From a virus: a DNA stretch of 64,000 nucleotides. The translations under genes were made by a program, and so were the position numbers. Of the stretch, positions 1 to 64,000 are shown piece by piece (within the stretch, counting starts at the first letter, position 1; each line of letters starts with the position of its first letter). The stretch spans positions 32,572 to 96,571 of IMG/VR virus record IMGVR_UViG_3300047174_000111. One strand, 5' to 3'. Below the pieces are notes generated by a model. The model was given only the letters and a program-made list of their open reading frames with translations. It was not told where the DNA came from and ran no database searches.

Positions 1-52
1 AAGCCGGCAAAATCGCCGGCGACCCGCATCCTCCTCTGTATGCGGGTTTCGA

Positions 53-82
53 ACCGGAGTCACATAAAAATGTGACTCCGGT
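53..82 (-). terminator. Hairpin downstream of the leftward gene at 94-549
   Basis: A perfect 13-bp inverted repeat (arms 53-65 and 70-82, loop AAAA) begins 12 bases past the stop codon of the leftward gene, where a terminator is expected. There is no T-tract on the minus strand, so termination efficiency is uncertain. The centre of the palindrome (62-73) also reads ACAT-AAAA-ATGT, which matches the operator-like palindrome found elsewhere in the window, so it may instead be a protein-binding site. Confidence 0.5.
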
Positions 83-93
83 GTGTTTCTGGG

Positions 94-549
94 TCAGGCC
101 GCGAGCTGCTCGCGCGGCTGCGGCATGATCTTGCGTGCTTTCATGACGCGGAACGTGACCGGGAAGCTGATCTCGACCCGGTCCGGGTTCAGGACAAGGG
201 CCGGATCGATCTCCCCGGCCGCGACAGGCGGCACACCGGGCTGGGTCGAGAGCGCGATGTGCAGCAGCACACCATCGGGCCGGTGCGTGCGGTGGCCGAT
301 CTTGACCACCAACGCCTCGTGCAGCCTCAGATTGTTCTGGTGCAGCCCGACCACGTCGCAGGTCAGCATTTCGGCCTGATCCTGCCCCGCTTCCCGCCCA
401 GGATAAACGGCCTCGTCCTCGGCACAGTCGTAGACCCACAGAATCTGCCTGCAGTAGACAAATCCGAGTGTCGGCCGATAAATCCGGAGAAGGTTTCCCC
501 GGATGTGGTCGTTTATCTCGGCCGCGATCATGTATTTGTTTGAACTCAT
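94..549 (-). CDS. Hypothetical protein, 151 aa
   Basis: I do not recognise this family. The protein is soluble, mixed in composition and has no membrane segment or obvious motif. I chose the ATG at 549 because GGAGAGG lies just upstream on the minus strand; an in-frame ATG at 561 adds four residues but has no clear ribosome binding site. It is transcribed away from the replication operon and has its own promoter-like sequence at 594-622, with palindromes over the -10 and start region. It looks like a separately regulated early gene. Its function is unknown. Confidence 0.6.
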   Translation of the reverse strand: MSSNKYMIAAEINDHIRGNLLRIYRPTLGFVYCRQILWVYDCAEDEAVYPGREAGQDQAEMLTCDVVGLHQNNLRLHEALVVKIGHRTHRPDGVLLHIALSTQPGVPPVAAGEIDPALVLNPDRVEISFPVTFRVMKARKIMPQPREQLAA

Positions 550-573
550 GAACCTCTCCATTTTCTAGGATTA

Positions 574-622
574 GGGCATAATGCCCCTTTAACTATATAG
601 TTACTTGAGTGGCACAATTCAA
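574..622 (-). promoter_or_regulatory. Leftward promoter with two palindromic operator-like sites
   Basis: On the minus strand TTGAAT (617-622) and TATATA (594-599) are separated by exactly 17 bases, a good sigma70-type promoter for the gene starting at 549. A perfect 14-bp palindrome (TAACTATATAGTTA, 590-603) covers the -10 box. A second palindrome (GGGCAT-A-ATGCCC, 574-586) covers the expected start of transcription. This arrangement is typical of repressor-controlled phage promoters; the repressor is not identified. Confidence 0.6.
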
Positions 623-720
623 TACGTCAAAGCGCATTCGTATGGCGTCGATGGGTTGTAATCGACTCACCTAGGCCTTTTCGATGTTGCGTGGATTGTG
701 GTGTTCAGGCTCAGATGGGT

Positions 721-868
721 GGCCCGGAGGGAGTAGGATCCCTCCGGGCCGTCTGCGGCGTTTCCGGGGCCGGCGCCGCAGTATGCACCGAGCCGAATGG
801 GCCCAAGATAGCGGAGAACCGTGTCTTGGCACAACATCATTATGTCGTGAGTGGGGTAAAAACCCCAA
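721..868 (+). promoter_or_regulatory. Structured leader of the replication operon
   Basis: Three inverted repeats lie in tandem in front of the GTG at 876. The first is a 12-bp perfect stem at 721-750 with a 6-base loop. The second is an 8-bp perfect stem at 753-781. The third is a short TGGGGT/ACCCCA stem just before the start codon, at about 852-868. None is followed by a clean T-tract, so the leader may be an attenuator or a regulatory RNA fold rather than a plain terminator. An ACAT-N4-ATGT palindrome (834-845) lies between the second and third stems. No gene is supported in 550-875. Confidence 0.45.
834..845. promoter_or_regulatory. ACAT-N4-ATGT palindrome, operator-like site
   Basis: The sequence ACATCATTATGT lies 30 bases upstream of the replication initiator start. 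The same 12-base pattern recurs in four other intergenic regions: 62-73, 5625-5636, 25280-25291 and 48810-48821. I infer a shared DNA-binding site; the protein that reads it is unknown. Confidence 0.4.
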
Positions 869-875
869 CAGAACC

Positions 876-1931
876 GTGAGCGGCAAGGAGTCGGCGCCAA
901 GTCTCGCGTCTCTGCCCTGGATGAAGTGGCGCTGGGACTTTGCGTCTGGGCCCGTGTTTCGCGGTCTGAGCCGAGCCGCCAAGGGGCTGTACATCGATTT
1001 GATCGGCCTGATGCGCACCGGGGACTCCTATGGAAGGCTGATCTTCAACGGACGGCCGCCTTCGGCCGTCTGGCTGCAGCGCAACCTGGGTGATCCTGCC
1101 GAGACACTGCGCGCGCTGACCAAGGAGCTGATCGACGCCGGGATGCTCGCCCGCGAGACAGACACGAACATCCTCTACTCGCCGCAGATGGTGAACGAAG
1201 AGGCCGCGTACACGAAGGGCCGAGCCGACGGCGCCTTGGGGGGAAACCCGGCATTGAAAAACCCCCCGAAGCGGCGCCAAAGATCACGAAAAGTGGCACG
1301 AAAGGCGCCAGCCAGTGGCCAGGCCCAGGCACCTCTTATGGCCGAAAAACCCATAACAAATCAATTGGTTGAGGGGGGGTTAACCACTGGGTTAACCCTA
1401 GATCTAGATCTAGATAGAGATTCAGAGAAGAAGGGATCTCCTTCGGAGATCCTTGTCCGTCAGGCGTCGCAAGACGACGCCCGCCGGACGTGTGAGGATC
1501 CGCGTTTCGATGCTGACCCCGGGACGGACGTGACGACGGCTGCGAACGTCGTGGCGCTTCCTTCCCGTGCCTCGGAGCAGATCGACCGGGCCGTGGCGAT
1601 GTGGAACGACCTGGCCGAACGAATCGACCTGCGAAAGTGCCGCATCGTCAGCGCGCCACGCCGAAGGCAGCTTCTGCTGCGCCTCAAGGAGGCCGGCGGT
1701 ATCAACGGGTGGGCCCACGCTCTTCAACAGGTCGAGGCGAGCGAGTTCCTCCGCGGCGGCGGCTCAAGTGGATGGCGCGCCGACTTCGACTTCATGCTCC
1801 AGGCCAAATCCTTCGCCAAAGTCATGGAGGGGTCCTATGCGCGAATGCATAGCGACCAGAAAGAAAGCAAATACCATTTCCTCACGGAAATGCTGGCCGA
1901 TGAAGTCGAATATCAAGGAAAACATGGATGA
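876..1931 (+). CDS. Phage replication initiator / replisome organiser-like protein
   Basis: 351 aa from the GTG at 876; the open frame extends upstream into the hairpin leader but that part does not look coding. Residues about 10-120 (SLPWMKWRWDF, LSRAAKGLYIDLIGLM, then AGML and YSPQMVNEE) resemble the N-terminal winged-helix region of DUF1376-type and lambda O-like replication proteins. A low-complexity basic linker follows. The C-terminal 100 residues (RAVAMWNDLAERIDL through WRADFDFMLQAKSF) match the C-terminal replisome-organiser domain that recruits the host helicase or its loader. The DNA coding for the linker (about 1365-1460) carries repeats and may be the origin, as in lambda O. The next gene overlaps by 4 bases. 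The role is inferred from domain pattern and position. Confidence 0.7.
   Translation: MSGKESAPSLASLPWMKWRWDFASGPVFRGLSRAAKGLYIDLIGLMRTGDSYGRLIFNGRPPSAVWLQRNLGDPAETLRALTKELIDAGMLARETDTNILYSPQMVNEEAAYTKGRADGALGGNPALKNPPKRRQRSRKVARKAPASGQAQAPLMAEKPITNQLVEGGLTTGLTLDLDLDRDSEKKGSPSEILVRQASQDDARRTCEDPRFDADPGTDVTTAANVVALPSRASEQIDRAVAMWNDLAERIDLRKCRIVSAPRRRQLLLRLKEAGGINGWAHALQQVEASEFLRGGGSSGWRADFDFMLQAKSFAKVMEGSYARMHSDQKESKYHFLTEMLADEVEYQGKHG
1365..1463. other. Candidate replication origin inside the initiator gene
   Basis: Within the linker-coding part of the initiator there are two GGTTAACC palindromes four bases apart, a run of overlapping TAGATC repeats (about 1399-1415), a short A/T-richer stretch, and an inverted repeat GGATCTCC/GGAGATCC with a 3-base loop (about 1434-1452). 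In lambda and relatives the origin iterons lie inside gene O at the same place in the protein, between the DNA-binding and helicase-recruiting domains. Confidence 0.4.
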
Positions 1932-2728
1932 ATGATTTGTCGAATGTAGGCCGTGGTACGCTGCCCGCTCCTCTGTCACCGAATATGTCCGAAAAACTTA
2001 ATCGGATACTGGCGACATATTATAACGAGGCTGCAGTTGTTTTTGTGGTGGAGGAGACTGTTCGCGCCGAGGCGCGCGGCCTGATCGCGCTCTACGACAG
2101 CGCGCTCAACGAGCCCGCCACGCTCGACGTCGTGCGTCGCTGGTTGGCGCGGATCACCGCTGCCGTGAAGTTCATGCCCGACAAGGAGGGCATGACACAC
2201 CGCGCCCTGGCGATCGCCCAGGTCTGTGAGGGCCGTGTCCCGCTCTGCGCGTTCAACACCGAAACGCAGACCGCGGCCATGGCGAGGTTCAAGGACTTCC
2301 CCTCGGCGGCCGAGGTGCTGGAGCTGCTTTCGGACGCCACTGCCGTCCTGCGCCTGCGCCGGCGCGCGCTGGAGGGTGTGTCGCAGGGCAAGAGCTGCAT
2401 GTTTCAGCCCGCAGCCGTGCCGGAGCCGCCAGCGATGACGCCGGAGCAGCGGGCCGCTGCCAGCGAGCTGATGCGCGCGCTCTTTGGGAACATGGGCGTC
2501 GGCCTCGAGATCTCGCCGGGCGGATCGGCTTCGCCATCTCCCCGCGTCGATCCGGGCCGGCAACGCAACCCGCCGATCGGCGCCGAGCTGCGCCCCGAGC
2601 ATCTCATCACCGTCTGGGCCGCGCATGAGCACAGCCCGAATCCCGAGATCCGTGCCGTGGCGAAAGTCAGGCTGGCGGCTCTGCGCGCCAAGCTCCCGGC
2701 GGGAAGTGGTGCGGGGGATGACACGTAA
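1928..2728 (+). CDS. Hypothetical replication-operon protein, 266 aa
   Basis: Starts inside the stop of the initiator (ATGA overlap), so it is translationally coupled to it. The central part (DVVRRWLARITAAVKF, then ALAIAQVCEGRVPLCAFNTET and FPSAAEVLELLSD) is helical and resembles a family I have seen only as hypothetical proteins beside phage replication initiators. The N-terminal 90 residues are mixed and the C-terminal 80 residues are proline-rich and probably disordered. The position next to the initiator suggests a helicase-loader or partner role, but no ATPase motif is visible, so this is inference only. Confidence 0.6.
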   Translation: MNDLSNVGRGTLPAPLSPNMSEKLNRILATYYNEAAVVFVVEETVRAEARGLIALYDSALNEPATLDVVRRWLARITAAVKFMPDKEGMTHRALAIAQVCEGRVPLCAFNTETQTAAMARFKDFPSAAEVLELLSDATAVLRLRRRALEGVSQGKSCMFQPAAVPEPPAMTPEQRAAASELMRALFGNMGVGLEISPGGSASPSPRVDPGRQRNPPIGAELRPEHLITVWAAHEHSPNPEIRAVAKVRLAALRAKLPAGSGAGDDT

Positions 2729-2963
2729 CCGCATCCAGCGGAGCAGGGGCGGTGTGGATGGCGCCTGCAACGGCAAGCACCGGTTCGACCGAGCCGCGGA
2801 CGCTCTGGCCGTCGTGCGGCGCGGTCGCGCGTCACACAGGCGCTACATCTGCTACCTCTGTCAGCACTGCGGTGGCTATCACCTCAGCCAGCCCGGCGGT
2901 CGCCTAAAGCGTCTGGAGGCGTCCCGCCACAAGCCCGACTGGCTGGCTCAGCTGGAGGATTGA
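2718..2963 (+). CDS. Small zinc-ribbon protein, 81 aa
   Basis: The ATG at 2718 lies 11 bases inside the end of the preceding gene, in another frame; the open frame upstream of it is a shadow. The protein is basic. Its middle reads CYLCQHCGGYHLSQ, a compact Cys/His cluster of the type found in small phage proteins in replication or early operons. It probably binds zinc and may bind nucleic acid. Its 3' end overlaps the end of the opposing nuclease gene by 16 bases. Confidence 0.6.
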   Translation: MTRNRIQRSRGGVDGACNGKHRFDRAADALAVVRRGRASHRRYICYLCQHCGGYHLSQPGGRLKRLEASRHKPDWLAQLED

Positions 2964-3472
2964 AACGCAGCCGGCGCCCGTGGCGCGGCGATGCCGGGTC
3001 CCCACGGCCGGAAGCGCAACCGGATGCCGCGGGCCTCGAGCAGGTCGGCATATTCCTCCTGGCTCGAGAAGACGTGGTGATGGTGCTGGAGGTGGCGCAC
3101 CGCCGCGCCAAAGCGCAGCTGCTGCGGCGACTGCCGCCCGGCCCTGCGCCGCTTCTGGCCCAGCAGGAGTGGCGCGCCGATCTCGGCCGGCCGCTTCAGC
3201 TCGATCAGGTCGGTGCACGGCCCCGCGGTGAGCAGGATCAGGTCGACCGCACCGGGCAGAACGCCCAGGCCGTAGGGACGAAGCCGGTCGGCTTCGGGGA
3301 GCTGTTCGCGATCCTCGGCCGAGATGCCGACCAAACGGGCCGCCGTGACGCGATCGCGCTTTTCGCCGTTCGGGACGGCGAACAGGATCGCGCTGGCCGC
3401 ATCGATCACCGCCACTGCATGGAAGTCAACGATGCTCGATTGGAGCTGGTCCTCGATCCGGGATCGGGGCAT
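2948..3472 (-). CDS. VRR-NUC domain nuclease
   Basis: 174 aa, transcribed against the replication operon. The core pattern is that of the VRR-NUC family (PD-(D/E)XK fold): AVPNGEKR near residue 32, LPGAVDLILL near 72-81, LIELKRP near 88-94 (the E and K of the catalytic motif), then QK and a helical region ending SSQEEYADLL. These enzymes cut branched or damaged DNA, and phage versions sit next to replication genes. The C-terminal tail is short and basic. The active-site residues all appear present. Confidence 0.75.
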   Translation of the reverse strand: MPRSRIEDQLQSSIVDFHAVAVIDAASAILFAVPNGEKRDRVTAARLVGISAEDREQLPEADRLRPYGLGVLPGAVDLILLTAGPCTDLIELKRPAEIGAPLLLGQKRRRAGRQSPQQLRFGAAVRHLQHHHHVFSSQEEYADLLEARGIRLRFRPWGPGIAAPRAPAAFQSSS

Positions 3473-3484
3473 CAGGGCGATGCG

Positions 3485-3721
3485 TCATGTAACAGCACAG
3501 TTGGATGTGGCATTTTGGTGGTTCGTGGAAGGATGGGTGACGCCGAGTGCCGTCTGGAGCGCTCTGATTGTTCGCGCTCCAGGCCGAAACGCCGGTCTCC
3601 CAAATTTGGCGAGCGTGTTCGGGTGCAGCCCGGCGCGACGCGCCAGTTCCGCGCGCGACATGCCGCTGCGCCGCCACCGCTTATGGAGAGTGAGGATCAA
3701 ATCATCGAGCGTCTCGGTCAT
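3485..3721 (-). CDS. XRE-family helix-turn-helix regulator
   Basis: 78 aa from the ATG at 3721; an in-frame ATG at 3760 is possible but lies beyond the inverted repeat that probably serves as operator. Residues about 15-60 (SGMSRAELARRAGLHPNTL, then ARTIRALQTALGV) are a typical Cro/CI-type DNA-binding domain. It ends 12 bases before the nuclease gene, so both are probably one leftward unit. An imperfect inverted repeat at 3721-3751 overlaps its start and is a candidate autoregulatory operator. Confidence 0.7.
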   Translation of the reverse strand: MTETLDDLILTLHKRWRRSGMSRAELARRAGLHPNTLAKFGRPAFRPGARTIRALQTALGVTHPSTNHQNATSNCAVT

Positions 3722-3751
3722 GACACACCATCGCCACATCCTGGTGTGGTC
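3721..3751. promoter_or_regulatory. Inverted repeat at the XRE gene start
   Basis: TGACACACCA at about 3721-3730 is followed after 11 bases by TGGTGTGGTCA (3742-3752), its near-exact reverse complement. The repeat overlaps the start codon of the XRE regulator, as expected for an operator used for self-repression. No gene is supported between 3722 and 3925. Confidence 0.4.
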
Positions 3752-3923
3752 AGCAAGCACATAAGGCGCACAGGATCTGAAATCCAGATCGACCCATCCC
3801 GACTACCAGTCGCCCACGCAGATCCCGTGGCCCTGGAACCGCAAGCCCTGGAAGGCCGGAGAGGCGCGACACACCATTCGCGGCATCGTGACTCACGCCA
3901 TCGTGCCGCAGCGCTGAAACGCG

Positions 3924-3958
3924 AAAAGCCCCAGCGACCGCGAGGGGCGCTGGGGCTT
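3924..3958 (-). terminator. Intrinsic terminator for the leftward membrane-protein genes
   Basis: An 11-bp perfect inverted repeat (AAGCCCCAGCG at 3926-3936, CGCTGGGGCTT at 3948-3958) lies 9 bases beyond the stop of the 3967-4356 gene. On the minus strand it ends in a short TTTT run. This fits a Rho-independent terminator closing the leftward unit of two membrane proteins. Confidence 0.7.
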
Positions 3959-3966
3959 GTCGTGTG

Positions 3967-4356
3967 TCAGTCGGCGATCTGCCGGGTCGGGGATGCCGGG
4001 TTGTGGCAGCCGTAGGCCGCGTCGATGTCGGCCGGCGTCATCTCGGTGACGACGGCGCGCGGCTCGGTCGTGAGCCGAAGCGCACCGAGCCATTCGGCGG
4101 CATCGCACACGGCGGGGATCGCGACGCGGGCTGCGTAATAGACGCCCACCGCGAGCCCGGCGCCGAGCGCCAGGCCGCCGAGGACCGCGACCGCCGGGGT
4201 CACGGTGATGCCGGCGACGACCAGCGCATCTGCGGCGAGGAATTCGCCCAGCGCGGAGCTGGCTACGAATCCACCGGCGGCAGCCGCACTGCTGCGCGTG
4301 AACTGCGAAACGCTTTCGATGGCGTTGTACGGCAGATCGTTGAGCATGTTGGACAT
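3967..4356 (-). CDS. Small membrane protein, 129 aa
   Basis: The start at 4356 has AAGGAG 7 bases upstream. The middle is hydrophobic: about residues 20-80 hold one or two Ala/Gly/Val-rich membrane segments (ADALVVAGITVTPAVAVLGG, then LGAGLAVGVYYAARVAIP). The tail is soluble. It has the same length and plan as the next leftward gene (4497-4886): a short head, a long glycine/alanine-rich membrane region and a polar tail, although direct identity is low. No enzyme motif is seen. Small phage membrane proteins expressed from early leftward units are often superinfection-exclusion or host-membrane modulators, but that is only a possibility here. Confidence 0.55.
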   Translation of the reverse strand: MSNMLNDLPYNAIESVSQFTRSSAAAAGGFVASSALGEFLAADALVVAGITVTPAVAVLGGLALGAGLAVGVYYAARVAIPAVCDAAEWLGALRLTTEPRAVVTEMTPADIDAAYGCHNPASPTRQIAD

Positions 4357-4496
4357 GGGGTAACTCCTTGGTGATGAAAGTGATGTTGGTGCCGATTGAT
4401 CAACGGTTCGGCGCCGTTCGGGGAGCGTGTTGCTCGTCAGGCCTGGGATTTCACCAAGCGACCGGCCGGCCCCTTTCGAGGCGCAGCAGGTTTCGA

Positions 4497-4886
4497 TCAG
4501 GCCGCGACCAGGTCGCGCTCGGCGAGGTCCAGCGCCTCGCAGGAGGTTGGCCGGAATTCGTGGCGACGCGGTGTGGCTATGATCTTGATATCGTCAGGCG
4601 CTCTCTGCTCGACGGGCGCCGTGAGGACTTCGACGGCTTCAGGGTCCGATCCGCCGAACTGGCGGCAGACCCAGCCATAGGCATCGCTGACCGGGTCAGC
4701 AGCCTGTTCGACTCCGTACGCGATGCCAGCGCCCGCGAGGGCGACGGTACCGACGACGACCCCGCCGAGGATGAGGACGGGGGCCAGCTCGGTGACCAAA
4801 GCGGCCGCACCGAGCGCCGTGCTCGCTGCGGTTACCACGGAGAACGCGCCGAAGGCGAACTTGGCGGCATTTTCGGAAACGGACAT
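4497..4886 (-). CDS. Small membrane protein, 129 aa, same plan as its neighbour
   Basis: The ATG at 4886 is preceded by AAGGGAG on the minus strand. The frame stays open far upstream but that part is arginine-rich and not protein-like. Residues about 8-60 form two hydrophobic segments (FGAFSVVTAASTALGAAALV, then ILGGVVVGTVALAGAGIAYG). The tail is acidic and polar. It lies 140 bases upstream of the other 129-aa membrane protein and is probably cotranscribed with it, ending at the terminator at 3924-3958. The function is unknown. Confidence 0.55.
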   Translation of the reverse strand: MSVSENAAKFAFGAFSVVTAASTALGAAALVTELAPVLILGGVVVGTVALAGAGIAYGVEQAADPVSDAYGWVCRQFGGSDPEAVEVLTAPVEQRAPDDIKIIATPRRHEFRPTSCEALDLAERDLVAA

Positions 4887-5678
4887 TGGGGTGTCTCCCT
4901 TTTCAAGCATGCGTTGATGCATGCGACCGCGGAGTGATGCGGTTTCGGCAAGGCGATTGCGCGGCCACCGGTCCCCGGTCGGAATTGCCGGCATGGTGGA
5001 GCCGATCCGACAGCTGGTAATTCCCCAGTGTGGTAGGCAAGTCATGGGACGCCGAGGCGCAATCGGTAGGCACTTCGTTGGGCCAGCTGCATGGGCGCTG
5101 TCGCCGCAGCTACATTTCGGCAAGGCTAGACAAAGCGTAGGCACGTCGATCACACGGCCGCCGGTCCAGGGGCGGCATGAGCGGCTTTGGCGAGGCTCGC
5201 CGCAGGCTCTCATGAATTGTGGCCTCGAAGCGTCGCGGGACGCCGCGGTGTGATCGTGAGGCAATCCGGCGATTGACAGGCGCCGCGGACCTAAACATCC
5301 CGGTCGGGTATGGTTTGTCGGGCATCGATCCGTCGATCGTATCACTAAGATAGTATCTCGTGTCACGTATTCAAGTGTTTTCGCAATGAAAACATCAATA
5401 AATACTTGGTTTTGTGTGGTTTTATTGTCCTGGACCTCTCCAGCGGCACGCCCCTGTCGCGGAACATCGGTTCGCGGTTGGGCCATGAGGCAATGGGGCG
5501 GGCGGGTGGAACGTCGCGCCGAGGCTCGCTGACAGCCCCTGTCGGGGTTCGCCCGGGCGCGTCCGTGGCAGGACACGGGTCGATCACGCGATGTGCGAAC
5601 CGTGTGGTTGACGGTTGCATGAACACATCGCAATGTGCTTACAATACATGGGAGCGATTGAACCATTTTCAAGGCAGA
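4887..5678. promoter_or_regulatory. Non-coding regulatory region with several palindromes
   Basis: About 790 bp without a convincing gene separates the leftward membrane proteins from the rightward gene at 5679. The stretch around 5330-5420 is visibly A/T richer. Sites seen: AGATA-G-TATCT (5348-5358), TGTTTTC-GCAAT-GAAAACA (5376-5394, perfect 7-bp arms) and ACATCGCAATGT (5625-5636). Short open frames here are arginine/proline-rich shadows. It may hold divergent promoters, operators or a small RNA. Confidence 0.5.
5615..5645 (+). promoter_or_regulatory. Possible promoter with an ACAT-N4-ATGT site in its spacer
   Basis: TTGCAT (5615-5620) and TACAAT (5640-5645) are 19 bases apart and could be a weak promoter for the gene at 5679. 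The palindrome ACAT-CGCA-ATGT (5625-5636) sits between the two boxes, where a bound repressor would block RNA polymerase. The same palindrome type occurs in four other regulatory regions. Confidence 0.4.
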
Positions 5679-6647
5679 ATGATGACCCACGTCAAGCCTG
5701 CGTCCGAACGGCTCGATCTCTTCGTCGAGTCCCGCAGCCATCGGCTCGGGGTCTCCGAACTAAGCGACGGGCGGTACTACGTCTCGCTGCTCAGCGACCA
5801 CGAGAGCGCCGCCACGTCCAGTTTCACGCGGGAGGAACTCCTCAACTTCGCTTTGTCCCTGATGCGCGGGTTGCATGGGGTTTTTGCAGCGCTGATCCCG
5901 GCGCAGCCTGCCGCTGCGGGCCGAGTCGGCAGAAGCGACGGCGTCCAAGACGTGAGGGACGCATACCTCGCGCCTGCGGCGGAGCCGGTCGCGGCGCCGT
6001 CGCTGGATCCTGCGACGAAGGAAGGATCGGTCGGTCCCAGCTCGGGCCAGGCGGACCCGCTGACGGCGCTGGAGCTGCGCGTCAAGCTGCTGGAGGCCGG
6101 CAGGGACGAGATGGACCGGCAGGTGCACCGGATGAAGATGTTCGGCGACGAGCATCGCACCAAGCTGATCAGCGCGCTGGATCACCGCTGTCATTTGGTC
6201 GAAAAACAGCTTGGCGACAGCATCGACCAGCTCAAAGCGCGGGTCGTCGAGAACGAGGCCGCATTCGAGGGCCGCTTGAATGAACTTCGTTCACATTCGA
6301 CCGATCTCTATGCACGCATGGGACTCATAGATCCAAACACCAACGTGCGGCTCAAGTTGCAAATCGACACTCTGGCGAAAGAATTCGGCGCCCGTATTGA
6401 AACGTTGCAGCAGCATCAACACTCGCTGAGGGAGGCGGTCAACATGCAGGCCGCGTACGATCCTCATGACGTGGATGAGAAGATCTCCGACGCCGACCGT
6501 CGGCTTACTAAGGTCATCCTGTTGCTGGAGAAACGTGTGGAGGCTCTTGAAGCGCCCCGGCGAAATCGGCCAATGACGCCGGCCGAGTATTTTGAGGCGC
6601 GGCGCGACGCGGCGGATGCCGTGATCAGCGCGAAGGCGCCACGCTGA
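5679..6647 (+). CDS. Coiled-coil protein, 322 aa, unknown function
   Basis: I prefer the ATG at 5679 (a second ATG follows directly); AAGG lies just upstream, and the longer open frame runs back through the operator region. Residues about 10-60 are a compact soluble region (LFVESRSHRLGVSELSDGRY). A proline/alanine linker follows. Residues about 130-300 are long amphipathic helices rich in Glu, Lys and Leu (for example LTALELRVKLLEAGRDEMDR and LTKVILLLEKRVEALE), a probable coiled coil. There is no enzymatic motif. It overlaps the next gene (TGATG), so the two are coupled. Confidence 0.55.
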   Translation: MMTHVKPASERLDLFVESRSHRLGVSELSDGRYYVSLLSDHESAATSSFTREELLNFALSLMRGLHGVFAALIPAQPAAAGRVGRSDGVQDVRDAYLAPAAEPVAAPSLDPATKEGSVGPSSGQADPLTALELRVKLLEAGRDEMDRQVHRMKMFGDEHRTKLISALDHRCHLVEKQLGDSIDQLKARVVENEAAFEGRLNELRSHSTDLYARMGLIDPNTNVRLKLQIDTLAKEFGARIETLQQHQHSLREAVNMQAAYDPHDVDEKISDADRRLTKVILLLEKRVEALEAPRRNRPMTPAEYFEARRDAADAVISAKAPR

Positions 6648-6979
6648 TGGACCAAGCCGAGCCGATCCCGCTCAAGGTGCCACGCGACGCCCAGATCGTG
6701 GCAAGGATGCTGCGCCAGCACTGCGCCCACGGCGATAACATCAAGCTGCGCGCCGACCTCGCGATGTTCATCGCCGACCACATCGACTCGACCAGCCGCT
6801 GGATGCCGCGGCAAACCGTGATGTTATGGGTCGAGCTCATGCTTGTGCTGACGGCGCTGTTGGCACTCCTCGCTGTGGTCGGTGTCGGCAGCTGGATGGA
6901 GCTGCCCATCGTGTTGTGGCCGACCGTCGGTCCCTCGATCTTCCTCTACCGGACGCGCATCCGCCGCCTGCCTTGGTGA
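6647..6979 (+). CDS. Small membrane protein, 110 aa
   Basis: Starts within the stop of the coiled-coil gene. Residues 1-58 are soluble and helical. Two hydrophobic segments follow, at about 58-80 (LWVELMLVLTALLALLAVVG) and about 85-100 (MELPIVLWPTVGPSIFLY), and the protein ends in a basic RTRIRRLPW tail, which by the positive-inside rule would be cytoplasmic. Coupling to the upstream coiled-coil gene suggests that the two may act together at the membrane. I do not recognise the family. Confidence 0.5.
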   Translation: MDQAEPIPLKVPRDAQIVARMLRQHCAHGDNIKLRADLAMFIADHIDSTSRWMPRQTVMLWVELMLVLTALLALLAVVGVGSWMELPIVLWPTVGPSIFLYRTRIRRLPW

Positions 6980-7027
6980 CGGACGCGACGACACTGAATC
7001 ATCGCTCGAAAATCCAAAGGAAATGAC

Positions 7028-7330
7028 ATGACCCCGACCTGGATCCTGTTGCTCGTGCTCTATGTGCAGCAACCCTCAACAGTCCGTATCCCAACCGACC
7101 CTATCAGCGGCGGCGCGGAATTCAGCATCCACGAAGGGACAGAAGGCCCCGCCCTCAATCTTAAAGCGACGCATTCGCCGATGCCGACCAAGATGACAGC
7201 CGTCGAGGCCGACAGCATCTGGAACCAGGCGACAGCTGTCCAGATCACTTTTCCGACGAAAGAAGGCTGCGACGCGGCGGCGAAAACCGCCGAAGCCCTC
7301 GGCAAAGGCGTCTGCCTCGAGATCAAATAG
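7028..7330 (+). CDS. Hypothetical protein with an N-terminal hydrophobic stretch, 100 aa
   Basis: AAAGGAAA upstream gives a good ribosome binding site. The first 15 residues (MTPTWILLLVLYVQQ) are hydrophobic and could be a short signal or anchor, although no basic N-region is present. The rest is soluble and ends with FPTKEGCDAAAKTAEALG and a CLEIK terminus; the two cysteines could form a disulfide outside the cytoplasm. Similar short proteins occur in phage early regions, but I cannot name a family. Confidence 0.5.
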   Translation: MTPTWILLLVLYVQQPSTVRIPTDPISGGAEFSIHEGTEGPALNLKATHSPMPTKMTAVEADSIWNQATAVQITFPTKEGCDAAAKTAEALGKGVCLEIK

Positions 7331-7337
7331 GGCAGGG

Positions 7338-7469
7338 ATGTCGACCGCCGACGCGGCGCCGCAAGGAGCGATGGCGATCCTGCTCTATGCGGCGCTGTTC
7401 CTCGTGCTGCGTGCGATCTCCGCCCGCCGCCGCAACCGCGCCGTCACAGCTCGCGCGACCACCAGATGA
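7338..7469 (+). CDS. Very small membrane protein, 43 aa
   Basis: The open frame starts at ATG 7338, with a second in-frame ATG at 7371 that follows AAGGAG but at very short spacing. Both begin ahead of one hydrophobic helix (MAILLYAALFLVLRAIS) and a basic tail (ARRRNRAVTARATTR). This single-span topology is common among tiny phage membrane proteins. It sits 7 bases after the preceding gene. Support is mainly the good fit in the gap. Confidence 0.4.
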   Translation: MSTADAAPQGAMAILLYAALFLVLRAISARRRNRAVTARATTR

Positions 7470-7505
7470 TAGCGCCCACCGCATGTCAAAAACTGGTCAC
7501 CGACC

Positions 7506-7859
7506 ATGAGCGCCATGCTTCTACCCAAACCGACGCGTCACCGGTCTGAGGCGCATCGCAGCTACGTGGCTTCCCTTCCGTGCTGCGTCTGCACCATAAC
7601 GCCACAAGCGTCGGTGCCCGGTGAAGCGCTGAGCCAATGCGCGCACCTGGCGTTCGCCCAACCGCGCGCCCGCGGCCTGCGCGTCTCTGATGCATTCACA
7701 GTACCGATGTGCCCAAGCCACCATGCCGCTTTCGACGGATCGGGCAGCCAGCACTCCTGGTGGCGCGCGAGGGGGATCGACCCATTCGCCATCGCTGACC
7801 GCCTGTGGCGCGCCAGCATCGAGGCCGGCCGGGTCAAGGCCGAACGAGCCGCCGCATGA
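7506..7859 (+). CDS. HNH-like / DUF968-type putative nuclease, 117 aa
   Basis: The pattern fits small phage nuclease-like proteins: RSEAHRSYVASLPCCVC, a middle CAHLAFA, then CPSHHAAFD and WWRARGIDPFAIADRLW. The two Cys pairs and the His cluster would hold a zinc-bound treble-clef fold like HNH enzymes. HNH proteins commonly lie next to terminase genes and assist DNA packaging, and here the next gene, which overlaps by 4 bases, looks like the terminase small subunit. Activity is inferred from motif and position. Confidence 0.6.
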   Translation: MSAMLLPKPTRHRSEAHRSYVASLPCCVCTITPQASVPGEALSQCAHLAFAQPRARGLRVSDAFTVPMCPSHHAAFDGSGSQHSWWRARGIDPFAIADRLWRASIEAGRVKAERAAA

Positions 7860-8854
7860 TCCCAACGCCGCCGCCCAAGAAGCCCCGCCTCGCGCGCCGC
7901 GCTTCGCCTGCGCCGCCGCCCGCGACCGCCAAGCCGACGAAGGCAACGCGCGTCGCCGCGCCGGCCGAGGCGAAGGTCCATGAGGGCGAGATCATCCCGC
8001 CCGACCAGAACGAGCAGCGCCTCGGGATCGACTGGAACGTCGTGCGGCAGGATTACGAGCGCACCTCGATCTCGATCCGCGAACTGGCGGCCCGGCACGG
8101 CCTGAAATCCGACAACAGCATCCGCCGCCGGATCGTGGCCGAGGGCTGGCGCCGTGACATCGAGGAGATAACCGCAGAGCTGGTTTCGGCCGGTGTGGCG
8201 CTCCCGAGCCACGTCACCGCGCACAATGCGGCCCGCGGCGCGCACAAGCATGCGCACCAAAATTCGCGTCGCAAATCAGGCGCTTCCGCGGCGCGCACCG
8301 CTGATGATGCACCGCGCACGTCGGCGCGCACATCGCAATCGGATCGCACCGAGCGCCCGGCGCGGGGCGATCGAGTGCGCAGCACTGCCGACGAGGACGA
8401 CCGCGGACTTCGGACCGCAAAGGGTCTGGCCGACATTCACCAGCGCTCGATCCGAAACCAGCTCGACGCCGCCGAGACGGCCCGGAACGCCGCGGTTCAC
8501 ATCCTGGATGGGATCGCCCGCTGCCTCACAGCGCCGGCCGGCAGCCAGGAGCTAGGCGAGGCGCGCGGTCGGCTGATGATGCTCTCGCCGGACAAGGACA
8601 CGATGAGCACTCTGTCGGTCTCCGCCATCAAGCTGCTGGAGGGCGCGGTGATCATCGAGCGCCGGGCGCTTGGCATGGACCGATCGCTTGGCCCGGGCGC
8701 GAACAACCCGCTCGGCACGGCGCAGGGCCAAGCCATCACTGAGGTCATGAAGCGCCTGCCCGCCGACATGCTGCTCAGGCTGCGCGGCGTGGCGCAGGAC
8801 ATCTCGCGCTTGCCAGCGCAGCCTGAGCATCCAGCGACACCGGAGGACGCATGA
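7856..8854 (+). CDS. Putative terminase small subunit, 332 aa
   Basis: Starts inside the stop of the HNH-like gene. After a 45-residue Pro/Ala/Lys-rich tail, residues about 58-110 (DWNVVRQDYERTSISIRELA, then HGLKSDNSIRRRIVAEGW) form a helix-turn-helix like those of terminase small subunits that recognise phage DNA. A basic low-complexity linker (about 130-195) precedes a helical C-terminal domain, probably for oligomerisation and contact with the large subunit. At 332 aa it is longer than most small terminases. Assignment rests on the HTH and its place before terL. Confidence 0.6.
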   Translation: MIPTPPPKKPRLARRASPAPPPATAKPTKATRVAAPAEAKVHEGEIIPPDQNEQRLGIDWNVVRQDYERTSISIRELAARHGLKSDNSIRRRIVAEGWRRDIEEITAELVSAGVALPSHVTAHNAARGAHKHAHQNSRRKSGASAARTADDAPRTSARTSQSDRTERPARGDRVRSTADEDDRGLRTAKGLADIHQRSIRNQLDAAETARNAAVHILDGIARCLTAPAGSQELGEARGRLMMLSPDKDTMSTLSVSAIKLLEGAVIIERRALGMDRSLGPGANNPLGTAQGQAITEVMKRLPADMLLRLRGVAQDISRLPAQPEHPATPEDA

Positions 8855-8882
8855 TGCGTAGGAACACGCGGGAACCGCGCAC

Positions 8883-9131
8883 GTGAGCGCGCTGGGCGAC
8901 GAGCTGCGGGAGCACCGCAAGCGTCTCGGGATCAGCCAGCGGGTCGCGGCGCAGCTGCTTGGCGTGGCGCCGCAGACGATCTGCTACGCCGAGACGGGCA
9001 AGCGCGAGCCGTACGCGCTGAACGCGCTGGTCGGCTATCTGCGGCTGCTCACCCAAGCACCGCCGCGTATCAGGGATGTCGAGATGGGCCGCGTCGTGCC
9101 GGCCGCAGACGATTGGGAGGCAACATCGTGA
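8883..9131 (+). CDS. XRE-family DNA-binding protein, 82 aa
   Basis: GTG start. Nearly the whole protein is one Cro/CI-type helix-turn-helix: LREHRKRLGISQRVAAQLLG, then VAPQTICYAETGKREP. It lies between the two terminase genes, an unusual but not unique place for a regulator. It could act on packaging or late transcription. The following gene overlaps it by GTGA. Confidence 0.65.
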   Translation: MSALGDELREHRKRLGISQRVAAQLLGVAPQTICYAETGKREPYALNALVGYLRLLTQAPPRIRDVEMGRVVPAADDWEATS

Positions 9132-9334
9132 TCCCTACCACTGACAAGGACCTGGAATTGGTCTTCAACGTCATCGCGACGGCGTGCCCGGTCGGACAGC
9201 ATTTCTGCACGTCCACGCGGGCCGCATATCTCGGGTGCGGCTGCCTACGCACGGCCGAACGTGTTCTGAAAGCGCAGCAGGCCGCACGCGAGCAAGCCGC
9301 GGCTCTGCGCCGCCTCGTGGAGATCGGCGCATGA
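9128..9334 (+). CDS. Hypothetical cysteine-containing protein, 68 aa
   Basis: The start is GTG 9128 because GGAGG lies 7 bases upstream and the codon overlaps the preceding stop (GTGA). An upstream TTG at 9113 is less likely. The protein has cysteines at CPVGQHFC and CGCL, a possible metal site or disulfide, followed by an alanine-rich helix. No family is recognised. It is coupled to its neighbours in the packaging operon. Confidence 0.5.
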   Translation: MIPTTDKDLELVFNVIATACPVGQHFCTSTRAAYLGCGCLRTAERVLKAQQAAREQAAALRRLVEIGA

Positions 9335-9492
9335 GCCCGATCAACATCGTCCTGCTGGCTGGCGTGGTCTACCTGCTGTTCGTCGTCGGAATGGTGGACT
9401 GGTGCGAGTCCGCGCATCGGCGCCGCGAGCGCGTCACGTATCAGCGCAGCCGTGTCGTGGCCATGCTGCAGGACCTGCTGGCGGGCGACTGA
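9331..9492 (+). CDS. Small membrane protein, 53 aa
   Basis: Begins in the stop of the previous gene (ATGA). A single hydrophobic helix at residues 4-22 (INIVLLAGVVYLLFVVGMV) is followed by a basic tail (ESAHRRRERVTYQRSRVVAM). It lies directly before the terminase large subunit. A one-span protein here could be a small accessory membrane protein; nothing more specific can be said. Confidence 0.5.
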   Translation: MSPINIVLLAGVVYLLFVVGMVDWCESAHRRRERVTYQRSRVVAMLQDLLAGD

Positions 9493-9493
9493 C

Positions 9494-11146
9494 GTGTCCG
9501 ACGACGGCTTTGCCGATCAGGACCTCATGTCGTGGATGGCCAACGCGCCGCTGACGGCGATGGCCGAGATCGACCGCGAGTTGGTCGAGCGCGGTGGACT
9601 GCGCAGCTTCATCGAGCTGGGCTGGGGCACTGTCGAAGGCGAAAGCACCTACCGGCCGAACTGGCACATCGACGCGATATGCGAGCACTTCGAGGCCGTC
9701 AGTCGAGGCGAAATCCGGCGCCTGATGGTTCTCATCCCGCCGCGCCACATGAAGTCCCTGTCTGCCGCAGTTTTCTGGCCCGCCTACGACTGGATCGCCA
9801 ATCCTCAGCGACGCTGGGTCTTCGCTTCCTACGCATTCGATTTGTCGAGGCGCGACAGCGTGAAATGCCGTCGCGTCATTCAGAGCCAATGGTATCGCGA
9901 TCGGTGGGGCGATCGGTTCAAACTGGCACACGATCAGAACCGCCAGGACCGCTTCGACAACGATAAAGGTGGCTACCGCCTCTCCATCAGCGTCGACGGA
10001 AAGGTGACCGGCGAAGGTGGAAATATTATCGTAATAGACGACGCACTCAATGCCAAGGACGCAAACAGCGAAGCGGCTCGAATGAACGTTCAGCGCTGGT
10101 GGGACGAGTCCATGCCGACGCGCCTGAATGATCCTATCACAGGCGCATTTGTAATCGTACAGCAGCGCCTTCATGCGAATGATCTCGTCGGTCATATACG
10201 TAAGAAGAACGACCCTCGCTGGGTCAGCCTTTGCCTTCCGGCCGAATATGAGCCGGATCATCCACAGCGCTGGTTCCGAGACCCGCGCAAGGAAGCCGGC
10301 GAGCTGCTTTGGCCGTCGCGAGTGCCACGCCAAGAAATCGACGAACTCAAAGCGTCGCTAGGAGAATACGCCTCAGCGGGTCAGCTTCAGCAAAGGCCTG
10401 TGCCGCGTGAGGGCGGACTGTTCAAACGACACTGGTTCCACGTCGAAGCGTTCGCCCCGCCCGACTGCACATGGTCCAGCGCATGGGACTTTGCCGCTAC
10501 AGCGGCCAAGGTCACCAAGCCTGACCCAGACTGGACATCGAACGCGCTGGTCGGCAAGTCTCGGACCACGAACAAGTTCTACGTCAAGCGGATCAGACGC
10601 TTCCGCGAAGACCCGGGCGAGGTGCGCCGCCGCGTTCTGGCCACGGCGCAGGAAGACGGCCGGCAGGTCAAGGTGACGATCCCGCAGGACCCCGGCCAGG
10701 CCGGCAAGGATCAGGCGATCCAGTACGTCGGGCTGTTGGCCGGGTTCGAGGTGCTCGCCGAGGCGCAGACCGGCGACAAGATGTCGCGCGCCATGGGGTT
10801 CGCCGCCCAGGCCTCGGTCGGCAACGTGATCCTGATCGACGACGCGCATCTGCCGCCCGAGCAGAAATGGCATGCCGACTTCCTGGCCGAGATCACGTCC
10901 TTCCCGACCGGCGCGCATGACGACCAGGTCGATAGCGTGGCATCCGCCTACAACCGCCTCACCGACAGCACGTCGGGCATCATCGACTTCTACCGCGACC
11001 AGGTCGAGCAAGCAGCGGCCAAAAAGCCCGCGCCCGGCGCGCCGGCCCCGCCGCAGCCGCCGGTGCGTGTCGTGGAGGAGACAACGACCGATCTGGCACA
11101 GGCGCTGCGCGTCCTGCAGAAGAAAATGCAGAACCCCGGCACCTGA
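9494..11146 (+). CDS. terL: Terminase large subunit (packaging ATPase and nuclease)
   Basis: 550 aa from GTG 9494, one base after the upstream stop. It is the motor that pumps DNA into the prohead and cuts concatemers. The ATPase part has a Walker A-like VLIPPRHMKS near residues 79-89 and Walker B IIVIDDAL near 178-185. The C-terminal RNase H-like nuclease shows the aspartates of SAWDFAAT (about 329) and of AHDDQVDSVASA (about 475-486). The length is usual for the family. DNA coding for the Walker B region (about 9960-10260) is visibly less G+C-rich than the rest, which may reflect recombination or a lost insertion. Confidence 0.92.
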   Translation: MSDDGFADQDLMSWMANAPLTAMAEIDRELVERGGLRSFIELGWGTVEGESTYRPNWHIDAICEHFEAVSRGEIRRLMVLIPPRHMKSLSAAVFWPAYDWIANPQRRWVFASYAFDLSRRDSVKCRRVIQSQWYRDRWGDRFKLAHDQNRQDRFDNDKGGYRLSISVDGKVTGEGGNIIVIDDALNAKDANSEAARMNVQRWWDESMPTRLNDPITGAFVIVQQRLHANDLVGHIRKKNDPRWVSLCLPAEYEPDHPQRWFRDPRKEAGELLWPSRVPRQEIDELKASLGEYASAGQLQQRPVPREGGLFKRHWFHVEAFAPPDCTWSSAWDFAATAAKVTKPDPDWTSNALVGKSRTTNKFYVKRIRRFREDPGEVRRRVLATAQEDGRQVKVTIPQDPGQAGKDQAIQYVGLLAGFEVLAEAQTGDKMSRAMGFAAQASVGNVILIDDAHLPPEQKWHADFLAEITSFPTGAHDDQVDSVASAYNRLTDSTSGIIDFYRDQVEQAAAKKPAPGAPAPPQPPVRVVEETTTDLAQALRVLQKKMQNPGT

Positions 11147-11311
11147 CATTCACGCCTGAACCACAAGAATATAGCTCTGGTTTAAGTCTCTGATTTTGCT
11201 GTGTATTGGGACCGAATTGCCTTGCGGCACACCAGGATGTGACGGTAATGGACCGAAGCATGGGTGCGGCCATGCCCGGCGCGACCCATCGATCAGCCAA
11301 GGGGGCATCGC
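11147..11311. promoter_or_regulatory. Intergenic region before the GcrA-like gene
   Basis: 165 bp with no gene, A/T richer than its surroundings around 11160-11205. It is one of the few real gaps in the packaging-head operon and so may hold a promoter, but I see no convincing -35/-10 pair. Confidence 0.3.
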
Positions 11312-12058
11312 ATGGAGCATCGCATCAGCCCACCGAACTTGGCCGCCGCCACAGTCGTCGCGCGGCGTCCCGGCGCGGCGCAGCTCTCCTGGATCAGGAT
11401 TTGGCCTGTCGCACATCGGCCGCCTTTTGCGCGTCGTCAGCGCATCGTGCGCGACGTCGTCGCGCCGATCGGCCAGCTCCTGCTCCGTCTGCCCGACCCC
11501 ACCGTTCTCACGCCGCTCGTGGCGGACATCGAGCGCATCCTGGATCGCCTCGCATCGTCCGGCGCGCCCATGCCGAACAACCCTGTCCTGGGCGAGCTGG
11601 CGGGCCGCGGCCGGTCGAGCGCGAGCCGAGCGCTGGAGCGGCTGTTCAAGATGCGCAGGATCCGGATCGAGTCACGCCCCGGGCAGCGCCGGATCGTGCT
11701 GCGCGACGGCCGTGCAACGGGCTGGGGCGACGCGAGGCCGGGCCATGCGCCCTACTGCTCGAACCGCAAGGGCGAGACGCCGCGGCCCCCGCAGCGCGCG
11801 CCGAACAGCCCGCCCATGCCGCCCGCGGTGCGCGCCGCGCCTGTCGTGGCCGGGCCCGCCCCGACGTGCCAATGGCCGATGTGGGCCCACGGCGTCGCGC
11901 CGAACGACACATACTGTGGCCAGCCCAGCATGGCGGGACGGAGCTGGTGCCCCCTTCACCACCGCGCCTGCTTTGGTGACGACAGGTGGAGCGAGCCGCG
12001 AATTCCCCAGACGCGATACGCGCACCCGGTGGATCGCACGTACGCGGACAGGATGTGA
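11312..12058 (+). CDS. GcrA-like regulator with a winged-helix-like region, 248 aa
   Basis: AAGGGGG lies 6 bases before the ATG at 11312. Residues about 75-145 (DIERILDRLASSGAPMP, then GRGRSSASRALERLFKMRRI and RIVLRDG) look like a winged helix-turn-helix. After a Pro/Ala linker the C-terminal part has CQWPMWAHG, then YCGQP and SWCPLHHRACF, which matches the Cys/His signature at the C-terminus of GcrA, an alphaproteobacterial transcription regulator that works with sigma70 RNA polymerase at methylated sites. It lies between terL and the portal gene and may redirect host transcription. The N-terminal DNA-binding part is not the usual GcrA one. Confidence 0.6.
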   Translation: MEHRISPPNLAAATVVARRPGAAQLSWIRIWPVAHRPPFARRQRIVRDVVAPIGQLLLRLPDPTVLTPLVADIERILDRLASSGAPMPNNPVLGELAGRGRSSASRALERLFKMRRIRIESRPGQRRIVLRDGRATGWGDARPGHAPYCSNRKGETPRPPQRAPNSPPMPPAVRAAPVVAGPAPTCQWPMWAHGVAPNDTYCGQPSMAGRSWCPLHHRACFGDDRWSEPRIPQTRYAHPVDRTYADRM

Positions 12059-12507
12059 TGTTCCAGACGCCGTTCCATGGCTGGGCGACACAAGCTCCGT
12101 CGTCCCACAACTCATCGTCGCCAGCCCCCGTCTCGCAGCGGGCCGGATCGACGTTCGGCGCCTTCGAACAGCTGCCGCCTGCGGTGCGGGATTATCTGCA
12201 CGAACACACGTCAGATGTCTGTCCGATCAAGACCTTGGAGCAATGGCGCGACGTCCAAAGAGCAATTCGTATCGTTCGTGACAGTGGCTCGAAGATCGAT
12301 GAAGACGATGTGATCCGTCAGTTTATTGCGAAGCTGCGGGAAGCGGAGGAAAATGAAATCGTCATGCTGGCGCATCGCGAGAGCGCGAGATGGAAGGCGG
12401 GGTATCCGCACATCGAGGCGCGTGCGACGATCCAGCGCTACGGAACACGAGCTTCAAGCAAAACCCGCAGAACACTCGGGACGCCAGCGCGGTCTCGTGC
12501 TCGATAG
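12058..12507 (+). CDS. Hypothetical protein, 149 aa
   Basis: The ATG at 12058 overlaps the upstream TGA by one base. The middle is helical (LEQWRDVQRAIRIVRDSGSK, then VIRQFIAKLREAEENEIVML) and the C-terminus is strongly basic. The DNA from about 12210 to 12420 is less G+C-rich than the flanks. No family is recognised. Confidence 0.5.
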   Translation: MFQTPFHGWATQAPSSHNSSSPAPVSQRAGSTFGAFEQLPPAVRDYLHEHTSDVCPIKTLEQWRDVQRAIRIVRDSGSKIDEDDVIRQFIAKLREAEENEIVMLAHRESARWKAGYPHIEARATIQRYGTRASSKTRRTLGTPARSRAR

Positions 12508-12583
12508 GTTATTGCGTAAAAGCAAACGCCTTTCTATAAGTCGACGTGCCAAGTCACGGCAGCTTCCGGCGGCCGGATAGGCT

Positions 12584-12643
12584 GCGAAGGGGACCAAACA
12601 GAGGTAGCGCGGCGGGGTATCGACGCCCGAGGGATGCCCCGCC
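12584..12643 (+). promoter_or_regulatory. Late-gene leader: GGGGACCA motif plus hairpin before the portal gene
   Basis: GGGGACCAAA (around 12588-12598) is a variant of the repeated leader motif. It is followed by an inverted repeat GGCGGGG/CCCCGCC (12611-12617 and 12637-12643). The portal start lies 25 bases further on. The same order (motif, hairpin, start codon) is seen before several other late genes. Confidence 0.5.
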
Positions 12644-12667
12644 ACATGCTGCCGCAGGTCCGCGCCC

Positions 12668-15469
12668 ATGGCGCCTAAAATCACGCCGGGCGCAAGGGTG
12701 ACCGCGTTCACGCAGGAAATGATCTCGCGCGTCGCGGGCACGCTCAACTTTTTCAGCACCCAGGCCGCGCCCGGCGCCGCGACGGTGATCCGTCCGCCGA
12801 CGGCCGAGCCGTGGTTTGGTCCCGGTCGGCCGATGCTCCCGGCCGCGCCGGCCCAGGACGTCAAGGGGCGGGCGTTCGACTACCCGAACCAGTACAACAT
12901 CCAGATCCAGCCGCGCGCCTACGAGGGCATTTCCTTTGGGATGCTCAAGCGGCTCGCCGACGCCTCGGACATGGTCAGGCTCGCGATCGAAACCCGCAAG
13001 GACCAGTTCTCGGCGCTGGAGTGGTCGATCCAGCCCAAGATGGCGCAGGGCCAGGAGCTGCGATCAGCGCCGGACGCGCGCTGCGCCATGATCGAGGCCG
13101 CGCTCCAATATCCCGATCGGCGCCTGCCCTGGCACGCCTGGCAGCGCAAGATCATCGAGGAGCAGCTCGTCACCGACGCGGTGTCGATCTATGTGCGCCC
13201 CGACATGGGCGGCCGGCCATACAGCTTCGAGGTGCTGGACGGCGAGACGATCGCGCCGAAGCTCGATCTGTCGGGCCGCGAGCCTGAGGCGCCCGCGCCG
13301 GCCTACCAGCAGCGGCTCAAGGGCATGCCTGCGGTTGACTACAGCTCCGACGAGCTGATCTATGCGCCGCGCAATCCAAGAAACGGTCGCGTCTACGGAT
13401 GCTCTCCTGTAGAACAGATCATCATGACGGTAAATATTGCGATCCGTCGTGAAGTATCAAAGCTCCAATTCTACTGCTATTCTGATGATACAGAGGTGCT
13501 TACGAAGCGCGGATGGCTTCGCTTCGCCGAGACGACTTCCGACGACCAGTTCGCAACCCGTCAGATCAACACGGCCGTATTCGAGTGGCAAAAGCCTTAC
13601 GACACTTTCTACAAGCATTATACTGGAGAACTGATCCACTTCACCGGTCGATCGCTCGACCTGCTCGTGACGCCTCACCACAGGATGCTCGTGAACGTCT
13701 TTCCCGGAGCCATGGGCCGCAAGCCCAAGGGAGAGCACGTCATCACCGCAGAGGAGCTTGAGCGCTATGGCACGCCCAACGTCGGCCTACCGCAAACATC
13801 GGTGTGGGCAGGCGAAGAGCTGGGCGACCAAACGTTCACCGACGCCAACCCGCACTCCTGGGACATCACGCTCACCGGCGATCAGTATTGCGCCTTCATG
13901 GGCATGTATCTGGCCGAGGGCAATCTCAGGAAGCGATCGATTGCCATTTCCCAGCCGCCCGACACGCGCGGCGCGCACGAGAAGTACGGCGCGCTCCTGA
14001 AAGAAATCTTCGGCAGCGTCAGCTACTGCGGCCACCAGTTCGAGGTGGGACGCAAGGCGCTGGTCGAGCACCTTCGCCAGTTCGGCAAGGCTGGCGAAAA
14101 GTTCATCCCTGAGACGATCAAGGGCGCGACGCCACGTCAGCTGAAGATTTTCTTCGAGCACTATATGCTGGGTGACGGAACGGCGTTCGGCGATCGAGGC
14201 GGCATCCAGCAGGCGTTCACGGTGAGCCGGCGGCTCTCGGACGATCTGACTGAGATCGGTCAGAAACTGGGCTATGCGCCGGCGGTGTTCACCCGCAAAG
14301 CTGGGAAGGGAATGGTGGGAGACCGCGAGGTCAACCAGCGCGTCGGCTACATGATCACGTTTGGGCGCCGCAAAGCGACCAAGGGCTGGACGGCGAAACG
14401 CGTGAACTACGACGCTCCGGTCGCATGCGTCTGCGTCCCGAACAAGTTCCTGTACGTGCGCCGCAACGGCAAAGCGGTTTGGTCCGGGAACACGGAGGGC
14501 ACTGTTCCGGAAGCACTCGCGAGTGTCCCGAAGGAGTGGGGACCGGACAAGATCAAGGAATTCCAGGACATCTGGGACACGATGCTTGCCGATCAGGCCA
14601 CGAAGCGGCGACTGAAGTTCGTGCCGGGCGACATGACGTTCCAGCCGACCCGCGCGGATTCGTCGCTGCAGGACCCATACGACGAGTGGCTCGCCCGCGT
14701 CATCATGTTCGCGTTCAGCTTGCCGGCTTTGCCCTTTGTAAAGATGCAAAATCGCGCGACCGCTGATACCGCTTACGAAACGGCTTTGGAGGAAGGTCTC
14801 CAGCCCATGATGACCTGGTTCAAGACCAGCATCATGGACCGGATCATCCAGCGGAATTACGGGTTCACTGACGTGGAATTCGTCTGGAAGGACGTCGACG
14901 ACGTCGATCCGGGCGAGCAGCAGACCCGAGACCTGTCAATGATCCAGGTCGGGGTGAAAAGCATCGACGAGGTGCGCGCCGGCATGGGACTGCAGCCGAT
15001 CGGCATGACGCACGCCATCTGGGGCATCGGCCCGGCCGGCATCATGTTCGTCTCCGACCTCGTCCAGGCGCGGGACCAGGGGCTGCTGCAGATCCAGCCG
15101 CCGGCGCCGCCGCCCATGATGGCGGCCGGTGATCCGAACGACCCGATGGACGGAGGACCGGGCTTCGTGGACGGCGGTAGCCCGGCGCCGGGATCGAACG
15201 CGGCGCCGATGCTTGCGCTGCCCGCACCGCGCCGCGCGCTGCCCGCGCCTGGGCAGCCCGGCGTGGCGGACGCGCTGGCCGGAGTGCCGCCGAAGCTGCT
15301 CGCTGCCGTTGGTCTGGGGCCGGCCGGACCGGCGGGTCGCAGCGTCGATGTGACATCTGGCGAGGAGACGGCCAGCGACCCGCTGGCGCGGCATGCAGCC
15401 AACCCCACGGTGCTGCGCACACTGCGCGCCGCGGAACGCACCCAACAGAACAGGAGACCAAGCCGATGA
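12668..15469 (+). CDS. Portal protein precursor containing an intein
   Basis: 933 aa. Residues 1-269 and 609-933 together give a portal of about 594 aa, a normal size. The portal is the dodecameric ring through which DNA enters and leaves the capsid. Recognisable parts are the wing and stem region in the first 270 residues, SSDELIYAPRNP, then after the insertion TEGTVPEALASVPKEWGPDK and KLKFVPG-like RRLKFVPGDMTF. The C-terminus is a Pro/Ala-rich tail. Residues 270-608 are an in-frame intein with a homing-endonuclease domain. Joining residues 269 and 609 restores FYTEGTVPEAL, a conserved portal motif, so protein splicing is needed for a working portal. The next gene overlaps by ATGA. Confidence 0.9.
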   Translation: MAPKITPGARVTAFTQEMISRVAGTLNFFSTQAAPGAATVIRPPTAEPWFGPGRPMLPAAPAQDVKGRAFDYPNQYNIQIQPRAYEGISFGMLKRLADASDMVRLAIETRKDQFSALEWSIQPKMAQGQELRSAPDARCAMIEAALQYPDRRLPWHAWQRKIIEEQLVTDAVSIYVRPDMGGRPYSFEVLDGETIAPKLDLSGREPEAPAPAYQQRLKGMPAVDYSSDELIYAPRNPRNGRVYGCSPVEQIIMTVNIAIRREVSKLQFYCYSDDTEVLTKRGWLRFAETTSDDQFATRQINTAVFEWQKPYDTFYKHYTGELIHFTGRSLDLLVTPHHRMLVNVFPGAMGRKPKGEHVITAEELERYGTPNVGLPQTSVWAGEELGDQTFTDANPHSWDITLTGDQYCAFMGMYLAEGNLRKRSIAISQPPDTRGAHEKYGALLKEIFGSVSYCGHQFEVGRKALVEHLRQFGKAGEKFIPETIKGATPRQLKIFFEHYMLGDGTAFGDRGGIQQAFTVSRRLSDDLTEIGQKLGYAPAVFTRKAGKGMVGDREVNQRVGYMITFGRRKATKGWTAKRVNYDAPVACVCVPNKFLYVRRNGKAVWSGNTEGTVPEALASVPKEWGPDKIKEFQDIWDTMLADQATKRRLKFVPGDMTFQPTRADSSLQDPYDEWLARVIMFAFSLPALPFVKMQNRATADTAYETALEEGLQPMMTWFKTSIMDRIIQRNYGFTDVEFVWKDVDDVDPGEQQTRDLSMIQVGVKSIDEVRAGMGLQPIGMTHAIWGIGPAGIMFVSDLVQARDQGLLQIQPPAPPPMMAAGDPNDPMDGGPGFVDGGSPAPGSNAAPMLALPAPRRALPAPGQPGVADALAGVPPKLLAAVGLGPAGPAGRSVDVTSGEETASDPLARHAANPTVLRTLRAAERTQQNRRPSR
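13475..14491 (+). other. Intein with LAGLIDADG homing endonuclease, in the portal gene
   Basis: 339 residues. It starts at Cys1 in block A (CYSDDTEVLTKRGWLRF). A block-B-like LLVTPHHRML follows at about residue 66 of the intein, then two LAGLIDADG-type helices (CAFMGMYLAEGNL and IFFEHYMLGDGTAFG), then block F (PVACVCVPNKFLYVRRNG), and it ends ...WSGN before Thr. The splice chemistry residues Cys1, terminal Asn and Thr+1 are present. The penultimate residue is Gly, where His is usual, which some natural inteins tolerate. Both endonuclease acidic motifs look intact, so homing may still be active. Confidence 0.88.
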
Positions 15470-16356
15470 ACTACACGACCGAGTTGCCGCTGTGGGAACT
15501 TCACGGTCTGCCGTTCAAAACGGAGGAAGGGCAAACGATCGGGTTTGTCAGGTCCATCGATGCCGAGGCCGGCACGGTGACGGTGGAGCTGAACGACGAA
15601 GGCGGGGAGCTGGTCATCTCGGCGGGCGGCGTTCTCGACAACGGCCATTTCGACGGCATCAGGATGCGCGAGCCTCTGCGGCCCAGGGCGCTGGACAAAG
15701 GCGTCGGCGTCGACACGCTTGATGCGATCGACCAAGCGCGGGCGAAGTTTGGGATTCCGCCGCTCGCGCGCCTCCGGGCTTACAGTGTGGCGTCTGGCGG
15801 CACGATCGAACCCGGCGCTCCGGTCCACGAGCCATCTTTTGAGCAAACGCTGCCGCGGCGGCTTGTCGAGGATATCGTCGACCGCACCACGGACAAGGCG
15901 CCGGTAACGTTTGACACCGACATGGCGCCGATCACTGACATGATACGCCGTCCGACGATCGGCGTGAGCTGGTCGGAACCGCCGGCCGCGGTCAAGCGCG
16001 CGATCGCCACTCTGAAGGGCGACCTGCGCATGCCGCGACCCGGCGCGCTGCGGCCGGTGCCGAAAATGCCGGACGAACCTGTCCAGGCGCTGGTGCTGAT
16101 GAGCCGCGACAACCCGCATGGCTGGAAGCTGGAGGAGCTGCTCGACCAGCTGGAGGTCGAACTCAAGGCGAAGAACGAGAAGCTGGTCGGCGACGACAGC
16201 GACACGGCGATCCGGGTGCTGGCGAACAATCGCCGCATCATCACCCTGCTGCACCAATGCGCGCTGATGCAGCGCGACAGCATCGATGCGCTCGATCGGC
16301 TCGCGCCGGACCAGGGGCCGCTGGGCAGACCCAGGATCGGCGACGGTGCAACGTGA
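15466..16356 (+). CDS. Hypothetical head-region protein, 296 aa
   Basis: ATGA overlap with the portal gene. The N-terminal 60 residues look like a small beta domain (IGFVRSIDAEAGTVTVELND), followed by a mixed region and a C-terminal helical part (KLEELLDQLEVELKAKNEKL, then RVLANNRRIITLLHQCALMQ). Position after the portal suggests a minor head or assembly role. I do not recognise a family. Confidence 0.55.
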   Translation: MNYTTELPLWELHGLPFKTEEGQTIGFVRSIDAEAGTVTVELNDEGGELVISAGGVLDNGHFDGIRMREPLRPRALDKGVGVDTLDAIDQARAKFGIPPLARLRAYSVASGGTIEPGAPVHEPSFEQTLPRRLVEDIVDRTTDKAPVTFDTDMAPITDMIRRPTIGVSWSEPPAAVKRAIATLKGDLRMPRPGALRPVPKMPDEPVQALVLMSRDNPHGWKLEELLDQLEVELKAKNEKLVGDDSDTAIRVLANNRRIITLLHQCALMQRDSIDALDRLAPDQGPLGRPRIGDGAT

Positions 16357-16357
16357 A

Positions 16358-16585
16358 ATGAACCCGTGTCAGCACGTCTACATGCGCTCGATGGATCAGA
16401 TGCACCTTTTCCGCTGCGTCAAATGCGGCCACGTCATGCCGCGGGACGAACTGCGTGGACGAACGATCGAGGTGCTGCGCGATCTGATCAGCACCCAGGA
16501 AAACATGGAGGATCGCCCTGACGCACGCGGCCTATCCCCACTGCTGGTCAGAGCGCGTGCGCTGCTCCAGGAGATTGGCGGGTGA
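16358..16585 (+). CDS. Small zinc-ribbon-like protein, 75 aa
   Basis: Starts at ATG 16358; the upstream extension is a shadow of the previous gene. The sequence CQHVYMRSMDQMHLFRCVKC with GHVMP following is a Cys-His ... Cys-x2-Cys zinc-binding pattern. The rest is one helix with LRDLISTQENME. The function is unknown. The next gene starts in its last codons (GTGA). Confidence 0.55.
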   Translation: MNPCQHVYMRSMDQMHLFRCVKCGHVMPRDELRGRTIEVLRDLISTQENMEDRPDARGLSPLLVRARALLQEIGG

Positions 16586-17016
16586 GCCATAACATCTGGA
16601 CGTGCGGGTGCGCCGACTGCGCGCCGCGCTTGAGCGACGCCATGAAGAACCTGCAGGCCTCCGTCTGCGCCTCCATCTGGGCGGCTGAGGAGGGCGCCAT
16701 CATGGGTGACGACATCGCCGAAGACGGCTTGACCTACCAAGCGCTGGTCGCCAAGGCTCCGTACAACATGGCTGATCTCGTGAAGTCGGCGAAAGAGCTG
16801 AGCGCGTTGATCAAGGATATGTACGATCCCATGGCCCTCTCCAATTTCGAGCTGCCGCTCCTGCCGACGATGGGCTTCAAGCCCGCAAGAGACGTGCCTG
16901 TCCCGCTCGACGCGTGCCGCCGCACGGCCGTCATCATCAAAACGCCGTCGCCACCGGTGACCGGCAACCGGCACGCCCGGCGCGCGGCGCTCAGTCGGAA
17001 GAACCGACATGCTTGA
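16582..17016 (+). CDS. Hypothetical protein, 144 aa
   Basis: GTG start overlapping the previous stop. The N-terminus has a Cys cluster (CGCADCAPRLSDAM) that may bind metal. A helical middle (ADLVKSAKELSALIKDMYDP) and a basic C-terminal tail ending in NRHARRAALSRKNRHA follow. That basic tail resembles tails seen on small head-associated phage proteins. No family is assigned. Confidence 0.5.
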   Translation: MSHNIWTCGCADCAPRLSDAMKNLQASVCASIWAAEEGAIMGDDIAEDGLTYQALVAKAPYNMADLVKSAKELSALIKDMYDPMALSNFELPLLPTMGFKPARDVPVPLDACRRTAVIIKTPSPPVTGNRHARRAALSRKNRHA

Positions 17017-18280
17017 GCTGCTGAAGTTCGACGCCGCGAAGCACCCGCGCGACGACGCGGGCCGGTTCAGCGGCACGGCATCGGTGGCCGACGGCAAGCC
17101 GGCGCCCGTGGTGATCCGCGCCGACGGTCCGCGTTCGCTGACCCGGGGCGAGGCTTGGCAGCGCACCGGCGCCAAGATCGCGGAGCTTCCGGCGAGTTAC
17201 ACCGGCTCCCGCGACCGCGAGTTGCCGGTCGGCTCGTTCACGACCCACAAGCTGGTTCACCAGATCCCGCACGACATGGACCTGCGCGAGGACGCAGGCC
17301 TGCGCAGCCGGTTGTTCGGCATCGTGAAGCAGGAGCGCGAGGGCGCTGTGGCGAAGGGGCGGGAGCGCGGCCTGATCCCTGACGGCACCGAACCGCGGGC
17401 GATCACGCGGGCCTACAACCACGGCGCCATGCTGGCGCTGCACGACCACGGCGCGGTCGACTACGACTTCAAGATGGACGACGACCTGAAAGCGCAGATG
17501 AAGCCGATGGAGGACTTCATCCGCTACGCCCGCCGGCGCGTGAAGTCGAAGGTGCTCGGGCAGGAAAAGGGAAGCTGGAAGCCCTACCGCGCGGCGTTCG
17601 GCAAGCCGTTCAAGAACGCTAAGTTCAACAAGGAAACAGGCGAGCAGCGCCTCCGCGTCCGTCCGAACGACGTGCTGATCAAGGCCGTGCCGTCGCCACC
17701 GGTGGGGCAGTCGCCCGGCGCGACAGGTCCGCTCCAGGCCGGCCAGGTCTCGCGCTGGGACAGGATGCGCGTCACGCTGGCGCGCAGCGAGAACGCCGGC
17801 AACAGGTCGTTCAAGCCCCTCACGATGCAGCAGCGCCTGGAGCGCAAGCACGCCGCGGTCGATGAGCGGCTCAAGCTCCAGCAGGGCGGCATGCGGCTCA
17901 ACCAGGGGATGCTTGGCTCGCTCAAGGGGCTCAACATCAGCAAGCGCCCCGGGCTGCAGTCGGCCCTATCTACGGGCCCGAAGATCGATCTCGGCGCGCT
18001 GTCCCGCCCCGCAGCTCCGGCGGTTCCGGACATGACCAAGCTGGCCCCGTCGCACAAGGTCGCGCCGGCGGCGCACGACATGATGCCGGACCACCTCAAG
18101 CACATCACGGCGCCGACCAGGCGCATCGCCGCGCCGCGGCCCGTCGCTGCCATGATGCCCACGGTCAACGCCATCCTCAGCTCCAGCGCCCGCCAGCACG
18201 ATCCGCGTCCCAACCGTTTCCGCAACACCCAGGCGGTCGCCGACCACAAGGCGCCGATCGGCCACATCGGCCACGGGTGA
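17009..18280 (+). CDS. Minor head-region protein with an HPRxxxGRF motif, 423 aa
   Basis: Its first residues read FDAAKHPRDDAGRFSG, one of five copies of an HPR...GRF-type motif found in three proteins of this head region. Residues about 35-225 are a compact mixed domain (LVHQIPHDMDLREDAGLRSR, then AITRAYNHGAMLALHDHGAV and a DFIRYARRRVKSKVLG helix). The C-terminal 200 residues are basic and low in complexity, with many Pro and Lys. There is no transmembrane segment. It starts 8 bases inside the end of the upstream gene. A structural or internal head role is inferred from position. Confidence 0.5.
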   Translation: MLELLKFDAAKHPRDDAGRFSGTASVADGKPAPVVIRADGPRSLTRGEAWQRTGAKIAELPASYTGSRDRELPVGSFTTHKLVHQIPHDMDLREDAGLRSRLFGIVKQEREGAVAKGRERGLIPDGTEPRAITRAYNHGAMLALHDHGAVDYDFKMDDDLKAQMKPMEDFIRYARRRVKSKVLGQEKGSWKPYRAAFGKPFKNAKFNKETGEQRLRVRPNDVLIKAVPSPPVGQSPGATGPLQAGQVSRWDRMRVTLARSENAGNRSFKPLTMQQRLERKHAAVDERLKLQQGGMRLNQGMLGSLKGLNISKRPGLQSALSTGPKIDLGALSRPAAPAVPDMTKLAPSHKVAPAAHDMMPDHLKHITAPTRRIAAPRPVAAMMPTVNAILSSSARQHDPRPNRFRNTQAVADHKAPIGHIGHG

Positions 18281-18286
18281 TCGCCG

Positions 18287-20437
18287 GTGACCGAACTAGC
18301 CAAGCACGTGCCGGGCGCGCCTCTCACCGATGCGGAGCGGCAGCAGCGGCGCGACGCGGCGCGGGCGCGGTGGGCTGCCGTCGGTGCCGGCGCTGCTGGG
18401 GCGGCGGGTGCCGCAGCGGCGCATTTCGGCACCAAGGCCGTACGTGCCTACGTACTTGGACGCATCAGGACGGCCCATGGCCCGGTCCGGGCCGAAAATG
18501 CGCGCCACGCCACCGTGACCCGCGCTCTGGCCGCGCACGAGAAGGCCGCGCTATCGGCGATCCGCAAGTGGCCCGTCCCGCCGGCGCGCGCCATGCTCCG
18601 GCACGACGTCCACACCAGACTGCGTCAGATGCGTCAGATGCCGTCCGAAGTGATGGGCGTCGATCCGGAGACCGGCGAGGATATTCACGGACCGGTCGAC
18701 CAGGAGGCGGCCGAGCGCATCGCGGGCGAGATCGAGCAGCGTCGCGCCCGCCTCGCGCAGCTGGCCGACGCCAAGCCGCCGAAGCGTCAGCCCCGCAAGG
18801 CCACGATCGCCAAAGTGCCGCGCGCCCATACCAGGGAGATCACCGTCAAGGATCGCGAGAGCGATGAGGCGCGCGCGGCCCGGCTCCGCAACCTCGATGC
18901 GCGGCACGAAGGCCTGCTCGATCAGTTCGAGCGCAACGGCGCCACGCCGGACGAGCTGGAGGAACTGCGGGGTAAGCTGGCGGCGAAGCGCGCGCTGATC
19001 GCTGCCAAGCCTGTTCGCGTGCGCGGCGCGAAGAAGACGATACCCGTTGGGTTCGAGCGTACTTCGGATGCCGCGAAGGTCAAGCGCAGGGCCACGACGG
19101 CGCGAAGGCAGGGCACGCCGGATGACAAGGCCCTGAAGCAGCTCCGCGACGAACTGCGAGACCGGGTGGCCGGCGAGATGCACCCGCGCAAGTGGTCCGA
19201 GCTGTCGCGCCACCTGACCGCGCTGGGACCGGCGCAAGACAGCTTCCGCGCCACGGCTGCGCCACTTGCCCGCTGGGCTCTCCCGACCCGCACGACACGC
19301 CGCGGCCTGATCGGGCTCGGCCTCGGGCTGAGCGCGCTGGGCGGCTACTATGCGGGCCGCGAGCTGGGCAAGTCGGCCGACCGTCTCCTGGCCGCCCCGG
19401 CTGAGCTGCTGGCGAAGGCAGCGCCCGATGGTACGACCGATGCGACCGACGCCGCTGACACGATCGCCGCGGCCGGCCTCGCGGCGCAGGAAACGATGGC
19501 TGAGCGTCTCGCCGAGACCTTCCGGCACTGGAAGGACGACGTGACGCCGACGCTCCTCGACGACGAGCCACTCAGCCTGCTCGACGCGTTTCAGACCGGA
19601 GCGGCGAACGCCTACGCGCCGATCGGCGACGCGATGCGCGCCGGGGCGGCTGCAACGGTGCCGGTCACCCAGGAGAGCGACGGCGGCCGCCAGCGCACGC
19701 TGGTGTTCAATTTGGGGCAGGTCCGCAACCCGCTGGTCGAGGCCTACATCGACCAATACCGCAAATCCAAGATCGCCGAGCTGACGGCGGAGCAGCAGGA
19801 GGCGGTGACCAACCATCTGATCGACGCTGCGCGGACCGGCGCGTCTCCAGACGAAATGGCGCGCCGCATCCGCCAGACTGTCGGCCTGACGTCCAACCAG
19901 TCCGCCCAGGTCCTCGCCTACCGGCGCGAGCTGGAGCAGCTCCAGGGCAACGCGCTGAACCGCAAGCTGCGCGACCAGCGCTATGACCGCACCGTCCTCA
20001 AGGCCATGACATCCGGCAATTCGCTCACCACGGCGCAGATCGACGCCATGGTGGATGCCTACCACCGGCGCTATCTCGCCTACCGGGCCATGACGATCGC
20101 GCGCACCGAGGGCGTGGGCGCGGCGAACAACGGGCACATGGCGGCGCTGCAGCAGACGCTCGACGCCAACCCGGACATGGAGGTGGTGAAGCGCTGGATC
20201 GCCAAGCTGGACGAGAAGACGCGGCCGGATCACCGGGTGCTGAATGGGCAGATCGTGGTGGGCTTCATGACCTCGTTCAAATGCCCAAGCGGTGACGTGA
20301 TCCGATGGCCGGGCGATCAGCAGGCGCCGGCCAGAGCGGTGATAAATTGCAGATGCACCATCGCAACGATGCTTGTGCCCAAAAAGAGCGCGGCGCAGTT
20401 TGTCGCCGACGATCCTACGAAAGGCGGCGCGACGTGA
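18287..20437 (+). CDS. Minor head morphogenesis protein (SPP1 gp7 / Mu F-like), 716 aa
   Basis: GTG start. The C-terminal about 170 residues carry the Mu F-like signature: MTIARTEGVGAANNGHMAAL, KRWIAKLDEKTRPDHRVLNG and then DQQAPARAVINCRCTI. These proteins bind the portal side of the prohead and may enter the host with the DNA. The N-terminal 500 residues are much longer than in the basic family: Ala-rich, with a hydrophobic segment at about 22-45, basic coiled regions (residues 140-300) and a second membrane-like segment near 335-360 (LIGLGLGLSALGGYYAGREL). The head-morphogenesis assignment is firm; the extended N-terminus is unexplained. Confidence 0.8.
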   Translation: MTELAKHVPGAPLTDAERQQRRDAARARWAAVGAGAAGAAGAAAAHFGTKAVRAYVLGRIRTAHGPVRAENARHATVTRALAAHEKAALSAIRKWPVPPARAMLRHDVHTRLRQMRQMPSEVMGVDPETGEDIHGPVDQEAAERIAGEIEQRRARLAQLADAKPPKRQPRKATIAKVPRAHTREITVKDRESDEARAARLRNLDARHEGLLDQFERNGATPDELEELRGKLAAKRALIAAKPVRVRGAKKTIPVGFERTSDAAKVKRRATTARRQGTPDDKALKQLRDELRDRVAGEMHPRKWSELSRHLTALGPAQDSFRATAAPLARWALPTRTTRRGLIGLGLGLSALGGYYAGRELGKSADRLLAAPAELLAKAAPDGTTDATDAADTIAAAGLAAQETMAERLAETFRHWKDDVTPTLLDDEPLSLLDAFQTGAANAYAPIGDAMRAGAAATVPVTQESDGGRQRTLVFNLGQVRNPLVEAYIDQYRKSKIAELTAEQQEAVTNHLIDAARTGASPDEMARRIRQTVGLTSNQSAQVLAYRRELEQLQGNALNRKLRDQRYDRTVLKAMTSGNSLTTAQIDAMVDAYHRRYLAYRAMTIARTEGVGAANNGHMAALQQTLDANPDMEVVKRWIAKLDEKTRPDHRVLNGQIVVGFMTSFKCPSGDVIRWPGDQQAPARAVINCRCTIATMLVPKKSAAQFVADDPTKGGAT

Positions 20438-20524
20438 GCCTAGCCGTGCCGAGGTAGGCGGAACAGATGGACCGCGATCTTTGGCGGGGGCGCCGCTGAT
20501 GGACGCGACGGGTTTTGTGAGCGC

Positions 20525-20854
20525 ATGATGATCGAGCGAATCGGCGACACGGACGTGGTGCACGGGTTGGATGGAACCATCTGTCCCGCCCCAACCCCAA
20601 GGCGCTTCATCAGGTCAGTGCTCGAACGTCTCGATGCTGACATGGAGGCCGAGTATCGGCACCTCACCGAGCGCGGAATGCCAGCGGGCGAAGCGATGGC
20701 GGAAGTACAGCTGCGGTTCGCGTGGTCACGCCAGCGTCTCGCCAGTGGTCTGGCCGACGAGATGGCACGATTGCCTGTTCCGCCGCTTGTTCTGACCCGG
20801 GAGCAGGCAGAGGAGTGGGGACTGCCAATCAAGCCGAAAGGAGACGCTACATGA
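20525..20854 (+). CDS. Hypothetical protein, 109 aa
   Basis: ATG ATG at the start; the second (20528) is equally possible. Mostly helical: TPRRFIRSVLERLDADMEAE, then AMAEVQLRFAWSRQRLASGL. It is followed by a coupled gene whose start overlaps its stop. Nothing in the sequence points to a function. Confidence 0.45.
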   Translation: MMIERIGDTDVVHGLDGTICPAPTPRRFIRSVLERLDADMEAEYRHLTERGMPAGEAMAEVQLRFAWSRQRLASGLADEMARLPVPPLVLTREQAEEWGLPIKPKGDAT

Positions 20855-21303
20855 ACGACGCCGAGCGCCGCTTCTGCCACGATCTGGCCAAGGCCGTGAC
20901 CAGCTCGGGCACCTACACCTACCAGGGCGAGGCGACGGCCGGCGGGATCGGCTCGATCTTCCGCGGCTCCTCGCCGTCGCCCTGGGGGCTGCGCGCCGCG
21001 TCCCGCCTCAGTGGGCTGCGATCCAAGCATGTCGCGGGCTCGGCGCAGTCCCAGTCTCTGCTGGTCGGCCAGGCGGTGCGGGCGATCCAGCGCGGCAAAC
21101 GCACCTCGGGTCACGCGATCCGCCAGCTCGCCGCCAGCACGGCGCGCCGCGCGCCCGTGGTGTCCACGGCGGCGCCCGGGCAGGCGCTGAAGGGCTCTGG
21201 GGGGTCAGGCTATACCGGGGCGCCGGCGACGCAGCTGGGCCAGCAGCAGACCCAGGGGAACTACATCAAGCCGCCGACGCCGCCCCAGCCTCCAACGCCG
21301 TAG
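20851..21303 (+). CDS. Hypothetical head-region protein, 150 aa
   Basis: AAAGGAG lies 7 bases before the ATG at 20851, which overlaps the previous stop. The protein is basic, glycine/serine-rich and ends in a proline-rich tail (KPPTPPQPPTP). It has the look of a minor virion component. It is the last rightward gene before the leftward early block and converges with it. Confidence 0.5.
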   Translation: MNDAERRFCHDLAKAVTSSGTYTYQGEATAGGIGSIFRGSSPSPWGLRAASRLSGLRSKHVAGSAQSQSLLVGQAVRAIQRGKRTSGHAIRQLAASTARRAPVVSTAAPGQALKGSGGSGYTGAPATQLGQQQTQGNYIKPPTPPQPPTP

Positions 21304-21311
21304 AGGTTGGA

Positions 21312-21815
21312 CTACGCGGCTCCAGGGCCGGGCGGTATGGGCATCCAGTGCGTCAGGTCGTGCACACGGAAGGTGCTATCGGCCTCGGCACAACGCTGCC
21401 GAAAATGTCCGCAGTCGTCATCATCTGACCACTGCACCCAGGCAAGCCGCGTCTCGCCGTCCCAGGCGTCGAACCACGAGCCGTCCTTGGGCGCGGTCGC
21501 GATCGGCCGCCAGCACCGCGCACCATACCGATCGAGGACCATTTCCAGCGCCTCCTCGGGCCGCTGGTCAACTGGAACCAGGACGTCACGGAACGTTGGC
21601 GGCTCGTTGCCATGACACCATGTCTTCCGGACGTACGTCTCCGTCGTGATCGAAGCTTTGACGTAGCACCAAGCCGGTTGGCCGGTCACGAGCGCAGCTG
21701 TCTCATACGTCGTGAAATAATGCGTGACTAAGCGGCGATCACGACGGATCGGCAGCGTCTCGCCGTCTTTGTGACCGCCGATGCACAGCAGGTGTTCAAC
21801 CTCGTCAGTGGCCAT
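21312..21815 (-). CDS. Hypothetical early-type protein, 167 aa
   Basis: Start at ATG 21815, which overlaps the end of the upstream leftward gene. The middle has CWRPIATAPKDGSWFDAWDG, a pattern common in small phage proteins of unknown function (RPIATAPKDG family), followed by an acidic stretch and HDLTHWMPIPPGP at the end. The N-terminal half (CIGGHKDGETLPIRRDRRLV) looks like a separate small domain. It is the last gene of an eight-gene leftward block. Confidence 0.55.
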   Translation of the reverse strand: MATDEVEHLLCIGGHKDGETLPIRRDRRLVTHYFTTYETAALVTGQPAWCYVKASITTETYVRKTWCHGNEPPTFRDVLVPVDQRPEEALEMVLDRYGARCWRPIATAPKDGSWFDAWDGETRLAWVQWSDDDDCGHFRQRCAEADSTFRVHDLTHWMPIPPGPGAA

Positions 21816-22065
21816 CGATCGCCATCCTGATCTGTCTGTAATGCTCGGGCGCGCAGTAGATGACACCGTTTTCCCGATCATAGATCGGGTCCGCCGGCTT
21901 TGTCTTGGGGACGGCCATCACGATCCAAGGGTCGATCGGCAGCCAGCGAGACAGCCACAGGATAAGCGGGTGCCCCGGGATGCGCTTCTCGGTGAAGCCG
22001 TCCAGCACGCGCGGCAGCAGATCGGTGACGCGGACCTGGATGCCGCCGAAGGGCTCGCGCGTCAT
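21805..22065 (-). CDS. Hypothetical protein, 86 aa
   Basis: Start at ATG 22065, overlapping the upstream stop. The protein contains LPRVLDGFTEKRIPGHPLIL and PIYDRENGVIYCAPEHYRQI. It has no membrane segment. The N-terminal PFGGIQVRVTDLLPRVL region appears folded. It is part of a coupled series of leftward genes that read like phage early accessory genes. Confidence 0.5.
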   Translation of the reverse strand: MTREPFGGIQVRVTDLLPRVLDGFTEKRIPGHPLILWLSRWLPIDPWIVMAVPKTKPADPIYDRENGVIYCAPEHYRQIRMAIDGH

Positions 22066-22460
22066 GTTGCGACCTTCGCCGGCGGCTTCACGTCCTGCTT
22101 CAGCTCGCCGCACAACCCGATCTTCGGGACGTGGTGGGCGCAGATTCCGTCCTGTCCTGGCTCATACACGACGCAGGGCGAATACGGCCGGCGGTCATAG
22201 ATCCCGCATCGCCCGTCGGGCTGCAGCTCGGTGCAACGGAAGTTCCAGACCCATCCTTGTCGGGGGTCGTGTATCATGCCGATCGGAACAAACGGTAGGC
22301 CGTAGGCAATCCGGCCACCGAGCACAGCCTCTTCGTAGGGATAGTCGTCAAGCAGCGTGGTCACGCTTTCAGCGGTGGGCCAATCGAGAACGTTCAAAGT
22401 GCTGAGCGTGAAACCGCGGCAGCACCGGCCAGGATCGCGGCATGTGTCGCACGCGCTCAT
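22062..22460 (-). CDS. Cysteine-cluster (YkgJ-like) protein, 132 aa
   Basis: The N-terminal CDTCRDPGRCC, later FRCTELQPDGRCGIYDRRPY and SPCVVYEPGQDGICAHH, give the spacing of the YkgJ / CxxCxxCC zinc- or iron-chelating family. Start ATG 22460 overlaps the stop of the upstream gene (ATGA). Phage members are known as single genes but without an agreed function. It could bind an iron-sulfur cluster or zinc. Confidence 0.65.
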   Translation of the reverse strand: MSACDTCRDPGRCCRGFTLSTLNVLDWPTAESVTTLLDDYPYEEAVLGGRIAYGLPFVPIGMIHDPRQGWVWNFRCTELQPDGRCGIYDRRPYSPCVVYEPGQDGICAHHVPKIGLCGELKQDVKPPAKVAT

Positions 22461-22711
22461 GTGCCGATCTCGCAAAGCTTGCGCTTTTCGATCTCCGCCT
22501 TTTCCAATTCCTCAAGGGCATGCCGAACCTCGACAGCGACTTGGGCGCAAAATCTCAAGTCGCGGACCCCTGTGGATGACGTTGGCGCGAAATGTTTTTG
22601 CAACACCGTGAATACGGTAGCCTCTACCCTCATCGCGTGACGGTCGCTGGCCGAGAATTCCCTTTTACCCCATCCGGCGGGGCGCAGGGTGTTGGCGGTA
22701 AGATCGATCAT
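22457..22711 (-). CDS. Hypothetical helical protein, 84 aa
   Basis: I place the start at ATG 22711 because it overlaps the stop of the upstream gene (ATGA), as do its neighbours. The sequence is helical (VEATVFTVLQKHFAPT, then VAVEVRHALEELEKAEIEKR), with one Cys near the middle and one near the end. No family is recognised. Confidence 0.5.
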   Translation of the reverse strand: MIDLTANTLRPAGWGKREFSASDRHAMRVEATVFTVLQKHFAPTSSTGVRDLRFCAQVAVEVRHALEELEKAEIEKRKLCEIGT

Positions 22712-22896
22712 GGCTTGGCTCGCATCACGAACTCGCCACATGCAGGCGTCGTGGCGGAAACATCTGGCCGCGTGACGTAAGGCGTGTAGAGGACTGGTTG
22801 TTGATTATCACTAGGCCACAGCACCATTTGCGGCGGGTACCTGTAGCACTGGCCAGCAAGTTTATATTTGCATTCGCCGCATGTATTATTGCTCAT
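22708..22896 (-). CDS. Small cysteine-motif protein, 62 aa
   Basis: A GGAGAAG ribosome binding site is visible upstream. CGECKYKLAGQCYRYPP at the N-terminus and ACGEF at the C-terminus give four cysteines, a pattern recurrent in small phage proteins that probably hold zinc or an iron-sulfur centre. It is the first of a coupled run of leftward genes ending at 21312. Confidence 0.6.
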   Translation of the reverse strand: MSNNTCGECKYKLAGQCYRYPPQMVLWPSDNQQPVLYTPYVTRPDVSATTPACGEFVMRAKP

Positions 22897-22986
22897 GTCG
22901 ATTTCTTCTCCAGGGTGCGCTCGAAAGGCCGAAGCATGTCAGCATACAGCTCCAGACGCGCTGCTGGAACGGGCGTTCATCAGGCC

Positions 22987-23481
22987 TCACTCGCATCCTT
23001 TCCCAACGGTTTCGCCGTTCGGCCCAGCCGTGAAATCGCGCCAGTGCCGCCAGCCTTGAGGGCAGTGAAACCCCCAGGCGCGGATCTTCGGGCCGGTGAC
23101 GAACAGCGTGACGACCGGCTCGTAACCAGACCTAGCGTCGGCGTCAGGGCCGCCCAGCAAGAGCTGAATGCGATGCGCGGCCCACGGCGACCGGAACACG
23201 AGCGCTCCCTCGTCCCGGAAATGAATCATGTCCGGCGTGTGCTCGAAGTACGAGCCCTTCAGGATCCATGAAAGGCACGCCCAGGGATGGTCGTGCAAAG
23301 CCCTGTCGTCGTCGGACCTGAGGAATTTGTGCAGATAGATGTTGCACAACCACCTGCACCTGAAGACATGCCAGCGCTCCAGATACGGACTACCGTCATG
23401 ACCGATCACGACGTCCGGGGGACGCGCATCCAGGACTTGCAGGGCGCGTCGCGTCAGCCGGTCCCGCAGAAACGCCCTCAT
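22987..23481 (-). CDS. Cupin-like phage protein, 164 aa
   Basis: Conserved pattern of a widespread phage family of unknown role: PYLERWHVFRC, NIYLHKFLRSDDDRALHDHP, then WILKGSYFE, RSPWAAHRI and LFVTGPKIRAWGFHCPQGW. The HDHP and later HRI histidines fit a cupin-type metal-binding barrel. A GGAGGG ribosome binding site is retained between its ATG and the left hairpin of the TnpB element that lies just upstream, so the insertion did not break the gene. Confidence 0.65.
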   Translation of the reverse strand: MRAFLRDRLTRRALQVLDARPPDVVIGHDGSPYLERWHVFRCRWLCNIYLHKFLRSDDDRALHDHPWACLSWILKGSYFEHTPDMIHFRDEGALVFRSPWAAHRIQLLLGGPDADARSGYEPVVTLFVTGPKIRAWGFHCPQGWRHWRDFTAGPNGETVGKGCE

Positions 23482-23588
23482 TCGTCCCTCCGCGAGAAAC
23501 CCCGGCCTTCAGGCCGGGGAGGGATAGCGGTTCGCGCGACAGCGCGAAGACCTTGACGGCGCATCGAATGCCTTCCATACTTGACGGC

Positions 23589-24665
23589 ATGAAGCTCGTA
23601 GCTGCCGTGAAGATGATGCCAACGACCGAGCAGGCCGCGTGCCTGACGGCGACGCTGGCGCGCTGCAACGAGGCGTGCTCGTGGCTGGCCGGTATCGGTT
23701 TCGACACGAAGACATTCCGGCAATACGACCTGCACAAAGCTACCTATGCGGAACTGCGCACCCGCTTCGGATTGACCGCGCAAGCCGCCGTGCGATCCAT
23801 CTCCAAGGTCGCGGACGCCTTCAAGGTCAACCGCGATGTCGCGCCTGTCTTTCGAGCCGATGCGGCACAGCCCTACGACGACCGCATTATCCGTTTCGTT
23901 AAGGATGGCAGCGCGGTCAGCCTGTGGACGCTGGAAGGCCGCATGGTGGTTCCCATCGTGATGGGCGAACACCAGAAGCGGCTGATGGTATTCCGCAAGG
24001 GCGAAGTTGACCTGTGCCTCGTGCGCGGGAAATGGATGCTCGCCGCGACATGCGACATTCCCGAGACCGACGAGTTCAAGGCCGAAGACTGGCTGGGCGT
24101 CGATCTTGGCATCGTCTCGCTGGCCGTGGATAGCGACGGCGCGACCTACAGCGGGGCCGAAGTGGAGCGTGTCCGCCGCCGCCAGCAAAAGCGCCGGAGC
24201 GGGTTGCAGAAGTGCGGCACCAAGGCCGCCAAGCGGCGGCTCCGCAAGCTGGCGGGAAAACAAGCGAGGTTTCAGAAGCACACCAACCACTGCATCGCTA
24301 AGGCTGTCGTGATGGACGCTGAACGCACTGGACGCGGGATTGCCCTCGAAGACCTCAAGGGTATCCGTAGCCGGGTTACGGCTCGCAGCAACCAACGCGC
24401 ACGATTGGGGAATTGGGGTTTCGCACAGCTTGGCGCATTCGTCTCCTACAAGGCGAAGCGCGCTGGCGTCCCCGTGGTCTTTGTCGATCCGCGCAATACA
24501 TCCCGGCAGTGCCGGGAATGTGGATGCATCGACAAGAAGAACCGAACCAATCAAGCCAACTTCTCCTGTGTTTCGTGTGGGCACCAAGCGCCCGCCGATC
24601 TCAACGCGGCCCGGAATATTCGGGCCAAGGCTTCTGTAACCAAGCCCTGTGTTCTGGCCGCCTAA
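23589..24665 (+). CDS. tnpB: TnpB RNA-guided nuclease
   Basis: 358 aa from ATG 23589 (MKLVAAVKMMPT). TnpB is the OmegaRNA-guided DNA nuclease ancestral to Cas12. The RuvC residues appear intact: Asp in WLGVDLGIVSL (about 172), Glu in IALEDLKGI (about 254), Asp in ADLNAARNI (about 337). The zinc ribbon CRECG/CVSCG lies between the last two. A basic helix RRRQQKRRSGLQ precedes them. The length is slightly short of 370-400 aa relatives. No tnpA accompanies it. Its DNA has the same base composition as the phage, which suggests long residence or a donor of similar composition. Confidence 0.9.
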   Translation: MKLVAAVKMMPTTEQAACLTATLARCNEACSWLAGIGFDTKTFRQYDLHKATYAELRTRFGLTAQAAVRSISKVADAFKVNRDVAPVFRADAAQPYDDRIIRFVKDGSAVSLWTLEGRMVVPIVMGEHQKRLMVFRKGEVDLCLVRGKWMLAATCDIPETDEFKAEDWLGVDLGIVSLAVDSDGATYSGAEVERVRRRQQKRRSGLQKCGTKAAKRRLRKLAGKQARFQKHTNHCIAKAVVMDAERTGRGIALEDLKGIRSRVTARSNQRARLGNWGFAQLGAFVSYKAKRAGVPVVFVDPRNTSRQCRECGCIDKKNRTNQANFSCVSCGHQAPADLNAARNIRAKASVTKPCVLAA

Positions 24666-24702
24666 TAAGCAGCACGGAAAAGCCCCTCCCTTCAGGGAGG
24701 GG
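24560..24702 (+). ncRNA. Probable OmegaRNA region at the right end
   Basis: In characterised TnpB elements the guide RNA scaffold overlaps the 3' end of tnpB and runs to the right end of the element, with the guide taken from flanking DNA just beyond it. Here that region holds the end of tnpB and the GC-rich hairpin 24683-24702. The guide would then begin in the sequence after about 24703, the 3' end of the neighbouring leftward gene. Limits are inferred. Confidence 0.45.
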
Positions 24703-24707
24703 ATCGG

Positions 24708-24917
24708 TTACTGTCGCGCTGCCTTCTTGAGGCGGGCAATGACACCCTTCCGGATCCCGATTTTCTGATATGACGCAGGAATGCGCGTCACGGCGCCGGT
24801 CTCGGCGTGGCGGAGCTGCATGTGGCCCTGGCTGTTTCGCCCGGTGGGCCTCCAGCCGTGCTCTCGTGCGATGGCGAGCACCTCGCGCTCGTCCCGGTTC
24901 GCGCAGCTTCCGCTCAT
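24708..24917 (-). CDS. Small HicA-like protein, 69 aa
   Basis: Start ATG 24917 overlaps the stop of the upstream gene (ATGA), which I prefer over ATG 24947. The core REHGWRPTGRNSQGHMQLRH with TRIPASYQKIGIRKGVIARL following resembles the HicA / YcfA double-stranded-RNA-binding-like fold (Gly-His in the middle, basic C-terminal helix). No HicB antitoxin partner is adjacent, so a toxin role is doubtful. Its stop codon lies 5 bases from the TnpB element right hairpin. Confidence 0.55.
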   Translation of the reverse strand: MSGSCANRDEREVLAIAREHGWRPTGRNSQGHMQLRHAETGAVTRIPASYQKIGIRKGVIARLKKAARQ

Positions 24918-25219
24918 GCGTCGCGGAGCCTTTCGGGGAGCCGCCATCGAGGTGGTCCCTTCGAGACTAGGTTCACCGCGTGGTACCCGCAGGGATGAGG
25001 CGTCAGCGTGATCTGACCTCCGCACCACTCGCACTGGACGTGCTGGCGCTCGGCGGTCGGATCGAACGGCGTGTTCCCGCAGCAGAAGCCGCACATCATG
25101 GTTGCGATCTTGTCGCGTTCATACTGCTTCTGCGCCGCGCCATATCGCTCCAGATAGGCCATGGTGCGTTGCATGACGGAGGCGCGCCTCGGCGGCGGGG
25201 TAAACGGCGGGTCGATCAC
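24914..25219 (-). CDS. Small zinc-finger-like protein, 101 aa
   Basis: GTG start at 25219 with GAGG upstream. After a helical N-terminal region the sequence MMCGFCCGNTPFDP and QCEWCGGQITLTPHPCGYH give paired CxxC elements, a probable zinc ribbon. First gene of the leftward block. Its promoter should lie in 25220-25400, near the ACAT-N4-ATGT palindrome. Confidence 0.55.
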   Translation of the reverse strand: MIDPPFTPPPRRASVMQRTMAYLERYGAAQKQYERDKIATMMCGFCCGNTPFDPTAERQHVQCEWCGGQITLTPHPCGYHAVNLVSKGPPRWRLPERLRDA

Positions 25220-25279
25220 ATCAAAACCTCATCGATGACTGCGGTGGCCCTGAAATAACATCTGGACCACAGCAGCGCC

Positions 25280-25291
25280 ACATCATAATGT
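25280..25291. promoter_or_regulatory. ACAT-N4-ATGT palindrome upstream of the leftward early block
   Basis: ACATCATAATGT, 60 bases upstream of the first leftward gene. Together with its flank it reads ACATCATAATGTGTC, almost the same as ACATTATAATGTGTC at 48810. It could serve as operator and -10 region in either direction. Confidence 0.45.
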
Positions 25292-25398
25292 GTCGACGCG
25301 GCGCACGTCGGATGGCTGCCAGGGCGGTCGGTGCGGACTGATCCTGGCCACGCGTCGGCAGGCGTGGCCGCAATACTGGGCTGTTTCCTCCCAACCTT

Positions 25399-25437
25399 GG
25401 CCGGCCCGGTTATGTGACACCCGGGCCGGCCTTTTTT
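25399..25437 (+). terminator. Strong intrinsic terminator, rightward
   Basis: Perfect 11-bp inverted repeat (GGCCGGCCCGG at 25399-25409, CCGGGCCGGCC at 25421-25431) followed by TTTTTT (25432-25437). It is a textbook Rho-independent terminator for rightward RNA. It sits after the leftward block and just ahead of the gene at 25505, so it either stops readthrough from the upstream head operon or acts as an attenuator in the leader of the next operon. Confidence 0.85.
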
Positions 25438-25452
25438 GTTGCGCCGCTCGAT

Positions 25453-25495
25453 GCGGGGACCAAGACGCGGTTGAGCCGCTCCAAGACCCTGGAGC
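25453..25495 (+). promoter_or_regulatory. Late-gene leader motif plus hairpin before 25505
   Basis: GCGGGGACCAAGACGCGG (25453-25470) is a good copy of the repeated leader motif, 45-50 bases before the start codon. A hairpin GCTCCA/TGGAGC (about 25478-25495) follows, then the ATG at 25505. Confidence 0.55.
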
Positions 25496-25504
25496 GCGCC
25501 CCGC

Positions 25505-26578
25505 ATGACAGACGCCGAGCTCGAAGAATTCCTGCGCGCGCGTTTGGCCTCGCCACAGGATCACATGACCGCGGCGCACATCATTGGCGACCTGGTCAAG
25601 CTCGCGCCGCTGTTCGCCGATGCTGAAACGCTGCCCGGCGCGAAGGCGACGCTGGAGCGCTGGCAGGCCGAGGGCGGTGAGCTGCGCAAGGGCATCGCAA
25701 CGGCGTGGCTGGCGCGGGCGCGCGGCGCGCTGGAGGCCGGCGCGGAAAAGGCCGGGGAGCTGGGCGCGAAGGCCGGAGCGGCGATCGAGCCGCATTCCCC
25801 GGCCGGGCGGGACATGCGCGACTACGCCGGCGGCCTGAAAGGACGTCCGACCACATCGGCCGGCAAGAAGATGGAGGCGGACGCGGCCGACTACGGTCGC
25901 CGGACCGCCGATGCAGCGTCTCGGCTTCGGGCCGCCCTTCGTCCGCACGAGGAGGCGCAGCACCAAGCTGATCTGCATGCGGGACGTACGGGCCGCAGTC
26001 ACGCGACCGACGTCCGCCAGGGCCGGGCGGCCCGCGCGGACGACGAGTGGGTCAACGCCGGCGCGCGCCACTCGCGCCAGCGATCGATCGCGGCGCATCA
26101 GGATGCGTACGCCCGGATGGGCCGCACCGCGGCGAAGTTCGGGTTCAAGGCCGGCCTCGCCGTGGCAGGCGCGGGCACTGCGGCCGGCGCGGCGGCGGGG
26201 GCTCACGCCATGCTGTCCGATGCCCAGCGCAAGGAGCGCGTCTCGGCCGCCAAGGCGCGCTGGTCGCATCAGGAGAGCATGAACAAGGCGGCGGCCCGTG
26301 ATGATCTCGCGAAGCTCAATCTCGTCAGCGCGGCCCGCAATGTCGTGCGCGGCGCGCGTCTCGGGATGAAGGCCTACCGCGCGGTCGACACGCTGAAGGC
26401 CGCAGCCTCGGGTGTGGGTTCAGCCAGCGACATCGCCCGCGCCACGAGGCCGATGGACCGGCGCGCTTTCATCCAGGGCGCGGCCACTTCGGCACTGAAA
26501 TCGGCTGCGAAATCCTCATCGCTCGCGAAGCATCCGATCGCGCGCGTAGCGATAAAGGCAAGCGAGGCAATGTCATGA
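25505..26578 (+). CDS. Hypothetical head-region protein with a membrane segment, 357 aa
   Basis: Ala/Arg-rich and mostly helical. The N-terminus (MTDAELEEFLRARLASPQDH) is soluble. Residues about 215-240 (FGFKAGLAVAGAGTAAGAAA) form a glycine/alanine-type hydrophobic segment. The C-terminal 100 residues are basic. It is coupled to the protease gene by ATGA. The neighbouring large proteins share this plan of polar regions around short hydrophobic segments, which suggests internal virion proteins that may cross the host membrane during DNA entry. That is inference. Confidence 0.45.
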   Translation: MTDAELEEFLRARLASPQDHMTAAHIIGDLVKLAPLFADAETLPGAKATLERWQAEGGELRKGIATAWLARARGALEAGAEKAGELGAKAGAAIEPHSPAGRDMRDYAGGLKGRPTTSAGKKMEADAADYGRRTADAASRLRAALRPHEEAQHQADLHAGRTGRSHATDVRQGRAARADDEWVNAGARHSRQRSIAAHQDAYARMGRTAAKFGFKAGLAVAGAGTAAGAAAGAHAMLSDAQRKERVSAAKARWSHQESMNKAAARDDLAKLNLVSAARNVVRGARLGMKAYRAVDTLKAAASGVGSASDIARATRPMDRRAFIQGAATSALKSAAKSSSLAKHPIARVAIKASEAMS

Positions 26579-28131
26579 CCCTCTTGAACGCCGCGGCCGC
26601 GCCGCGCACGCTGGTCATTCCGTTGACCAAGATCGACGTCGAGAAGCGCCTCGTCTACGGCGTGGCGGCGGCCGAAATCCGCGACCAGGCCGGCGAGGTG
26701 ATGGATTACGCCTCCGCCAAGCCCGCCTTCGCGAGCTGGTCCAAGTCGTTCGAGGACGCCACCGGCGGCCTGTCAAAGGGCAACCTGCGGGAGATGCACA
26801 ATCCCAAGATGGTCGCCGGCCGGCTCGACCAGCTCGGGTTCGACGATGACGGCAAGCGCATCGAGGTCTGCGCCAAGGTCACCGATGACCAGGCTTGGAA
26901 GAAGTGCCTGGACGGCTGCTACACCGGATTCTCGGTTGGTGGCGGCTACGGCCCAAAGTGGACCGACGACGCCGGCAACAAGCGCTACACGCCGATCGTC
27001 CGCGAGTTGTCGCTTGTGGACAATCCCTGCATCCCGACGGCGCGGTTCGCCGAGCTGGTCAAGGCGCACGGCGTGGTGGAGCAGCTGGAGCTGCGCGGCT
27101 CGCCCCTCACCACGTTCGCCACGGCGTGGGCCGCGCGGCCGCGCACCTTCGCGGAGCAATGGGACGGAAGGCTGCGGAGCTTCGGCGATCTGCACAAGGC
27201 ATGGGACGAGAGCAAGCATCCGCGCGACCATGGCAAATTCGCGAGTGAAGGAGGTTCAAGCGATCGCGACGACGACTATGAGGCGCGACGCTGGCGCGCG
27301 GGCATTATCGGCGGCGTTCTCGGGACAGTTGCGCTGCCTGTACCTTTCCTCGGCACCTATGCTGGCTATAGGCTTGGGCGTGCACTTGTCAGCCGCGGGC
27401 CGGCCGCAGGCCACACCCAGCAAGACTTCGACGATATCGCCCAGCTGGAGGAAATTTCGCGCCAAGAGGATGCTGCCACGGCGCGACGCTACATGCAGGG
27501 GCAGACAGCCCGCGAGCCACGTCCCCAGCAACACAATCCTGGCGGTCAAGCCAGATATCGCGAGCGTCCGCTTCCGCCCAACTCCAGGGCCCAGAACGCA
27601 ACCCGGCTCAGCGGCAAACAACTTGCCGTGCCGGTGACGAGAGCGCACCCAGTGCAGACGCAGGCCAGCATGCCGGGTCGGCGACTTCCGCCGAACGACG
27701 AGGGCCACGAAGACGGCGCTCCGTTCCGTGCCTCGACCGGCGCGCGCGGTCCGATGGCGGCGCAGATGCCTCGAACGCAGCAGCACGACACGGGGCAATC
27801 CGCCTCGAATCCTGCGCGTCCGCTGCCGCGCAACGATCTTGGGAAGAACTGGGCCGGATGGCTGGGCGCACAGGCTGTGTCAACTGTCGTGCCGGGCACG
27901 ACAACGCTCGGGGTTTACCGGAGCTTCGGGGGTGGAAAGGGACGCAATCCCTCTCGGCGTATCAAACAGCCGAAGGCGCCGGCAGCTCAAACCGATACCT
28001 CAGCCCCTCCTGCAGACACAAGCGGCGGCACCGACCAGCAGCGCGCGGGCTACCAGAGGTTCCAGCAGACGCAGCGTTCTGTTCGGAGCGCCTTCGGTAT
28101 GCGCACGAAGGGGTGGGGCGCGCCATCGTGA
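26575..28131 (+). CDS. Prohead protease (XkdF-like) fused to a C-terminal extension
   Basis: Residues about 12-165 resemble the XkdF / caudovirus prohead serine protease domain: KIDVEKRLVYGVAAAEIRDQ, LREMHNPKMVAGRL (catalytic His), CYTGFSVGGGYG (catalytic Ser) and VRELSLVDNPCIPTARF. Such proteases cleave scaffold and capsid precursors. From about residue 210 the protein carries WDESKHPRDHGKFASEG, a copy of the HPR...GRF motif. A hydrophobic segment follows (IIGGVLGTVALPVPFLGTYA), then a 230-residue Pro/Gln-rich tail. The extension is not part of usual proteases and may be processed off. Confidence 0.7.
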   Translation: MTLLNAAAAPRTLVIPLTKIDVEKRLVYGVAAAEIRDQAGEVMDYASAKPAFASWSKSFEDATGGLSKGNLREMHNPKMVAGRLDQLGFDDDGKRIEVCAKVTDDQAWKKCLDGCYTGFSVGGGYGPKWTDDAGNKRYTPIVRELSLVDNPCIPTARFAELVKAHGVVEQLELRGSPLTTFATAWAARPRTFAEQWDGRLRSFGDLHKAWDESKHPRDHGKFASEGGSSDRDDDYEARRWRAGIIGGVLGTVALPVPFLGTYAGYRLGRALVSRGPAAGHTQQDFDDIAQLEEISRQEDAATARRYMQGQTAREPRPQQHNPGGQARYRERPLPPNSRAQNATRLSGKQLAVPVTRAHPVQTQASMPGRRLPPNDEGHEDGAPFRASTGARGPMAAQMPRTQQHDTGQSASNPARPLPRNDLGKNWAGWLGAQAVSTVVPGTTTLGVYRSFGGGKGRNPSRRIKQPKAPAAQTDTSAPPADTSGGTDQQRAGYQRFQQTQRSVRSAFGMRTKGWGAPS

Positions 28132-28154
28132 CCATGTTCGGGGTCATCATCTGA

Positions 28155-31100
28155 ATGCCGCGTCCTCACTTCGACGCCACGCTGATCGGTGAGCTGCGCA
28201 ACCGCGTGGTCGCGCACAACCAGCGCACGCCCTCCGCACTGGCCAAGCTCGGCCATGTGAAGCGCATCTACGAGAAGGCCTACAGCGGCCCGACGCCGCA
28301 CGAGCGCGCGCTGGCCAAAGTCGATGCCCACCTGAATGACCTGGCCAAGGCCGGAGAGTTCGACGATGCAGAGCATCCGCGCGGCGCCCACGGTCGCTTC
28401 TCTCGCACCGCTGCGGCCAAGCCGGGCGTCTCCATCCCGCTGCCGGCGACGCAGGATGAGCATCAGAAACTCCAGCAGACGAACGCAGGCTATCGCGCGC
28501 TGACCACGGATCTGCTCCCGACGCGCCACAACGAGATCATCGGCGGCGTCGTCCGCGATGTCGGTTCCGCGGCGGCTGGAGGCCTTCTCGTTGCCGGCCT
28601 GCTGCGCGGTCGTCCCGGCGGCGCAGTGCGGCGCGGCGCGCGCTGGATCGGCGGCATGGCAGGGAAATATGGCCTCGGTATTCCCGTCTCTCTGACAGCG
28701 CATGGGCTGACAGCCGGCGCGGGCGTCACGCGCGCCGCGATCGCACGCGGTCGGGGCAGGCCTGCACCACCTGATCCGAGCCACGACCTGGCGGCACGGA
28801 TCAGCGAATGGTTCGGCGCTCATGGTCAGCGGATCGGTGCCGCAACGGCCGACCTCAGCATGGGCGCCGCTTCAGCTGCGGCGCGGGCCGCGGTTCACGT
28901 CGCCGGCTCGACAGCGCGAACTCCCGGACAAGCGCGCCTCCGCCGCGTCGGCGCCGCGGCTGCGCTGGCAGCGGTTCCAGCGCTGGCGATCCGAAGCAAG
29001 ATCGAGGACACGCAATTGGACCCCGCCGTCATCGGCCGCAACATCGACGCCTACTCGTATCGCTCGGTCCAGAAACTGGCCGGGGACCCAAACGCCGAGG
29101 ATCTGCTCAAGGCGAGCTTCCTGCGATATCCCTATGTCGGCGGCGTGGCGCGCGCGGTCCGCACCGGCGCCGCTGCGGTGGGCGGAGCCGCGGCCGGCGC
29201 ACTGGCAGGCTTTGGGATTCACGCCGCGACGGGTGCCGGCGATCACGCGCGGGGCAACCCCAACCACGACGCGCGCGGCAGGTTCACGTCGCGTGACGCC
29301 GCCGTCTCGGGGGGCGCGCTTCTGGGCGGCGCTGCGGCCGGGCTGGGCGTCTATGCGGCGCTGCGAAGCCACAACACCGCCCAGCTAAGCCGCGCTCTGG
29401 CGAGGAGCAGCACCAAGCTGGCCCGCAAGCTGGCGGCGGTTCGGTCGGAAACCGGCATCGGCTCAGTGCCGAAAATGATCGCGGAACGGGACGCGCGTGT
29501 TCGCGAGATGATGGACGAGGAGCCCTTTGCTTCTCGGCTCAAGGACGCGGGTGCCAGCCTGCAGGAGCCGTCGGGAGAGTTCCGGGTGGTCAATGCCAAG
29601 GCGTACACCCGGGCGAAGGTAAACGACCACCTTGCCTCCAAGCTGAGCCAGATCGACGAGTTTGCAATCCCCAATGAGGTGAGCGGCGCGTCGAAGTCGA
29701 TGCGCGACCTGCGCGCCAAGGCTCGGACCCACGTCGATCCGGACATTGTCGCAAAACAGAAGGTCCTCGAATTCGTCGCTTCGGCCACGCCGAAGGAATT
29801 CCACGACGCGCTGGCGACCGTGCCGGACGAAAAGGTGCGCCAGGAGATCGGCTCGATCTTCGATAAGCGTCAGGAATGGATCAACGCCGTCGATGACCAA
29901 ATCGCCGCCCATCATGAAGCCATTGCGCAAGCCGAAGCCGAAGTCAAAAAAACGAGCCAGAGAGCGGCGGACGCGCAGGTCGCAGCAGACAAAGCGAGCG
30001 CCGCTCACGAAGCCGCCGAAGGAAAAGCCAAAGCAGCGGCCAAGAAGCGCTTCGACGCCGCCGATAAGGCTTTCGACGACGCCGACGAGGCTCACCAAAC
30101 CGCCATCAGCCGTCTGGACGATCTGAAGAAGCAGCCGACCGGCGTGAGGTTGCCCAAGGAGCTGGGCGGCGCCGCCGTCCCGAAGCCGTCCCGCGAAGCG
30201 ACGGAGCGGAGCCGATCGTCGATCATTGAGGCCGTACGGAGCGACGCCCGGAAGAAGGCCGACAAGGAGATCGCTGATGCGCGCGATGCGCAGGAGCGCG
30301 ACATCGTTCATCGGCACAGCCGCGCGGTGGCCGCGCATACACACATGACGCACTCCTCCGGCGCCGCGGTACCCGACCAGGCCGCGGCCGAGGCGCGCGC
30401 CGTCGCGGCAGCCTCGGTCGCGCATGAGCAGGCCCGCGACGCGCTGAACACGGCGCACCGCAACCTGATCGAGACGCAGCAGCGTCACGACGCCCACGTC
30501 TCGATCACGCCGCTGCCGAGCCAGCGCAAGGACCACACCGCCGCGACGAAGGCCCTCAAGGCGCAGATCAAGCAGCACCAGGCCGATCTGAAAGCCGCCC
30601 ATGCCGCGGTCAGCACGACAAGCGCGGATGTGACCGGCGCTGTGCAGGCGATGGAGCGCCAGATGCGCGTCGCCGCGGCGTCGACGGGCGGACCACGCCT
30701 GCCCCGCCAGATGATCGGCGATCTGAGGCTTGAAGTGATGCGCGCGGCGCGCGCCGCAGCCTCGCCGGTGGATGCTTTCATCCGGTCACCCTCAGCGGCG
30801 GCCTTGAAGCAGTTCGCCTCGTCGGCGATCGGCCTCGCCGGCGCAACCGCCGCTGCGACCGGGGAAGGCATCAAGGAGACCGCGAAGAAAGCATTCCTGA
30901 CAGAGGACGGGTCAGCGCTGCATCCCGGCAAGGCGATCGCCTCTATCGGCGTGGCCACGGCCGCGACCGACGCGATCCTGGACCACGGCGCGCATATCCG
31001 CCGGGCCCTGTTCGGCTCCGACGAGGAGAAAGAGTCGGCCAAGCCGCTCAAGGCCCCCAAGGGGTTCCGGACCGAACACAAGGTGCATCCCATCACCGGC

Positions 31101-33188
31101 GCGGGCTATATCGCGGTCCACGCGCCCGACCCCGACAACAAGGGCGAGCGTCTGGTGGTTTACGGCGAGCACTACAAGAACGATGGGTCGACGACACCTC
31201 TCCGCGCCGGTTCGACGCTATCGGATGTGCGTCGCGCGGTTGCCGATTATGAACAGAAATACCAGCAGCAGCGCCCGCAGAACCAGAACGCGCCCAGCAG
31301 CAGCACGATCGGGGGCGCGACGAGCGGCCCGCGCGAGCTGCGTGATGCGCAGAACCTGGAGCCGAACCGCAAGGCCCTGATCGACAAGACCGTGGCCGCG
31401 CTCAAGGGCACGCAGGGCGGCCTGCAGACGCTGCGCGCTGGGCAGGACGGGCCAGAGATGCAGTTCCGTGGCGACGGATCGAACGACAAGGAGCACAACG
31501 ACGCGGCGGGCCAGTTCGTCGCGCATCTCCGCGACAAGCATCTCGCGTCCGGCGCGCCCCAGGGACAGGCGGTTCACAAGGCGCTCGACACGCTGTTCTC
31601 CAATGAAGGCCGCGTCCTGACCCGCAAGCAGGCGTTCGCCCAGCTGACCGGCTACACCAAAGAGGGTCAGGACCGGAACAAGCCGTCGATCCTGACGAAG
31701 CGGCCCGGGTTCGGATCGGCCGACAAAGCCGAGGTCGGCGCCGCGCTGAACGCCGAGATCGACCGCATCGTCAAGGACGCGGCGCCCAGGGATGACCGAG
31801 AGAAGGGCGCACTGCATCTCGCTGCATCGGTGATCGGCGTAGAGAAGCAGCTTCCCGACGACGTGATGCAGGCGGTCCACGCCAAGATCCGCGGCTCAAC
31901 GCCGACGACGGGTCCGGCCGAGACGGCGGGGGCAAGCAGCTCCGGCATCGCGGCGCCCAAGGCGCAGCCAGCCGGGCCGATCGCGAAGGAGCCGGACAGC
32001 ACCGACCCGGACAAGCTGGTCGAGAACGAGAACCCGCCGCATTTCGTGGCGAGCCAGCTTCGTGATTACGCGGAGGGTGAGGCGCGCGCGCTGCGCACCG
32101 ATCTGCGCCTGCGTCAGGCTGACCAGGCGGAAATCCTCATCCCGGCGATCGAGCATCTCGCGCGCGTCGTGGGCCACAGCCATGGGCTGGACGAGCAGAC
32201 CGCAGCGCGGGTCGCGGCGGACACGTTCCGCGCCACGGCCGCGGGCGGGGACTGGAACCGCGTTATGACGGCCGATGAGATCGCGAAGGGCAACCTGAAC
32301 ACGTTCCGCTACACGCTGCGGCGCAAGGCTGACGCCGAGAAGCTGAAGATGGAGGCCAACAAGTCCGCCGGGGCTGTGCCGCTCGGTAAGCTGCTCGACG
32401 ATCTCGACGCGCTGGCCAAGGCGTTCGACGGTGGAGATTTCAATCCAGATTTGCACCCACGGTTGGCCGCTGGTGAGCAGGGAGGTGGCGAGTTTGCTCC
32501 AAAGGGCGGTCATGGCGCTGGGGGTTTGGCGGGGCGGATCAGACAAGGGGCTGTCGAGGGATCGACCGATATCGTTGACAAGCAGGCCGCAGCTGCTGCG
32601 CGTGGCACCAGCCGCAAGGCGGTGCCGTGGTACAGTCCCGGCCGCGCAATCCCCGATGCCGGCAATGCGCTTGGAGGTGCATTCGCCTATGCCGGCGCCG
32701 AGAAGGCGATGCAGATCGCCGAGCGCTTCCTGCCGGCACCCTTGCGCACGGCCGCCGAGGTTGCGAGCGCGCCGGGATTGGTGGGCGGCGTCAAGGCGGC
32801 GCTCGGATTGGGCTTCAAGGGCGCCATCAAAGAGGGCGCGAAGGCAGCCGCGAAAACAGGGTTGGTCGGCGGTGCATCCGTCGCCGGCGGAACGCTGGGC
32901 GCCTTAGTAGGCACGAAACTGGTCGGCCACGAAGCGCCCGCCCCCGCCTACCACGACTCAGGCGAGGCGTTGGCCGAGAGCGCCGGGTCGCTCGCCGGCA
33001 GTTTCGCCGGCAGCGCCGCCGCGCTCGTGCCGGGCCCCGGCTGGCTAGTGGCGCCGACGCTCAGTGCCGCCGGCAGCTACGCGGGCGGTTTGGTGGCGCG
33101 CGGCGCGTACGACTGGTTCAAGGGCTACGACCAGAAGACCGTCGCGCGCGTCGCGCGCCGTTACGCCAAGCCTGCGACCAACCCATGA
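28155..33188 (+). CDS. Very large head-region protein, 1677 aa, unknown family
   Basis: Features in order: HPRGAHGRFS motif (about residues 69-83); a hydrophobic segment near 140-160 and further Ala/Gly-rich segments at about 180, 240-285 and 335-360; a second motif copy NPNHDARGRFTS (about 370); a hydrophobic stretch GGALLGGAAAGLGVYAAL; a long Ala/Lys/Glu coiled coil (about 575-665) and more helices to 900; a soluble region (about 950-1400); a third motif-like copy LHPRLAAGEQGGGEF (about 1430); and several Gly/Ala segments to the C-terminus. It has no catalytic motif. By position and plan it may be an internal or ejected virion protein. The next gene overlaps its last codons. Confidence 0.55.
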   Translation: MPRPHFDATLIGELRNRVVAHNQRTPSALAKLGHVKRIYEKAYSGPTPHERALAKVDAHLNDLAKAGEFDDAEHPRGAHGRFSRTAAAKPGVSIPLPATQDEHQKLQQTNAGYRALTTDLLPTRHNEIIGGVVRDVGSAAAGGLLVAGLLRGRPGGAVRRGARWIGGMAGKYGLGIPVSLTAHGLTAGAGVTRAAIARGRGRPAPPDPSHDLAARISEWFGAHGQRIGAATADLSMGAASAAARAAVHVAGSTARTPGQARLRRVGAAAALAAVPALAIRSKIEDTQLDPAVIGRNIDAYSYRSVQKLAGDPNAEDLLKASFLRYPYVGGVARAVRTGAAAVGGAAAGALAGFGIHAATGAGDHARGNPNHDARGRFTSRDAAVSGGALLGGAAAGLGVYAALRSHNTAQLSRALARSSTKLARKLAAVRSETGIGSVPKMIAERDARVREMMDEEPFASRLKDAGASLQEPSGEFRVVNAKAYTRAKVNDHLASKLSQIDEFAIPNEVSGASKSMRDLRAKARTHVDPDIVAKQKVLEFVASATPKEFHDALATVPDEKVRQEIGSIFDKRQEWINAVDDQIAAHHEAIAQAEAEVKKTSQRAADAQVAADKASAAHEAAEGKAKAAAKKRFDAADKAFDDADEAHQTAISRLDDLKKQPTGVRLPKELGGAAVPKPSREATERSRSSIIEAVRSDARKKADKEIADARDAQERDIVHRHSRAVAAHTHMTHSSGAAVPDQAAAEARAVAAASVAHEQARDALNTAHRNLIETQQRHDAHVSITPLPSQRKDHTAATKALKAQIKQHQADLKAAHAAVSTTSADVTGAVQAMERQMRVAAASTGGPRLPRQMIGDLRLEVMRAARAAASPVDAFIRSPSAAALKQFASSAIGLAGATAAATGEGIKETAKKAFLTEDGSALHPGKAIASIGVATAATDAILDHGAHIRRALFGSDEEKESAKPLKAPKGFRTEHKVHPITGAGYIAVHAPDPDNKGERLVVYGEHYKNDGSTTPLRAGSTLSDVRRAVADYEQKYQQQRPQNQNAPSSSTIGGATSGPRELRDAQNLEPNRKALIDKTVAALKGTQGGLQTLRAGQDGPEMQFRGDGSNDKEHNDAAGQFVAHLRDKHLASGAPQGQAVHKALDTLFSNEGRVLTRKQAFAQLTGYTKEGQDRNKPSILTKRPGFGSADKAEVGAALNAEIDRIVKDAAPRDDREKGALHLAASVIGVEKQLPDDVMQAVHAKIRGSTPTTGPAETAGASSSGIAAPKAQPAGPIAKEPDSTDPDKLVENENPPHFVASQLRDYAEGEARALRTDLRLRQADQAEILIPAIEHLARVVGHSHGLDEQTAARVAADTFRATAAGGDWNRVMTADEIAKGNLNTFRYTLRRKADAEKLKMEANKSAGAVPLGKLLDDLDALAKAFDGGDFNPDLHPRLAAGEQGGGEFAPKGGHGAGGLAGRIRQGAVEGSTDIVDKQAAAAARGTSRKAVPWYSPGRAIPDAGNALGGAFAYAGAEKAMQIAERFLPAPLRTAAEVASAPGLVGGVKAALGLGFKGAIKEGAKAAAKTGLVGGASVAGGTLGALVGTKLVGHEAPAPAYHDSGEALAESAGSLAGSFAGSAAALVPGPGWLVAPTLSAAGSYAGGLVARGAYDWFKGYDQKTVARVARRYAKPATNP

Positions 33189-34729
33189 GCGACAGCGCCG
33201 GCAGCGCGCCGACCTTCACCGAGTCCGCGAATCCCACCGCGGGGCTGCAGCCCTATGACATCGAGCGTGGGACCAAGAACCTCTATCCAGGCCCGCGTGT
33301 CGGGCGCTTCCGGCACGCCGGCAAGCGCAGGCGCGGCCACATGCGCAAAGGAACAGACATGGACGCCATCGAGGCGATGGTCGGCACGCTCTCGACCAGC
33401 GTTGCAGACCTGATCCGAGCCAACCCGCCGAACATCGACGAGCTGCTCGAAAAGAATTTCGGCGAGTTCAAGGCCGTCCTGACAGACCAGATCGGCAACA
33501 ACGTCGCTGAGCAGATCGAGCTTGCCAAGGCCGATATGCCGATCCTCGAGGAACCACTCTACAAGGGCCTTGGCTGCGTCGGCCGCGTCGCGAACCTCGT
33601 GTCGTCCATCGTCTCCCAGGTCCAGGCGCTTCGCGAGGGGGGCGACTACTACAGGCGCGACGACGACAAGGACCCGGCCAGCGAAGACGTCGCCACGATG
33701 CTGGATCACCTCGTCGATCTCGCCACGCTGACCCTGCGCGCCGCCGTCAACGAGCACGTCGGCGTGGCCGATGACGACGACATGGAAAATCCGCCCGACG
33801 GCATGCATCTGATCCTGCTGCCAACGGCCGAGGATCCCGACAACGAGGATGATGGCGTGGTTGTGAAGACAGCGCTGCCGGAGGACTTGGCCAAGTTCGC
33901 GCTCGACCCGGGCCTGATCGGCCAGGGCATCGTCCAGATCGGCGCCGGGCTGATGCTCGACGGCGGAGTGCCGGAGCAGACGCTGTCCAAGCTGTTCGAG
34001 ATCGACTCCGACCCCCTGCGGAAGAACTTCCCGCCCAAGAAACCGGCCGCGTCAGGTTCGTCCGGCAGCAATGCGCCGGCCGATCCCTCGATCGATCCTG
34101 GCGCGTCCACCGGCTCGGCCGCGCCGCCGGATGACTCCGGCGATGGTATGGACGATGCCGGCAGCGACGACGGCTCGGGCGACAACCCGCTCACCGTGCT
34201 GGGCCGCATTCTCGCCGCCGCGATGATCCAGCTGGACCACATCCAGCAAATCGTCGACGGCCCCGATGCGGACGACGGTCAGGACATGGACGACGGTTCG
34301 GAGCAGGACAGCGCGGGCAATCCGACCATGGCGATGGGCAACCCGTCGATGGGCAAGTCGGTTCAGCAGGGCGGTCTGTCCAAGGCCGCTTCGGCGGCCG
34401 CTTCGCCTCCCGCGGCCCCCGCGCAGCAGCCGCTGGTCGACGATCTCCAGAAGCAGGTCAACGACCTCAAAGGCCAGCTCGCCAAGCTGCTGGCGCAACC
34501 GGCGCCGCCCAAGGGCATCGCCAACCCGGTCGTGCTGAGCAAGACGCTCGACACCGGCGGCATGCCGCCCAGCGAGGAGGCGGAGCTGCAGAAACTGGCC
34601 GCTCAGATCGACCGTCTCCCGGTCGAGCAACGCCAAGCGGCGATGGCTCAGGAGCTGATCAAGATGCAGCTTCGCAAACCGCAGCCCGCGACCGGCGCCG
34701 GTGCGCTGAGCGGCACCATCGCGCGCTGA
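33185..34729 (+). CDS. Scaffold-like protein with a capsid-like N-terminus, 514 aa
   Basis: Start ATG 33185, overlapping the previous stop; the longer frame upstream is a shadow. Residues about 8-36 (PTFTESANPTAGLQPYDIER and then GTKNLYP) match the major capsid N-terminal region (ATFVQSVTPTVGLQLYDLEP and then AAKNLYP). The middle is helical (IDELLEKNFGEFKAVLTDQI). Long acidic Asp/Gly/Ser-rich stretches follow (about 300-390), then a C-terminal coiled coil (DLQKQVNDLKGQLAKLLAQ). Acidic, helical and directly before the capsid gene, it fits a scaffolding protein. Confidence 0.6.
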   Translation: MSDSAGSAPTFTESANPTAGLQPYDIERGTKNLYPGPRVGRFRHAGKRRRGHMRKGTDMDAIEAMVGTLSTSVADLIRANPPNIDELLEKNFGEFKAVLTDQIGNNVAEQIELAKADMPILEEPLYKGLGCVGRVANLVSSIVSQVQALREGGDYYRRDDDKDPASEDVATMLDHLVDLATLTLRAAVNEHVGVADDDDMENPPDGMHLILLPTAEDPDNEDDGVVVKTALPEDLAKFALDPGLIGQGIVQIGAGLMLDGGVPEQTLSKLFEIDSDPLRKNFPPKKPAASGSSGSNAPADPSIDPGASTGSAAPPDDSGDGMDDAGSDDGSGDNPLTVLGRILAAAMIQLDHIQQIVDGPDADDGQDMDDGSEQDSAGNPTMAMGNPSMGKSVQQGGLSKAASAAASPPAAPAQQPLVDDLQKQVNDLKGQLAKLLAQPAPPKGIANPVVLSKTLDTGGMPPSEEAELQKLAAQIDRLPVEQRQAAMAQELIKMQLRKPQPATGAGALSGTIAR

Positions 34730-34747
34730 TTTTTCTGAAATGACGTG

Positions 34748-34815
34748 TTGACAGGGGGACTGAACCACCGGCCGTCCCCCTGTCGTGGACCGAAAACACA
34801 TCGGGACCACATCGC
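34748..34815 (+). promoter_or_regulatory. Hairpin and leader motif before the capsid gene
   Basis: A perfect 11-bp inverted repeat (34750-34760 and 34774-34784) follows the scaffold-like gene and could stop or stabilise RNA ends. Then comes CATCGGGACCACATCG (about 34798-34815), a variant of the repeated leader motif, about 85 bases before the capsid GTG. There is no T-tract after the hairpin. Confidence 0.45.
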
Positions 34816-34893
34816 GCCGACCACCTGACCGCCGGTTGCGCAGCCGGCCATGGCCCCAAACCGCCGCTGGGCCGCGGCTGCGCTGACGACACG

Positions 34894-36399
34894 GTGAACA
34901 ACGTGGATACTTCCGCGACGCTCGACATCCTGCGGGAAGCTCTTGCCAAAGCCGCCGATCCGGTGGAACTTGCCAAGGCGGCGACCTTCGTCCAATCGGT
35001 CACGCCGACCGTCGGTCTGCAGCTCTATGACCTCGAACCGGCCGCGAAGAATCTCTACCCGGTCCTGACGCCGCTGCGGAATCGCATCCCGCGCGTCTCG
35101 GGCAAGGGAGGATCGCAGGCGAACTGGAAGGGCGTCACCGGCATCGACACCGGCTCCATCTTCGCCGGTGTGACCGAAGGCCGACGTGGCGCACTCATCT
35201 CCGTTGCGACGAAGGAATACTTCGCCGCGTATCGGACGATCGGCTCCGAGGCGTCGGTCACCTTCGAGGCCGATCTGGCCGCGGGCGATTTCGACAATCT
35301 GCGCAGCCGCGCCTCGATGTCGAACCTGCAAGCGCTGATGATCGCCGAGGAGAAGATCATCCTCAGCGGCAACACGACGTATCAGCTCGGCCAGACCCCA
35401 ACGCCCGTCTGCGTCGCGGCCAACACCGGCGGAGCACTCGCGGCGAGCACCACCTTCTCGGTCATCTGCGTCGCCCTGACCACGCTGGGCAAGGCGACGG
35501 CAACCGTGGCGACCGGCGTGGTCGGCGTGACGACCCGTCAGACAGCCGACGGTTTCACCGATACGTACAATGGCGGCTCGGCCATCAAGAGCGCCAACGG
35601 CACGGTCGCGACCGCCGCTGGGACCGCGACCAACTCCGTCGCGGCCGCGGTCACGCCCGTCCGCGGCGCGTTCGCCTACGCTTGGTTCTGGGGCGCGGTC
35701 GGCTCCGAGGTGCTGGGCGCGATCACCAACGTCGCCAACTACACCATCACGGGTGCTGCGACGGGCACACAGACGGCCGCGTCGCTGCCGGCGCTGGACT
35801 GCTCGACCAACTCGCTGGTGTTCGATGGCCTGCTGTCGATCGCATCGGGCTCGACGAACGGCGGCTACTACTATGCGGCGGCTCCGGGTGCCGGCCTCAC
35901 GCCGGACAACTCGGGCGGCATCATCGAGTTCGACACGGCGCTGCAGTGGTTCTGGGACAATCTGCGTCTCGCCCCGAGCCGCATCATCCTGTCGAGCCAG
36001 GAGATGACGTGGATCCGCCGCGCCATCCTGACCGGCAACGCCGCGACGCCGTCGAACGCCCGCTTCACGTTCTCGATGCAGCAGGGTCAGATCGTCGGCG
36101 GTGGTGCGCCCAAGGGCTACATCAACACCTTTGCCGCGGGCGGGGCGCCGGCCGAGATCCCGTTCGAGCTGCATCCCTACATGCCGCCCGGCAACGTCCT
36201 CTTCCTGACCGAGGACCTGCCCTACCCGATGAACAACGTCACGAACGTGATGCAGATCAAGGCGCGGCGCGACTATTACCAGATTGACTGGCCCCAGATC
36301 ACGCGCCAGTACCAGTACGGCGTCTACTCGGACGAAGTGCTGCAGCACTACTTCCCGCCGAGCATGGGGCTCATCACCAACCTGTCGCCCGTTCTGTAG
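34894..36399 (+). CDS. Major capsid protein (HK97 fold with an inserted domain)
   Basis: 501 aa from GTG 34894 (GTG 34903 is also possible). N-arm with VGLQLYDLEPAAKNLYPVLT; then RIPRVSGKGGSQANWKGVTG, the E-loop region and AEEKIILSGN; the C-terminal half has RIILSSQEMTWIRRAIL, LHPYMPPGNVLFLTEDLPYP and QYGVYSDEVLQHYFPPSMG, typical of HK97-fold capsids. Residues about 165-310 are a Thr/Ala/Gly-rich beta insertion that could decorate the capsid surface. It follows the scaffold-like gene and is followed by a strong hairpin, the usual place of high expression control. Confidence 0.85.
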   Translation: MNNVDTSATLDILREALAKAADPVELAKAATFVQSVTPTVGLQLYDLEPAAKNLYPVLTPLRNRIPRVSGKGGSQANWKGVTGIDTGSIFAGVTEGRRGALISVATKEYFAAYRTIGSEASVTFEADLAAGDFDNLRSRASMSNLQALMIAEEKIILSGNTTYQLGQTPTPVCVAANTGGALAASTTFSVICVALTTLGKATATVATGVVGVTTRQTADGFTDTYNGGSAIKSANGTVATAAGTATNSVAAAVTPVRGAFAYAWFWGAVGSEVLGAITNVANYTITGAATGTQTAASLPALDCSTNSLVFDGLLSIASGSTNGGYYYAAAPGAGLTPDNSGGIIEFDTALQWFWDNLRLAPSRIILSSQEMTWIRRAILTGNAATPSNARFTFSMQQGQIVGGGAPKGYINTFAAGGAPAEIPFELHPYMPPGNVLFLTEDLPYPMNNVTNVMQIKARRDYYQIDWPQITRQYQYGVYSDEVLQHYFPPSMGLITNLSPVL

Positions 36400-36410
36400 T
36401 CGCCTCGACT

Positions 36411-36435
36411 GGCCCGGATCACCACGATCCGGGCC
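36411..36435 (+). terminator. Hairpin after the capsid gene
   Basis: Perfect 10-bp inverted repeat (GGCCCGGATC at 36411-36420, GATCCGGGCC at 36426-36435, loop ACCAC), followed by GCTTCTCTTG. It starts 11 bases after the capsid stop. It may be a partial terminator or an mRNA-stabilising end for the abundant capsid message. Confidence 0.6.
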
Positions 36436-36455
36436 GCTTCTCTTGAGGAACCACG

Positions 36456-36707
36456 ATGCCTTATCTGAAAGTCCCGGCCGGCGCGACCCAGATCGGGCTG
36501 CACAACCAGACGTTCGAAGCCGTTGCCGGGCTGATCGATATCAGCACCGCGGCGCTGTACGTCGTCAAGGACCTGATCGCCCTGGCCGGCTGCAAGCAGG
36601 TCTCCGACGACGAGGCGGTCAAGACGATCGCCGCAGCAAAGCAGGGCGAGACCAAGCAGGACGACGATCCGCCGCCGAAGGATCCAAAGGTCACTAAGAA
36701 GCCGTAG
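36456..36707 (+). CDS. Small head protein, 83 aa
   Basis: GAGGAA gives a good ribosome binding site. The N-terminal 50 residues are a compact domain (GATQIGLHNQTFEAVAGLID) and the C-terminus is an acidic/lysine tail (KQDDDPPPKDPKVTKKP). Proteins of this size after the capsid gene are often decoration or head-completion factors. No family is recognised. Confidence 0.5.
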   Translation: MPYLKVPAGATQIGLHNQTFEAVAGLIDISTAALYVVKDLIALAGCKQVSDDEAVKTIAAAKQGETKQDDDPPPKDPKVTKKP

Positions 36708-36711
36708 CGTC

Positions 36712-37293
36712 GTGGCTGCGCCGCTCGACTTCTTCTCGCTGACCGACGCCAAGACCTATCTCGGCATCGCTCTGACCGACACGTCTCAGGACGCGCTGCT
36801 GGAGCTGATCCTGCCGTCCGCGACCCAGGCCGTGGTCGACCTGCTCTGCTGGGACCCGAACAGCCAGGAGGTCAACGAGCGCTACAACGGCACCGGCGCA
36901 CCGGCGATCGTGGTCAACCGGAAGTGCATCTCCGCGGTCGCATCCGTCGCGATCGAGAACCCGATCACCGGCACGCAGAACGTGCTGGACCCGTCGCACT
37001 ATTTTTTCGACGGGCAGAAGATCCTGTCGCGGCGCGGTCCTTACCCGCGCGGCCAGAAGAACATCATCGTCAGCTACACGGCCGGCCTGGTACCGATCCC
37101 GGCCAGCATCGTCCTGGCCGCCAAGATGACCCTCAAGGCGATGTGGAGCGGCAAGGACTTCGAGCAAAACGCGACAGGATCGGAAGTGCCCGACGTCGAA
37201 AGCCTGACGTTCTGGCCGACCGGGCCGGGCGCAGTGCCGCCGCAGGCCCGCAGCCTGCTCATGAAATACCGCATCGAGATGCTGGTCAGCTGA
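36712..37293 (+). CDS. Head-tail connector (HK97 gp6-like), 193 aa
   Basis: GTG start. The opening FFSLTDAKTYLGIALTDTSQ, then DALLELILPSATQAVVDLLC and later IIVSYTAGLVPIPASIVLAA with KMTLKAMWSG are typical of the gp6 family of head-tail adaptors that form a ring under the portal. The length is normal. It is the last head gene before the spike cluster. Confidence 0.75.
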   Translation: MAAPLDFFSLTDAKTYLGIALTDTSQDALLELILPSATQAVVDLLCWDPNSQEVNERYNGTGAPAIVVNRKCISAVASVAIENPITGTQNVLDPSHYFFDGQKILSRRGPYPRGQKNIIVSYTAGLVPIPASIVLAAKMTLKAMWSGKDFEQNATGSEVPDVESLTFWPTGPGAVPPQARSLLMKYRIEMLVS

Positions 37294-37347
37294 CGCGGGG
37301 ACCACGCCGGTTGCTCCAAGGCGTGAGATAATCTCGGGAGACCGGCG
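37292..37347 (+). promoter_or_regulatory. Late-gene leader motif before 37348
   Basis: GACGCGGGGACCACGCC (37292-37308) begins within the stop codon of the connector gene and lies about 50 bases before the next start. An inverted repeat CGCCGGT/ACCGGCG brackets the rest of the leader. This is one of the two best copies of the motif. Confidence 0.6.
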
Positions 37348-38988
37348 ATGCGCCGCTTTCTGCTCACGTCCACCTGTTGTCTTGCGCTGCTCGCCGCCGC
37401 TGACCTCGCCGAGGCGCAGACGCGCGGTAGTGCGAGTCTGCCTGCCGCGACAACCGCCCAGCTCTACGGCGGATCGGGCGCGGCGGGGTCGGCTTCCGTG
37501 GTGGGCGTCGGAACGGGCCTAGCGCTGTCGGGCGGCTCGCTCTACGCGACTGGCACGAGCACGACGCCGCTTGGTTCGACGTGCTCCGCGACGGCGCCGA
37601 GCCGGTCTGGGGACGTGACCACGGGGCTCGCGTCCCTGGCAGGGGCGCGAGTGGATATCTGCGCGGGCGGCAGTCAGGCGGGTGAGTTCTCCGGCTCGGG
37701 CACGCTGACGCTCGGGGCGTCGGGTCAACATGGTATTATTCAGACGACGGGCACGTCTGGCCTATACCTGAACACACCCGCCTTAACGTCTTTCACGGAA
37801 ATTCAACAAGCCGGGACCGCCCTGATCGATTTCGGCGAGTCGGTTCCCGCAATTTATCCGCATGTTCCTTTGTGGTTCGGAAACATTGTTTGGACTAACA
37901 CCCACGACGTTGCCCCGCTTTTTCAGAACGTCCAGGTTTCTGGCACGACATCAGCTTCTTCCGCGGGCATGGGTTTATGGATGCACCAGTCGGACAACTC
38001 GTCAAACACCGGCGGCAATCAAGCGGGCCTTTACGAATTGTTGTCCGTGGACGCACAACCCGGCGGCGTCCCAAGCAGCATGTTCGGCACGCGCAATGCG
38101 GCGCAGATAGGGTTCACACTCAACGTGCCGTCAGCAAATCTCGCCGCGACGGAATATGGCGGTATGTTCGGTCCGTTCTGCAATCTTCTGGCCACCGATG
38201 GCCCAGCAAATAACACCCTCGGCGGTTCGTGTTTTGGTCTGAACCCAATTGCTCATGCCGGACCGAACATTTACGCTCAGGAGATTAGCGTCGGCGAGGC
38301 GGACAACTGGATTGAGTCTGGAGCAACGGTCCTAGACAGCTTTGGCTGGAAAGTCGCGTCCTCAAACGGCACTGTCTCCGGCGCGGTTGGTCATCAAGCG
38401 CAGCGTGACGATGCCGCGTTACTTATCGGACAGTCTTACATTAGCGCTCCTGGCCAAGGGTGGCGCAACGCGTTTCAGATCGGCTCCTACGCTGGCTTTT
38501 TTGCTGGTGCGACGGACGGCAATCTGATGACTGCTAGATCTCATGTGGACAATCTCACCGCAGACCCGCAAATACTCGCTAATGGGCTCTACTTTCCAAA
38601 CCTGACTATCACAAACCAAGCAATAAATTTCGGCGGCAAGTTTATCGTCACTGGGGCAGGTGGCACTCAGGCCACGTCCTTGACCACCAATGGCGGCGAA
38701 TTTGCGCATCGCAATGCCATCTCGGACGCGAATTACACAGCTACCTCGAATGACGACGTCATCGCCTACACGACCTTAACAGCTTCCCGCACACTAACTA
38801 TCCCGTGCGCCTCGCTAGGCACTGCAACCAACCCTCAGAAGATTATCGTCAAGGACGAGAGCGGTTCGGCTGGCACCTTTCCTATTTCTCTCGCAGCCAC
38901 GATCGACGGATCGACCACGAAAGCCATCAACACCGCCTACGGCTCGATGCGGCTGTACGCCAATGGAGCGGCCTGCTTCACCTGGTGA
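37348..38988 (+). CDS. Secreted or virion spike-like protein with signal peptide, 546 aa
   Basis: Residues 1-24 are a classical Sec signal (MRRFLLTSTCCLALLAAADL, cleavage after AEA). The rest is Ser/Thr/Gly-rich beta-type sequence. The last about 100 residues (SNDDVIAYTTLTASRTLTIP ... NTAYGSMRLYANG) match a C-terminal domain common on phage tail fibres and spikes. Its central DNA (37730-38800) is clearly less G+C-rich than the phage backbone, which suggests acquisition. A cleavable signal peptide on a tail-fibre-like protein is unusual. Confidence 0.6.
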   Translation: MRRFLLTSTCCLALLAAADLAEAQTRGSASLPAATTAQLYGGSGAAGSASVVGVGTGLALSGGSLYATGTSTTPLGSTCSATAPSRSGDVTTGLASLAGARVDICAGGSQAGEFSGSGTLTLGASGQHGIIQTTGTSGLYLNTPALTSFTEIQQAGTALIDFGESVPAIYPHVPLWFGNIVWTNTHDVAPLFQNVQVSGTTSASSAGMGLWMHQSDNSSNTGGNQAGLYELLSVDAQPGGVPSSMFGTRNAAQIGFTLNVPSANLAATEYGGMFGPFCNLLATDGPANNTLGGSCFGLNPIAHAGPNIYAQEISVGEADNWIESGATVLDSFGWKVASSNGTVSGAVGHQAQRDDAALLIGQSYISAPGQGWRNAFQIGSYAGFFAGATDGNLMTARSHVDNLTADPQILANGLYFPNLTITNQAINFGGKFIVTGAGGTQATSLTTNGGEFAHRNAISDANYTATSNDDVIAYTTLTASRTLTIPCASLGTATNPQKIIVKDESGSAGTFPISLAATIDGSTTKAINTAYGSMRLYANGAACFTW

Positions 38989-38996
38989 GGTGGCTT

Positions 38997-39050
38997 GCGG
39001 CGGGGACCAAGCGCCGCGCCATCAGCAGCCGAGACAGTCAGGGGCGCGCC
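38997..39050 (+). promoter_or_regulatory. Late-gene leader motif before 39051
   Basis: GCGGCGGGGACCAAGCGCC (about 38997-39014), a close copy of the repeated motif, 50 bases before the start at 39051. The next 30 bases contain complementary GGCGCGCC/GCGCC segments. Confidence 0.55.
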
Positions 39051-39353
39051 ATGGGGCAGATGTTCACCCAGGATTACTCCTGCAGCGTCGGAGCAACCGC
39101 GCAGCAGGTCTGGACGACGGCGCAGCTGCCGATCGGGATGAGCTATATGCGCCTGTTCAACGCATCCCCCGTTGGCGGCGCGACGATCTGGTACTCGCGC
39201 AACGGCCAACCCGCGGCAGCGAACGCCCCGGGGTCGCTGTCTTTGGCCCCTGGCCAGGATGAGACCTGGAAAGTGCCGCAGCCCCCTCCGTTCAACAACT
39301 TGTCGGCCATCGCCGTGGGCGGCACCGGATCTTTGACGGCGGAAGTGGGATGA
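39051..39353 (+). CDS. Hypothetical virion protein, 100 aa
   Basis: Start ATG 39051 with AGGGG upstream; the open frame before it runs through the previous gene in another frame. The sequence is a small beta domain (GATAQQVWTTAQLPIGMSYM, then GGATIWYSRNGQPA and LSLAPGQDETWKVP) resembling short phage head or tail decoration proteins. It overlaps the next gene. Confidence 0.55.
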   Translation: MGQMFTQDYSCSVGATAQQVWTTAQLPIGMSYMRLFNASPVGGATIWYSRNGQPAAANAPGSLSLAPGQDETWKVPQPPPFNNLSAIAVGGTGSLTAEVG

Positions 39354-40450
39354 ATCTCCGCCTCAAGCCCCGCGCGGCGGCCGCGCTACTGGCTATCGGA
39401 GCCGCTCTGGCGACCGACCAAGCGGCGCGCGCGGCTGACATCGCGACAATCTATAACGGACCCGCCGGAGGCCCGCTGGAGCGTATCCCTGGGGTCGTCA
39501 TTATGTGCCCCTCGATTGACGGCAGCGTGACTGCGGTCCCGTGTGTCTTCGGGTCGGGCGGGTCCGGCGGCTCAGGCGGTCCCGTAACGCAATCCGGCAG
39601 CTGGACCGTTGGCCTGACGAGCGGCACCACCGTCGGCCTCTCGGCCGGCTCGGCCGTGATCGGCGGCGTGACGCAGAGCGGCTCATGGTCGGTCTCGCTC
39701 GGCGGCACTTTGCCGGCTTTCGCGGCCACGCCAACCTTCAACCTCGGGACCGCACCGTCGCTCGCGATTTCAAACTTCCCGGCCACCCAGGCGGTGTCAG
39801 GCACCGTCGGACTATCCGGGACATTGCCAGCCTTCGCGTCGCCGCCCACCGTGAACCTTGGGAGCAGTGTGACGCTGGGCGGGACGCTTCCGGCCTTTGG
39901 CGCGACGCCCACGTTCAACCTCGGAACGGCGCCGTCGCTGACGATCGGGAATTTCCCATCGACTCAGACCGTTGCTGGCACTGTGTCGTTAGGTTCCGCG
40001 ATCCCCAGCGGGACTAATACGATTGGTGCTGTACAAGGCCCTACTGCTTCCGGCTCACAGGCGCAAAACCCACCCATCCAGATGGGCGGGGTGGATGGCA
40101 GCGGCAATGTGCGGACGGTGCTGACGGACACGAGCGGGCGCGTCATTACAATGCCCGGAAATTCACCCGGCACGGACAGCAGCGCCAACGCACCATCCGG
40201 GTTATCGACAACGCTGACGAGTTTTACCGTCACAACGCCGGGAGCTTACTACGTGCAAAACCAGTCTGCCGCACCCATCCAAGTTGATCTTTGCACAAGC
40301 GTCGGCGTGAACTGCACGATTGTCCTGCTTGCGTCAGGGGGCGCGGCAGGGGCGCAGGGCGCAGACACGACACCACCGATACCTTGGTTCACCGGCTACG
40401 TGGCTGTGGTGGGCGCGTCAGGTTCACAGATCGCGGCGAGGCACAACTGA
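39350..40450 (+). CDS. Repeat-containing protein with signal peptide, 366 aa
   Basis: The N-terminus MNLRLKPRAAAALLAIGAAL followed by ATDQAARA is a Sec signal with an Ala-x-Ala cleavage site. Residues about 115-225 are imperfect beta repeats built on LPAFAATPTFNLGTAPSL and NFPATQAVSGTVGLSG. The C-terminal 100 residues resemble a small beta-sandwich (TPGAYYVQNQSAAPIQVDLC). Repeats of this kind make fibrous, trimeric structures. It is likely part of a surface-exposed spike or fibre, or a secreted host-binding factor. ATGA overlaps join it to the genes on both sides. Confidence 0.55.
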   Translation: MNLRLKPRAAAALLAIGAALATDQAARAADIATIYNGPAGGPLERIPGVVIMCPSIDGSVTAVPCVFGSGGSGGSGGPVTQSGSWTVGLTSGTTVGLSAGSAVIGGVTQSGSWSVSLGGTLPAFAATPTFNLGTAPSLAISNFPATQAVSGTVGLSGTLPAFASPPTVNLGSSVTLGGTLPAFGATPTFNLGTAPSLTIGNFPSTQTVAGTVSLGSAIPSGTNTIGAVQGPTASGSQAQNPPIQMGGVDGSGNVRTVLTDTSGRVITMPGNSPGTDSSANAPSGLSTTLTSFTVTTPGAYYVQNQSAAPIQVDLCTSVGVNCTIVLLASGGAAGAQGADTTPPIPWFTGYVAVVGASGSQIAARHN

Positions 40451-42870
40451 TGACGACGATCGTGATCCGTGCGTTGCTGCTGGCGGCGCTGCTGTGCTCG
40501 TCTGCGTTGGCTGGACAACCCCCCGTCGTGCCAGCATCCCCTGGTGTTGCCGGCATTCTTGCCCCATCGCCAGTCCCGCGCGTCATCAACAGCGGGGTGC
40601 ACCCGCAATCAATGTTGCGCACGGCCATTTCTCAAGTGGAGCAAGGCAACCACGTCATTGTTTGTCATGTCGGCGACAGCGTTGGGACCGGACCGGATGT
40701 TCTGAATGCTACCAGTGGAACAACTGCCGTAGCTGCCGCATCGGTCAACGCTGTGGATGGGATGTGGTATCAGGAGATCAGGGCGTTCCTTGATCAAAAC
40801 CCCGGCGTCGTATTTGATTTTTTGAACCGCGGCATTCCGGGTTTAGGCACGTCCAGTTACCTTGGGAACGCTTACTCCCAAGCCAGCACCAACGGCCAGT
40901 TGTGGTACACCAGCGCGGCAAACTGGTATCAGTTTGTTGCGCTAAACCCGCAAACCGGCTACGTCCCGTCTCCTATTGCTTTGTCGCACGGTTGCGACAT
41001 CATTATCATGGCGTTTGGTCTGAATGACTCTTGGAACCTCTCTCCTGTAACCCTTTGGTCAATTAAAAACATACATTGGAACACCTCCCCATTTTCCTCG
41101 CGGCCGGGCATCATATGGATAACGAGTCCGAGCGCCAATCCGAATGCCGGGCCGCCCTACAGCTTGCCCAACTACGTCGCAGGCTACATCGCGAACGGTT
41201 CGCTCGTTCGCTCTGCGGCACAGGTCGGCGCATCAGGGTTTAGTAGCGCATTCGCAGCGCCTGTCGGCACCGAAGGTGTAATTGACTATGGTCGGTTTTT
41301 TCAAATGGCCGTTTTGGGTAAAGATTATCAAGATCAAGTATCAACCAATAATTTATCCGCGCTCCAAGCGGCGATAGGCGGCAGCACATACACGTTCCAG
41401 AACGGCAACGCTACGGGTTCGATTTCCGGCTCAATCTATACGGTCACGGCTGTAAACTCAGGCACGGTGAAAGAGGGGCAGATAATTGCGTCTGCCACGG
41501 CGCGGACACAAATCACAGGTTTTGTTAGCGGCAGCGGAACCTACGGCGGCCCTGGTCAATACACCATCGACACATCGCAAACACAGTCAAGTTTTACGAG
41601 TAACCTTCAAGATACGGTGGTGTTGCCCGGAGTAGACGGGGATTTTCAGGTCGGCGGATGCTTTCTGGGGCTCATGACAAGTTTTGTCGGACAGAACGGT
41701 ATTTCGCTCGGTGTGTCGTCCATGAACGGCAACTCACAACCCCTGTCAACTTTTCAAGTTACCGCCACAAGCACGACCGGAATATTACTTAATTACAACG
41801 CAGGAAGCACTATTGCCCTATCGCGAGGCTTCTCGGTCACGTCGCTGCCGGATTTTTGCGTCAGCATGAGCGTGAAACAAAACTTGGTAAGCTTGACGAC
41901 AAACGGAAAAAACTGGACAAACAATTTTATTAAGGCAGAAGCCCCGTTTAACCCTTACATAACACTGCTTAGCTCAGTGACAGCGCCAGTTACATTGACG
42001 TTCACATCCTGGGCGGCTGGGGCTGCGCACAGTTACAACCCTATTTTTTCAGAAGGCCTTGCCTACGGCCAGGGCACGGTATCGACCGCGATCCCGAGCG
42101 CCACGACCAACGCCGGAAGCGCGGTCATCAATTTCGCCTCTCTGCCCACGCCTCCCGGTGGCGGTGCCACGCTGGCCGGATTGCAAATCAGTGATGTCCC
42201 GGTCCCGACTGCTATCCCTGCCGGGACCACGGTGTTGTCAATGAGCGGCGCCATCGGTGGCGCCGGATCAATCACGATGAGCAACAACGCAGCTTATCAG
42301 ATATGCGGCACGCTGCCTTGCACGACCGATGTGATTGCGTTCGGAAACACCCTGGGGTCGAGTGGCGGGAATTTCATAAACCACCCCGCCTCTCCCGCGC
42401 TCAACTACGCTTTGGCGAGCGCGCTTCAGGCGTCCGACCTTTGCCTGATATGCTACGCCACGTCTGGCGCAAATCAGGCGTATAGCACGGTGGTTGTAAC
42501 GACCGGCGCGACAACCGTGGCAACTCCGGGCCTTTTAGGGCTGACGCTCAACCCATCTGGGACGATTGCGGCGCACACCACCACGCTGCCAACCAACCCG
42601 CAGAACAATCAACGCTTTACCCTGCGCTCGACGCAGACCGTAACGGCCGAAACGGTGCAGGTGTCCAGCACGCCGAGCGGGCAGAGCATATCGTCGGCAT
42701 ATACAGCAGGAGGGACGCTCACGCCCAGCACGCCGATCACTCTTACCTACAACCAAAGTTTGAACCTTTGGGCACCTCGGCGGCGGCGGTATGCCGCGGA
42801 TGGTCGCCGAAGGTCTAGAAAACGTACCCCTCAGCTCGCAGGCACGGAGAAAAACGCACAACATGGTTGA
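40450..42870 (+). CDS. SGNH-hydrolase-like spike protein with signal peptide, 806 aa
   Basis: The signal peptide is IRALLLAALLCSSALA. Residues about 60-210 have SGNH/GDSL blocks: VIVCHVGDSVGTG (Ser), LNRGIPG (Gly) and IIIMAFGLNDS (Asn). The later Asp-x-x-His block is not clear. Such esterases deacetylate capsule or LPS sugars and occur on tail spikes. The middle has a Gly/Thr/Ser repeat of fibre type (SGSIYTVTAVNSGTVKEGQI). The last about 30 residues are very basic and may come from a frameshift, because the coding signal appears to continue in another frame. Low G+C suggests transfer. Confidence 0.6.
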   Translation: MTTIVIRALLLAALLCSSALAGQPPVVPASPGVAGILAPSPVPRVINSGVHPQSMLRTAISQVEQGNHVIVCHVGDSVGTGPDVLNATSGTTAVAAASVNAVDGMWYQEIRAFLDQNPGVVFDFLNRGIPGLGTSSYLGNAYSQASTNGQLWYTSAANWYQFVALNPQTGYVPSPIALSHGCDIIIMAFGLNDSWNLSPVTLWSIKNIHWNTSPFSSRPGIIWITSPSANPNAGPPYSLPNYVAGYIANGSLVRSAAQVGASGFSSAFAAPVGTEGVIDYGRFFQMAVLGKDYQDQVSTNNLSALQAAIGGSTYTFQNGNATGSISGSIYTVTAVNSGTVKEGQIIASATARTQITGFVSGSGTYGGPGQYTIDTSQTQSSFTSNLQDTVVLPGVDGDFQVGGCFLGLMTSFVGQNGISLGVSSMNGNSQPLSTFQVTATSTTGILLNYNAGSTIALSRGFSVTSLPDFCVSMSVKQNLVSLTTNGKNWTNNFIKAEAPFNPYITLLSSVTAPVTLTFTSWAAGAAHSYNPIFSEGLAYGQGTVSTAIPSATTNAGSAVINFASLPTPPGGGATLAGLQISDVPVPTAIPAGTTVLSMSGAIGGAGSITMSNNAAYQICGTLPCTTDVIAFGNTLGSSGGNFINHPASPALNYALASALQASDLCLICYATSGANQAYSTVVVTTGATTVATPGLLGLTLNPSGTIAAHTTTLPTNPQNNQRFTLRSTQTVTAETVQVSSTPSGQSISSAYTAGGTLTPSTPITLTYNQSLNLWAPRRRRYAADGRRRSRKRTPQLAGTEKNAQHG

Positions 42871-43027
42871 CCTCCACCCCATCTACTCCGGTGCCGCCGA
42901 GCTTTTGCGGATTGAACCCACGTGGTTCGGCGAGGCGGGGAGCGGGTTGGTTGCTGCCGGTCATCGGGGCGAGATAGGTGCTTACATGCTTGACGACGGA
43001 GCTGTTACAAAATTTAGGCTGAGATGA
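42863..43027 (+). CDS. Hypothetical protein, 54 aa
   Basis: Start ATG 42863, inside the end of the spike gene. The frame is open and protein-like back to 42791 (MPRMVAEGLENVPLSSQARR), so this could instead be the true C-terminus of the spike after a frameshift. As a separate protein it has MVDLHPIYSGAAELLRIEPT and a short acidic end. The next gene overlaps by ATGA. Confidence 0.4.
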   Translation: MVDLHPIYSGAAELLRIEPTWFGEAGSGLVAAGHRGEIGAYMLDDGAVTKFRLR

Positions 43028-43377
43028 CCACGCTCTACGCCGATCGCACCAAGGAGACGGCCCAGGTCACCGGCACCGCAGCGGTTCCGCTTGCGGGCGC
43101 GGAGAAGGGCTTCCGGTCATTTGCCGGCGCTGGCCTCGCCAACGGCCAGGACACGTATTTCTGCATCTCCGACCCGGTCACCGGCGACTGGGAGATCCAG
43201 CGCAACACCTACGCCGCCAGCACCAACACCCTGAACCGCGCCGCGGCCGCACCCTATGGCGTCGTCTCCAGCTCCAACGGCAATGCCCTGGTGAACTTCC
43301 AGGGCAACGCCTGCGACGTGTTCATGACGATCCCGGCTGTCGTGATCAACGCCCTGCTCGCGCTACCTGGGGCCTGA
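43024..43377 (+). CDS. Phage virion protein of a common small family, 117 aa
   Basis: The pattern ADRTKETAQVTGTAAVPLAG, GDWEIQRNTYAAST and CDVFMTIPA is recurrent in alphaproteobacterial and other siphophages, usually in the tail-fibre or head-tail joining region. It is a small beta protein of unconfirmed role. It is coupled to its neighbour by ATGA. Confidence 0.6.
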   Translation: MTTLYADRTKETAQVTGTAAVPLAGAEKGFRSFAGAGLANGQDTYFCISDPVTGDWEIQRNTYAASTNTLNRAAAAPYGVVSSSNGNALVNFQGNACDVFMTIPAVVINALLALPGA

Positions 43378-43378
43378 T

Positions 43379-44074
43379 TTGGACGCCTGGCTCGGCTATG
43401 GCGCGGTTGGCGAGGCGGCGGGGTCGGACGCCGACCGTCCGCCTGACGCACAGCCGACAGCGGCCACCGTCCCCGCGACCGTCGCGACCACGGGCGTGCT
43501 GGGGCGCGTCGCGGCCGCCACGCGGCGCATGGGCACGCTGGTGATCCTGCGCAATCCCACGTCCGGCTCGGGGCCGGTTCAGAGCCCATACCCACCCACG
43601 CTGGATGGCCCGGTGCTGGCCCAGGCCTACCCGGGTGCTGCCACGCTCATCGCGATCAATGCCGACGAGGCGCTGGGCCAGATCATCGCGGGCGACGAGA
43701 TCACCATCGCCGGCGTGCCTTACGTGGTGATCGACGGCGGATCGAGCAGGCCGTTCAGCGCCGCCACGCCCGGCTTCGACGGCATCCGCATCTCGCCCCC
43801 GCTCGCCGCGCCCGCGGCCGCCGGCACACCGCTCAGCTTCGTCTGGGAGAGCGATATCTACGTCTACGCGCGCATCACGTCGTTCCCCGGCACGCTGGTC
43901 GATGGGTCGCTCGTGCTGATGGAGGACCTGCAGGTCACGATCCCGGCGCAGGGAATCTCCAGGCCGGCGAACAACGCCAAGCTGATCATCGGCTCTGACA
44001 TCCGGTCGGTCGTGACCAGCCTGCCGATCTACGCCAACGGCCAGATCGTGCGCTGGCAGCTCCAGGCCCGCTGA
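43379..44074 (+). CDS. Hypothetical virion protein, 231 aa
   Basis: TTG start one base after the preceding stop, with GGGG upstream. After a Pro/Ala/Thr-rich N-terminal linker (about 20-50), residues about 50-231 look beta-rich (GDEITIAGVPYVVIDGGSSR, then YARITSFPGTLVDGSLVLME). Its position fits a neck or tail-completion component. No family is recognised. Confidence 0.5.
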   Translation: MDAWLGYGAVGEAAGSDADRPPDAQPTAATVPATVATTGVLGRVAAATRRMGTLVILRNPTSGSGPVQSPYPPTLDGPVLAQAYPGAATLIAINADEALGQIIAGDEITIAGVPYVVIDGGSSRPFSAATPGFDGIRISPPLAAPAAAGTPLSFVWESDIYVYARITSFPGTLVDGSLVLMEDLQVTIPAQGISRPANNAKLIIGSDIRSVVTSLPIYANGQIVRWQLQAR

Positions 44075-44126
44075 CGCGGGGACCACGCGAGAGGCTGATC
44101 CGACCCGCTGATGCGGGGGATTGAGC
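44073..44126 (+). promoter_or_regulatory. Late-gene leader motif before 44127
   Basis: GACGCGGGGACCACGCG (44073-44089) starts within the stop codon of the upstream gene, as at 37292, and lies about 50 bases before the GTG at 44127. Confidence 0.6.
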
Positions 44127-45161
44127 GTGGCGGTTAAGGCATTCGACGGCTTCGACAATTACCTCGGCACGAACGACCTGCTGCAACGGCAGGGCTTTCT
44201 CCAGTGGATCACGGGCAACGTCGTCAGCTGGCGTACCGGTCTGCTGGGATACGGGAATTGCGCCTATCTCAACGCCCCCGGCGGACTGACCGGATCGCTC
44301 GCCACGCCCCTGGGAACTTTTTTCATGGGCTGCAGGCTTCAGTCTTATGCCGGGAATCAGTTCGGCGTCACGATCATCGACGAGCTGTCGGGCGGCGTCC
44401 AGTTCCAGGTCCAATTCTATCCCTCTGGCCAGATCGTCGTGTACCGCAGCACGGGCGGCACGCAGGTCATGATCGCGGAGAGCGGGCTCAACTCGTTCGT
44501 CCCGACGGCGACGAACTACATCGAGGTCGGCGGCACGATCAGCTCGACCGCGGGCACCGTCACGGTCCGCGTGAACGGCCAAGTGATCTCTGGATGCACC
44601 TGCACCGGAGTGAACAACCAGGCGACTGCCAACGCCTCGATGAGCGGGCTCGACATCGGCGCCGGAAGCTATCTGTCGGTCGACGACTTCTATCTTTGCG
44701 ACAGCACGACCGGATCAGGCGTCGTGCCGGGCAACACCTTTCTCGGTGACGTGAAGATCCAGACTGTCAACACCACGGGCAACGTCTCGGTCGCCTGGAG
44801 CCCTCTCGCGAACACGAACTGGCAGGAAGTCTCCGAGGTCCAGGGCGACGGCGATAGCAGCTATAATGCTACAGGCACGGTCGGCGCCACGGACAGCTTC
44901 ACGTTCGGATCGGTCACCGCCGTCACGAACCAGATCATCGCGGTCCAGGTCATGGGCATGTACCGCAAGGATGACGCATCGACCCACACGGTGCAGCAGC
45001 AGCTCACGTCGAGCAGCACGACCGTCGAGGGGACGACGGTGTCGATCCCCAACACCTACATCTTCCTCGCCGATCTCTGGAGCGCCGACCCGAGCACCGG
45101 CGCGGGCTGGACGCCGAGCGCCGTCAACTCGCTCAAGGCCGGCTATACGCTGGTGAGCTGA
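44127..45161 (+). CDS. Lectin-like (concanavalin/LamG-type) virion protein, 344 aa
   Basis: Start GTG 44127 with GGGGGA upstream. Residues 1-190 (FDGFDNYLGTNDLLQRQGFL, QFQVQFYPSGQIVVYRSTGG, TVTVRVNGQVISGCTC, DIGAGSYLSVDDFYLCDSTT) follow a jelly-roll lectin pattern found in siphophage tail-region proteins. The C-terminal half is a second beta region found after it in relatives. It probably binds sugars at the cell surface. Confidence 0.6.
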   Translation: MAVKAFDGFDNYLGTNDLLQRQGFLQWITGNVVSWRTGLLGYGNCAYLNAPGGLTGSLATPLGTFFMGCRLQSYAGNQFGVTIIDELSGGVQFQVQFYPSGQIVVYRSTGGTQVMIAESGLNSFVPTATNYIEVGGTISSTAGTVTVRVNGQVISGCTCTGVNNQATANASMSGLDIGAGSYLSVDDFYLCDSTTGSGVVPGNTFLGDVKIQTVNTTGNVSVAWSPLANTNWQEVSEVQGDGDSSYNATGTVGATDSFTFGSVTAVTNQIIAVQVMGMYRKDDASTHTVQQQLTSSSTTVEGTTVSIPNTYIFLADLWSADPSTGAGWTPSAVNSLKAGYTLVS

Positions 45162-45162
45162 C

Positions 45163-45765
45163 ATGGCCGGCCGGGTCTCCCAGCTCATCATCGCGTCGAT
45201 CAACGGCGCGGCGTCGCAAGTCCGGTCGTCCCAGATGGTCATCTCGGCCGTGGCGAGCGCGAACAGCAAGATGCGCGTCTCCCAGGTGGTGATCGAGACC
45301 GTTTCGGGCGCCCTGTCGCTGACCCGCGCGTCCCAATCGACCATCGACGTGCTGATGTTCAACTGGTTCGCGCACGCCTCGCAGCTCGTGATCGAGATTC
45401 TGCTCTTCAACACCATCGCGAAAACCCCGACGTTCAACCCGGGCCAGATCCCCTACGTCGAGCTGACCGATACGCCACGCATGATCTCCAACCAGTTCGG
45501 GGACGGCTATGCCCAGGACAGTCCCGACGGCCTGAACGTCTGGACCGGCAAGGTCAACCTGACCTGGTCGCCCGTCCCGGTGGACACGGCCCTGGCGATC
45601 CGCAACTTCCTCCGTGCCCAGGTCGGCGCGCCGTTCTTCTACACGCTGCCGCGGGAGATCGCGCCGCGGCTGTGGGTCTGCACCTCGATGACGCGCAGCT
45701 ACCCGCATCCCGCCCAGGACAGCTTCGTGGCCACGTTCGAGGAGCGGTTCACCGAGACGACGTAG
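45163..45765 (+). CDS. Tail protein with a minor-tail-M-like C-terminus, 200 aa
   Basis: Residues 1-90 contain repeated short units VSQLIIASING, SSQMVISAV, VSQVVIETVSG and ASQLVIEILLF, a repeat seen in siphophage tail proteins next to lectin domains. Residues about 90-200 (FGDGYAQDSPDGLNVW, FFYTLPREIAPRLWV and SYPHPAQDSFVATFEERF) match the lambda gpM-like minor tail domain and are a paralogue of the 55855 gene. This is therefore a fusion or duplicated tail module placed upstream of the tail tube. Confidence 0.65.
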   Translation: MAGRVSQLIIASINGAASQVRSSQMVISAVASANSKMRVSQVVIETVSGALSLTRASQSTIDVLMFNWFAHASQLVIEILLFNTIAKTPTFNPGQIPYVELTDTPRMISNQFGDGYAQDSPDGLNVWTGKVNLTWSPVPVDTALAIRNFLRAQVGAPFFYTLPREIAPRLWVCTSMTRSYPHPAQDSFVATFEERFTETT

Positions 45766-45781
45766 CCGCGGCGACCACGCC
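45765..45781 (+). promoter_or_regulatory. Late-gene leader motif before 45799
   Basis: GCCGCGGCGACCACGCC, beginning at the stop codon of the previous gene and 30 bases before the next ATG. The same GCGGCGACCA variant occurs at 56199. Confidence 0.5.
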
Positions 45782-45798
45782 GCGCCAATGCTCGCTTC

Positions 45799-46209
45799 AT
45801 GGCAGACGAGTTCTCCGTCCAGGTCGGGCAATGGGTCGAAAAGGCGCTGGGCCGCGCGACCCAGGCGTTCCAGGCCACGGCCCAGGATGCCGTGGCGCGG
45901 GTCAAGGAACTGACGCCGGTCAAGACCGGCTACCTGCGCGCCAACTGGACCGCGATCCAGGGCGGCGATGCCGTGCCCGTGGCCGGAGCCGTGCCCGATC
46001 CCGCGGAGGCGATCGCGGCGCTGAAGATCGGCGATGTGGTCGCCATCGTGAACCCTGTCGTCTACGCGCGCCGCGTCGAGTTCGGGTTCGTCGGTCAGGA
46101 CTCCCTGGGGCGGCACTACAACCAGGCCGGTGCCGGGATGGTCCAGCAGACCATCATCGAGGTGCCCGAGATGGCCATGCAGGCCGTGACGCGGGTCTCG
46201 GGCGGATGA
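45799..46209 (+). CDS. HK97 gp10-like tail completion protein, 136 aa
   Basis: The pattern LTPVKTGYLRANWTA, VVYARRVEFGFVGQDSLGRH and a C-terminal helix are characteristic of the gp10 family of head-tail joining proteins, which connect the neck to the tail terminator. Normal length. It is coupled to the next gene by ATGA. Confidence 0.75.
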   Translation: MADEFSVQVGQWVEKALGRATQAFQATAQDAVARVKELTPVKTGYLRANWTAIQGGDAVPVAGAVPDPAEAIAALKIGDVVAIVNPVVYARRVEFGFVGQDSLGRHYNQAGAGMVQQTIIEVPEMAMQAVTRVSGG

Positions 46210-46619
46210 GCCTGCTCAGCATCAAGACGGCGCTCGACACCCGCATGCAGGCCTTCGCCGCGCCTGGCATGGGCCAGATCGCGTGGCAGGATCAGGTCTA
46301 CGAACCCGCGCAGGGTCAGCCCTACATCGCAGTTCGCGTCGCGGCCTACGCCCGCCGGCCGCTGGGCGTCGGCGCGGACTGCGTCTTCGAGGAGTCCGGC
46401 ACGTACCTGATCACGGTGAACCGCCCCACCGCCGAGGGAACGGCTCGGGCCGCGTGGCTCGCCGAGCAGATCGTGGCGTGGTTCGCGCGCGGCATCACGC
46501 TGCCCACGACCGACGGCGAGCAGCTGATCATGATGAACGCGTCCGAGCAGCCCACCCAGGCCGCGGGCAACTGGATCACGCTGCCCATCGTGGTGAGCTG
46601 GCTCGCCTCGATCCCGTAG
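46206..46619 (+). CDS. Tail terminator-like protein, 137 aa
   Basis: Starts in the stop of the gp10-like gene; the longer open frame before it is a shadow. The sequence IKTALDTRMQAFAAPG, AVRVAAYARRPLGVG, then TYLITVNRPTAEGTARAAWL and ITLPTTDGEQLIMMNASEQP follows the gpU/DUF4128-like tail-terminator pattern. Its place between gp10 and the tail tube gene supports the role of capping the tail tube. Confidence 0.65.
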   Translation: MSLLSIKTALDTRMQAFAAPGMGQIAWQDQVYEPAQGQPYIAVRVAAYARRPLGVGADCVFEESGTYLITVNRPTAEGTARAAWLAEQIVAWFARGITLPTTDGEQLIMMNASEQPTQAAGNWITLPIVVSWLASIP

Positions 46620-46674
46620 GACCCGCAACCAAGAACCGGCACGCGTCCGCCAGACCTGAGCGGAGCAGACGGAC

Positions 46675-47907
46675 ATGGCTGTTGGGCCTTTCGCACGCGG
46701 CGTATCGAGGACGATTGCGATCGCCCTGGAGTCGACCGAAGGCGTGCAGTCGACGGCGCAGGCACAGTTCCTGCGCCGCGTCACCATGGACATCAACCAG
46801 AACACCCAGGCCGTCGAAAGCCAGGAAATCCGGCCGAGCCAGCAGATGGCCGATGCGCGCCAAGGCACGCGGTCGGTCACCGGCACGCTGTCGGGCCAGC
46901 TCAGCCCAGCCAGTTACAAGCTGCTGTTCCAGCAGATTTTCCGTGCAGCTTTTGTCGCGGGCGTCTCCTCGGCGGGTCTGGCCGACACCGTAGCGACCCT
47001 CGATCCTGCGGGCACCGGGAACCTGATCATCACCGGGCCGTCCGAGCACTTCGTCACCGTGACCGGATTCAAGCTGGGCGACGTGGTCCGGCTCGCGAAC
47101 CTGACGGGCGGCCCGGCCGGCGACAACGGCGAGAATTTGCGCATCATTGCGCTGACCGACACGGTGATGACGCTCGCGCCGCCGCCCAACACGCCGGTGC
47201 TGTGGGCCTCGGGCCAGAGTGTCACCATCTCGGTCGTGGGCAAGAAGCTGATCGTCCCGATCACGGCCCAGACCGACCAGAGCTTCACGATCGAGGCCTG
47301 GTACGGCGACGTCGGTCAGTCGGAAATCTTCGTCGGCTGCAAAGCGACGCAGGTGAGTTTCAATATTCCCGCGAACGGCTTCGTGACGTTCCAGATGCAG
47401 TTCACCGGACTGCAGTGCACCACAGGGACGACGCAGCAGTACCCGAGCGCGACGGCGGCGAGCGGCACCACGTCGCTCACTTCGACGGGCGGCAAGGTGC
47501 TGTACCAGGGCCTGCCGCAGTCGATCATCACGGGCATCAACATACAGATCGTGGCCGACGCGCAGGCGCCCCCCGTGGTTGGTTCCTACTACGCCTCGAA
47601 TGTCTTCATCGGCATGCTGGCGGTGCGCGGATCGCTGACCTGCCTGATGGTAAACGACACGCTCACGGCAGACTTCCTGCAGGAGAACGAGGTCCAGATC
47701 TCGACGTTGCTGACCACGTCCCCGCTGCCCGGGGCGGATTTCGTGTCGCTGTGGTTGCCGCGCGTCAAGCTAATGTCCGGAACGAAAACCGACAGCCAAA
47801 CGTCGATCACGCGCAGCTACAATCTAACCGCCCTGGAGCAGGTCAACGGCGGCACCGGAACAAACGTCGATGACACGACTGTCGTGATGCAGGATTCGAT
47901 GGCTTAA
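46675..47907 (+). CDS. Major tail tube protein, 410 aa
   Basis: Opening FARGVSRTIAIALESTEGVQ, then FLRRVTMDINQNTQAVESQE, QGTRSVTGTLSGQLSPASYK and later TIEAWYGDVGQSEIFVGCKA with VSFNIPANGFVTFQMQFTGL correspond to the tail tube proteins (TTP family) of siphophages related to lambda gpV. Residues about 100-180 are an inserted beta domain. It lies after the tail terminator and ahead of the accessory cluster that precedes the tail chaperones, the usual place for gpV. Confidence 0.8.
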   Translation: MAVGPFARGVSRTIAIALESTEGVQSTAQAQFLRRVTMDINQNTQAVESQEIRPSQQMADARQGTRSVTGTLSGQLSPASYKLLFQQIFRAAFVAGVSSAGLADTVATLDPAGTGNLIITGPSEHFVTVTGFKLGDVVRLANLTGGPAGDNGENLRIIALTDTVMTLAPPPNTPVLWASGQSVTISVVGKKLIVPITAQTDQSFTIEAWYGDVGQSEIFVGCKATQVSFNIPANGFVTFQMQFTGLQCTTGTTQQYPSATAASGTTSLTSTGGKVLYQGLPQSIITGINIQIVADAQAPPVVGSYYASNVFIGMLAVRGSLTCLMVNDTLTADFLQENEVQISTLLTTSPLPGADFVSLWLPRVKLMSGTKTDSQTSITRSYNLTALEQVNGGTGTNVDDTTVVMQDSMA

Positions 47908-47935
47908 CGAGCGCGAAGGCGCAGAAAACCGGAGG

Positions 47936-48742
47936 TCATGCGGCCGGCTCTTTCACTTCGGCCACTCTGCTGGGCATGAGTTTCGCGAGCTTGGCCAGAC
48001 CCGCTGCCGTCACCTTAACCTGTTCGCACACGCGCTCGCTCCCATCCGGCTTGAGGATCGTCGCCACCTTGTGCTCGAGGTCTCCGGCGTTCGTACGGCT
48101 CTGATACCCGAGGTAATTGGCCGAGCCGGCGCGCTTGTAGATCCAGCTGTTGCGGTTGAGGAAATCAAACAGCTCTTTGGGCCGCACTTGCAGCGCTTTG
48201 GCCGCCTCGGTGATCGACAGGCTGCCGTCGGCCGTGGCGATCCGGTCCAGCGCTTCGGCCTTGGGTTGGATGGCGGCGATCTGGACCTTCTGCCGCTCGA
48301 CGGTCGCCTGGAGCACCTGCAGCGCGCGCAGGGCCAGTTGCTCCGGCGTCTCCTCCGGCGCGGCCACCATGTAGCCGCCGGTCTTGCGGATCGCGGGAAG
48401 AACCTCGTGGGTGATCCACCGCTTGAACCGCTTGGCCGCCGGCTTCCGGCTGGTGAGGATCAGGCTGTAGAGGCCGGCCTCGGTGATGATTGTGGGCATC
48501 GCGCCGATCACACCTAAGTCTTTGAAATTGGCGCCCTCGATAATATCGAGGGTATATTTTTCGTCCTCGTCGAGCCTTCGAGCGGCGTCCGATGGGTTTC
48601 CGATCTCCAAAATTTTACAAACGTCAACGAGGAAAAAGCCGGGGTTCCCGTCGCGGGAGGTGGCGCGCATGGAGGCACCCTCGAAGTCGAAGATGCTCGG
48701 CTCGGTCGGTGCGGCGCTCTCGTTGGTGGTGATATGGCTCAC
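47936..48742 (-). CDS. Antirepressor: BRO-N domain plus KilAC (ANT) domain, 268 aa
   Basis: GTG start at 48742. The N-terminal BRO domain (residues about 15-125) shows FFLVDVCKILEIGNPSDAAR, IITEAGLYSLILTSRKPAAK and RFKRWITHEVLPAIRKTGGY. The C-terminal part (about 140-268) is the KilAC antirepressor domain: SLSITEAAKALQVRPKELFD, FLNRNSWIYKRAGSANYLGY and VKVTAAGLAKLAKLM. Such proteins inactivate repressors or bind DNA during induction. It is transcribed leftward, within the tail genes, from its own regulatory region at about 48743-48830. Confidence 0.85.
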   Translation of the reverse strand: MSHITTNESAAPTEPSIFDFEGASMRATSRDGNPGFFLVDVCKILEIGNPSDAARRLDEDEKYTLDIIEGANFKDLGVIGAMPTIITEAGLYSLILTSRKPAAKRFKRWITHEVLPAIRKTGGYMVAAPEETPEQLALRALQVLQATVERQKVQIAAIQPKAEALDRIATADGSLSITEAAKALQVRPKELFDFLNRNSWIYKRAGSANYLGYQSRTNAGDLEHKVATILKPDGSERVCEQVKVTAAGLAKLAKLMPSRVAEVKEPAA

Positions 48743-48809
48743 GTTGAGGAATCCTCGTCAGTTGCGGGTGAAAGACACATCGAGTGTAGGGACATCGGGG
48801 GTTGTCGCA

Positions 48810-48821
48810 ACATTATAATGT
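48810..48821. promoter_or_regulatory. Perfect ACATTATAATGT palindrome at the antirepressor promoter
   Basis: This 12-bp perfect palindrome contains TATAAT on both strands and lies 68 bases upstream of the antirepressor start. No good -35 box is visible in either direction, so it may need an activator or act as an operator. It is one of five ACAT-N4-ATGT sites. Confidence 0.5.
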
Positions 48822-48905
48822 GTCCGAGGTGTGGTCGCGGCGGTATGGCCGTGGTGGGGATGCCTTTGGGAAAGGGGGTAGCGTTTCGCGACCCCCTTGG
48901 GCGCC

Positions 48906-49361
48906 TCACCCCGCCGGCGCCCGCATCAGGGTGAGATCGCGCGCCACGCCGGCGCAGAGTTGGGTCTCAAGGGGGCAGTCGCTGTAGGCCAGATCCAGAT
49001 CCGCGCGTGTCCATGGCTCCCACGCGCGGCACCAGGCGATGCCATCGAGCTTCACGCGGAGCCCTGCGAGGGTCGTGGCCTGGGTCGCTGCGATGCGCTC
49101 CACGATCTCAGCGCTGAGCGCGTTCAGTGCCTGGGCCTCAGCCGCGTCGGGGTCGCCATCGGCCGCACCGGCCGCGAGCCACGCCGCCTGCTCCGCCGCA
49201 CTGGCCTCCCTCAGCAGTCGGCCGAGGTGCAGCAGATCGGCATCGCTTGCCGCTCCGCTCGGGCCCGTGGCCTGAAAAATCGCCGCCAGCGCGCCAACCG
49301 CGCCGATGTGGTTGAGAAATCCTCGGCGAGATGGGGTATGGTCGATGTCAGCCTGTCGCAT
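48906..49361 (-). CDS. Protein with a twin-arginine-type signal, 151 aa
   Basis: The N-terminus SRRGFLNHIGAVGALAAIFQ is a Tat-type signal (RRGF followed by a hydrophobic stretch). The rest is helical and alanine-rich (DLLHLGRLLREASAAEQAAW, then AEIVERIAATQATTLAGLRV) and ends with CRAWEPWTRADLDLAYSDCP. Similar proteins recur in alphaproteobacterial prophages with no known role. It lies in the accessory cluster, divergent from the ribbon-helix-helix gene. Confidence 0.55.
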   Translation of the reverse strand: MRQADIDHTPSRRGFLNHIGAVGALAAIFQATGPSGAASDADLLHLGRLLREASAAEQAAWLAAGAADGDPDAAEAQALNALSAEIVERIAATQATTLAGLRVKLDGIAWCRAWEPWTRADLDLAYSDCPLETQLCAGVARDLTLMRAPAG

Positions 49362-49426
49362 GGGTCATCTCCGTGTGCGGGTTAGGCCGGGTGCGGGAGC
49401 TTACACCTTCCCGCCCGGCCGACTTC

Positions 49427-49468
49427 GTGATAACATCAACGTCATGAGAAATGCAACTGGTGATAACA
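49427..49468. promoter_or_regulatory. Direct repeats GTGATAACA around the RHH gene start
   Basis: GTGATAACA occurs at 49427-49435 and again at 49460-49468, 33 bases apart (about three helical turns) and on either side of the start codon at 49444. Ribbon-helix-helix regulators bind short direct repeats, so these may be its own operator. A GC-rich imperfect hairpin (about 49386-49420) lies next to them in the divergent intergenic region. Confidence 0.4.
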
Positions 49469-49656
49469 CGAAAAGGCGGCGGCCGCCGGTGACGGGTCAA
49501 CTGATTGGTGTCCGGGTTCAACCGGATGGCATCAAAATGTTGGATGCCTGGATCGTGTCGCAGCCGGACGTTCCGTCCCGTCCCGAGGCTATCCGTCGCC
49601 TCATGCTGCTCGGGCTGCACGTCGCCTCGGAGCCTTCGAAGGGGCAGCCCGCATGA
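49444..49656 (+). CDS. Ribbon-helix-helix (Arc-like) regulator, 70 aa
   Basis: Start ATG 49444; the open frame upstream belongs to the antisense of the Tat-signal gene. LIGVRVQPDGIKMLDAWIVS followed by PSRPEAIRRLMLLGL is the beta-strand, helix, helix pattern of RHH DNA-binding proteins. The basic N-terminus (TKRRRPP) may add DNA contacts. It heads a short rightward unit with a membrane peptide and a lipoprotein, typical of accessory genes (morons) with their own control. Confidence 0.65.
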   Translation: MRNATGDNTKRRRPPVTGQLIGVRVQPDGIKMLDAWIVSQPDVPSRPEAIRRLMLLGLHVASEPSKGQPA

Positions 49657-49817
49657 TCTTCGTGCTGGTGATCGCGCTGCTGCTGAAAGTCGTCTTCTGG
49701 CTCGTGGCGGCGCACCCGATCCTGTTCTATGGGTGGCTCGGCGGTCAGCTTCTCCTCCCGTCCGATGAGCAGATGGCCGAAACGCAGAAACCCCCACCGA
49801 CCGAAGCCAATGGGTAA
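49653..49817 (+). CDS. Small membrane protein, 54 aa
   Basis: ATGA overlap with the RHH gene. One long hydrophobic helix covers residues 1-35 (MIFVLVIALLLKVVFWLVAA, then HPILFYGWLGGQLLL), followed by a polar tail. Cotranscribed with the RHH regulator. A function in the host membrane, for example exclusion of other phages, is possible but unproven. Confidence 0.5.
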   Translation: MIFVLVIALLLKVVFWLVAAHPILFYGWLGGQLLLPSDEQMAETQKPPPTEANG

Positions 49818-49880
49818 AGCACTGCAGCAATCTTCACGGGACGTGCACGCGGATCGGTGGCCAGCCAAAGATGAGGTTTC

Positions 49881-50360
49881 ATGATGCGGATCTTGATCGG
49901 GCTGATTTTCTTGGGAATGTCTCCGATTTGTGGTTGCGTCGCATATTCAACTTACAGACCGCAGTCTCCAGAAATTACTAAAGCCATATCTGATGACTGG
50001 GACCGGAACTATGAGCATTTTAACGCTCTAAAGACGGCCGTAAGTAACGCTGACGTACCGAAGAACTTTGAGTCGAAACTGGCGAAATATTTTGAAGAGA
50101 CCCTCATCGACCCGGACTCGCGCCGCGTGACGTTCGGTGCGCGTCCGTTCGGTGGTCTTCTGTGCGGCGATGTAAATGCAAAGAACACTTTTGGAGGATA
50201 TACGGGGCGTCAGCCATTTTATGTCGCTTTTGACCAAAAAGGCGAAATCGTCAGCGGCGTAGTTCTTAATAAAAACTACGAAAGAGTGTATCGCGAGGCT
50301 ACTATTGCGGATAGCCTTTACGAGCAAAGCCAGTTCCTGAAAATGTGCGGATCGATCTAA
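49881..50360 (+). CDS. Lipoprotein-like accessory protein, 159 aa
   Basis: The N-terminus MMRILIGLIFLGMSPICGC with VAYST following has a hydrophobic signal and a Cys in a lipobox-like position. The C-terminal domain (LIDPDSRRVTFGARPFGG, then GDVNAKNTFGGYTGRQPFYV) resembles short domains found in bacterial and phage lipoproteins. Its DNA is much less G+C-rich than the neighbours and its codon use differs, a sign of recent transfer. Phage lipoproteins often block receptors against superinfection. Confidence 0.55.
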   Translation: MMRILIGLIFLGMSPICGCVAYSTYRPQSPEITKAISDDWDRNYEHFNALKTAVSNADVPKNFESKLAKYFEETLIDPDSRRVTFGARPFGGLLCGDVNAKNTFGGYTGRQPFYVAFDQKGEIVSGVVLNKNYERVYREATIADSLYEQSQFLKMCGSI

Positions 50361-50375
50361 GCGGCCACTACGTTG

Positions 50376-50432
50376 CCGCGGGGACCAGCACACCGGCCAC
50401 CGGCCTCTGTCTGCCACCAGCCAGAGGGCCTC
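50376..50432 (+). promoter_or_regulatory. Late-gene leader motif before the tail chaperone gene
   Basis: CCGCGGGGACCAGCA (50376-50390), about 50 bases before the ATG at 50433, followed by an imperfect hairpin GGCCTCTG/CAGAGGGCC. The motif therefore marks the return of the structural operon after the accessory cluster. Confidence 0.55.
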
Positions 50433-50849
50433 ATGCCGTTCGATCTCGCCACCCTTGAGACATCGACCAAGTCCGAACTCGGCGTTCCGCTGGAGGTGAT
50501 CCACCCGCGCACCCAGACGCCGGTGCTGAACGACGCCGGCGAGCCGATCACCATCACCCTGCTGGGGCGGAACAGCGAGGCGTATCTGGAGGAAGAGCGG
50601 CGCATGCGCGAGCGGCGCCAGGAGCGCCTGAGCCGCGGCATCAAGCTCGTGCAGGACGACTTCGACCGCGACGAGGCGATGCTGCTCACTGCCGCCACGA
50701 CGGCCTGGATGTTCGACCAGATGGACGGCCAGCCCTTCCCATGCAACCGGCAGAACGCGATGCGCCTGTGGAGCGACAAGCGGTTTCGCTGGTTGCGCGA
50801 GCGCGCGATCCGCTTCGTGGTGGAGGATGGGAATTTTTTGGCGACCTGA
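50433..50849 (+). CDS. Tail assembly chaperone (lambda G equivalent), 138 aa
   Basis: Start ATG 50433. The sequence PITITLLGRNSEAYLEEERR and MRLWSDKRFRWLRERAIRFV fits the G-type chaperone that loads the tape measure for tail tube assembly. Near its end the zero frame reads GGG AAT TTT TTG GCG ACC TGA, and a TTTTTTG slippery site lets part of the ribosomes shift -1 into the downstream T-type frame. Confidence 0.7.
   Translation: MPFDLATLETSTKSELGVPLEVIHPRTQTPVLNDAGEPITITLLGRNSEAYLEEERRMRERRQERLSRGIKLVQDDFDRDEAMLLTAATTAWMFDQMDGQPFPCNRQNAMRLWSDKRFRWLRERAIRFVVEDGNFLAT
50834..50840 (+). other. Programmed -1 frameshift site (T TTT TTG)
   Basis: TTTTTTG at 50834-50840 is in the X XXY YYZ arrangement in the zero frame of the G-type gene. 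Slipping by -1 gives TTT TTT GGC and continues through the open frame to 51196. The site is 9 bases before the zero-frame stop at 50847, as in the lambda G/GT pair. This is sequence pattern plus position; frameshifting itself is not shown. Confidence 0.85.
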
Positions 50850-51196
50850 CTGCCCGGCTCGTCGAGGCGGCCGAGTGGCAGTTCCGCCTGCGCAAGCCTC
50901 TGCCGGATGGCGGAACGCTGGCTGACGCGATGCGCCTCTACGAGCGCGAGACCGGCCGGCGTCATCCCAGGCAGGAAGAAGTGCCTCCGATCCCGCAGCA
51001 GCTCGCCTACCTGCTCGAATGGTTTTGGGAGATCAATTGCGGCCGGCCGGTCTCGATGGGCGGCTACTTGCCGCTGCCAAGCGTCGAGATCGCGGCATGG
51101 TGCGGGTTGAAGGGCGTGCGCCTCAAGATCTGGGAAGTGGACGCCCTGCGATCGATCGACGCCGTCTTCCTCCAGGTGGTCCACGAGAAGGATTGA
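50834..51196 (+). CDS. Frameshift extension of the tail chaperone (lambda T equivalent)
   Basis: About 120 residues read only after the -1 shift; the frame is open from 50741 but has no good start of its own. Its content (ARLVEAAEWQFRLRKPLPDG, VPPIPQQLAYLLEWFWEINC, GYLPLPSVEIAAWCGLKGVR and LRSIDAVFLQV) matches the T-type domain that contacts the tail tube. It ends 3 bases before the tape measure gene. Confidence 0.75.
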   Translation, partial: FFGDLTARLVEAAEWQFRLRKPLPDGGTLADAMRLYERETGRRHPRQEEVPPIPQQLAYLLEWFWEINCGRPVSMGGYLPLPSVEIAAWCGLKGVRLKIWEVDALRSIDAVFLQVVHEKD

Positions 51197-51199
51197 TCC

Positions 51200-54100
51200 A
51201 TGGACATCGCCTCGCTGGGCTTCTCGATCGACAGCTCGGATGCCATCAACGCGACCCAGAACCTGCAGCAGATGCAGCAGGCAGCCGGGCAGGTCGACCA
51301 GAAGACGGGACAGATGACGACCAGCCTACGCGCGCACCAGATCGCGCTGCGCGACTGGCGCACCGACGCGCAGGCCTTCAACGGGGTGCTGATCCAGACC
51401 AACAACGCGCTCGATGACCTGATGCAGCGGCTCGACAAGACGCGCGCCGCAATCGACGGCACGGCGCAGTCGTTCACCGCCTTCTCCACGGTCCAGCGGC
51501 AGGTCGAGGCGCTGGGCAACAGCTTCGACCAGACCTCGACGTCACTCGAAAGCTACTACCGCAAGGCCAACGAGCTGGGCCTGAGCACGACCCAGACGGT
51601 GCAGTCGCTCGACCGCATCACTGAGGCGTTGACCAACCAGACGGCAGCTGGGAAGGCGGCGCGACAGGTCATCACCGACCTCGGCGTGAATCTGCAGGGC
51701 CTGACCGCAAACAACGCCAACGACGTGCTGGCGCAGTTCGCCCAGAAGCTGGGCGGCTATGCCGACACGACGCAAAAGCTGCGATCGGCGCAGGTCGTGC
51801 TGGGTCCAAACGTCGATCCGGACACGCTGGCCCAGCTGAGCCAGCCGAATTACATCCCCTACGACACGCGGAGGCAGCGACAGCTGCAGGAGCAGTTCGA
51901 TGAGCAGTCAGCGGATCGCACACGGAATGCAGCGATCCTGAATCGCCAGTCCGACCTGACGAACCAGCAGTACAACGATCTGTCGTCGACCTTCAATGTG
52001 GAGAGCAAGCGTTCTGCGGGCAATTTGTTCGGCTTTACCGGCCTCAGCCCGGACATGATCGCCCAAATCACCAAGGAGCTTGGACCAAACAGCGATGTAG
52101 CGAAATATGGGCCAACGTCGATAGTCGGTCAGGTCGCGCTTCAGCAGTATCTCGCCGCTCATCCCGACAGTGTTGCCGCCTATTCGGCTCGCACCATCGG
52201 CGGCAACGTTTCATACCTACGCCAAAACAGCTATCTCGGCCGGGTGGAATCCTATCTCCAGCCCACAGATAGCCAGCTACGATCGGCGGCGGCGCAGCCC
52301 ACTCCAGGCGTGTTCTCGGGTCTCGGCGCGTTTCTGCCGCCGGCCAGCCCTCAACTCGCGGCTAACCGCGCTGAAATAGCAGCCCGGCAGACCCGGGACA
52401 CCCAGACTGGCGATGGATCGCTCCTCAGCTGGATCGAACAGCAGGGCCTCGCGCTGGGCCGCAATGTCCAGGCTGACCTGAACCTCTACACCCCGCTGCC
52501 GGCAATCCAGGACACGCGCCCGCAGATTCCCGATGAGCAATACTTGAACGACAGCAATGTCGCACAGACGCTTCGCGGCTACGGTTTCACCGGAGCATCA
52601 GATCGGCTCAACCTGAACCAGCGCGCCAAAGAGTTGCAGAAGCCAGGCGTGCAGGACATGTTCGCTGGCGTGTATGGCGCGCAGGGTGGCGATCTGCGGT
52701 ACAACGCAGTCCTCTCGGACCTTCAGGGACGTGCTCGGGACGCGCTCAACCCGAACCAGGGCGCGCAGGACCAAGCCGATCGCGCGGCGTTCCTGCAGAA
52801 CACGCCGCTCGCCCAGCGTGGGACCGCATCGTCATACCTGAACTTCCTCCAGGGCGCCGGCATCCCGACGCGTGGCTTTACCGGTCCGAACGGCAGCCCG
52901 CAGCAGTTCCTGTCCAGTCTTGATCCTCGCGCGGCCGCAGGCGACCCCAACTCCCAGGGCGGCACGTCCGGCGTCGTCAACGGCGTCGACCCAGCCACGC
53001 GGGATGCCTTCCTAAAGTACCAGAGCACCCAGGACGCGACCCAGATCAATGCCTCGAACGAGGCGCTGCAGCAGCAGCTCGACCTGCAGACGAAGCTGCA
53101 GGGCGCCGTGACCCAGGGCTCGGCCGCCATGGAGGATATCACGACCCGGACCAGCGCCTACAATGCCGCGCTGGCCGCGGGCAAGGACGTGAAGGTCGCG
53201 GCCGTCGATGCGGAGAACGCACTGGAGGCGGCGCAGGCGAAGCGCGCCACAACGTCGGCCACGCTGATCGCCAACCTGACCCGCGAGAACGACCTGAACG
53301 CGGCGGCAAACCAGGCGCAGCAAGATGCTGGCGTCGATCCGGTCGCCCGCGCGACCGCCGGGATCAACAGCCAGATCACGACGACGACGGATAACGCGGT
53401 CCGGAGCGGCCAGGTCACGCAGCAGGGACTGACTGCCTATCAGGCTCAGCTCCAGCGCCAGCAAGGCGTCCAGGCAGAGGGCACGCTCAACAACGCTGTC
53501 GCCGGATCGTCGCAGGATCTGGCCACGGCGAAGGCGCTTGAGGCCGCTGCGGCCGACAGGGCCAGCGTTCAGGCCAAGATCGCCTCGGATACCCAGATCG
53601 AGGCGCAGTATGCCAAGGAAGTCGCGCAGGCACGCGTCGCCGCCAATCAGGACAACGGCGAGTCGCTCGCCTATGTGCAGAAGCAGATCGAAGCGCTGAA
53701 GCAGCTCAAGTCGCAGATCGATGCCGTCAACGCGACGAAGCTGGTGATCCAGGGCAACACCGACCTGGGCAACCAGGCGAACCTGAACATCGCGCTGGCG
53801 GGCATGTCGCCCGAGCAGCGGCGGCTCGCCCAGCAGGCACTCCCGGACCTGCGCACCGGCGGCTTCGTCGGCGCGCCGGGCTACTCGACGCAAATCCAGC
53901 AGCAATCGCTGGCCCAGGGCGCCGATCCGACCACGGCGCTGGTTGTCGCACAGCGCGAGTCCAGCCTTGGCACCGACCCGCACATGAACCAGGGTGCGTA
54001 CACGGGCGTGTTCCAGCTGCAGAACGGCACGCCCGGCAGCGGCACGGACAGCATCGACAACCAGATCAAGCTGGGCGTCGCTCGGGTGGTCCAGGATATG

Positions 54101-55855
54101 CAGGACGCCGTTCGGCTCAATCTTCCCGGTGGCGCGTCGATCGACAACACCTACCTCGTCCACCAGCAGGGCGCGACGGGTGCGCGGGCGCTGCTCAGCG
54201 CCGATCCGAATGCGAACGTGGTCGATGCACTCTCCTCGGGTGCGAACCTGAGCCGAGCGTCCGCGAGCGCTCATATCTCTCAGAACAGCGGCAACCCCAA
54301 TGGCTCGGTGGGCGATTTCCTCGCGGTTCAGCATGGCCTGAACCAGCAGGCCGAAACCACCATCGGCACGGCGACCGACGATCAACTCCTGCAGTATTGG
54401 CAGATCTACAACCAGCCCGGCGGCCCGAGCGACCCGCGCATTACCGCGCTGCCACAGGCGCAGCAGGATCGTCTTGCCCAGACGGCGCGCGTCCAGCAGA
54501 CCGGCACGACGCTCTCCGGCGTGAACGCACTGCAGACCGCGCAGCAGCAGCAGGCCGCGAGCATGAACACGGCAATGGTCGCGGCGCAGGGACCGGCCGC
54601 CGTGGACGCCGCCCAGCGGCAGAACCAAGTCACTTCGGCCGTGCAGAGCGGCAGCATCGCGGCGTCTCAGGCGCCTCAGCTGTCGTCGTCGCTGCTGCTC
54701 GGCGACGCGACGAAGCAGCTCCAGGACCTCAACAGCCAGACCTTCGCACTGAAACAGAACGCGGACGCCGCGCAGGGGCTGGCGAAGGCCTACGCAGATG
54801 GGCCGGCGGCGGTGCAGGCGTTTCAAGACTCGCTCAAGACCGCACCCATCGAGGCGCAAATCGAAAAGCTAAAGGGCGCATCGGACCAGACATCTGCTAC
54901 GATGGATGCGACCGAGAAATTGACGGATGCGCTCGCCAAGTACAAAACCACCCAGGACGCGGCCAACACGGCGGCAGCGAACGCGAAGACCGCTCAGGCG
55001 ACCTCTGGCCTGAACGATCAGAATTTCATGACGCAGCAATCGCTGAACGTCCCGTTCTATGCGACGGACAATCAGAAGCTGGAGGCTTCGGCGGAGGCCC
55101 AGAAGGCTCTGTACGCCAAGAACAATCCCAACGTCAGCCCCGACACGCTGACAGGTTACAACTCGGCCATCGACCAGCAGACCAATCTCAAGGAGCAGGT
55201 CAGCGATGCCAACACACTTCAGAACGCCTACAAATCCGCGTCCAACGCGCTGACTCAGGGCTTCGAGAACGCCATCGTCTCAGGTGCCAACATGCACACG
55301 ACGCTCGCGACGCTGACGCAGGACCTCGAGAAGATCGCGATCAACGCCGCGATCGAGAAGCCGCTGGAAAACGCCCTGTCCGGCGCTTTCGGAGGCGCGG
55401 GCGGCTTTTTCAGCAATCTGTTCGGCTCCGGCGCGGGCAGCGCGGCCGGCGCGGCGGTGGCATCCGCGGCGGGCAACATCTTCTTCCAGGGGCGCCAGCT
55501 GCGCGCCTTCGCCGGCGGCGGCATGATCGACCGGCCCACGCTGTTCCCGATGGCCGCGGGCGGCACTGGACTGGCCGGCGAGGCGGGCAATGGCGAGGCC
55601 CTTATGCCGGTGCGCCGACTTCCGAACGGCGATCTCGGGATCCAGTCGAGCGGATCCTCGGGCCACACCGTCATGGTCACTGCGCCGGTCACGATCCAGG
55701 GAGGCGCCAGCACGGGGGGCCAGAAACAGGGTCTCGACAAGACGACGGCCCAGATGTTTCAGACCCAGATGGAGGGCATCATCTCCACCGGGGTGAAGAA
55801 CGTGCTCCGCAATGAGATGCGGCAGGGCGGCATGCTGTCCGGCGTGTCCCGCTGA
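51200..55855 (+). CDS. Tape measure protein with a transglycosylase-like domain, 1551 aa
   Basis: It sets tail length (at roughly 0.15 nm per residue, a tail near 230 nm). The N-terminal 130 residues are coiled (TQNLQQMQQAAGQVDQKTGQ). Residues about 905-1010 (ADPTTALVVAQRESSLGTDP, YTGVFQLQNGTPGS, then YLVHQQGATGARALL) look like a lytic transglycosylase domain with the catalytic Glu in QRESS. The C-terminus has AFAGGGMIDRPTLFPMAAGG and LAGEAGNGEALMPVRRLPNG, the usual gpH-type end. Long Gln/Ala-rich helices fill the rest. Confidence 0.9.
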   Translation: MDIASLGFSIDSSDAINATQNLQQMQQAAGQVDQKTGQMTTSLRAHQIALRDWRTDAQAFNGVLIQTNNALDDLMQRLDKTRAAIDGTAQSFTAFSTVQRQVEALGNSFDQTSTSLESYYRKANELGLSTTQTVQSLDRITEALTNQTAAGKAARQVITDLGVNLQGLTANNANDVLAQFAQKLGGYADTTQKLRSAQVVLGPNVDPDTLAQLSQPNYIPYDTRRQRQLQEQFDEQSADRTRNAAILNRQSDLTNQQYNDLSSTFNVESKRSAGNLFGFTGLSPDMIAQITKELGPNSDVAKYGPTSIVGQVALQQYLAAHPDSVAAYSARTIGGNVSYLRQNSYLGRVESYLQPTDSQLRSAAAQPTPGVFSGLGAFLPPASPQLAANRAEIAARQTRDTQTGDGSLLSWIEQQGLALGRNVQADLNLYTPLPAIQDTRPQIPDEQYLNDSNVAQTLRGYGFTGASDRLNLNQRAKELQKPGVQDMFAGVYGAQGGDLRYNAVLSDLQGRARDALNPNQGAQDQADRAAFLQNTPLAQRGTASSYLNFLQGAGIPTRGFTGPNGSPQQFLSSLDPRAAAGDPNSQGGTSGVVNGVDPATRDAFLKYQSTQDATQINASNEALQQQLDLQTKLQGAVTQGSAAMEDITTRTSAYNAALAAGKDVKVAAVDAENALEAAQAKRATTSATLIANLTRENDLNAAANQAQQDAGVDPVARATAGINSQITTTTDNAVRSGQVTQQGLTAYQAQLQRQQGVQAEGTLNNAVAGSSQDLATAKALEAAAADRASVQAKIASDTQIEAQYAKEVAQARVAANQDNGESLAYVQKQIEALKQLKSQIDAVNATKLVIQGNTDLGNQANLNIALAGMSPEQRRLAQQALPDLRTGGFVGAPGYSTQIQQQSLAQGADPTTALVVAQRESSLGTDPHMNQGAYTGVFQLQNGTPGSGTDSIDNQIKLGVARVVQDMQDAVRLNLPGGASIDNTYLVHQQGATGARALLSADPNANVVDALSSGANLSRASASAHISQNSGNPNGSVGDFLAVQHGLNQQAETTIGTATDDQLLQYWQIYNQPGGPSDPRITALPQAQQDRLAQTARVQQTGTTLSGVNALQTAQQQQAASMNTAMVAAQGPAAVDAAQRQNQVTSAVQSGSIAASQAPQLSSSLLLGDATKQLQDLNSQTFALKQNADAAQGLAKAYADGPAAVQAFQDSLKTAPIEAQIEKLKGASDQTSATMDATEKLTDALAKYKTTQDAANTAAANAKTAQATSGLNDQNFMTQQSLNVPFYATDNQKLEASAEAQKALYAKNNPNVSPDTLTGYNSAIDQQTNLKEQVSDANTLQNAYKSASNALTQGFENAIVSGANMHTTLATLTQDLEKIAINAAIEKPLENALSGAFGGAGGFFSNLFGSGAGSAAGAAVASAAGNIFFQGRQLRAFAGGGMIDRPTLFPMAAGGTGLAGEAGNGEALMPVRRLPNGDLGIQSSGSSGHTVMVTAPVTIQGGASTGGQKQGLDKTTAQMFQTQMEGIISTGVKNVLRNEMRQGGMLSGVSR

Positions 55856-56199
55856 TGGACACATTCACCCCACCCATCCCGCCCCAGGTCAACAACACGC
55901 AGCTTGAGGAAACGCCGCGCGCCCGAACCAACGACTTCGGGGACGGCTACCAGACCGACCTGCCCGACGGCCTGAACAACGACCCGGGCAAAGTGACGCT
56001 GCAATGGTCGACGCTGAACTGGCAGGACGCCACGACGATCCATCAGTTCATGCGCAACCATGTCGCGCAGCCCTTCTGGTACACCCTGCCGCGCGAGACG
56101 ACGCCCCGTGCCTGGATCACCGGTCCGGTCCAGCGCAGCTATCCCTGGCCGCTGCAGGATTCGATCACGGTTTCGCTGATCGAGCGCTTCGTGCTGTAG
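55855..56199 (+). CDS. Minor tail protein M-like, 114 aa
   Basis: Starts inside the stop of the tape measure gene. The pattern FGDGYQTDLPDGLNNDPG, ATTIHQFMRNHVAQPFWYTL and RAWITGPVQRSYPWPLQDSI belongs to the gpM family at the tail tip. It is clearly related to the C-terminal half of the 45163 gene product, so this phage carries two copies of the domain. Confidence 0.8.
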   Translation: MDTFTPPIPPQVNNTQLEETPRARTNDFGDGYQTDLPDGLNNDPGKVTLQWSTLNWQDATTIHQFMRNHVAQPFWYTLPRETTPRAWITGPVQRSYPWPLQDSITVSLIERFVL

Positions 56200-56252
56200 C
56201 CGCGGCGACCAACGCGACGGCCTGCAAGGCTTCCGACCTTTGGAAGCCGCCA
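56199..56252 (+). promoter_or_regulatory. Late-gene leader motif and hairpin before 56257
   Basis: GCCGCGGCGACCAACGCG (56199-56216) begins at the stop codon of the M-like gene, about 50 bases before the next start. It is followed by a 7-bp hairpin GGCTTCC/GGAAGCC. Confidence 0.55.
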
Positions 56253-56256
56253 GTCG

Positions 56257-57243
56257 ATGTCCACCGCCCATCTGGAAATGGCGACCCAGCTCTCCACCGA
56301 CGCGCTGGTGGAGCTGTACAGCCTCGACACGACGGCGCTGGTCACCACGGCCGGCGTGGCCGGCCAGGGGCAGGTCTTCAACTGGACGCCCGGCACGCTG
56401 CCGCAGCGGATCGGCGGCACGATCACCGCCGCGAGTGGGACCAGCGTCACCCTGGATCAGTTGGTGCACCCTTCGGTTTCCGGAGGCTACTCGGTCACGC
56501 TCTTCCCGGCCGGCGCGGCGTCGCAGCAGATCATGGTCAACGGGTTCGCCGCGGCGGACGGTCTCACCACGCTGACGCTGCAGACCGCTCCGCTGGTCGA
56601 GCCAAGTGTCGGCACGGAATACATCTTGAGCGGCCCAGGATACGTTTCCTTTAATGGCACCGTCTACACGCCGTTTCCCATCACCGTGACGGGGTTCGAG
56701 TGGTCGGGCCAGGGCACGATGCCGCGGCCCAAGATGCGGATCGACAACACGGTCAAGGCGGCTGGTTCGACGGTGCCGCTCGCGGCCAGCCTGGTGATCA
56801 CCTTCGCCGACATGCTGGGTGCGCAGGTCACGCGGCTGCGCACTTTCGCGTCGATGCTGGACGGCCAGCCCAACGCCGATCCGTCGGCGGTCTTCGAGCC
56901 CGACATCTTTCGGATCGATCGCAAGTCGCTCCACGACAAGACCGTCATCGAATTCGAGCTGGCGGCGACTTTCGACCAGGAGGGATTGCAGCTTCCGGCG
57001 CGCCAAGTTCTGCGCGACGTGTGCAACTTCCGCTATCGCCAATACAACTCTGTGACGGCCGAGTTCGACTACGGGACATGCCCGTACACCGGCTCGAACT
57101 ACTTCACCTACGCCGGCACGGCCACGACCGATCCGAGCCAGGATGTGTGCCGCAAGATCCTCACGGCCTGCCTGCTGCGGTTCGGCCAGACGACGCCGCT
57201 TCCGATCGCCGGTTTCCCGGGTGTGGGACTCACCTCGGTATGA
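56257..57243 (+). CDS. Minor tail protein L-like, 328 aa
   Basis: The C-terminal third has the lambda gpL signature with conserved cysteines: RDVCNFRYRQYNSVTAEFDY, GTCPYTGSNYFTYAG, QDVCRKILTACLLRFGQT and LPIAGFPGV. In lambda L the cysteines hold an iron-sulfur cluster. Residues about 1-130 contain an extra beta-rich insertion (GTITAASGTSVTLDQLVHPS) that makes it longer than lambda L. It sits between M and K equivalents and overlaps the latter. Confidence 0.8.
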   Translation: MSTAHLEMATQLSTDALVELYSLDTTALVTTAGVAGQGQVFNWTPGTLPQRIGGTITAASGTSVTLDQLVHPSVSGGYSVTLFPAGAASQQIMVNGFAAADGLTTLTLQTAPLVEPSVGTEYILSGPGYVSFNGTVYTPFPITVTGFEWSGQGTMPRPKMRIDNTVKAAGSTVPLAASLVITFADMLGAQVTRLRTFASMLDGQPNADPSAVFEPDIFRIDRKSLHDKTVIEFELAATFDQEGLQLPARQVLRDVCNFRYRQYNSVTAEFDYGTCPYTGSNYFTYAGTATTDPSQDVCRKILTACLLRFGQTTPLPIAGFPGVGLTSV

Positions 57244-57980
57244 GCTTCGATCCGAAGACGCTTACGCCGGCGACGATCGCCGCGATCAAAGCCGACGCTG
57301 TCGCGAAATACCCCAACGAGTCCTGCGGCGCGATCACCTCGACCGGCTACATGCCGCTCGAAAATGTCTCGGCCACGCCGCGAATCGCGTTCGACTGCAA
57401 CGCGCAGCTCGTCCCGCTTCAGGCTGCCGGCACGCTGCTCGCCCTCGTGCATTCCCATCCCGACGGCCCGGAGGGGCCGAGCAAAATGGACATGCAGCAG
57501 CAGGCCGCGATGGCCGTGCCCTGGGGCATCGTGATCTGCAACGCGGAGATGTGCAGCAACCCGTACTGGTGGAGCGACACGTTCGAGCCACCGCCTCTGG
57601 AGCGGCGCCAGTTTCGGCACGGGCCGTCCGGAACAGACGGGCGGGGCGATTGCTACGCCCTGGTGCGCGACTACTACCGAACCAAGAAGAATACCCAGCT
57701 GATCGAGTGCCCGCGTGACGATGGCTGGTGGAACGCGCAGGACAACCCGGACCTCTACAACACCAACTTCACCCGAGCAGGGTTTGCGCGGGCCGACGAG
57801 AACAAGCCTGAAGTCGGCGATGTCGTGCTGATGCGGATCCGATCGACGGTCACGAACCACGCCGCCATCTACATCGGCGCCGGGATGATCCTGCATCATC
57901 TGCCGAACCGCTATTCCCGGCCGGAGCCGATGGTCGGCTGGATCAAGCTCCGCACCGCGTGGCTTCGTCATGCGGGTTGA
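57240..57980 (+). CDS. Tail tip assembly protein K-like: JAMM plus NlpC/P60, 246 aa
   Basis: Start ATG 57240 overlapping the L-like stop. The N-terminal half is an Mpr1/Pad1 (JAMM) domain with LVHSHPDGPEGPSKMDMQQQ. The C-terminal half is an NlpC/P60 peptidase with the Cys in GRGDCYALVRDYYR and the His in VTNHAAIYIG. This is the lambda K arrangement; it may process tail proteins and cut peptidoglycan. All key residues seem present. Confidence 0.85.
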   Translation: MSFDPKTLTPATIAAIKADAVAKYPNESCGAITSTGYMPLENVSATPRIAFDCNAQLVPLQAAGTLLALVHSHPDGPEGPSKMDMQQQAAMAVPWGIVICNAEMCSNPYWWSDTFEPPPLERRQFRHGPSGTDGRGDCYALVRDYYRTKKNTQLIECPRDDGWWNAQDNPDLYNTNFTRAGFARADENKPEVGDVVLMRIRSTVTNHAAIYIGAGMILHHLPNRYSRPEPMVGWIKLRTAWLRHAG

Positions 57981-60900
57981 CACGGGGCGAGCTCTGGTCT
58001 GCGTCCATCGCATCCATCTCCACGGCGAGCTGGCCGATCGGTTCGGGCCGATCTACGAGCTTGGCGTCAACACCTCGGCGCAGGCGATCCGCGCGCTGTG
58101 CGTCCTGAAGCCCGGGTTCCGCGAGGTGATGAGCCAGGGAGCTTATCGCCTCGTGCGGGGCAATCTCGACCGGGGCATCGACCTGACCGAGACGTCGCTT
58201 CAGATGCGCCTCGGCGGCCACGATCTCCACGTCATCCCGATGGCGGCCGGCGCGAAGACCGGCGGCGTGGTCAAAATGGTGCTTGGCGCGGTGATCCTGG
58301 GCGCTGCGCTGTTCTTCGCCCCCGAAATCGCCGGACCGACGATCTCTGGCGCCGCCGGCGCGGGCAAGTCGCTGGCCTCGACCGCCTTTCTCGGCCTGTC
58401 GTATGGCCAGCTCGCGCTGACCGGTGGTCTGCTGTTTTTCGCCGGCGTCACCGCCGCGCTCTCCCCGCAACCGAAGAAGCCGACCCAGAACAACCCCAGC
58501 TTCCTGCTGAGCGGCCAGCTCAACACGACGCAGCAGGGCGTGCCGGTTCCTGTCGTCTATGGCCTGCGGATGCGGGTCGGCTCAGTGACCGTGTCGTCGG
58601 GCTATTCGGCCGAGGATTACAGCGGGCCGGCAGCGACCACCGCGACATCGGGCGGATCGGCCGCATTGGACTCGACCGGCGCCGGCGGCGGAGGCAGTTC
58701 GGGCGGCAAAGGCAAGGGCGGCAGCGGTTCGTCGACGGGCGAGACGCCTGACACGCTGCAGTCCAAGGCCATCGTGCGGATCATCGATTTGATCAGTGAG
58801 GGCCCGATCGGCGGCCTGTTCAATGGGCCGCAGTCCATCTTTTTCGACGGGACGCCGCTCATGGCGGCCGACGGGACGTACAACTTCCTCGGCGTGACCT
58901 GGCAGATGATGCTCGGCCTGCCGGACCAGGATCCAGTGCCAGGTTTTCCGGCGTCGGAAGAGACCATCGTCCTGGGCGGCGGCGGGATCCAGGTGTTGTA
59001 CAGCAACCCCCACGTCGAGACGATCATCTCGTCCACCGCCACTTCGCTCATCGTGACGGTCCAGCTCCCGTCGCTGTTTTCCGAGGACGCCAATACCGGC
59101 GTCGTGAGCGGCACGACCGTCGCCTACAAGTTCGAAGTTCAGGCCGTCGATGGACCATGGCAGACGGTCGTCAACGAGGTGCTGAACAACCAGAAATGCA
59201 CGAGCCCGTATCAGCGATCCTATCGGTTTGAGCTGCCGGGTCCGCCCGCCGGATCGGCCGGCGGAGCCTGGGCGGTGCGCATGACGCGCCTCACGCCGGA
59301 CAGCACCGATGCCACGCTGCAGAATGACACGTACTGGTTCGCGTACGACATCGTCACGGACTATCAGCTGATCTACCCGAACAGCGCCTACATGGCGCTC
59401 ACGATCGACGCCTCGGCGTTCGGCTCCGAGATCCCGACCCGGCAATACGAGGTGGCTGGCCTGCTGGTGCAGATCCCGGCCAATTTCAACCCGACGACGC
59501 GGACCTATGCGACCTCGGGAACCGGCACGACGGGCGGTGTGTGGGACGGCTCGACCTTCACGACCGCATCGACCGACGATCCCTGCTGGAACGTCTACGA
59601 CCTGCTGACCAATGACCGCTACGGCATGAGCCAGCCGGCCAGCGCTGTCGTGAACACGAAGTTCGACCTCTACACGATCAGCCAGTACTGCATCGCTTCG
59701 GTTCCAGACGGCTTTGGCGGCACGGAGCCGAGATACACAATGAACTGCGTCCTCGCGACACAGGACGACGCGTTCAAGGTGATCCAGAGCATGGTGTCCA
59801 ACTTCCGTGGCATGGTCAGCTATGGCGGCGGCCAGATCATGGTGTCGGCGGACATGCCCGGCCTTCCCGTAAAGATCGCGACCCAGGCCAATGTCATCGA
59901 CGGCGATTTCACGTACGAAGGCACCACGCTGACGAGCCGCCACACCGTTGCGCGCGCCACATACTTCGACGCCTCGAACTATTTCCAGCAGACGACCGAG
60001 GTGTACGAGAATACCGACGCGCTGTCGCTCCGCGGCCAGCAGCCCGTCGATGTGGTGGCGTTCGGGGCCACGTCGCGCGGCCAGGCGCATCGCGTCGCGC
60101 GATGGATGCTCGACACCGAGCAGACCCAGACCGAGACCGTGACCTACAAGGCCGGCCTCTATCATCTCGACCTGCGGCCCGGCGACCTGATCGAGCAGTC
60201 CGATCCTGCCTATGCGGGTCTGCGGTTGGGCGGCCGGATCAGGACTGGATCGACCGCGTCCACGCTGCTGCTCGATACGCTGTTCACTCCGGACACGGGC
60301 GCGACGTACAGCATCACCGTCGTGATGCCGAACGGCGCGCTGCCGGTCAACTCCGATAGCGGATCGGTTTCGGTCAGCGTGCCGATCGCGTCTTTCGCCA
60401 CCTCGTCGGACGGCACCTACACCATCGCCAATTTGGCCGACGCGCTGCCGGCAAACCCGAACCCTGGTGTCGAATACCTCATGACGGGGTCCGACATCTC
60501 GCCTCGCATGTTCACCGTCGTTGGCGTGCAGGAGCCGCAGCACGGGCAGTTCGCCGTCACGGCGCTCTACTACGATCCCGGCAAGTTTGATCGCGTCGAA
60601 GAAGGGCTCACATTCAACCAGCCAGCCTTCGCCGCGCTGCCATCCTTCCTGGCCACGGCAATGCCGTCGGTGACCAACATCACGGTGACCGACTTCCTCG
60701 TCGGCGTGGGCACCACCACGATCATCCGCACGCTGGTCGGCTTCACCCCGGTCACGGATGTCCGGGTTACGGGCTATCAGGTCCGGGCCGTGTCGGACGC
60801 GGGCTTCACCGGGTTCTTCAATACCACGGGCGCGCCGGCCACGATCGACAACCTCGATGCGGCCAACTACGTGTTCTCGATCGCGACGATGGGCGCCAAC

Positions 60901-61566
60901 AACGCGATGGGCCCGTGGGTCAGCGCGGCCAGCGTTACGATCGATGGCTCCCCGCCGACCCCTGACACCGTGACCGGCCTGACCGCGACCGGGGGCGTCT
61001 CGAGCATCGCGCTGTCGTGGACCGAGCCGGACACGCGCGCGATCGACACCTACCAGATCCAGCGCAAGCTCCATCCGACTGGCTCTGAAACGGTCGATCC
61101 CGCGTCGTCGGGCGCCACGCTGCTCACCACCGTGTCAGCGACGAGCTACACCGACGTCGACTCGGCCAACCTGACGTCGGGTGTCGTCGCGGCCTACTGG
61201 GTCGCGGCGATTACGGTGAACGGCGTGATGTCGGGCTGGACTGGACCCGTCAGGGCGACGGCCGGATCGTTCAACGCGAGCAACCTCACGCCTGGCTCGA
61301 TCGACACGACCGCGCTGGCTGACTCCGCTGTCGGCAGCGATCAGATCGCCGACGGCTCGGTCACCAGCTCGAGCAGCTCGAACGCGTCGGACGCCTATAC
61401 GCCGCCCGATACCTGGACAGATGTCCTGTCAGTCACCGTCGATGTTCCGTCGGGAGCCAACGTGCTGGTCATGATGAAGGTCATCGCGAGCTTCTACGGA
61501 GAAACGATACCCGTCACGTCGGAGACCGGCGGGGGCGGCGGCGAGGGCGGGGGGCCTGGCGGCTGA
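57970..61566 (+). CDS. Tail tip host-specificity protein: I-J fusion, 1198 aa
   Basis: Residues 1-95 (VHRIHLHGELADRFGPIYEL, then LCVLKPGFREVMSQGAYRLV) correspond to lambda tail assembly protein I. A hydrophobic region (about 95-160) and a Gly/Ser linker follow. From about 165 on it is the J-type central fibre: QNNPSFLLSGQLNTTQQGVP, PVVYGLRMRVGSV, VRIIDLISEGPIGGLFNG, DPCWNVYDLLTNDRYGM and QVNVIDG-like ANVIDGDFTYEG. A fibronectin type III domain lies near 990-1095 (TGLTATGGVSSIALSWTEPD). The C-terminus is short and Gly-rich. This protein decides receptor binding. Confidence 0.85.
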   Translation: MRVDTGRALVCVHRIHLHGELADRFGPIYELGVNTSAQAIRALCVLKPGFREVMSQGAYRLVRGNLDRGIDLTETSLQMRLGGHDLHVIPMAAGAKTGGVVKMVLGAVILGAALFFAPEIAGPTISGAAGAGKSLASTAFLGLSYGQLALTGGLLFFAGVTAALSPQPKKPTQNNPSFLLSGQLNTTQQGVPVPVVYGLRMRVGSVTVSSGYSAEDYSGPAATTATSGGSAALDSTGAGGGGSSGGKGKGGSGSSTGETPDTLQSKAIVRIIDLISEGPIGGLFNGPQSIFFDGTPLMAADGTYNFLGVTWQMMLGLPDQDPVPGFPASEETIVLGGGGIQVLYSNPHVETIISSTATSLIVTVQLPSLFSEDANTGVVSGTTVAYKFEVQAVDGPWQTVVNEVLNNQKCTSPYQRSYRFELPGPPAGSAGGAWAVRMTRLTPDSTDATLQNDTYWFAYDIVTDYQLIYPNSAYMALTIDASAFGSEIPTRQYEVAGLLVQIPANFNPTTRTYATSGTGTTGGVWDGSTFTTASTDDPCWNVYDLLTNDRYGMSQPASAVVNTKFDLYTISQYCIASVPDGFGGTEPRYTMNCVLATQDDAFKVIQSMVSNFRGMVSYGGGQIMVSADMPGLPVKIATQANVIDGDFTYEGTTLTSRHTVARATYFDASNYFQQTTEVYENTDALSLRGQQPVDVVAFGATSRGQAHRVARWMLDTEQTQTETVTYKAGLYHLDLRPGDLIEQSDPAYAGLRLGGRIRTGSTASTLLLDTLFTPDTGATYSITVVMPNGALPVNSDSGSVSVSVPIASFATSSDGTYTIANLADALPANPNPGVEYLMTGSDISPRMFTVVGVQEPQHGQFAVTALYYDPGKFDRVEEGLTFNQPAFAALPSFLATAMPSVTNITVTDFLVGVGTTTIIRTLVGFTPVTDVRVTGYQVRAVSDAGFTGFFNTTGAPATIDNLDAANYVFSIATMGANNAMGPWVSAASVTIDGSPPTPDTVTGLTATGGVSSIALSWTEPDTRAIDTYQIQRKLHPTGSETVDPASSGATLLTTVSATSYTDVDSANLTSGVVAAYWVAAITVNGVMSGWTGPVRATAGSFNASNLTPGSIDTTALADSAVGSDQIADGSVTSSSSSNASDAYTPPDTWTDVLSVTVDVPSGANVLVMMKVIASFYGETIPVTSETGGGGGEGGGPGG

Positions 61567-61787
61567 TGGCGAGCTACATTCTGGTTCAGGTCGTGGACGA
61601 TCTCGGCAACGTCATCCTGCAGCCGCAGGGCGGGACCGTTCAGAACATGGTCGATTTTGACGTGGTCGCGCCGGAGAGCGGTATGCGCACATACACGCTG
61701 CAGGCGCAGGTCTATCTCGACGGGACGGGCGACGGCACGCCGCAGATGTTCCGGCGCGACCTCACAGCCATCGTGCTGAAAAAATGA
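61566..61787 (+). CDS. Small tail-region protein, 73 aa
   Basis: Overlaps the stop of the J-like gene. A beta-rich sequence (MASYILVQVVDDLGNVILQP, then GMRTYTLQAQVYLDGTGDGT). Its location suggests an accessory to the tail tip. No family is recognised. Confidence 0.5.
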   Translation: MASYILVQVVDDLGNVILQPQGGTVQNMVDFDVVAPESGMRTYTLQAQVYLDGTGDGTPQMFRRDLTAIVLKK

Positions 61788-62491
61788 CCACTGCCAAGCT
61801 CACGCCGGTCCCGCGGCCGCGCCCAAACCCGCCGAAGGCTGGTGCGATCAAGCCTGCGAGACCAACGCCCCCACCGCCCGCCCTCGCACCGGTTGCCGCA
61901 GCGGCCGCGGCGATGGGTGCGCCTGTGCACTACTACCTCAAGGTCGGCTCGGACGGCCGCGTCATGTACTCCGGCCATGTCCGTGGCCAGACCGCGCCGG
62001 CGGTGCTGGCCGCAGCGGGCCACACCGAGGTGACCAAGGCGGATCACGACAAGGTCCGTGCCGGCGGAGGATGGACCTTCGCCGACGGAACCCTGACGGC
62101 CGTAGCGGCCGTGCCGCCGGCGCTGCCCGACGCCGTGGCAGCGGCAATACGCCAGATCGACCGGCGAGCCGAACAGCTGCGCTCCGCCTGTGTCACGCCC
62201 GGCATGGCGGCGCTTTATGGCTGCAAGGAGGCCGAGGCGCGCGCCGTGCTGGCGCAACCGCCGGGGCAACCGGTCGACATGGCGAGCTGCCCCCTGTTGG
62301 CCGCCGAGGTGGGTGTCACCGGCACGACGATCTACGCCGTCGCGCGTGTCGTGCTCGACCGTGCGACCAAGGCTCACGCCAAAACTGGGGCGATCGAGGC
62401 CGTTCGGCTCCGCGCAAAGGCGGCTGTCAGGTCGGCGGCGTCGGTCGACGCATTGCAGCTGGTCCTGCGCGGCGTTGTCTGGCCGTCATAG
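61784..62491 (+). CDS. Hypothetical tail-region protein (tail-fibre-assembly-like C-terminus), 235 aa
   Basis: ATGA overlap with the upstream gene. Residues 1-45 are Pro/Ala-rich. Residues about 45-110 are a small beta domain (HYYLKVGSDGRVMYSGHV). The C-terminal 120 residues (QIDRRAEQLRSACVTPGMAA, YGCKEAEARAVLA and GAIEAVRLRAKAAV) follow a helical pattern common at the end of phage tail-fibre assembly and DUF4376-type proteins. Confidence 0.5.
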   Translation: MTTAKLTPVPRPRPNPPKAGAIKPARPTPPPPALAPVAAAAAAMGAPVHYYLKVGSDGRVMYSGHVRGQTAPAVLAAAGHTEVTKADHDKVRAGGGWTFADGTLTAVAAVPPALPDAVAAAIRQIDRRAEQLRSACVTPGMAALYGCKEAEARAVLAQPPGQPVDMASCPLLAAEVGVTGTTIYAVARVVLDRATKAHAKTGAIEAVRLRAKAAVRSAASVDALQLVLRGVVWPS

Positions 62492-62505
62492 CCTGAGAGA
62501 GCCGC

Positions 62506-62877
62506 ATGCCGGATATCGACGAAGACGAGGATGACGCGCGGAAGCCGCCGGTCTGGGCCGCATCGATGCAGCCCCGGCAGGAACAGCAGCGCCGTGACTC
62601 TGAAAACCGCGTCGGGCGCCTCGCGCAAGACGCCGCGGAGCGCGCCATCGAAGCCAAAATGCCAGAGACGTTCGAGAGGCTGGGGATCAACGCATCGACG
62701 CAGGAATCGCGCACCGATTTCCGCAAGGACATGGAATTCCTGCGCCGCATGCGGACCGCGCACGAAGAGAACACGCGCACCGCATGGAACAAGTTCATCA
62801 CCGGTCTGGTCGGTGCCATTTTCACAGCCCTTGTCGGGCTTGCCGGTTGGTTCCTCTCACAGGTTCATACCAAATGA
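62506..62877 (+). CDS. Single-span membrane protein, holin-like position, 123 aa
   Basis: An acidic N-terminus (MPDIDEDEDDARKPPVWAAS), a coiled helical middle (RTDFRKDMEFLRRMRTAHEE) and one C-terminal hydrophobic helix (FITGLVGAIFTALVGLAGWF). Related proteins are common next to lysis genes in alphaproteobacterial phages. Position suggests holin or a lysis accessory. The next gene overlaps by ATGA. Confidence 0.55.
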   Translation: MPDIDEDEDDARKPPVWAASMQPRQEQQRRDSENRVGRLAQDAAERAIEAKMPETFERLGINASTQESRTDFRKDMEFLRRMRTAHEENTRTAWNKFITGLVGAIFTALVGLAGWFLSQVHTK

Positions 62878-63425
62878 GCATCGCCAGCCTCTGTCGGCCG
62901 GTTCGGCCGCACGTCATTCCATTCCTGGCCGGCTGCGCCATCGCCGGCACGTTGCTCATCGCGGCGCTCGCGGTTCTGGCTGAGCGATCCCCCGTCAAGA
63001 TCGACAGCATCTATGCCGTCGACGATGCGGCGGTTCGAGGCGGCGTGCTGTATCTCCACGCGCAGATCGATCGCCGGAAATGGTGCCCGACCGACGTGCA
63101 GCGCTGGATGTGGCGTTGGGCCGACCCGAGCCGCGGCGTGCAGCAATGGGTCTGGATCAGCGACGCGCCATCCCCGCCCACGCCGATAGGACGAGACGAC
63201 TATGTCGTGGCTATCCCGCTTCCAGCCGCTGTGACATCGGGCCAGTGGTTCTACGTCGGAATTGCGCACGACCGATGCCCGTTTCTGGACTGGCCGCTGC
63301 GCAACCAGCGCGAGACGAAAAATGTGCCGGTCTCGGTGATTGACCCGACGACCAGCGCGCCGGCCACGGTGGCTGCGCCACAGGCGCCATTCGGAGCGCT
63401 CCCGTCCGCAAAGGAAAAGCCATGA
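62874..63425 (+). CDS. Membrane-anchored protein of the lysis region, 183 aa
   Basis: Start ATG 62874 inside the previous stop. One N-terminal membrane anchor (VIPFLAGCAIAGTLLIAALA) is followed by a domain that would lie outside the cytoplasm (VRGGVLYLHAQIDRRKWCPT, then RWMWRWADPSRGVQQWVWIS) with two cysteines, and a Pro/Ala tail. It overlaps the endolysin gene, so a lysis role such as a spanin-like or regulatory part is possible. Confidence 0.5.
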   Translation: MSIASLCRPVRPHVIPFLAGCAIAGTLLIAALAVLAERSPVKIDSIYAVDDAAVRGGVLYLHAQIDRRKWCPTDVQRWMWRWADPSRGVQQWVWISDAPSPPTPIGRDDYVVAIPLPAAVTSGQWFYVGIAHDRCPFLDWPLRNQRETKNVPVSVIDPTTSAPATVAAPQAPFGALPSAKEKP

Positions 63426-64000
63426 GCGACACGACCACGACAGTCCAGCCCGGCACGTTGCTCGACCGGTGCGCCACGTTCACGTTCACAGCCGAAGGCG
63501 ACGCCGTCGCCAGTGTCGATCCGCGCGACGACGGGAACTGGTCCGGGGGCCAGCAGGGCGTCGGGCAGCTGATCGGCACGAAGTACGGGATCAGCGCGCC
63601 GGTGCTGATCAGCTGGATGGCCAGCGATCCGGACGCGCCGCCGGTGACCCGCGGCATGATGGAAAATCTGCCCAAGAGCGTCGCCGAGGCGATCTTCGGG
63701 TCGCGCTACTTCAACGCGATGAGCTGCGCCCGCATGCCGGATCCGGTCGCGATGATGACGTGCGACCATGGCTACAACGCCGGCGACACGGCCAGCGTGA
63801 AGATCCTGCAGCGCGTCCTGGGGTTCACCGGTGACGATGTGGACGGCTGGGCCGGCGACCATACCGTCGCGGCGATCGGCGCGGCCGACGCGCAGGCGCT
63901 GGCGCTTCGTCTTTCTCCGGACGCGGCGCGGAAGGTGCAGGCCCATCTCGGCATCGACGTCGACGGCCAGGTCGGCTCGCGCACCATGGCGGCCATCATG
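63422..64000 (+). CDS. Endolysin (GH108-like muramidase), cut by the window edge
   Basis: The reading frame is open from ATG 63422 to the right end (193 residues seen). The N-terminal part has FTFTAEGDAVASVDPRDD and GTKYGISAPVLISWM, the pattern of glycoside hydrolase family 108 lysozymes with the catalytic Glu in AEGD. The middle has MTCDHGYNAG and the last part (KVQAHLGIDVDGQVGSRTMA) is a peptidoglycan-binding repeat. It releases progeny by cutting the cell wall. The 3' end lies outside the window. Confidence 0.75.
   Translation, partial: MSDTTTTVQPGTLLDRCATFTFTAEGDAVASVDPRDDGNWSGGQQGVGQLIGTKYGISAPVLISWMASDPDAPPVTRGMMENLPKSVAEAIFGSRYFNAMSCARMPDPVAMMTCDHGYNAGDTASVKILQRVLGFTGDDVDGWAGDHTVAAIGAADAQALALRLSPDAARKVQAHLGIDVDGQVGSRTMAAIM

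What the first reader, a model, noticed from the sequence alone, without database searches (positions are those of the whole stretch)
12584..56216. A repeated 15-17 bp motif marks the leaders of late genes
The sequence GACGCGGGGACCACGCC or close variants is seen at 12584, 25453, 34798, 37292, 38997, 44073, 45765, 50376 and 56199. In most cases it starts at or just after a stop codon and lies about 50 bases before the next start codon; a hairpin often follows it. A degenerate copy may exist at 46620. It is seen only where a real intergenic gap exists in the structural operon, not at ATGA-coupled genes. It could be a late promoter or activator site, an RNA-processing signal, a translation leader, or a boundary sequence used in module exchange, comparable in concept to start-associated sequences of some mycobacteriophages.
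Basis: seen in the sequence. Interest (0 to 1): 0.78.

Follow-up and report, generated by a model that had tools for sequence, protein, structure and literature searches.

The report
Repeated leader motif of phage late genes
In this bacterial virus nearly every block of structural genes begins with the same short tag followed by a foldable stretch about 45 bases before the start codon, and in the other half of the genome the same place is taken by hammerhead-ribozyme-like RNAs, so the virus seems to give its genes individual RNA leaders.

Summary
GMnGCGGSGACCA occurs 7 times without mismatch in the window, all on the + strand in leaders of late genes; its core GCGGSGACCA occurs nowhere else in the 96.6 kb record. 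The copy at 12584 has 2 mismatches; 34798 and 46620 are weak. In 7 of 8 strong copies the motif ends 41-50 nt before a start codon (the portal copy fits only via an unconserved upstream ATG; 71 nt to its own start). The leader between motif and start folds better than chance (pooled z -4.6; coupled genes +0.3). A relative (portal 60-66% identical) carries the motif at the portal leader and at its other sampled late gap. No conserved base lies outside the 13-mer, and no -10 excess or AT-rich stretch is found: against an ordinary promoter. The left arm uses the same layout with 22 type II hammerhead-like leaders (covariation supported, SD inside or beside the catalytic core); late leaders do not match that model or Rfam. 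I favour an RNA-level leader element (0.5) over an activator site (0.3; a winged-helix/GcrA-like regulator gene lies just upstream of the first copy). New variant of the start-associated repeat kind; the hammerhead leader series is the more surprising part.

The parts
12584..12596 (+). late leader motif GCGAAGGGGACCA (2 mismatches), leader of the portal gene 12668
   Evidence: the relative L189/L324 has GACGCGGGGACCA in the leader of the orthologous portal gene
25450..25462 (+). late leader motif GATGCGGGGACCA, leader of gene 25505
   Evidence: follows a terminator-like stem and T-run at 25399-25437 with 12 bases between
34797..34809 (+). weak copy (CGGGACCA), gap before the capsid gene 34894
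   Evidence: a hairpin close to the start codon lies at the same place in the distant relative G012
37292..37304 (+). late leader motif GACGCGGGGACCA, overlaps the stop codon of the upstream gene; leader of gene 37348
   Evidence: leader fold z -2.4
38997..39009 (+). late leader motif GCGGCGGGGACCA, leader of gene 39051
44073..44085 (+). late leader motif GACGCGGGGACCA, overlaps the stop codon; leader of gene 44127
   Evidence: leader fold z -2.3
45765..45777 (+). late leader motif GCCGCGGCGACCA, overlaps the stop codon; leader of gene 45799
46619..46631 (+). degenerate copy GGACCCGCAACCA at the stop codon; leader of gene 46675
50375..50387 (+). late leader motif GCCGCGGGGACCA, leader of gene 50433
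56199..56211 (+). late leader motif GCCGCGGCGACCA, overlaps the stop codon; leader of gene 56257
   Evidence: leader fold z -2.6
11312..12058 (+). regulator gene, predicted winged helix plus GcrA-like C-terminal motif; candidate late activator (rival explanation)
   Evidence: Pfam GcrA 21.2 bits, below cut-off 26.9; winged-helix layout in residues 1-80 of the folded part; many winged-helix proteins among the matches, none significant; 54% identical in the relative
4896..4947 (-). type II hammerhead-like leader of gene 4497-4886 (core C3U and G8A)
4430..4495 (-). type II hammerhead-like element with intact core CUGACGA, upstream of gene 3967-4356
1..51 (-). type II hammerhead-like leader, cut by the window edge (whole in L004:16263-16322)

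Best explanation
The motif is the 5' end of a roughly 55-nt leader RNA placed in front of late gene blocks of a tailed phage. The leader is built as stop codon, GMnGCGGSGACCA, a spacer that often folds into a hairpin, a Shine-Dalgarno-like stretch (often inside or beside the hairpin), and the start codon. Shown: the motif, its restriction to leaders, its orientation, the fixed spacing, the pooled folding excess, and its presence in one relative. Inferred: that it works on RNA, by giving each block of the polycistronic late mRNA its own structured 5' end that is bound, trimmed or folded so that translation of that block is set independently. This would be the late counterpart of the hammerhead-like leaders that fill the same slot on the left arm.
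For: 7 of 7 exact core matches in leaders, none in coding or on the other strand. Motif end to start codon 41-45 nt in six of eight strong copies. Spacer folding: pooled z -4.6 over 13 leaders against +0.3 for 24 ATGA-coupled genes. CGC within 7 nt after the motif in 7 of 10 against 0.20 background (p 0.0009), which lets GCG pair with CGC around a GNGACCA loop. No conserved column outside the 13-mer, no -10 enrichment, 61-75% G+C throughout. The relative L189/L324 keeps the motif at the orthologous portal leader and in its other sampled late gap, with otherwise unrelated leader sequence. The left arm of the same phage uses RNA leaders in the same slot.
Against: No transcript data. Only about half of the single leaders fold significantly, and the hairpins differ in form, so there is no common secondary structure that could be tested by covariation. 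Several real gaps lack the motif. A DNA-binding regulator gene next to the first copy and a terminator just upstream of the 25450 copy are what a promoter reading would predict. Effectively only one relative (L189 and L324 share the same leader sequence) supports conservation.
Confidence: 0.5

Rival explanations
1. The motif is a DNA site for a late transcription activator, possibly the phage's own winged-helix/GcrA-like protein, which recruits the host RNA polymerase to a promoter in front of each late block; the hairpin is part of the resulting 5' UTR.
For: Repeated motifs ahead of phage gene blocks are often promoters (general knowledge). The regulator gene 11312-12058 lies just upstream of the first copy, is conserved in the relative, and has a predicted winged helix and a GcrA-like C-terminus. 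A terminator-like structure ends 12 bases before the 25450 copy, so gene 25505 needs either antitermination or its own promoter.
Against: No conserved base outside 13 nt, no -10 excess, no AT-rich stretch, G+C 61-75% all round. Tight spacing to the start codon rather than to any promoter element. No phage RNA polymerase or sigma factor was seen among the proteins tested, though not all were tested.
Confidence: 0.3
2. The motif is a boundary sequence for module exchange by recombination.
For: It sits at the ends of blocks of coupled genes, often on the stop codon.
Against: One orientation only, fixed spacing to the start codon, folded spacer; at 25450 it sits with the downstream gene although the material upstream is an unrelated module with opposite-strand genes. 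13 nt is short for homologous exchange.
Confidence: 0.08
3. The late leaders are a degenerate or different self-cleaving ribozyme.
For: Same slot and layout as the hammerhead-like leaders of the left arm.
Against: No match to any ribozyme family of Rfam at a relaxed threshold and no match to the model built from the left-arm leaders; no common structure.
Confidence: 0.04

Closest known systems
Start-associated sequences (SAS/ESAS) of cluster K mycobacteriophages (PMC3203893)
   Same: Short asymmetric repeat (13 bp there, 13 here), mostly one orientation, upstream of gene starts, kept at genes of different families, about half of them with an inverted repeat, function unknown.
   Different: Other sequence (GGGATAGGAGCCC there); SAS lies immediately upstream of the start codon, this motif 41-50 nt upstream; ESAS inverted repeats have a consensus and lie upstream of the SAS, here the hairpins have no common sequence and lie downstream of the motif.
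Clustered type II hammerhead ribozymes of prophages and HHphage of haloviruses HF1/HF2 (PMC3088659)
   Same: For the left-arm leaders: type II architecture, short stem II, many copies between genes, close to start codons. Cutting phage transcripts into gene-length mRNAs was proposed there.
   Different: The late leaders of this finding are not hammerheads. In the left arm there are 22 copies, nearly one per gene, with the Shine-Dalgarno sequence inside or beside the core, and the catalytic core has drifted in about half of them and in the copies of the two relatives that could be parsed.
Promoters of T7-like phages ahead of late genes (general knowledge)
   Same: Repeated motif in gaps ahead of late genes, followed by a 5' UTR hairpin.
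   Different: No 17-20 bp recognition sequence, no AT-rich melting region, no phage RNA polymerase found among the proteins tested.

Membership tests
SAS/ESAS of cluster K mycobacteriophages | sequence GGGATAGGAGCCC with at most two deviations, immediately upstream of the start codon | tested here: not met
   consensus is GMnGCGGSGACCA, 41-50 nt upstream of the start
SAS/ESAS of cluster K mycobacteriophages | asymmetric, one orientation, tied to gene starts | tested here: met
SAS/ESAS of cluster K mycobacteriophages | 17-bp inverted repeats with a consensus next to the repeat | tested here: not met
   hairpins in about half of the leaders, without common sequence
sigma-70 promoter | -10 and -35 hexamers at fixed spacing | tested here: not met
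   no conserved column outside the motif; best -10 score equals genome background; none of the promoter-like sites lies at a motif copy
sigma-70 promoter | transcript start nearby | not testable with these tools
   no RNA data
type II hammerhead ribozyme (late leaders) | GAAA-stem III-GUH-stem I-CUGANGA core | tested here: not met
type II hammerhead ribozyme (left-arm leaders) | stems I and III closed, stem II open, with pairs kept by covariation | tested here: met
   94% of cells paired against 75% shuffled; covariation score 0.467 against 0.128
type II hammerhead ribozyme (left-arm leaders) | intact catalytic core CUGANGA | tested here: inconclusive
   intact in 10 of 22 copies of this phage, in none of 4 in L189 and none of the parsed copies in G012; one copy is above the Rfam cut-off
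type II hammerhead ribozyme (left-arm leaders) | self-cleavage | not testable with these tools
   needs in vitro transcription

The most novel reading that the evidence does not exclude
This phage lineage assigns leader RNAs to its genes in two families: hammerhead-derived leaders on the left arm, in which the ribosome-binding site is part of the ribozyme core, and an undescribed GCGGSGACCA leader on late genes that does the same job (separating and independently translating cistrons of a long transcript) through an unknown processing factor or RNA-binding protein.
Probability: 0.2. Interest if true: 0.85.

Novelty: new variant of a known kind. Interest (0 to 1): 0.58.

Why it matters
Phages must set very different protein levels from long shared transcripts. 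A standard leader in front of late blocks, together with ribozyme-type leaders on the other arm, would be a compact, portable way to do so. It makes a concrete test possible: whether an RNA element rather than a promoter defines late cistrons here. The hammerhead series also offers many natural variants of one ribozyme, in which the trade-off between the catalytic core and the ribosome-binding site can be read directly.

Tried and rejected
Hammerhead or other known RNA family for the late leaders: no match. Common secondary structure of the late leaders: single folds differ in form, so no covariance model was built. CsrA/Rsm-type GGA site: considered from the sequence; two strong copies have GCGACCA and lack GGA. 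Sigma-70 promoter. More relatives: capsid relatives up to 53% identical, as far as their leaders were printed, show no such motif; tail protein queries found no relatives; a motif scan of the viral collection found no other phage with the motif in a leader of this design, apart from L189/L324. G012 (terminase 45%) has only weak cognates (GACGGGGCGACCA in the capsid gap, TAG-TTTTGGCGACCAAG after the head-morphogenesis gene), which I judge not beyond chance. Upstream reading frames before the portal and capsid genes: the portal one has no counterpart in the relative. The motif read at one or two mismatches: near background.

Full report
Where it is. The window is bases 32572-96571 of a 96,571-base virus record. 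Its proteins are those of a tailed phage with terminase, portal, head morphogenesis, tail and tape-measure genes. Genes were called with a simple codon-model script, so single start codons may be off.

Observation. The named copies are real. Eight copies aligned with two from a relative give GMnGCGGSGACCA, with no strongly conserved column upstream of the motif or downstream of it. The 10-base core GCGGSGACCA occurs 7 times in the window against 1.2 expected and 7 times in the record, always on the + strand in the leader of a late gene and never in coding sequence. GGGGACCA, the commonest 8-mer in late gaps, occurs 6 times in the record, each time in a late leader. With one mismatch only background matches appear. 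Copies 34798 and 46620 and one ahead of a lysis-type gene at the start of the record (L003:314) are weak.

Anatomy. Motif end to start codon: 42, 43, 41, 41, 45, 45 nt; 21 at 45765; at 12584 71 nt to the portal start, or 50 to an upstream ATG that has no counterpart in the relative. In four strong copies the stop codon of the previous gene lies in the motif. The spacer folds better than dinucleotide shuffles in about half of the cases, pooled z -4.6 over 13 leaders (two of them from the relative), against +0.3 for the same stretch before 24 coupled genes. CGC follows the motif within 7 nt in 7 of 10 cases (p 0.0009), which would let GCG and CGC close a small loop with GNGACCA; the stem was not fixed beforehand, so this is weak evidence.

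Relatives. L189 and L324 (same leader sequence; terminase 68-72%, portal 60-66% identical to the window) carry GACGCGGGGACCAAGC ahead of the portal gene, as in the window, and L324 has GCGGCGGGGACCAAAC in the gap after the orthologue of 20851-21303. The flanking leader sequences are unrelated to those of the window. More distant relatives do not clearly have it. A scan of 2.9 million viral contigs found no other leader of this design. The element is therefore real but restricted to a narrow lineage as far as seen, and the independent support is one relative.

The other arm. Mostly outside the window, on the minus strand, nearly every gene of the left arm is preceded by a leader of one design: C-GAAAC-stem III-GUC-stem I-CUGAnGAG-start. 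Rfam calls one of them a type II hammerhead above its cut-off and scores nine more between 17 and 35 bits. Twenty aligned copies show 94% paired cells against 75% shuffled and a covariation score of 0.467 against 0.128. A model from these finds 22 copies in this phage (three of them in the window, one cut by its edge), 4 in L189 and 13 in G012 at E below 0.01, and none in late leaders. GAA-A...U-C is kept in the copies of this phage; the core CUGAnGA is intact in 10 of 22, with single changes (G8A, C3A, C3U, U4C, U4A) or C3U with G8A in the rest, and C3 is lost in L189 and in the copies of G012 that could be parsed. The Shine-Dalgarno sequence lies in or beside the core. Perreault et al. (PMC3088659) described clustered hammerheads in prophages and a hammerhead 13 nt upstream of a halovirus gene. 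I found no report of a leader series of this length, in a library of open papers only.

Mechanism. The fixed spacing to the start codon, the folded spacer, the lack of any promoter element and the RNA leaders of the left arm in the same slot favour an RNA-level leader element (0.5). An activator site remains possible (0.3): a winged-helix/GcrA-like regulator gene lies just upstream of the first copy, and a terminator-like structure precedes the 25450 copy. GcrA-like proteins are known from phiCbK-like phages (PMC3556154). No step of the function has been shown. The decisive data are transcript 5' ends.

Limits. Gene starts are predicted; the fold statistics depend on them and on which leaders were included (the weak copies were). 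Control shuffles keep dinucleotides but not codon structure. Conservation rests on one lineage. Not every real late gap has the motif.

Noticed in passing
L004 minus strand 6199-16322 (G000 22.5-32.6 kb); window 1-51, 4430-4495 and 4896-4947 minus: 22 type II hammerhead-like leaders, nearly one per gene, with the Shine-Dalgarno sequence in or beside the catalytic core; core intact in 10.
   Followed up: yes
L409 minus strand 9337-16104 (G012, 95.5 kb relative): 13 leaders of the same design in a distant relative with the C3 position changed in the parsed copies, so the leader persists after the catalytic core has drifted.
   Followed up: partly
L086 (50 kb contig) and L093 (52 kb contig): Other phage contigs with series of type II hammerheads at or above the Rfam cut-off (9 in the first record).
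   Followed up: partly
window 12668-15469, residues about 265-622: Portal protein interrupted by an intein-like insert that is absent from the portal of the relative L189.
   Followed up: partly
window 11312-12058: Regulator gene with a predicted winged helix and a GcrA-like C-terminal cysteine/histidine motif, conserved in the relative.
   Followed up: partly
window 21312-25174: Inserted module with opposite-strand genes and a TnpB-like gene, followed on the + strand by a strong terminator-like stem at 25399-25437.
   Followed up: no
L407-L409 (G012): Many copies of the palindrome AACACATTWWAATGTGTT in gaps, operator-like.
   Followed up: no
L003 2066-4598: Cluster of ten tRNA matches, one scored as selenocysteine tRNA just over its cut-off.
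   Followed up: no
window 34842-34887 and L408 8777-8822: Long hairpin just before the capsid gene start in both phages, with the outer pairs seemingly differing in a compensating way; two sequences only.
   Followed up: partly

Follow-up and report, generated by a model that had tools for sequence, protein, structure and literature searches.

An in-frame insertion in a phage portal gene

The window analysed here, a stretch of 64,000 nucleotides taken from positions 32,572 to 96,571 of the IMG/VR virus record IMGVR_UViG_3300047174_000111, carries on its plus strand an open reading frame of 933 codons (12668-15469) that contains an insertion of 1017 nt, corresponding to 339 codons (13475-14491; residues 270-608). 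The insertion is in frame and free of stop codons, and its subtraction leaves a protein of 594 residues. It opens with CYSDDTEVLTKRGW and closes with VRRNGKAVWSGN, thus running from Cys1 to Asn339, and is followed by TEG, whose Thr is the +1 residue (C...GN/T; a slash marks a junction here and below). The portal is the ring by which DNA passes into the capsid. The host gene was identified as a phage portal gene by its flanks, which match PF04860 (E 3.1e-10), PHROG 2662 (E 3.1e-52) and PHROG 12, by the TerL gene upstream (9452-11146; PHROG 38, E 1.7e-78), and by the predicted structure of an intein-free homologue, L012, which has the portal fold and matches solved portals. The features of the locus are as follows (all on the + strand):

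12668-13474, +: N-extein, portal residues 1-269, with the PHROG 2662 and PHROG 12 matches; homologous to intein-free L012 (71%), L001 and L013-L015
13475-14491, +: intein, 339 residues, Cys1 to Asn339
13475-13516, +: block A, CYSDDTEVLTKRGW, with the presumed nucleophile Cys1
13658-13693, +: block B, DLLVTPHHRMLV, with Thr66 (B:7), His69 (B:10) and Met71 (B:12)
13877-14374, +: predicted LAGLIDADG homing endonuclease domain, about residues 135-300
13877-13921, +: block C, first LAGLIDADG motif FMGMYLAEG, with the putative catalytic Glu148 (13916-13918)
14099-14119, +: block D, KFIPETI, with Lys209
14135-14179, +: block E, second LAGLIDADG motif FFEHYMLGDG, with the putative catalytic Asp234 (14174-14176)
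14228-14272, +: block H of the endonuclease, SDDLTEIGQKLGYAP
14408-14464, +: block F, YDAPVACVCVPNKFLYVRR, with Cys318 at F:4 (14426-14428)
14471-14494, +: block G and the +1 residue, KAVWSGN/T, with penultimate Gly338, Asn339 and Thr+1
14492-15469, +: C-extein, portal residues 270-594 and the stop codon, with the PF04860 match

The initial annotation had described an in-frame insertion of 339 residues beginning with Cys and ending with Asn before Thr, and its coordinates proved exact; blocks A, B (TPHH), F and G and the two LAGLIDADG motifs (GMYLAEG in block C and YMLGDG in block E) likewise lie where it had placed them, blocks D (KFIP) and H being added here. Its central proposal, a LAGLIDADG homing-endonuclease intein in a portal gene, draws support from the sequence and its predicted fold, from the alignment of the family and from alleles that lack the intein. 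The element occurs once: a search of the 96,571-base virus record for a second copy returned none.

Empty sites in homologous portals

Intein-free homologues of the host protein were found in the Brevundimonas phages Polewnik and Strzyga, in Thermoanaerobacterium phage THSA-485A, and in the viral contigs L011 and L012, whose portal lacks the insertion and matches most of the spliced protein at 71% identity, L012 being the closest intein-free relative. A portal survey, for which the C-terminal half of the portal alone served as query and which was therefore blind to inteins upstream of it, retrieved 80 portals. The FY/TEG junction was contiguous in all 80, with Thr at the residue homologous to +1 in 72, so that the host sequence of the homologues continues exactly across the point of insertion and excision of the element restores the FYTEG motif, as had been proposed. 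Intein sequence (an intein end) was present in a single surveyed portal, L179, at another site; the element is thus rare per portal gene. Full-length relatives of the 339-residue insertion occupy the same portal position in other contigs (L005, E 8e-123; L006; L008; L009) and, taken with the 80 contiguous portals, argue that the insertion is not a product of chance.

Low GC content by the junction was considered as a mark of co-conversion and rejected: third-position GC is about 0.5 there and intein-free L012 shows an equal dip, which is therefore a property of the conserved site and no evidence of co-conversion.

Predicted fold and conserved catalytic positions

An AF2 model of the intein, built from 74 family members with the Lak-A1 row left out (mean pLDDT 96.3; pTM 0.93), predicts a Hint splicing domain joined to a two-motif LAGLIDADG endonuclease. 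The best Foldseek matches in the PDB were LAGLIDADG-bearing inteins (TliVMA, E 8.0e-18; PhoVMA; PI-SceI; 2cw7; PI-PfuI), followed by AceL NrdHF, a split intein, and I-DmoI, a free endonuclease, and a profile search concurred (7qsu and 2cw7 for the endonuclease domain). TliVMA (7qsu, 7qss), PI-SceI and PI-PfuI share with the window intein the Hint domain and the nested two-motif endonuclease, but are only about 9-16% identical to it and occupy other host genes and insertion sites. Each of the two LAGLIDADG helices of the model carries one acid (Glu148 on helix 135-148 and Asp234 on helix 220-234). Among the profiles of splicing domains, the NCBIfam intein N-terminal profile fell below cut-off (E 0.17), and the insertion alone had no Pfam match.

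Catalytic positions were compared across 181 relatives. Cys1 and the first acid (Glu or Asp) are each present in 176, a conservation that is partly built in because the relatives were scanned with block A and the first LAGLIDADG motif as patterns. None of blocks B, E, F and G served as a pattern in that scan; there, His69 is present in all 181 relatives, Thr66 in 159, the second acid (Asp or Glu) in 178, Cys318 in 169, Gly338 in 165 and Asn339 in 169, while the +1 residue is Ser, Thr or Cys in 178. Within the 74 sequences, Lys209 and Pro212 of block D are invariant or nearly so, and Glu260, Lys264 and Gly266 of block H are conserved. At 57-59% identity, the nearest relatives of the intein are too distant for dN/dS to be informative about its endonuclease.

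Splicing chemistry and class

The residues expected of a class 1 intein are in place (Cys1, T66PHH69, Asn339 and Thr+1), accompanied by Cys318 at F:4 and a penultimate Gly338. The penultimate His that is common in class 1, although not defining for it, is replaced by this Gly, and block F holds no His able to assist Asn cyclisation. The initial annotation had singled out the penultimate Gly as making the splicing chemistry worth testing; a reading of this Gly as an anomaly was rejected, since Gly is the rule of the family (165 of 181 relatives). Mycobacteriophage class 1 inteins are often without the penultimate His, and the Bethlehem RDF intein, which shares the penultimate Gly and an endonuclease domain with the window intein but differs in host gene, splices completely, its G316H substitution slowing the reaction (PMC5050341).

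An assignment to class 3 was rejected: inteins of that class have no nucleophile at position 1, where Cys1 is present here, and of their W-C-T triplet at B:12/F:4/G:5 only the Cys is matched (M71-C318-S337), W and T being missing. The solved splicing domain nearest in sequence is nevertheless that of AceL NrdHF (6zgq), a split class 3 intein, and the F:4 Cys may for this reason take a share in the reaction. A reaction in which the first branched intermediate is formed by Cys318 and not by Cys1, the class 3 route, or in which both cysteines act, would agree with the F:4 Cys of 169 relatives and with AceL NrdHF likewise having Cys at F:4, Met at B:12 and neither assisting His (PMC7891396), but we regard this as unlikely. 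AceL NrdHF has Ala1 and Thr at G:5 and is split, whereas the window intein has Cys1 and Ser at G:5 and is continuous; Cys1 is no less conserved than the F:4 Cys; and Cys is the second commonest F:4 residue of inteins generally, after Asp (PMC4031507).

Considerably less probable is a degenerate element, retained after the loss of splicing or homing. The absence of both the penultimate and the block F His could be read in this way, as the activity of this copy is judged from its sequence, but the frame is without stops or frameshifts, every catalytic residue for splicing and endonuclease action is kept, phage assembly should fail without a spliced portal, and Gly338 is a family feature and not a lesion. 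A permanent extra portal domain that is no intein, which the portal profile alone would accommodate and with which the sub-threshold NCBIfam match could be squared, can be given practically no weight in view of the intein catalytic residues at both ends, the intein fold, the presence of this element in further genes, TerL among them, and the 80 cleanly contiguous intein-free homologues.

The element is thus very probably a functional homing intein of the class 1 type, for which we infer splicing, cutting and a sequence of reactions as follows. A single 933-residue precursor would be translated from the portal gene, and the 339-residue insertion would fold as a Hint domain and excise itself by the class 1 route, in which Cys1 would attack the Tyr-1/Cys1 bond, the N-extein would be passed to Thr+1 and Asn339 would cyclise, joining FY to TEG in a portal of 594 residues. 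In co-infection the nested endonuclease, with its two LAGLIDADG motifs, would cut intein-free portal alleles near the FY/TEG codons, and repair templated by the intein-bearing genome would copy the element in.

Grouping by insertion site and movement among divergent portals

The inteins sharing the FY/TEG position are more alike than the portals that carry them: identity to the window portal gene product is 59% for the intein against 34% for the exteins in L005, 57% against 40% in L006, and 50% against 32% in L008, as expected for horizontal homing. These elements have been transferred between divergent portals. In a tree of 57 inteins the insertion-site labels require 21 changes, compared with a mean of 41 when labels are shuffled, and the lineages are thus site specific. 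Trees grouped by site, together with inteins closer than their hosts, make up the pattern that site-specific homing leaves among divergent phages, as read from the sequences, and from the site-specific lineages we infer site-specific cutting of the intein-free allele.

The portal gene as an intein hot spot

Relatives were searched with the intein alone (alignment A1), a procedure that is neutral on host gene, and near-identical contigs were kept. Of the 80 viral loci nearest to the window intein, 43 have theirs inside the same portal family, the commonest host gene; other portal families account for three loci (L025, L043 and L057) and terminases for two (L036 and L042). The portal location, described in the initial annotation as much less common for inteins than terminase or replication genes, is therefore not unusual for this lineage, yet any given portal is rarely occupied (one of the 80 surveyed portals). 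Projected onto a single portal profile, the junctions define ten positions, a to j, given below as residues of the spliced window portal:

Site a, 269/270, FY/TEG: divergent inteins in separate contigs
Site b, 245/246, YG/SPVEQ: divergent inteins in separate contigs
Site c, 193/194, DGS/TIK: divergent inteins in separate contigs
Site d, 209/210: one secure lineage
Site e, 215/216: divergent inteins in separate contigs
Site f, 219/220: one secure lineage
Site g, 256/257: one secure lineage
Site h, 272/273: one secure lineage
Site i, 285/286: divergent inteins in separate contigs
Site j, 50/51: one secure lineage

The sites of L141, of the first intein of L056 and of L059 were omitted or marked as unsure on account of irregular ends or alignment. 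Every site is contiguous in each intein-free portal that has both flanking columns (69 to 80 of 80 per site), nine of the ten sites lie within about 95 of the 451 profile columns, and the surroundings of the sites are conserved (randomisation P=0.0003). Four portals carry two inteins, namely L019 (b and a; L019:1-1664), L030 (j and a), L040 (f and b) and L041 (b and i); the inteins of L019 are 24 host residues apart, the first of them cut by the contig end. A different kind of second insertion is present in L008 (7370-8353), a portal/head-morphogenesis fusion, which holds, besides its site-a intein, 328 residues of another type in the C-terminal head-morphogenesis part (FAGDAVV...TPNHPILTQRGW...ILAHN before CRC, with a His-Asn end).

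Portal inteins are already known, and the window element is a further case of a phage intein that encloses a homing endonuclease. Six portal (PORT) inteins have been listed for mycobacteriophages of cluster C1 (Kelley et al. 2016, PMC5050341, Table 1); they likewise lie in a phage portal gene, but in other phages, and the same study includes class 1 phage inteins with a penultimate Gly, like that of the window. The tblastn matches of the window intein listed for Mycobacterium fall on the nucleotidyltransferase intein, at 25-32% identity. It is the portal hot spot, as family context, that somewhat lifts an otherwise ordinary member of a large family and known kind of intein. Intein hot-spot genes include Prp8, with seven sites, and mycobacteriophage TerL, with at least five (PMC6805012); as here, one gene is invaded at several sites and the intein trees group by site, whereas the present gene is a phage portal, with five well-supported sites and five with one lineage each. 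The family makes the phage portal a hot spot comparable to Prp8 and TerL, and one that surpasses Prp8 and its seven sites, provided that all ten are confirmed. A search confined largely to openly accessible papers yielded no account of portals with many intein sites.

Probable change of site and exchange of endonuclease

Sister inteins occupy site a in L005 and site b in L007 (support 99 in the intein tree and 98/98 in the endonuclease tree). The intein of L009 (L009:725-1858) was compared with L006:445-1482 and L061:2501-3664. L009 and L006 share the site, have exteins of 86% identity and group as sisters by their splicing domains (99/99; N-terminal part 80% identical), but the L009 endonuclease falls in the site-b clade (100/99), with 63% identity to L061 versus 41% to L006. 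The AU test rejected a grouping of the L006 and L009 endonucleases (P=6e-5); the converse test, with the short splicing domain, was weaker (P=0.07). With a site-a splicing domain and a site-b endonuclease, the mosaic is best read from these comparisons as an endonuclease swap within an intein.

Sites a and b are only 72 bp apart, so that a cut at b could carry along an element at a by co-conversion. We give about even chances to a scenario in which an intein lineage specialised on portals colonises new positions in the gene by moves to neighbouring sites and by endonuclease exchange; if so, the ten sites, pairs of the L019 type, the L005/L007 sisters and the L009 mosaic would be stages of portal colonisation. 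The natural series of a swapped endonuclease at the same site, the same endonuclease clade at a new site and paired inteins allows the way in which homing elements reach new sites to be tested.

Relatives in other genes

The intein family with Cys1, F:4 Cys and a Gly-Asn end is widespread in archaeal and bacterial genomes, where it occurs in many other genes (L097-L176). Methanoculleus and its relatives share one common insertion site, with the flanks DRSALHEAMEQQ/SISVAKAGITATL, in a host gene that resembles an MCM helicase gene. A relative of 27% identity with the corresponding end CGN/S lies in an unannotated gene of the 540-kb Prevotella phage Lak-A1 (L004:3016-4128). Several inteins have Gln in place of the terminal Asn (TSQ or CGQ, for instance), namely those of L046, L060, L061, L062, L063 (site b) and L036 (TerL). 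The profiles PHROG 85 (thymidylate synthase) and PHROG 12229 (ribonucleotide reductase) contain intein sequence, so that their matches in unrelated phage proteins such as portal and TerL can be intein matches that mislead annotation.
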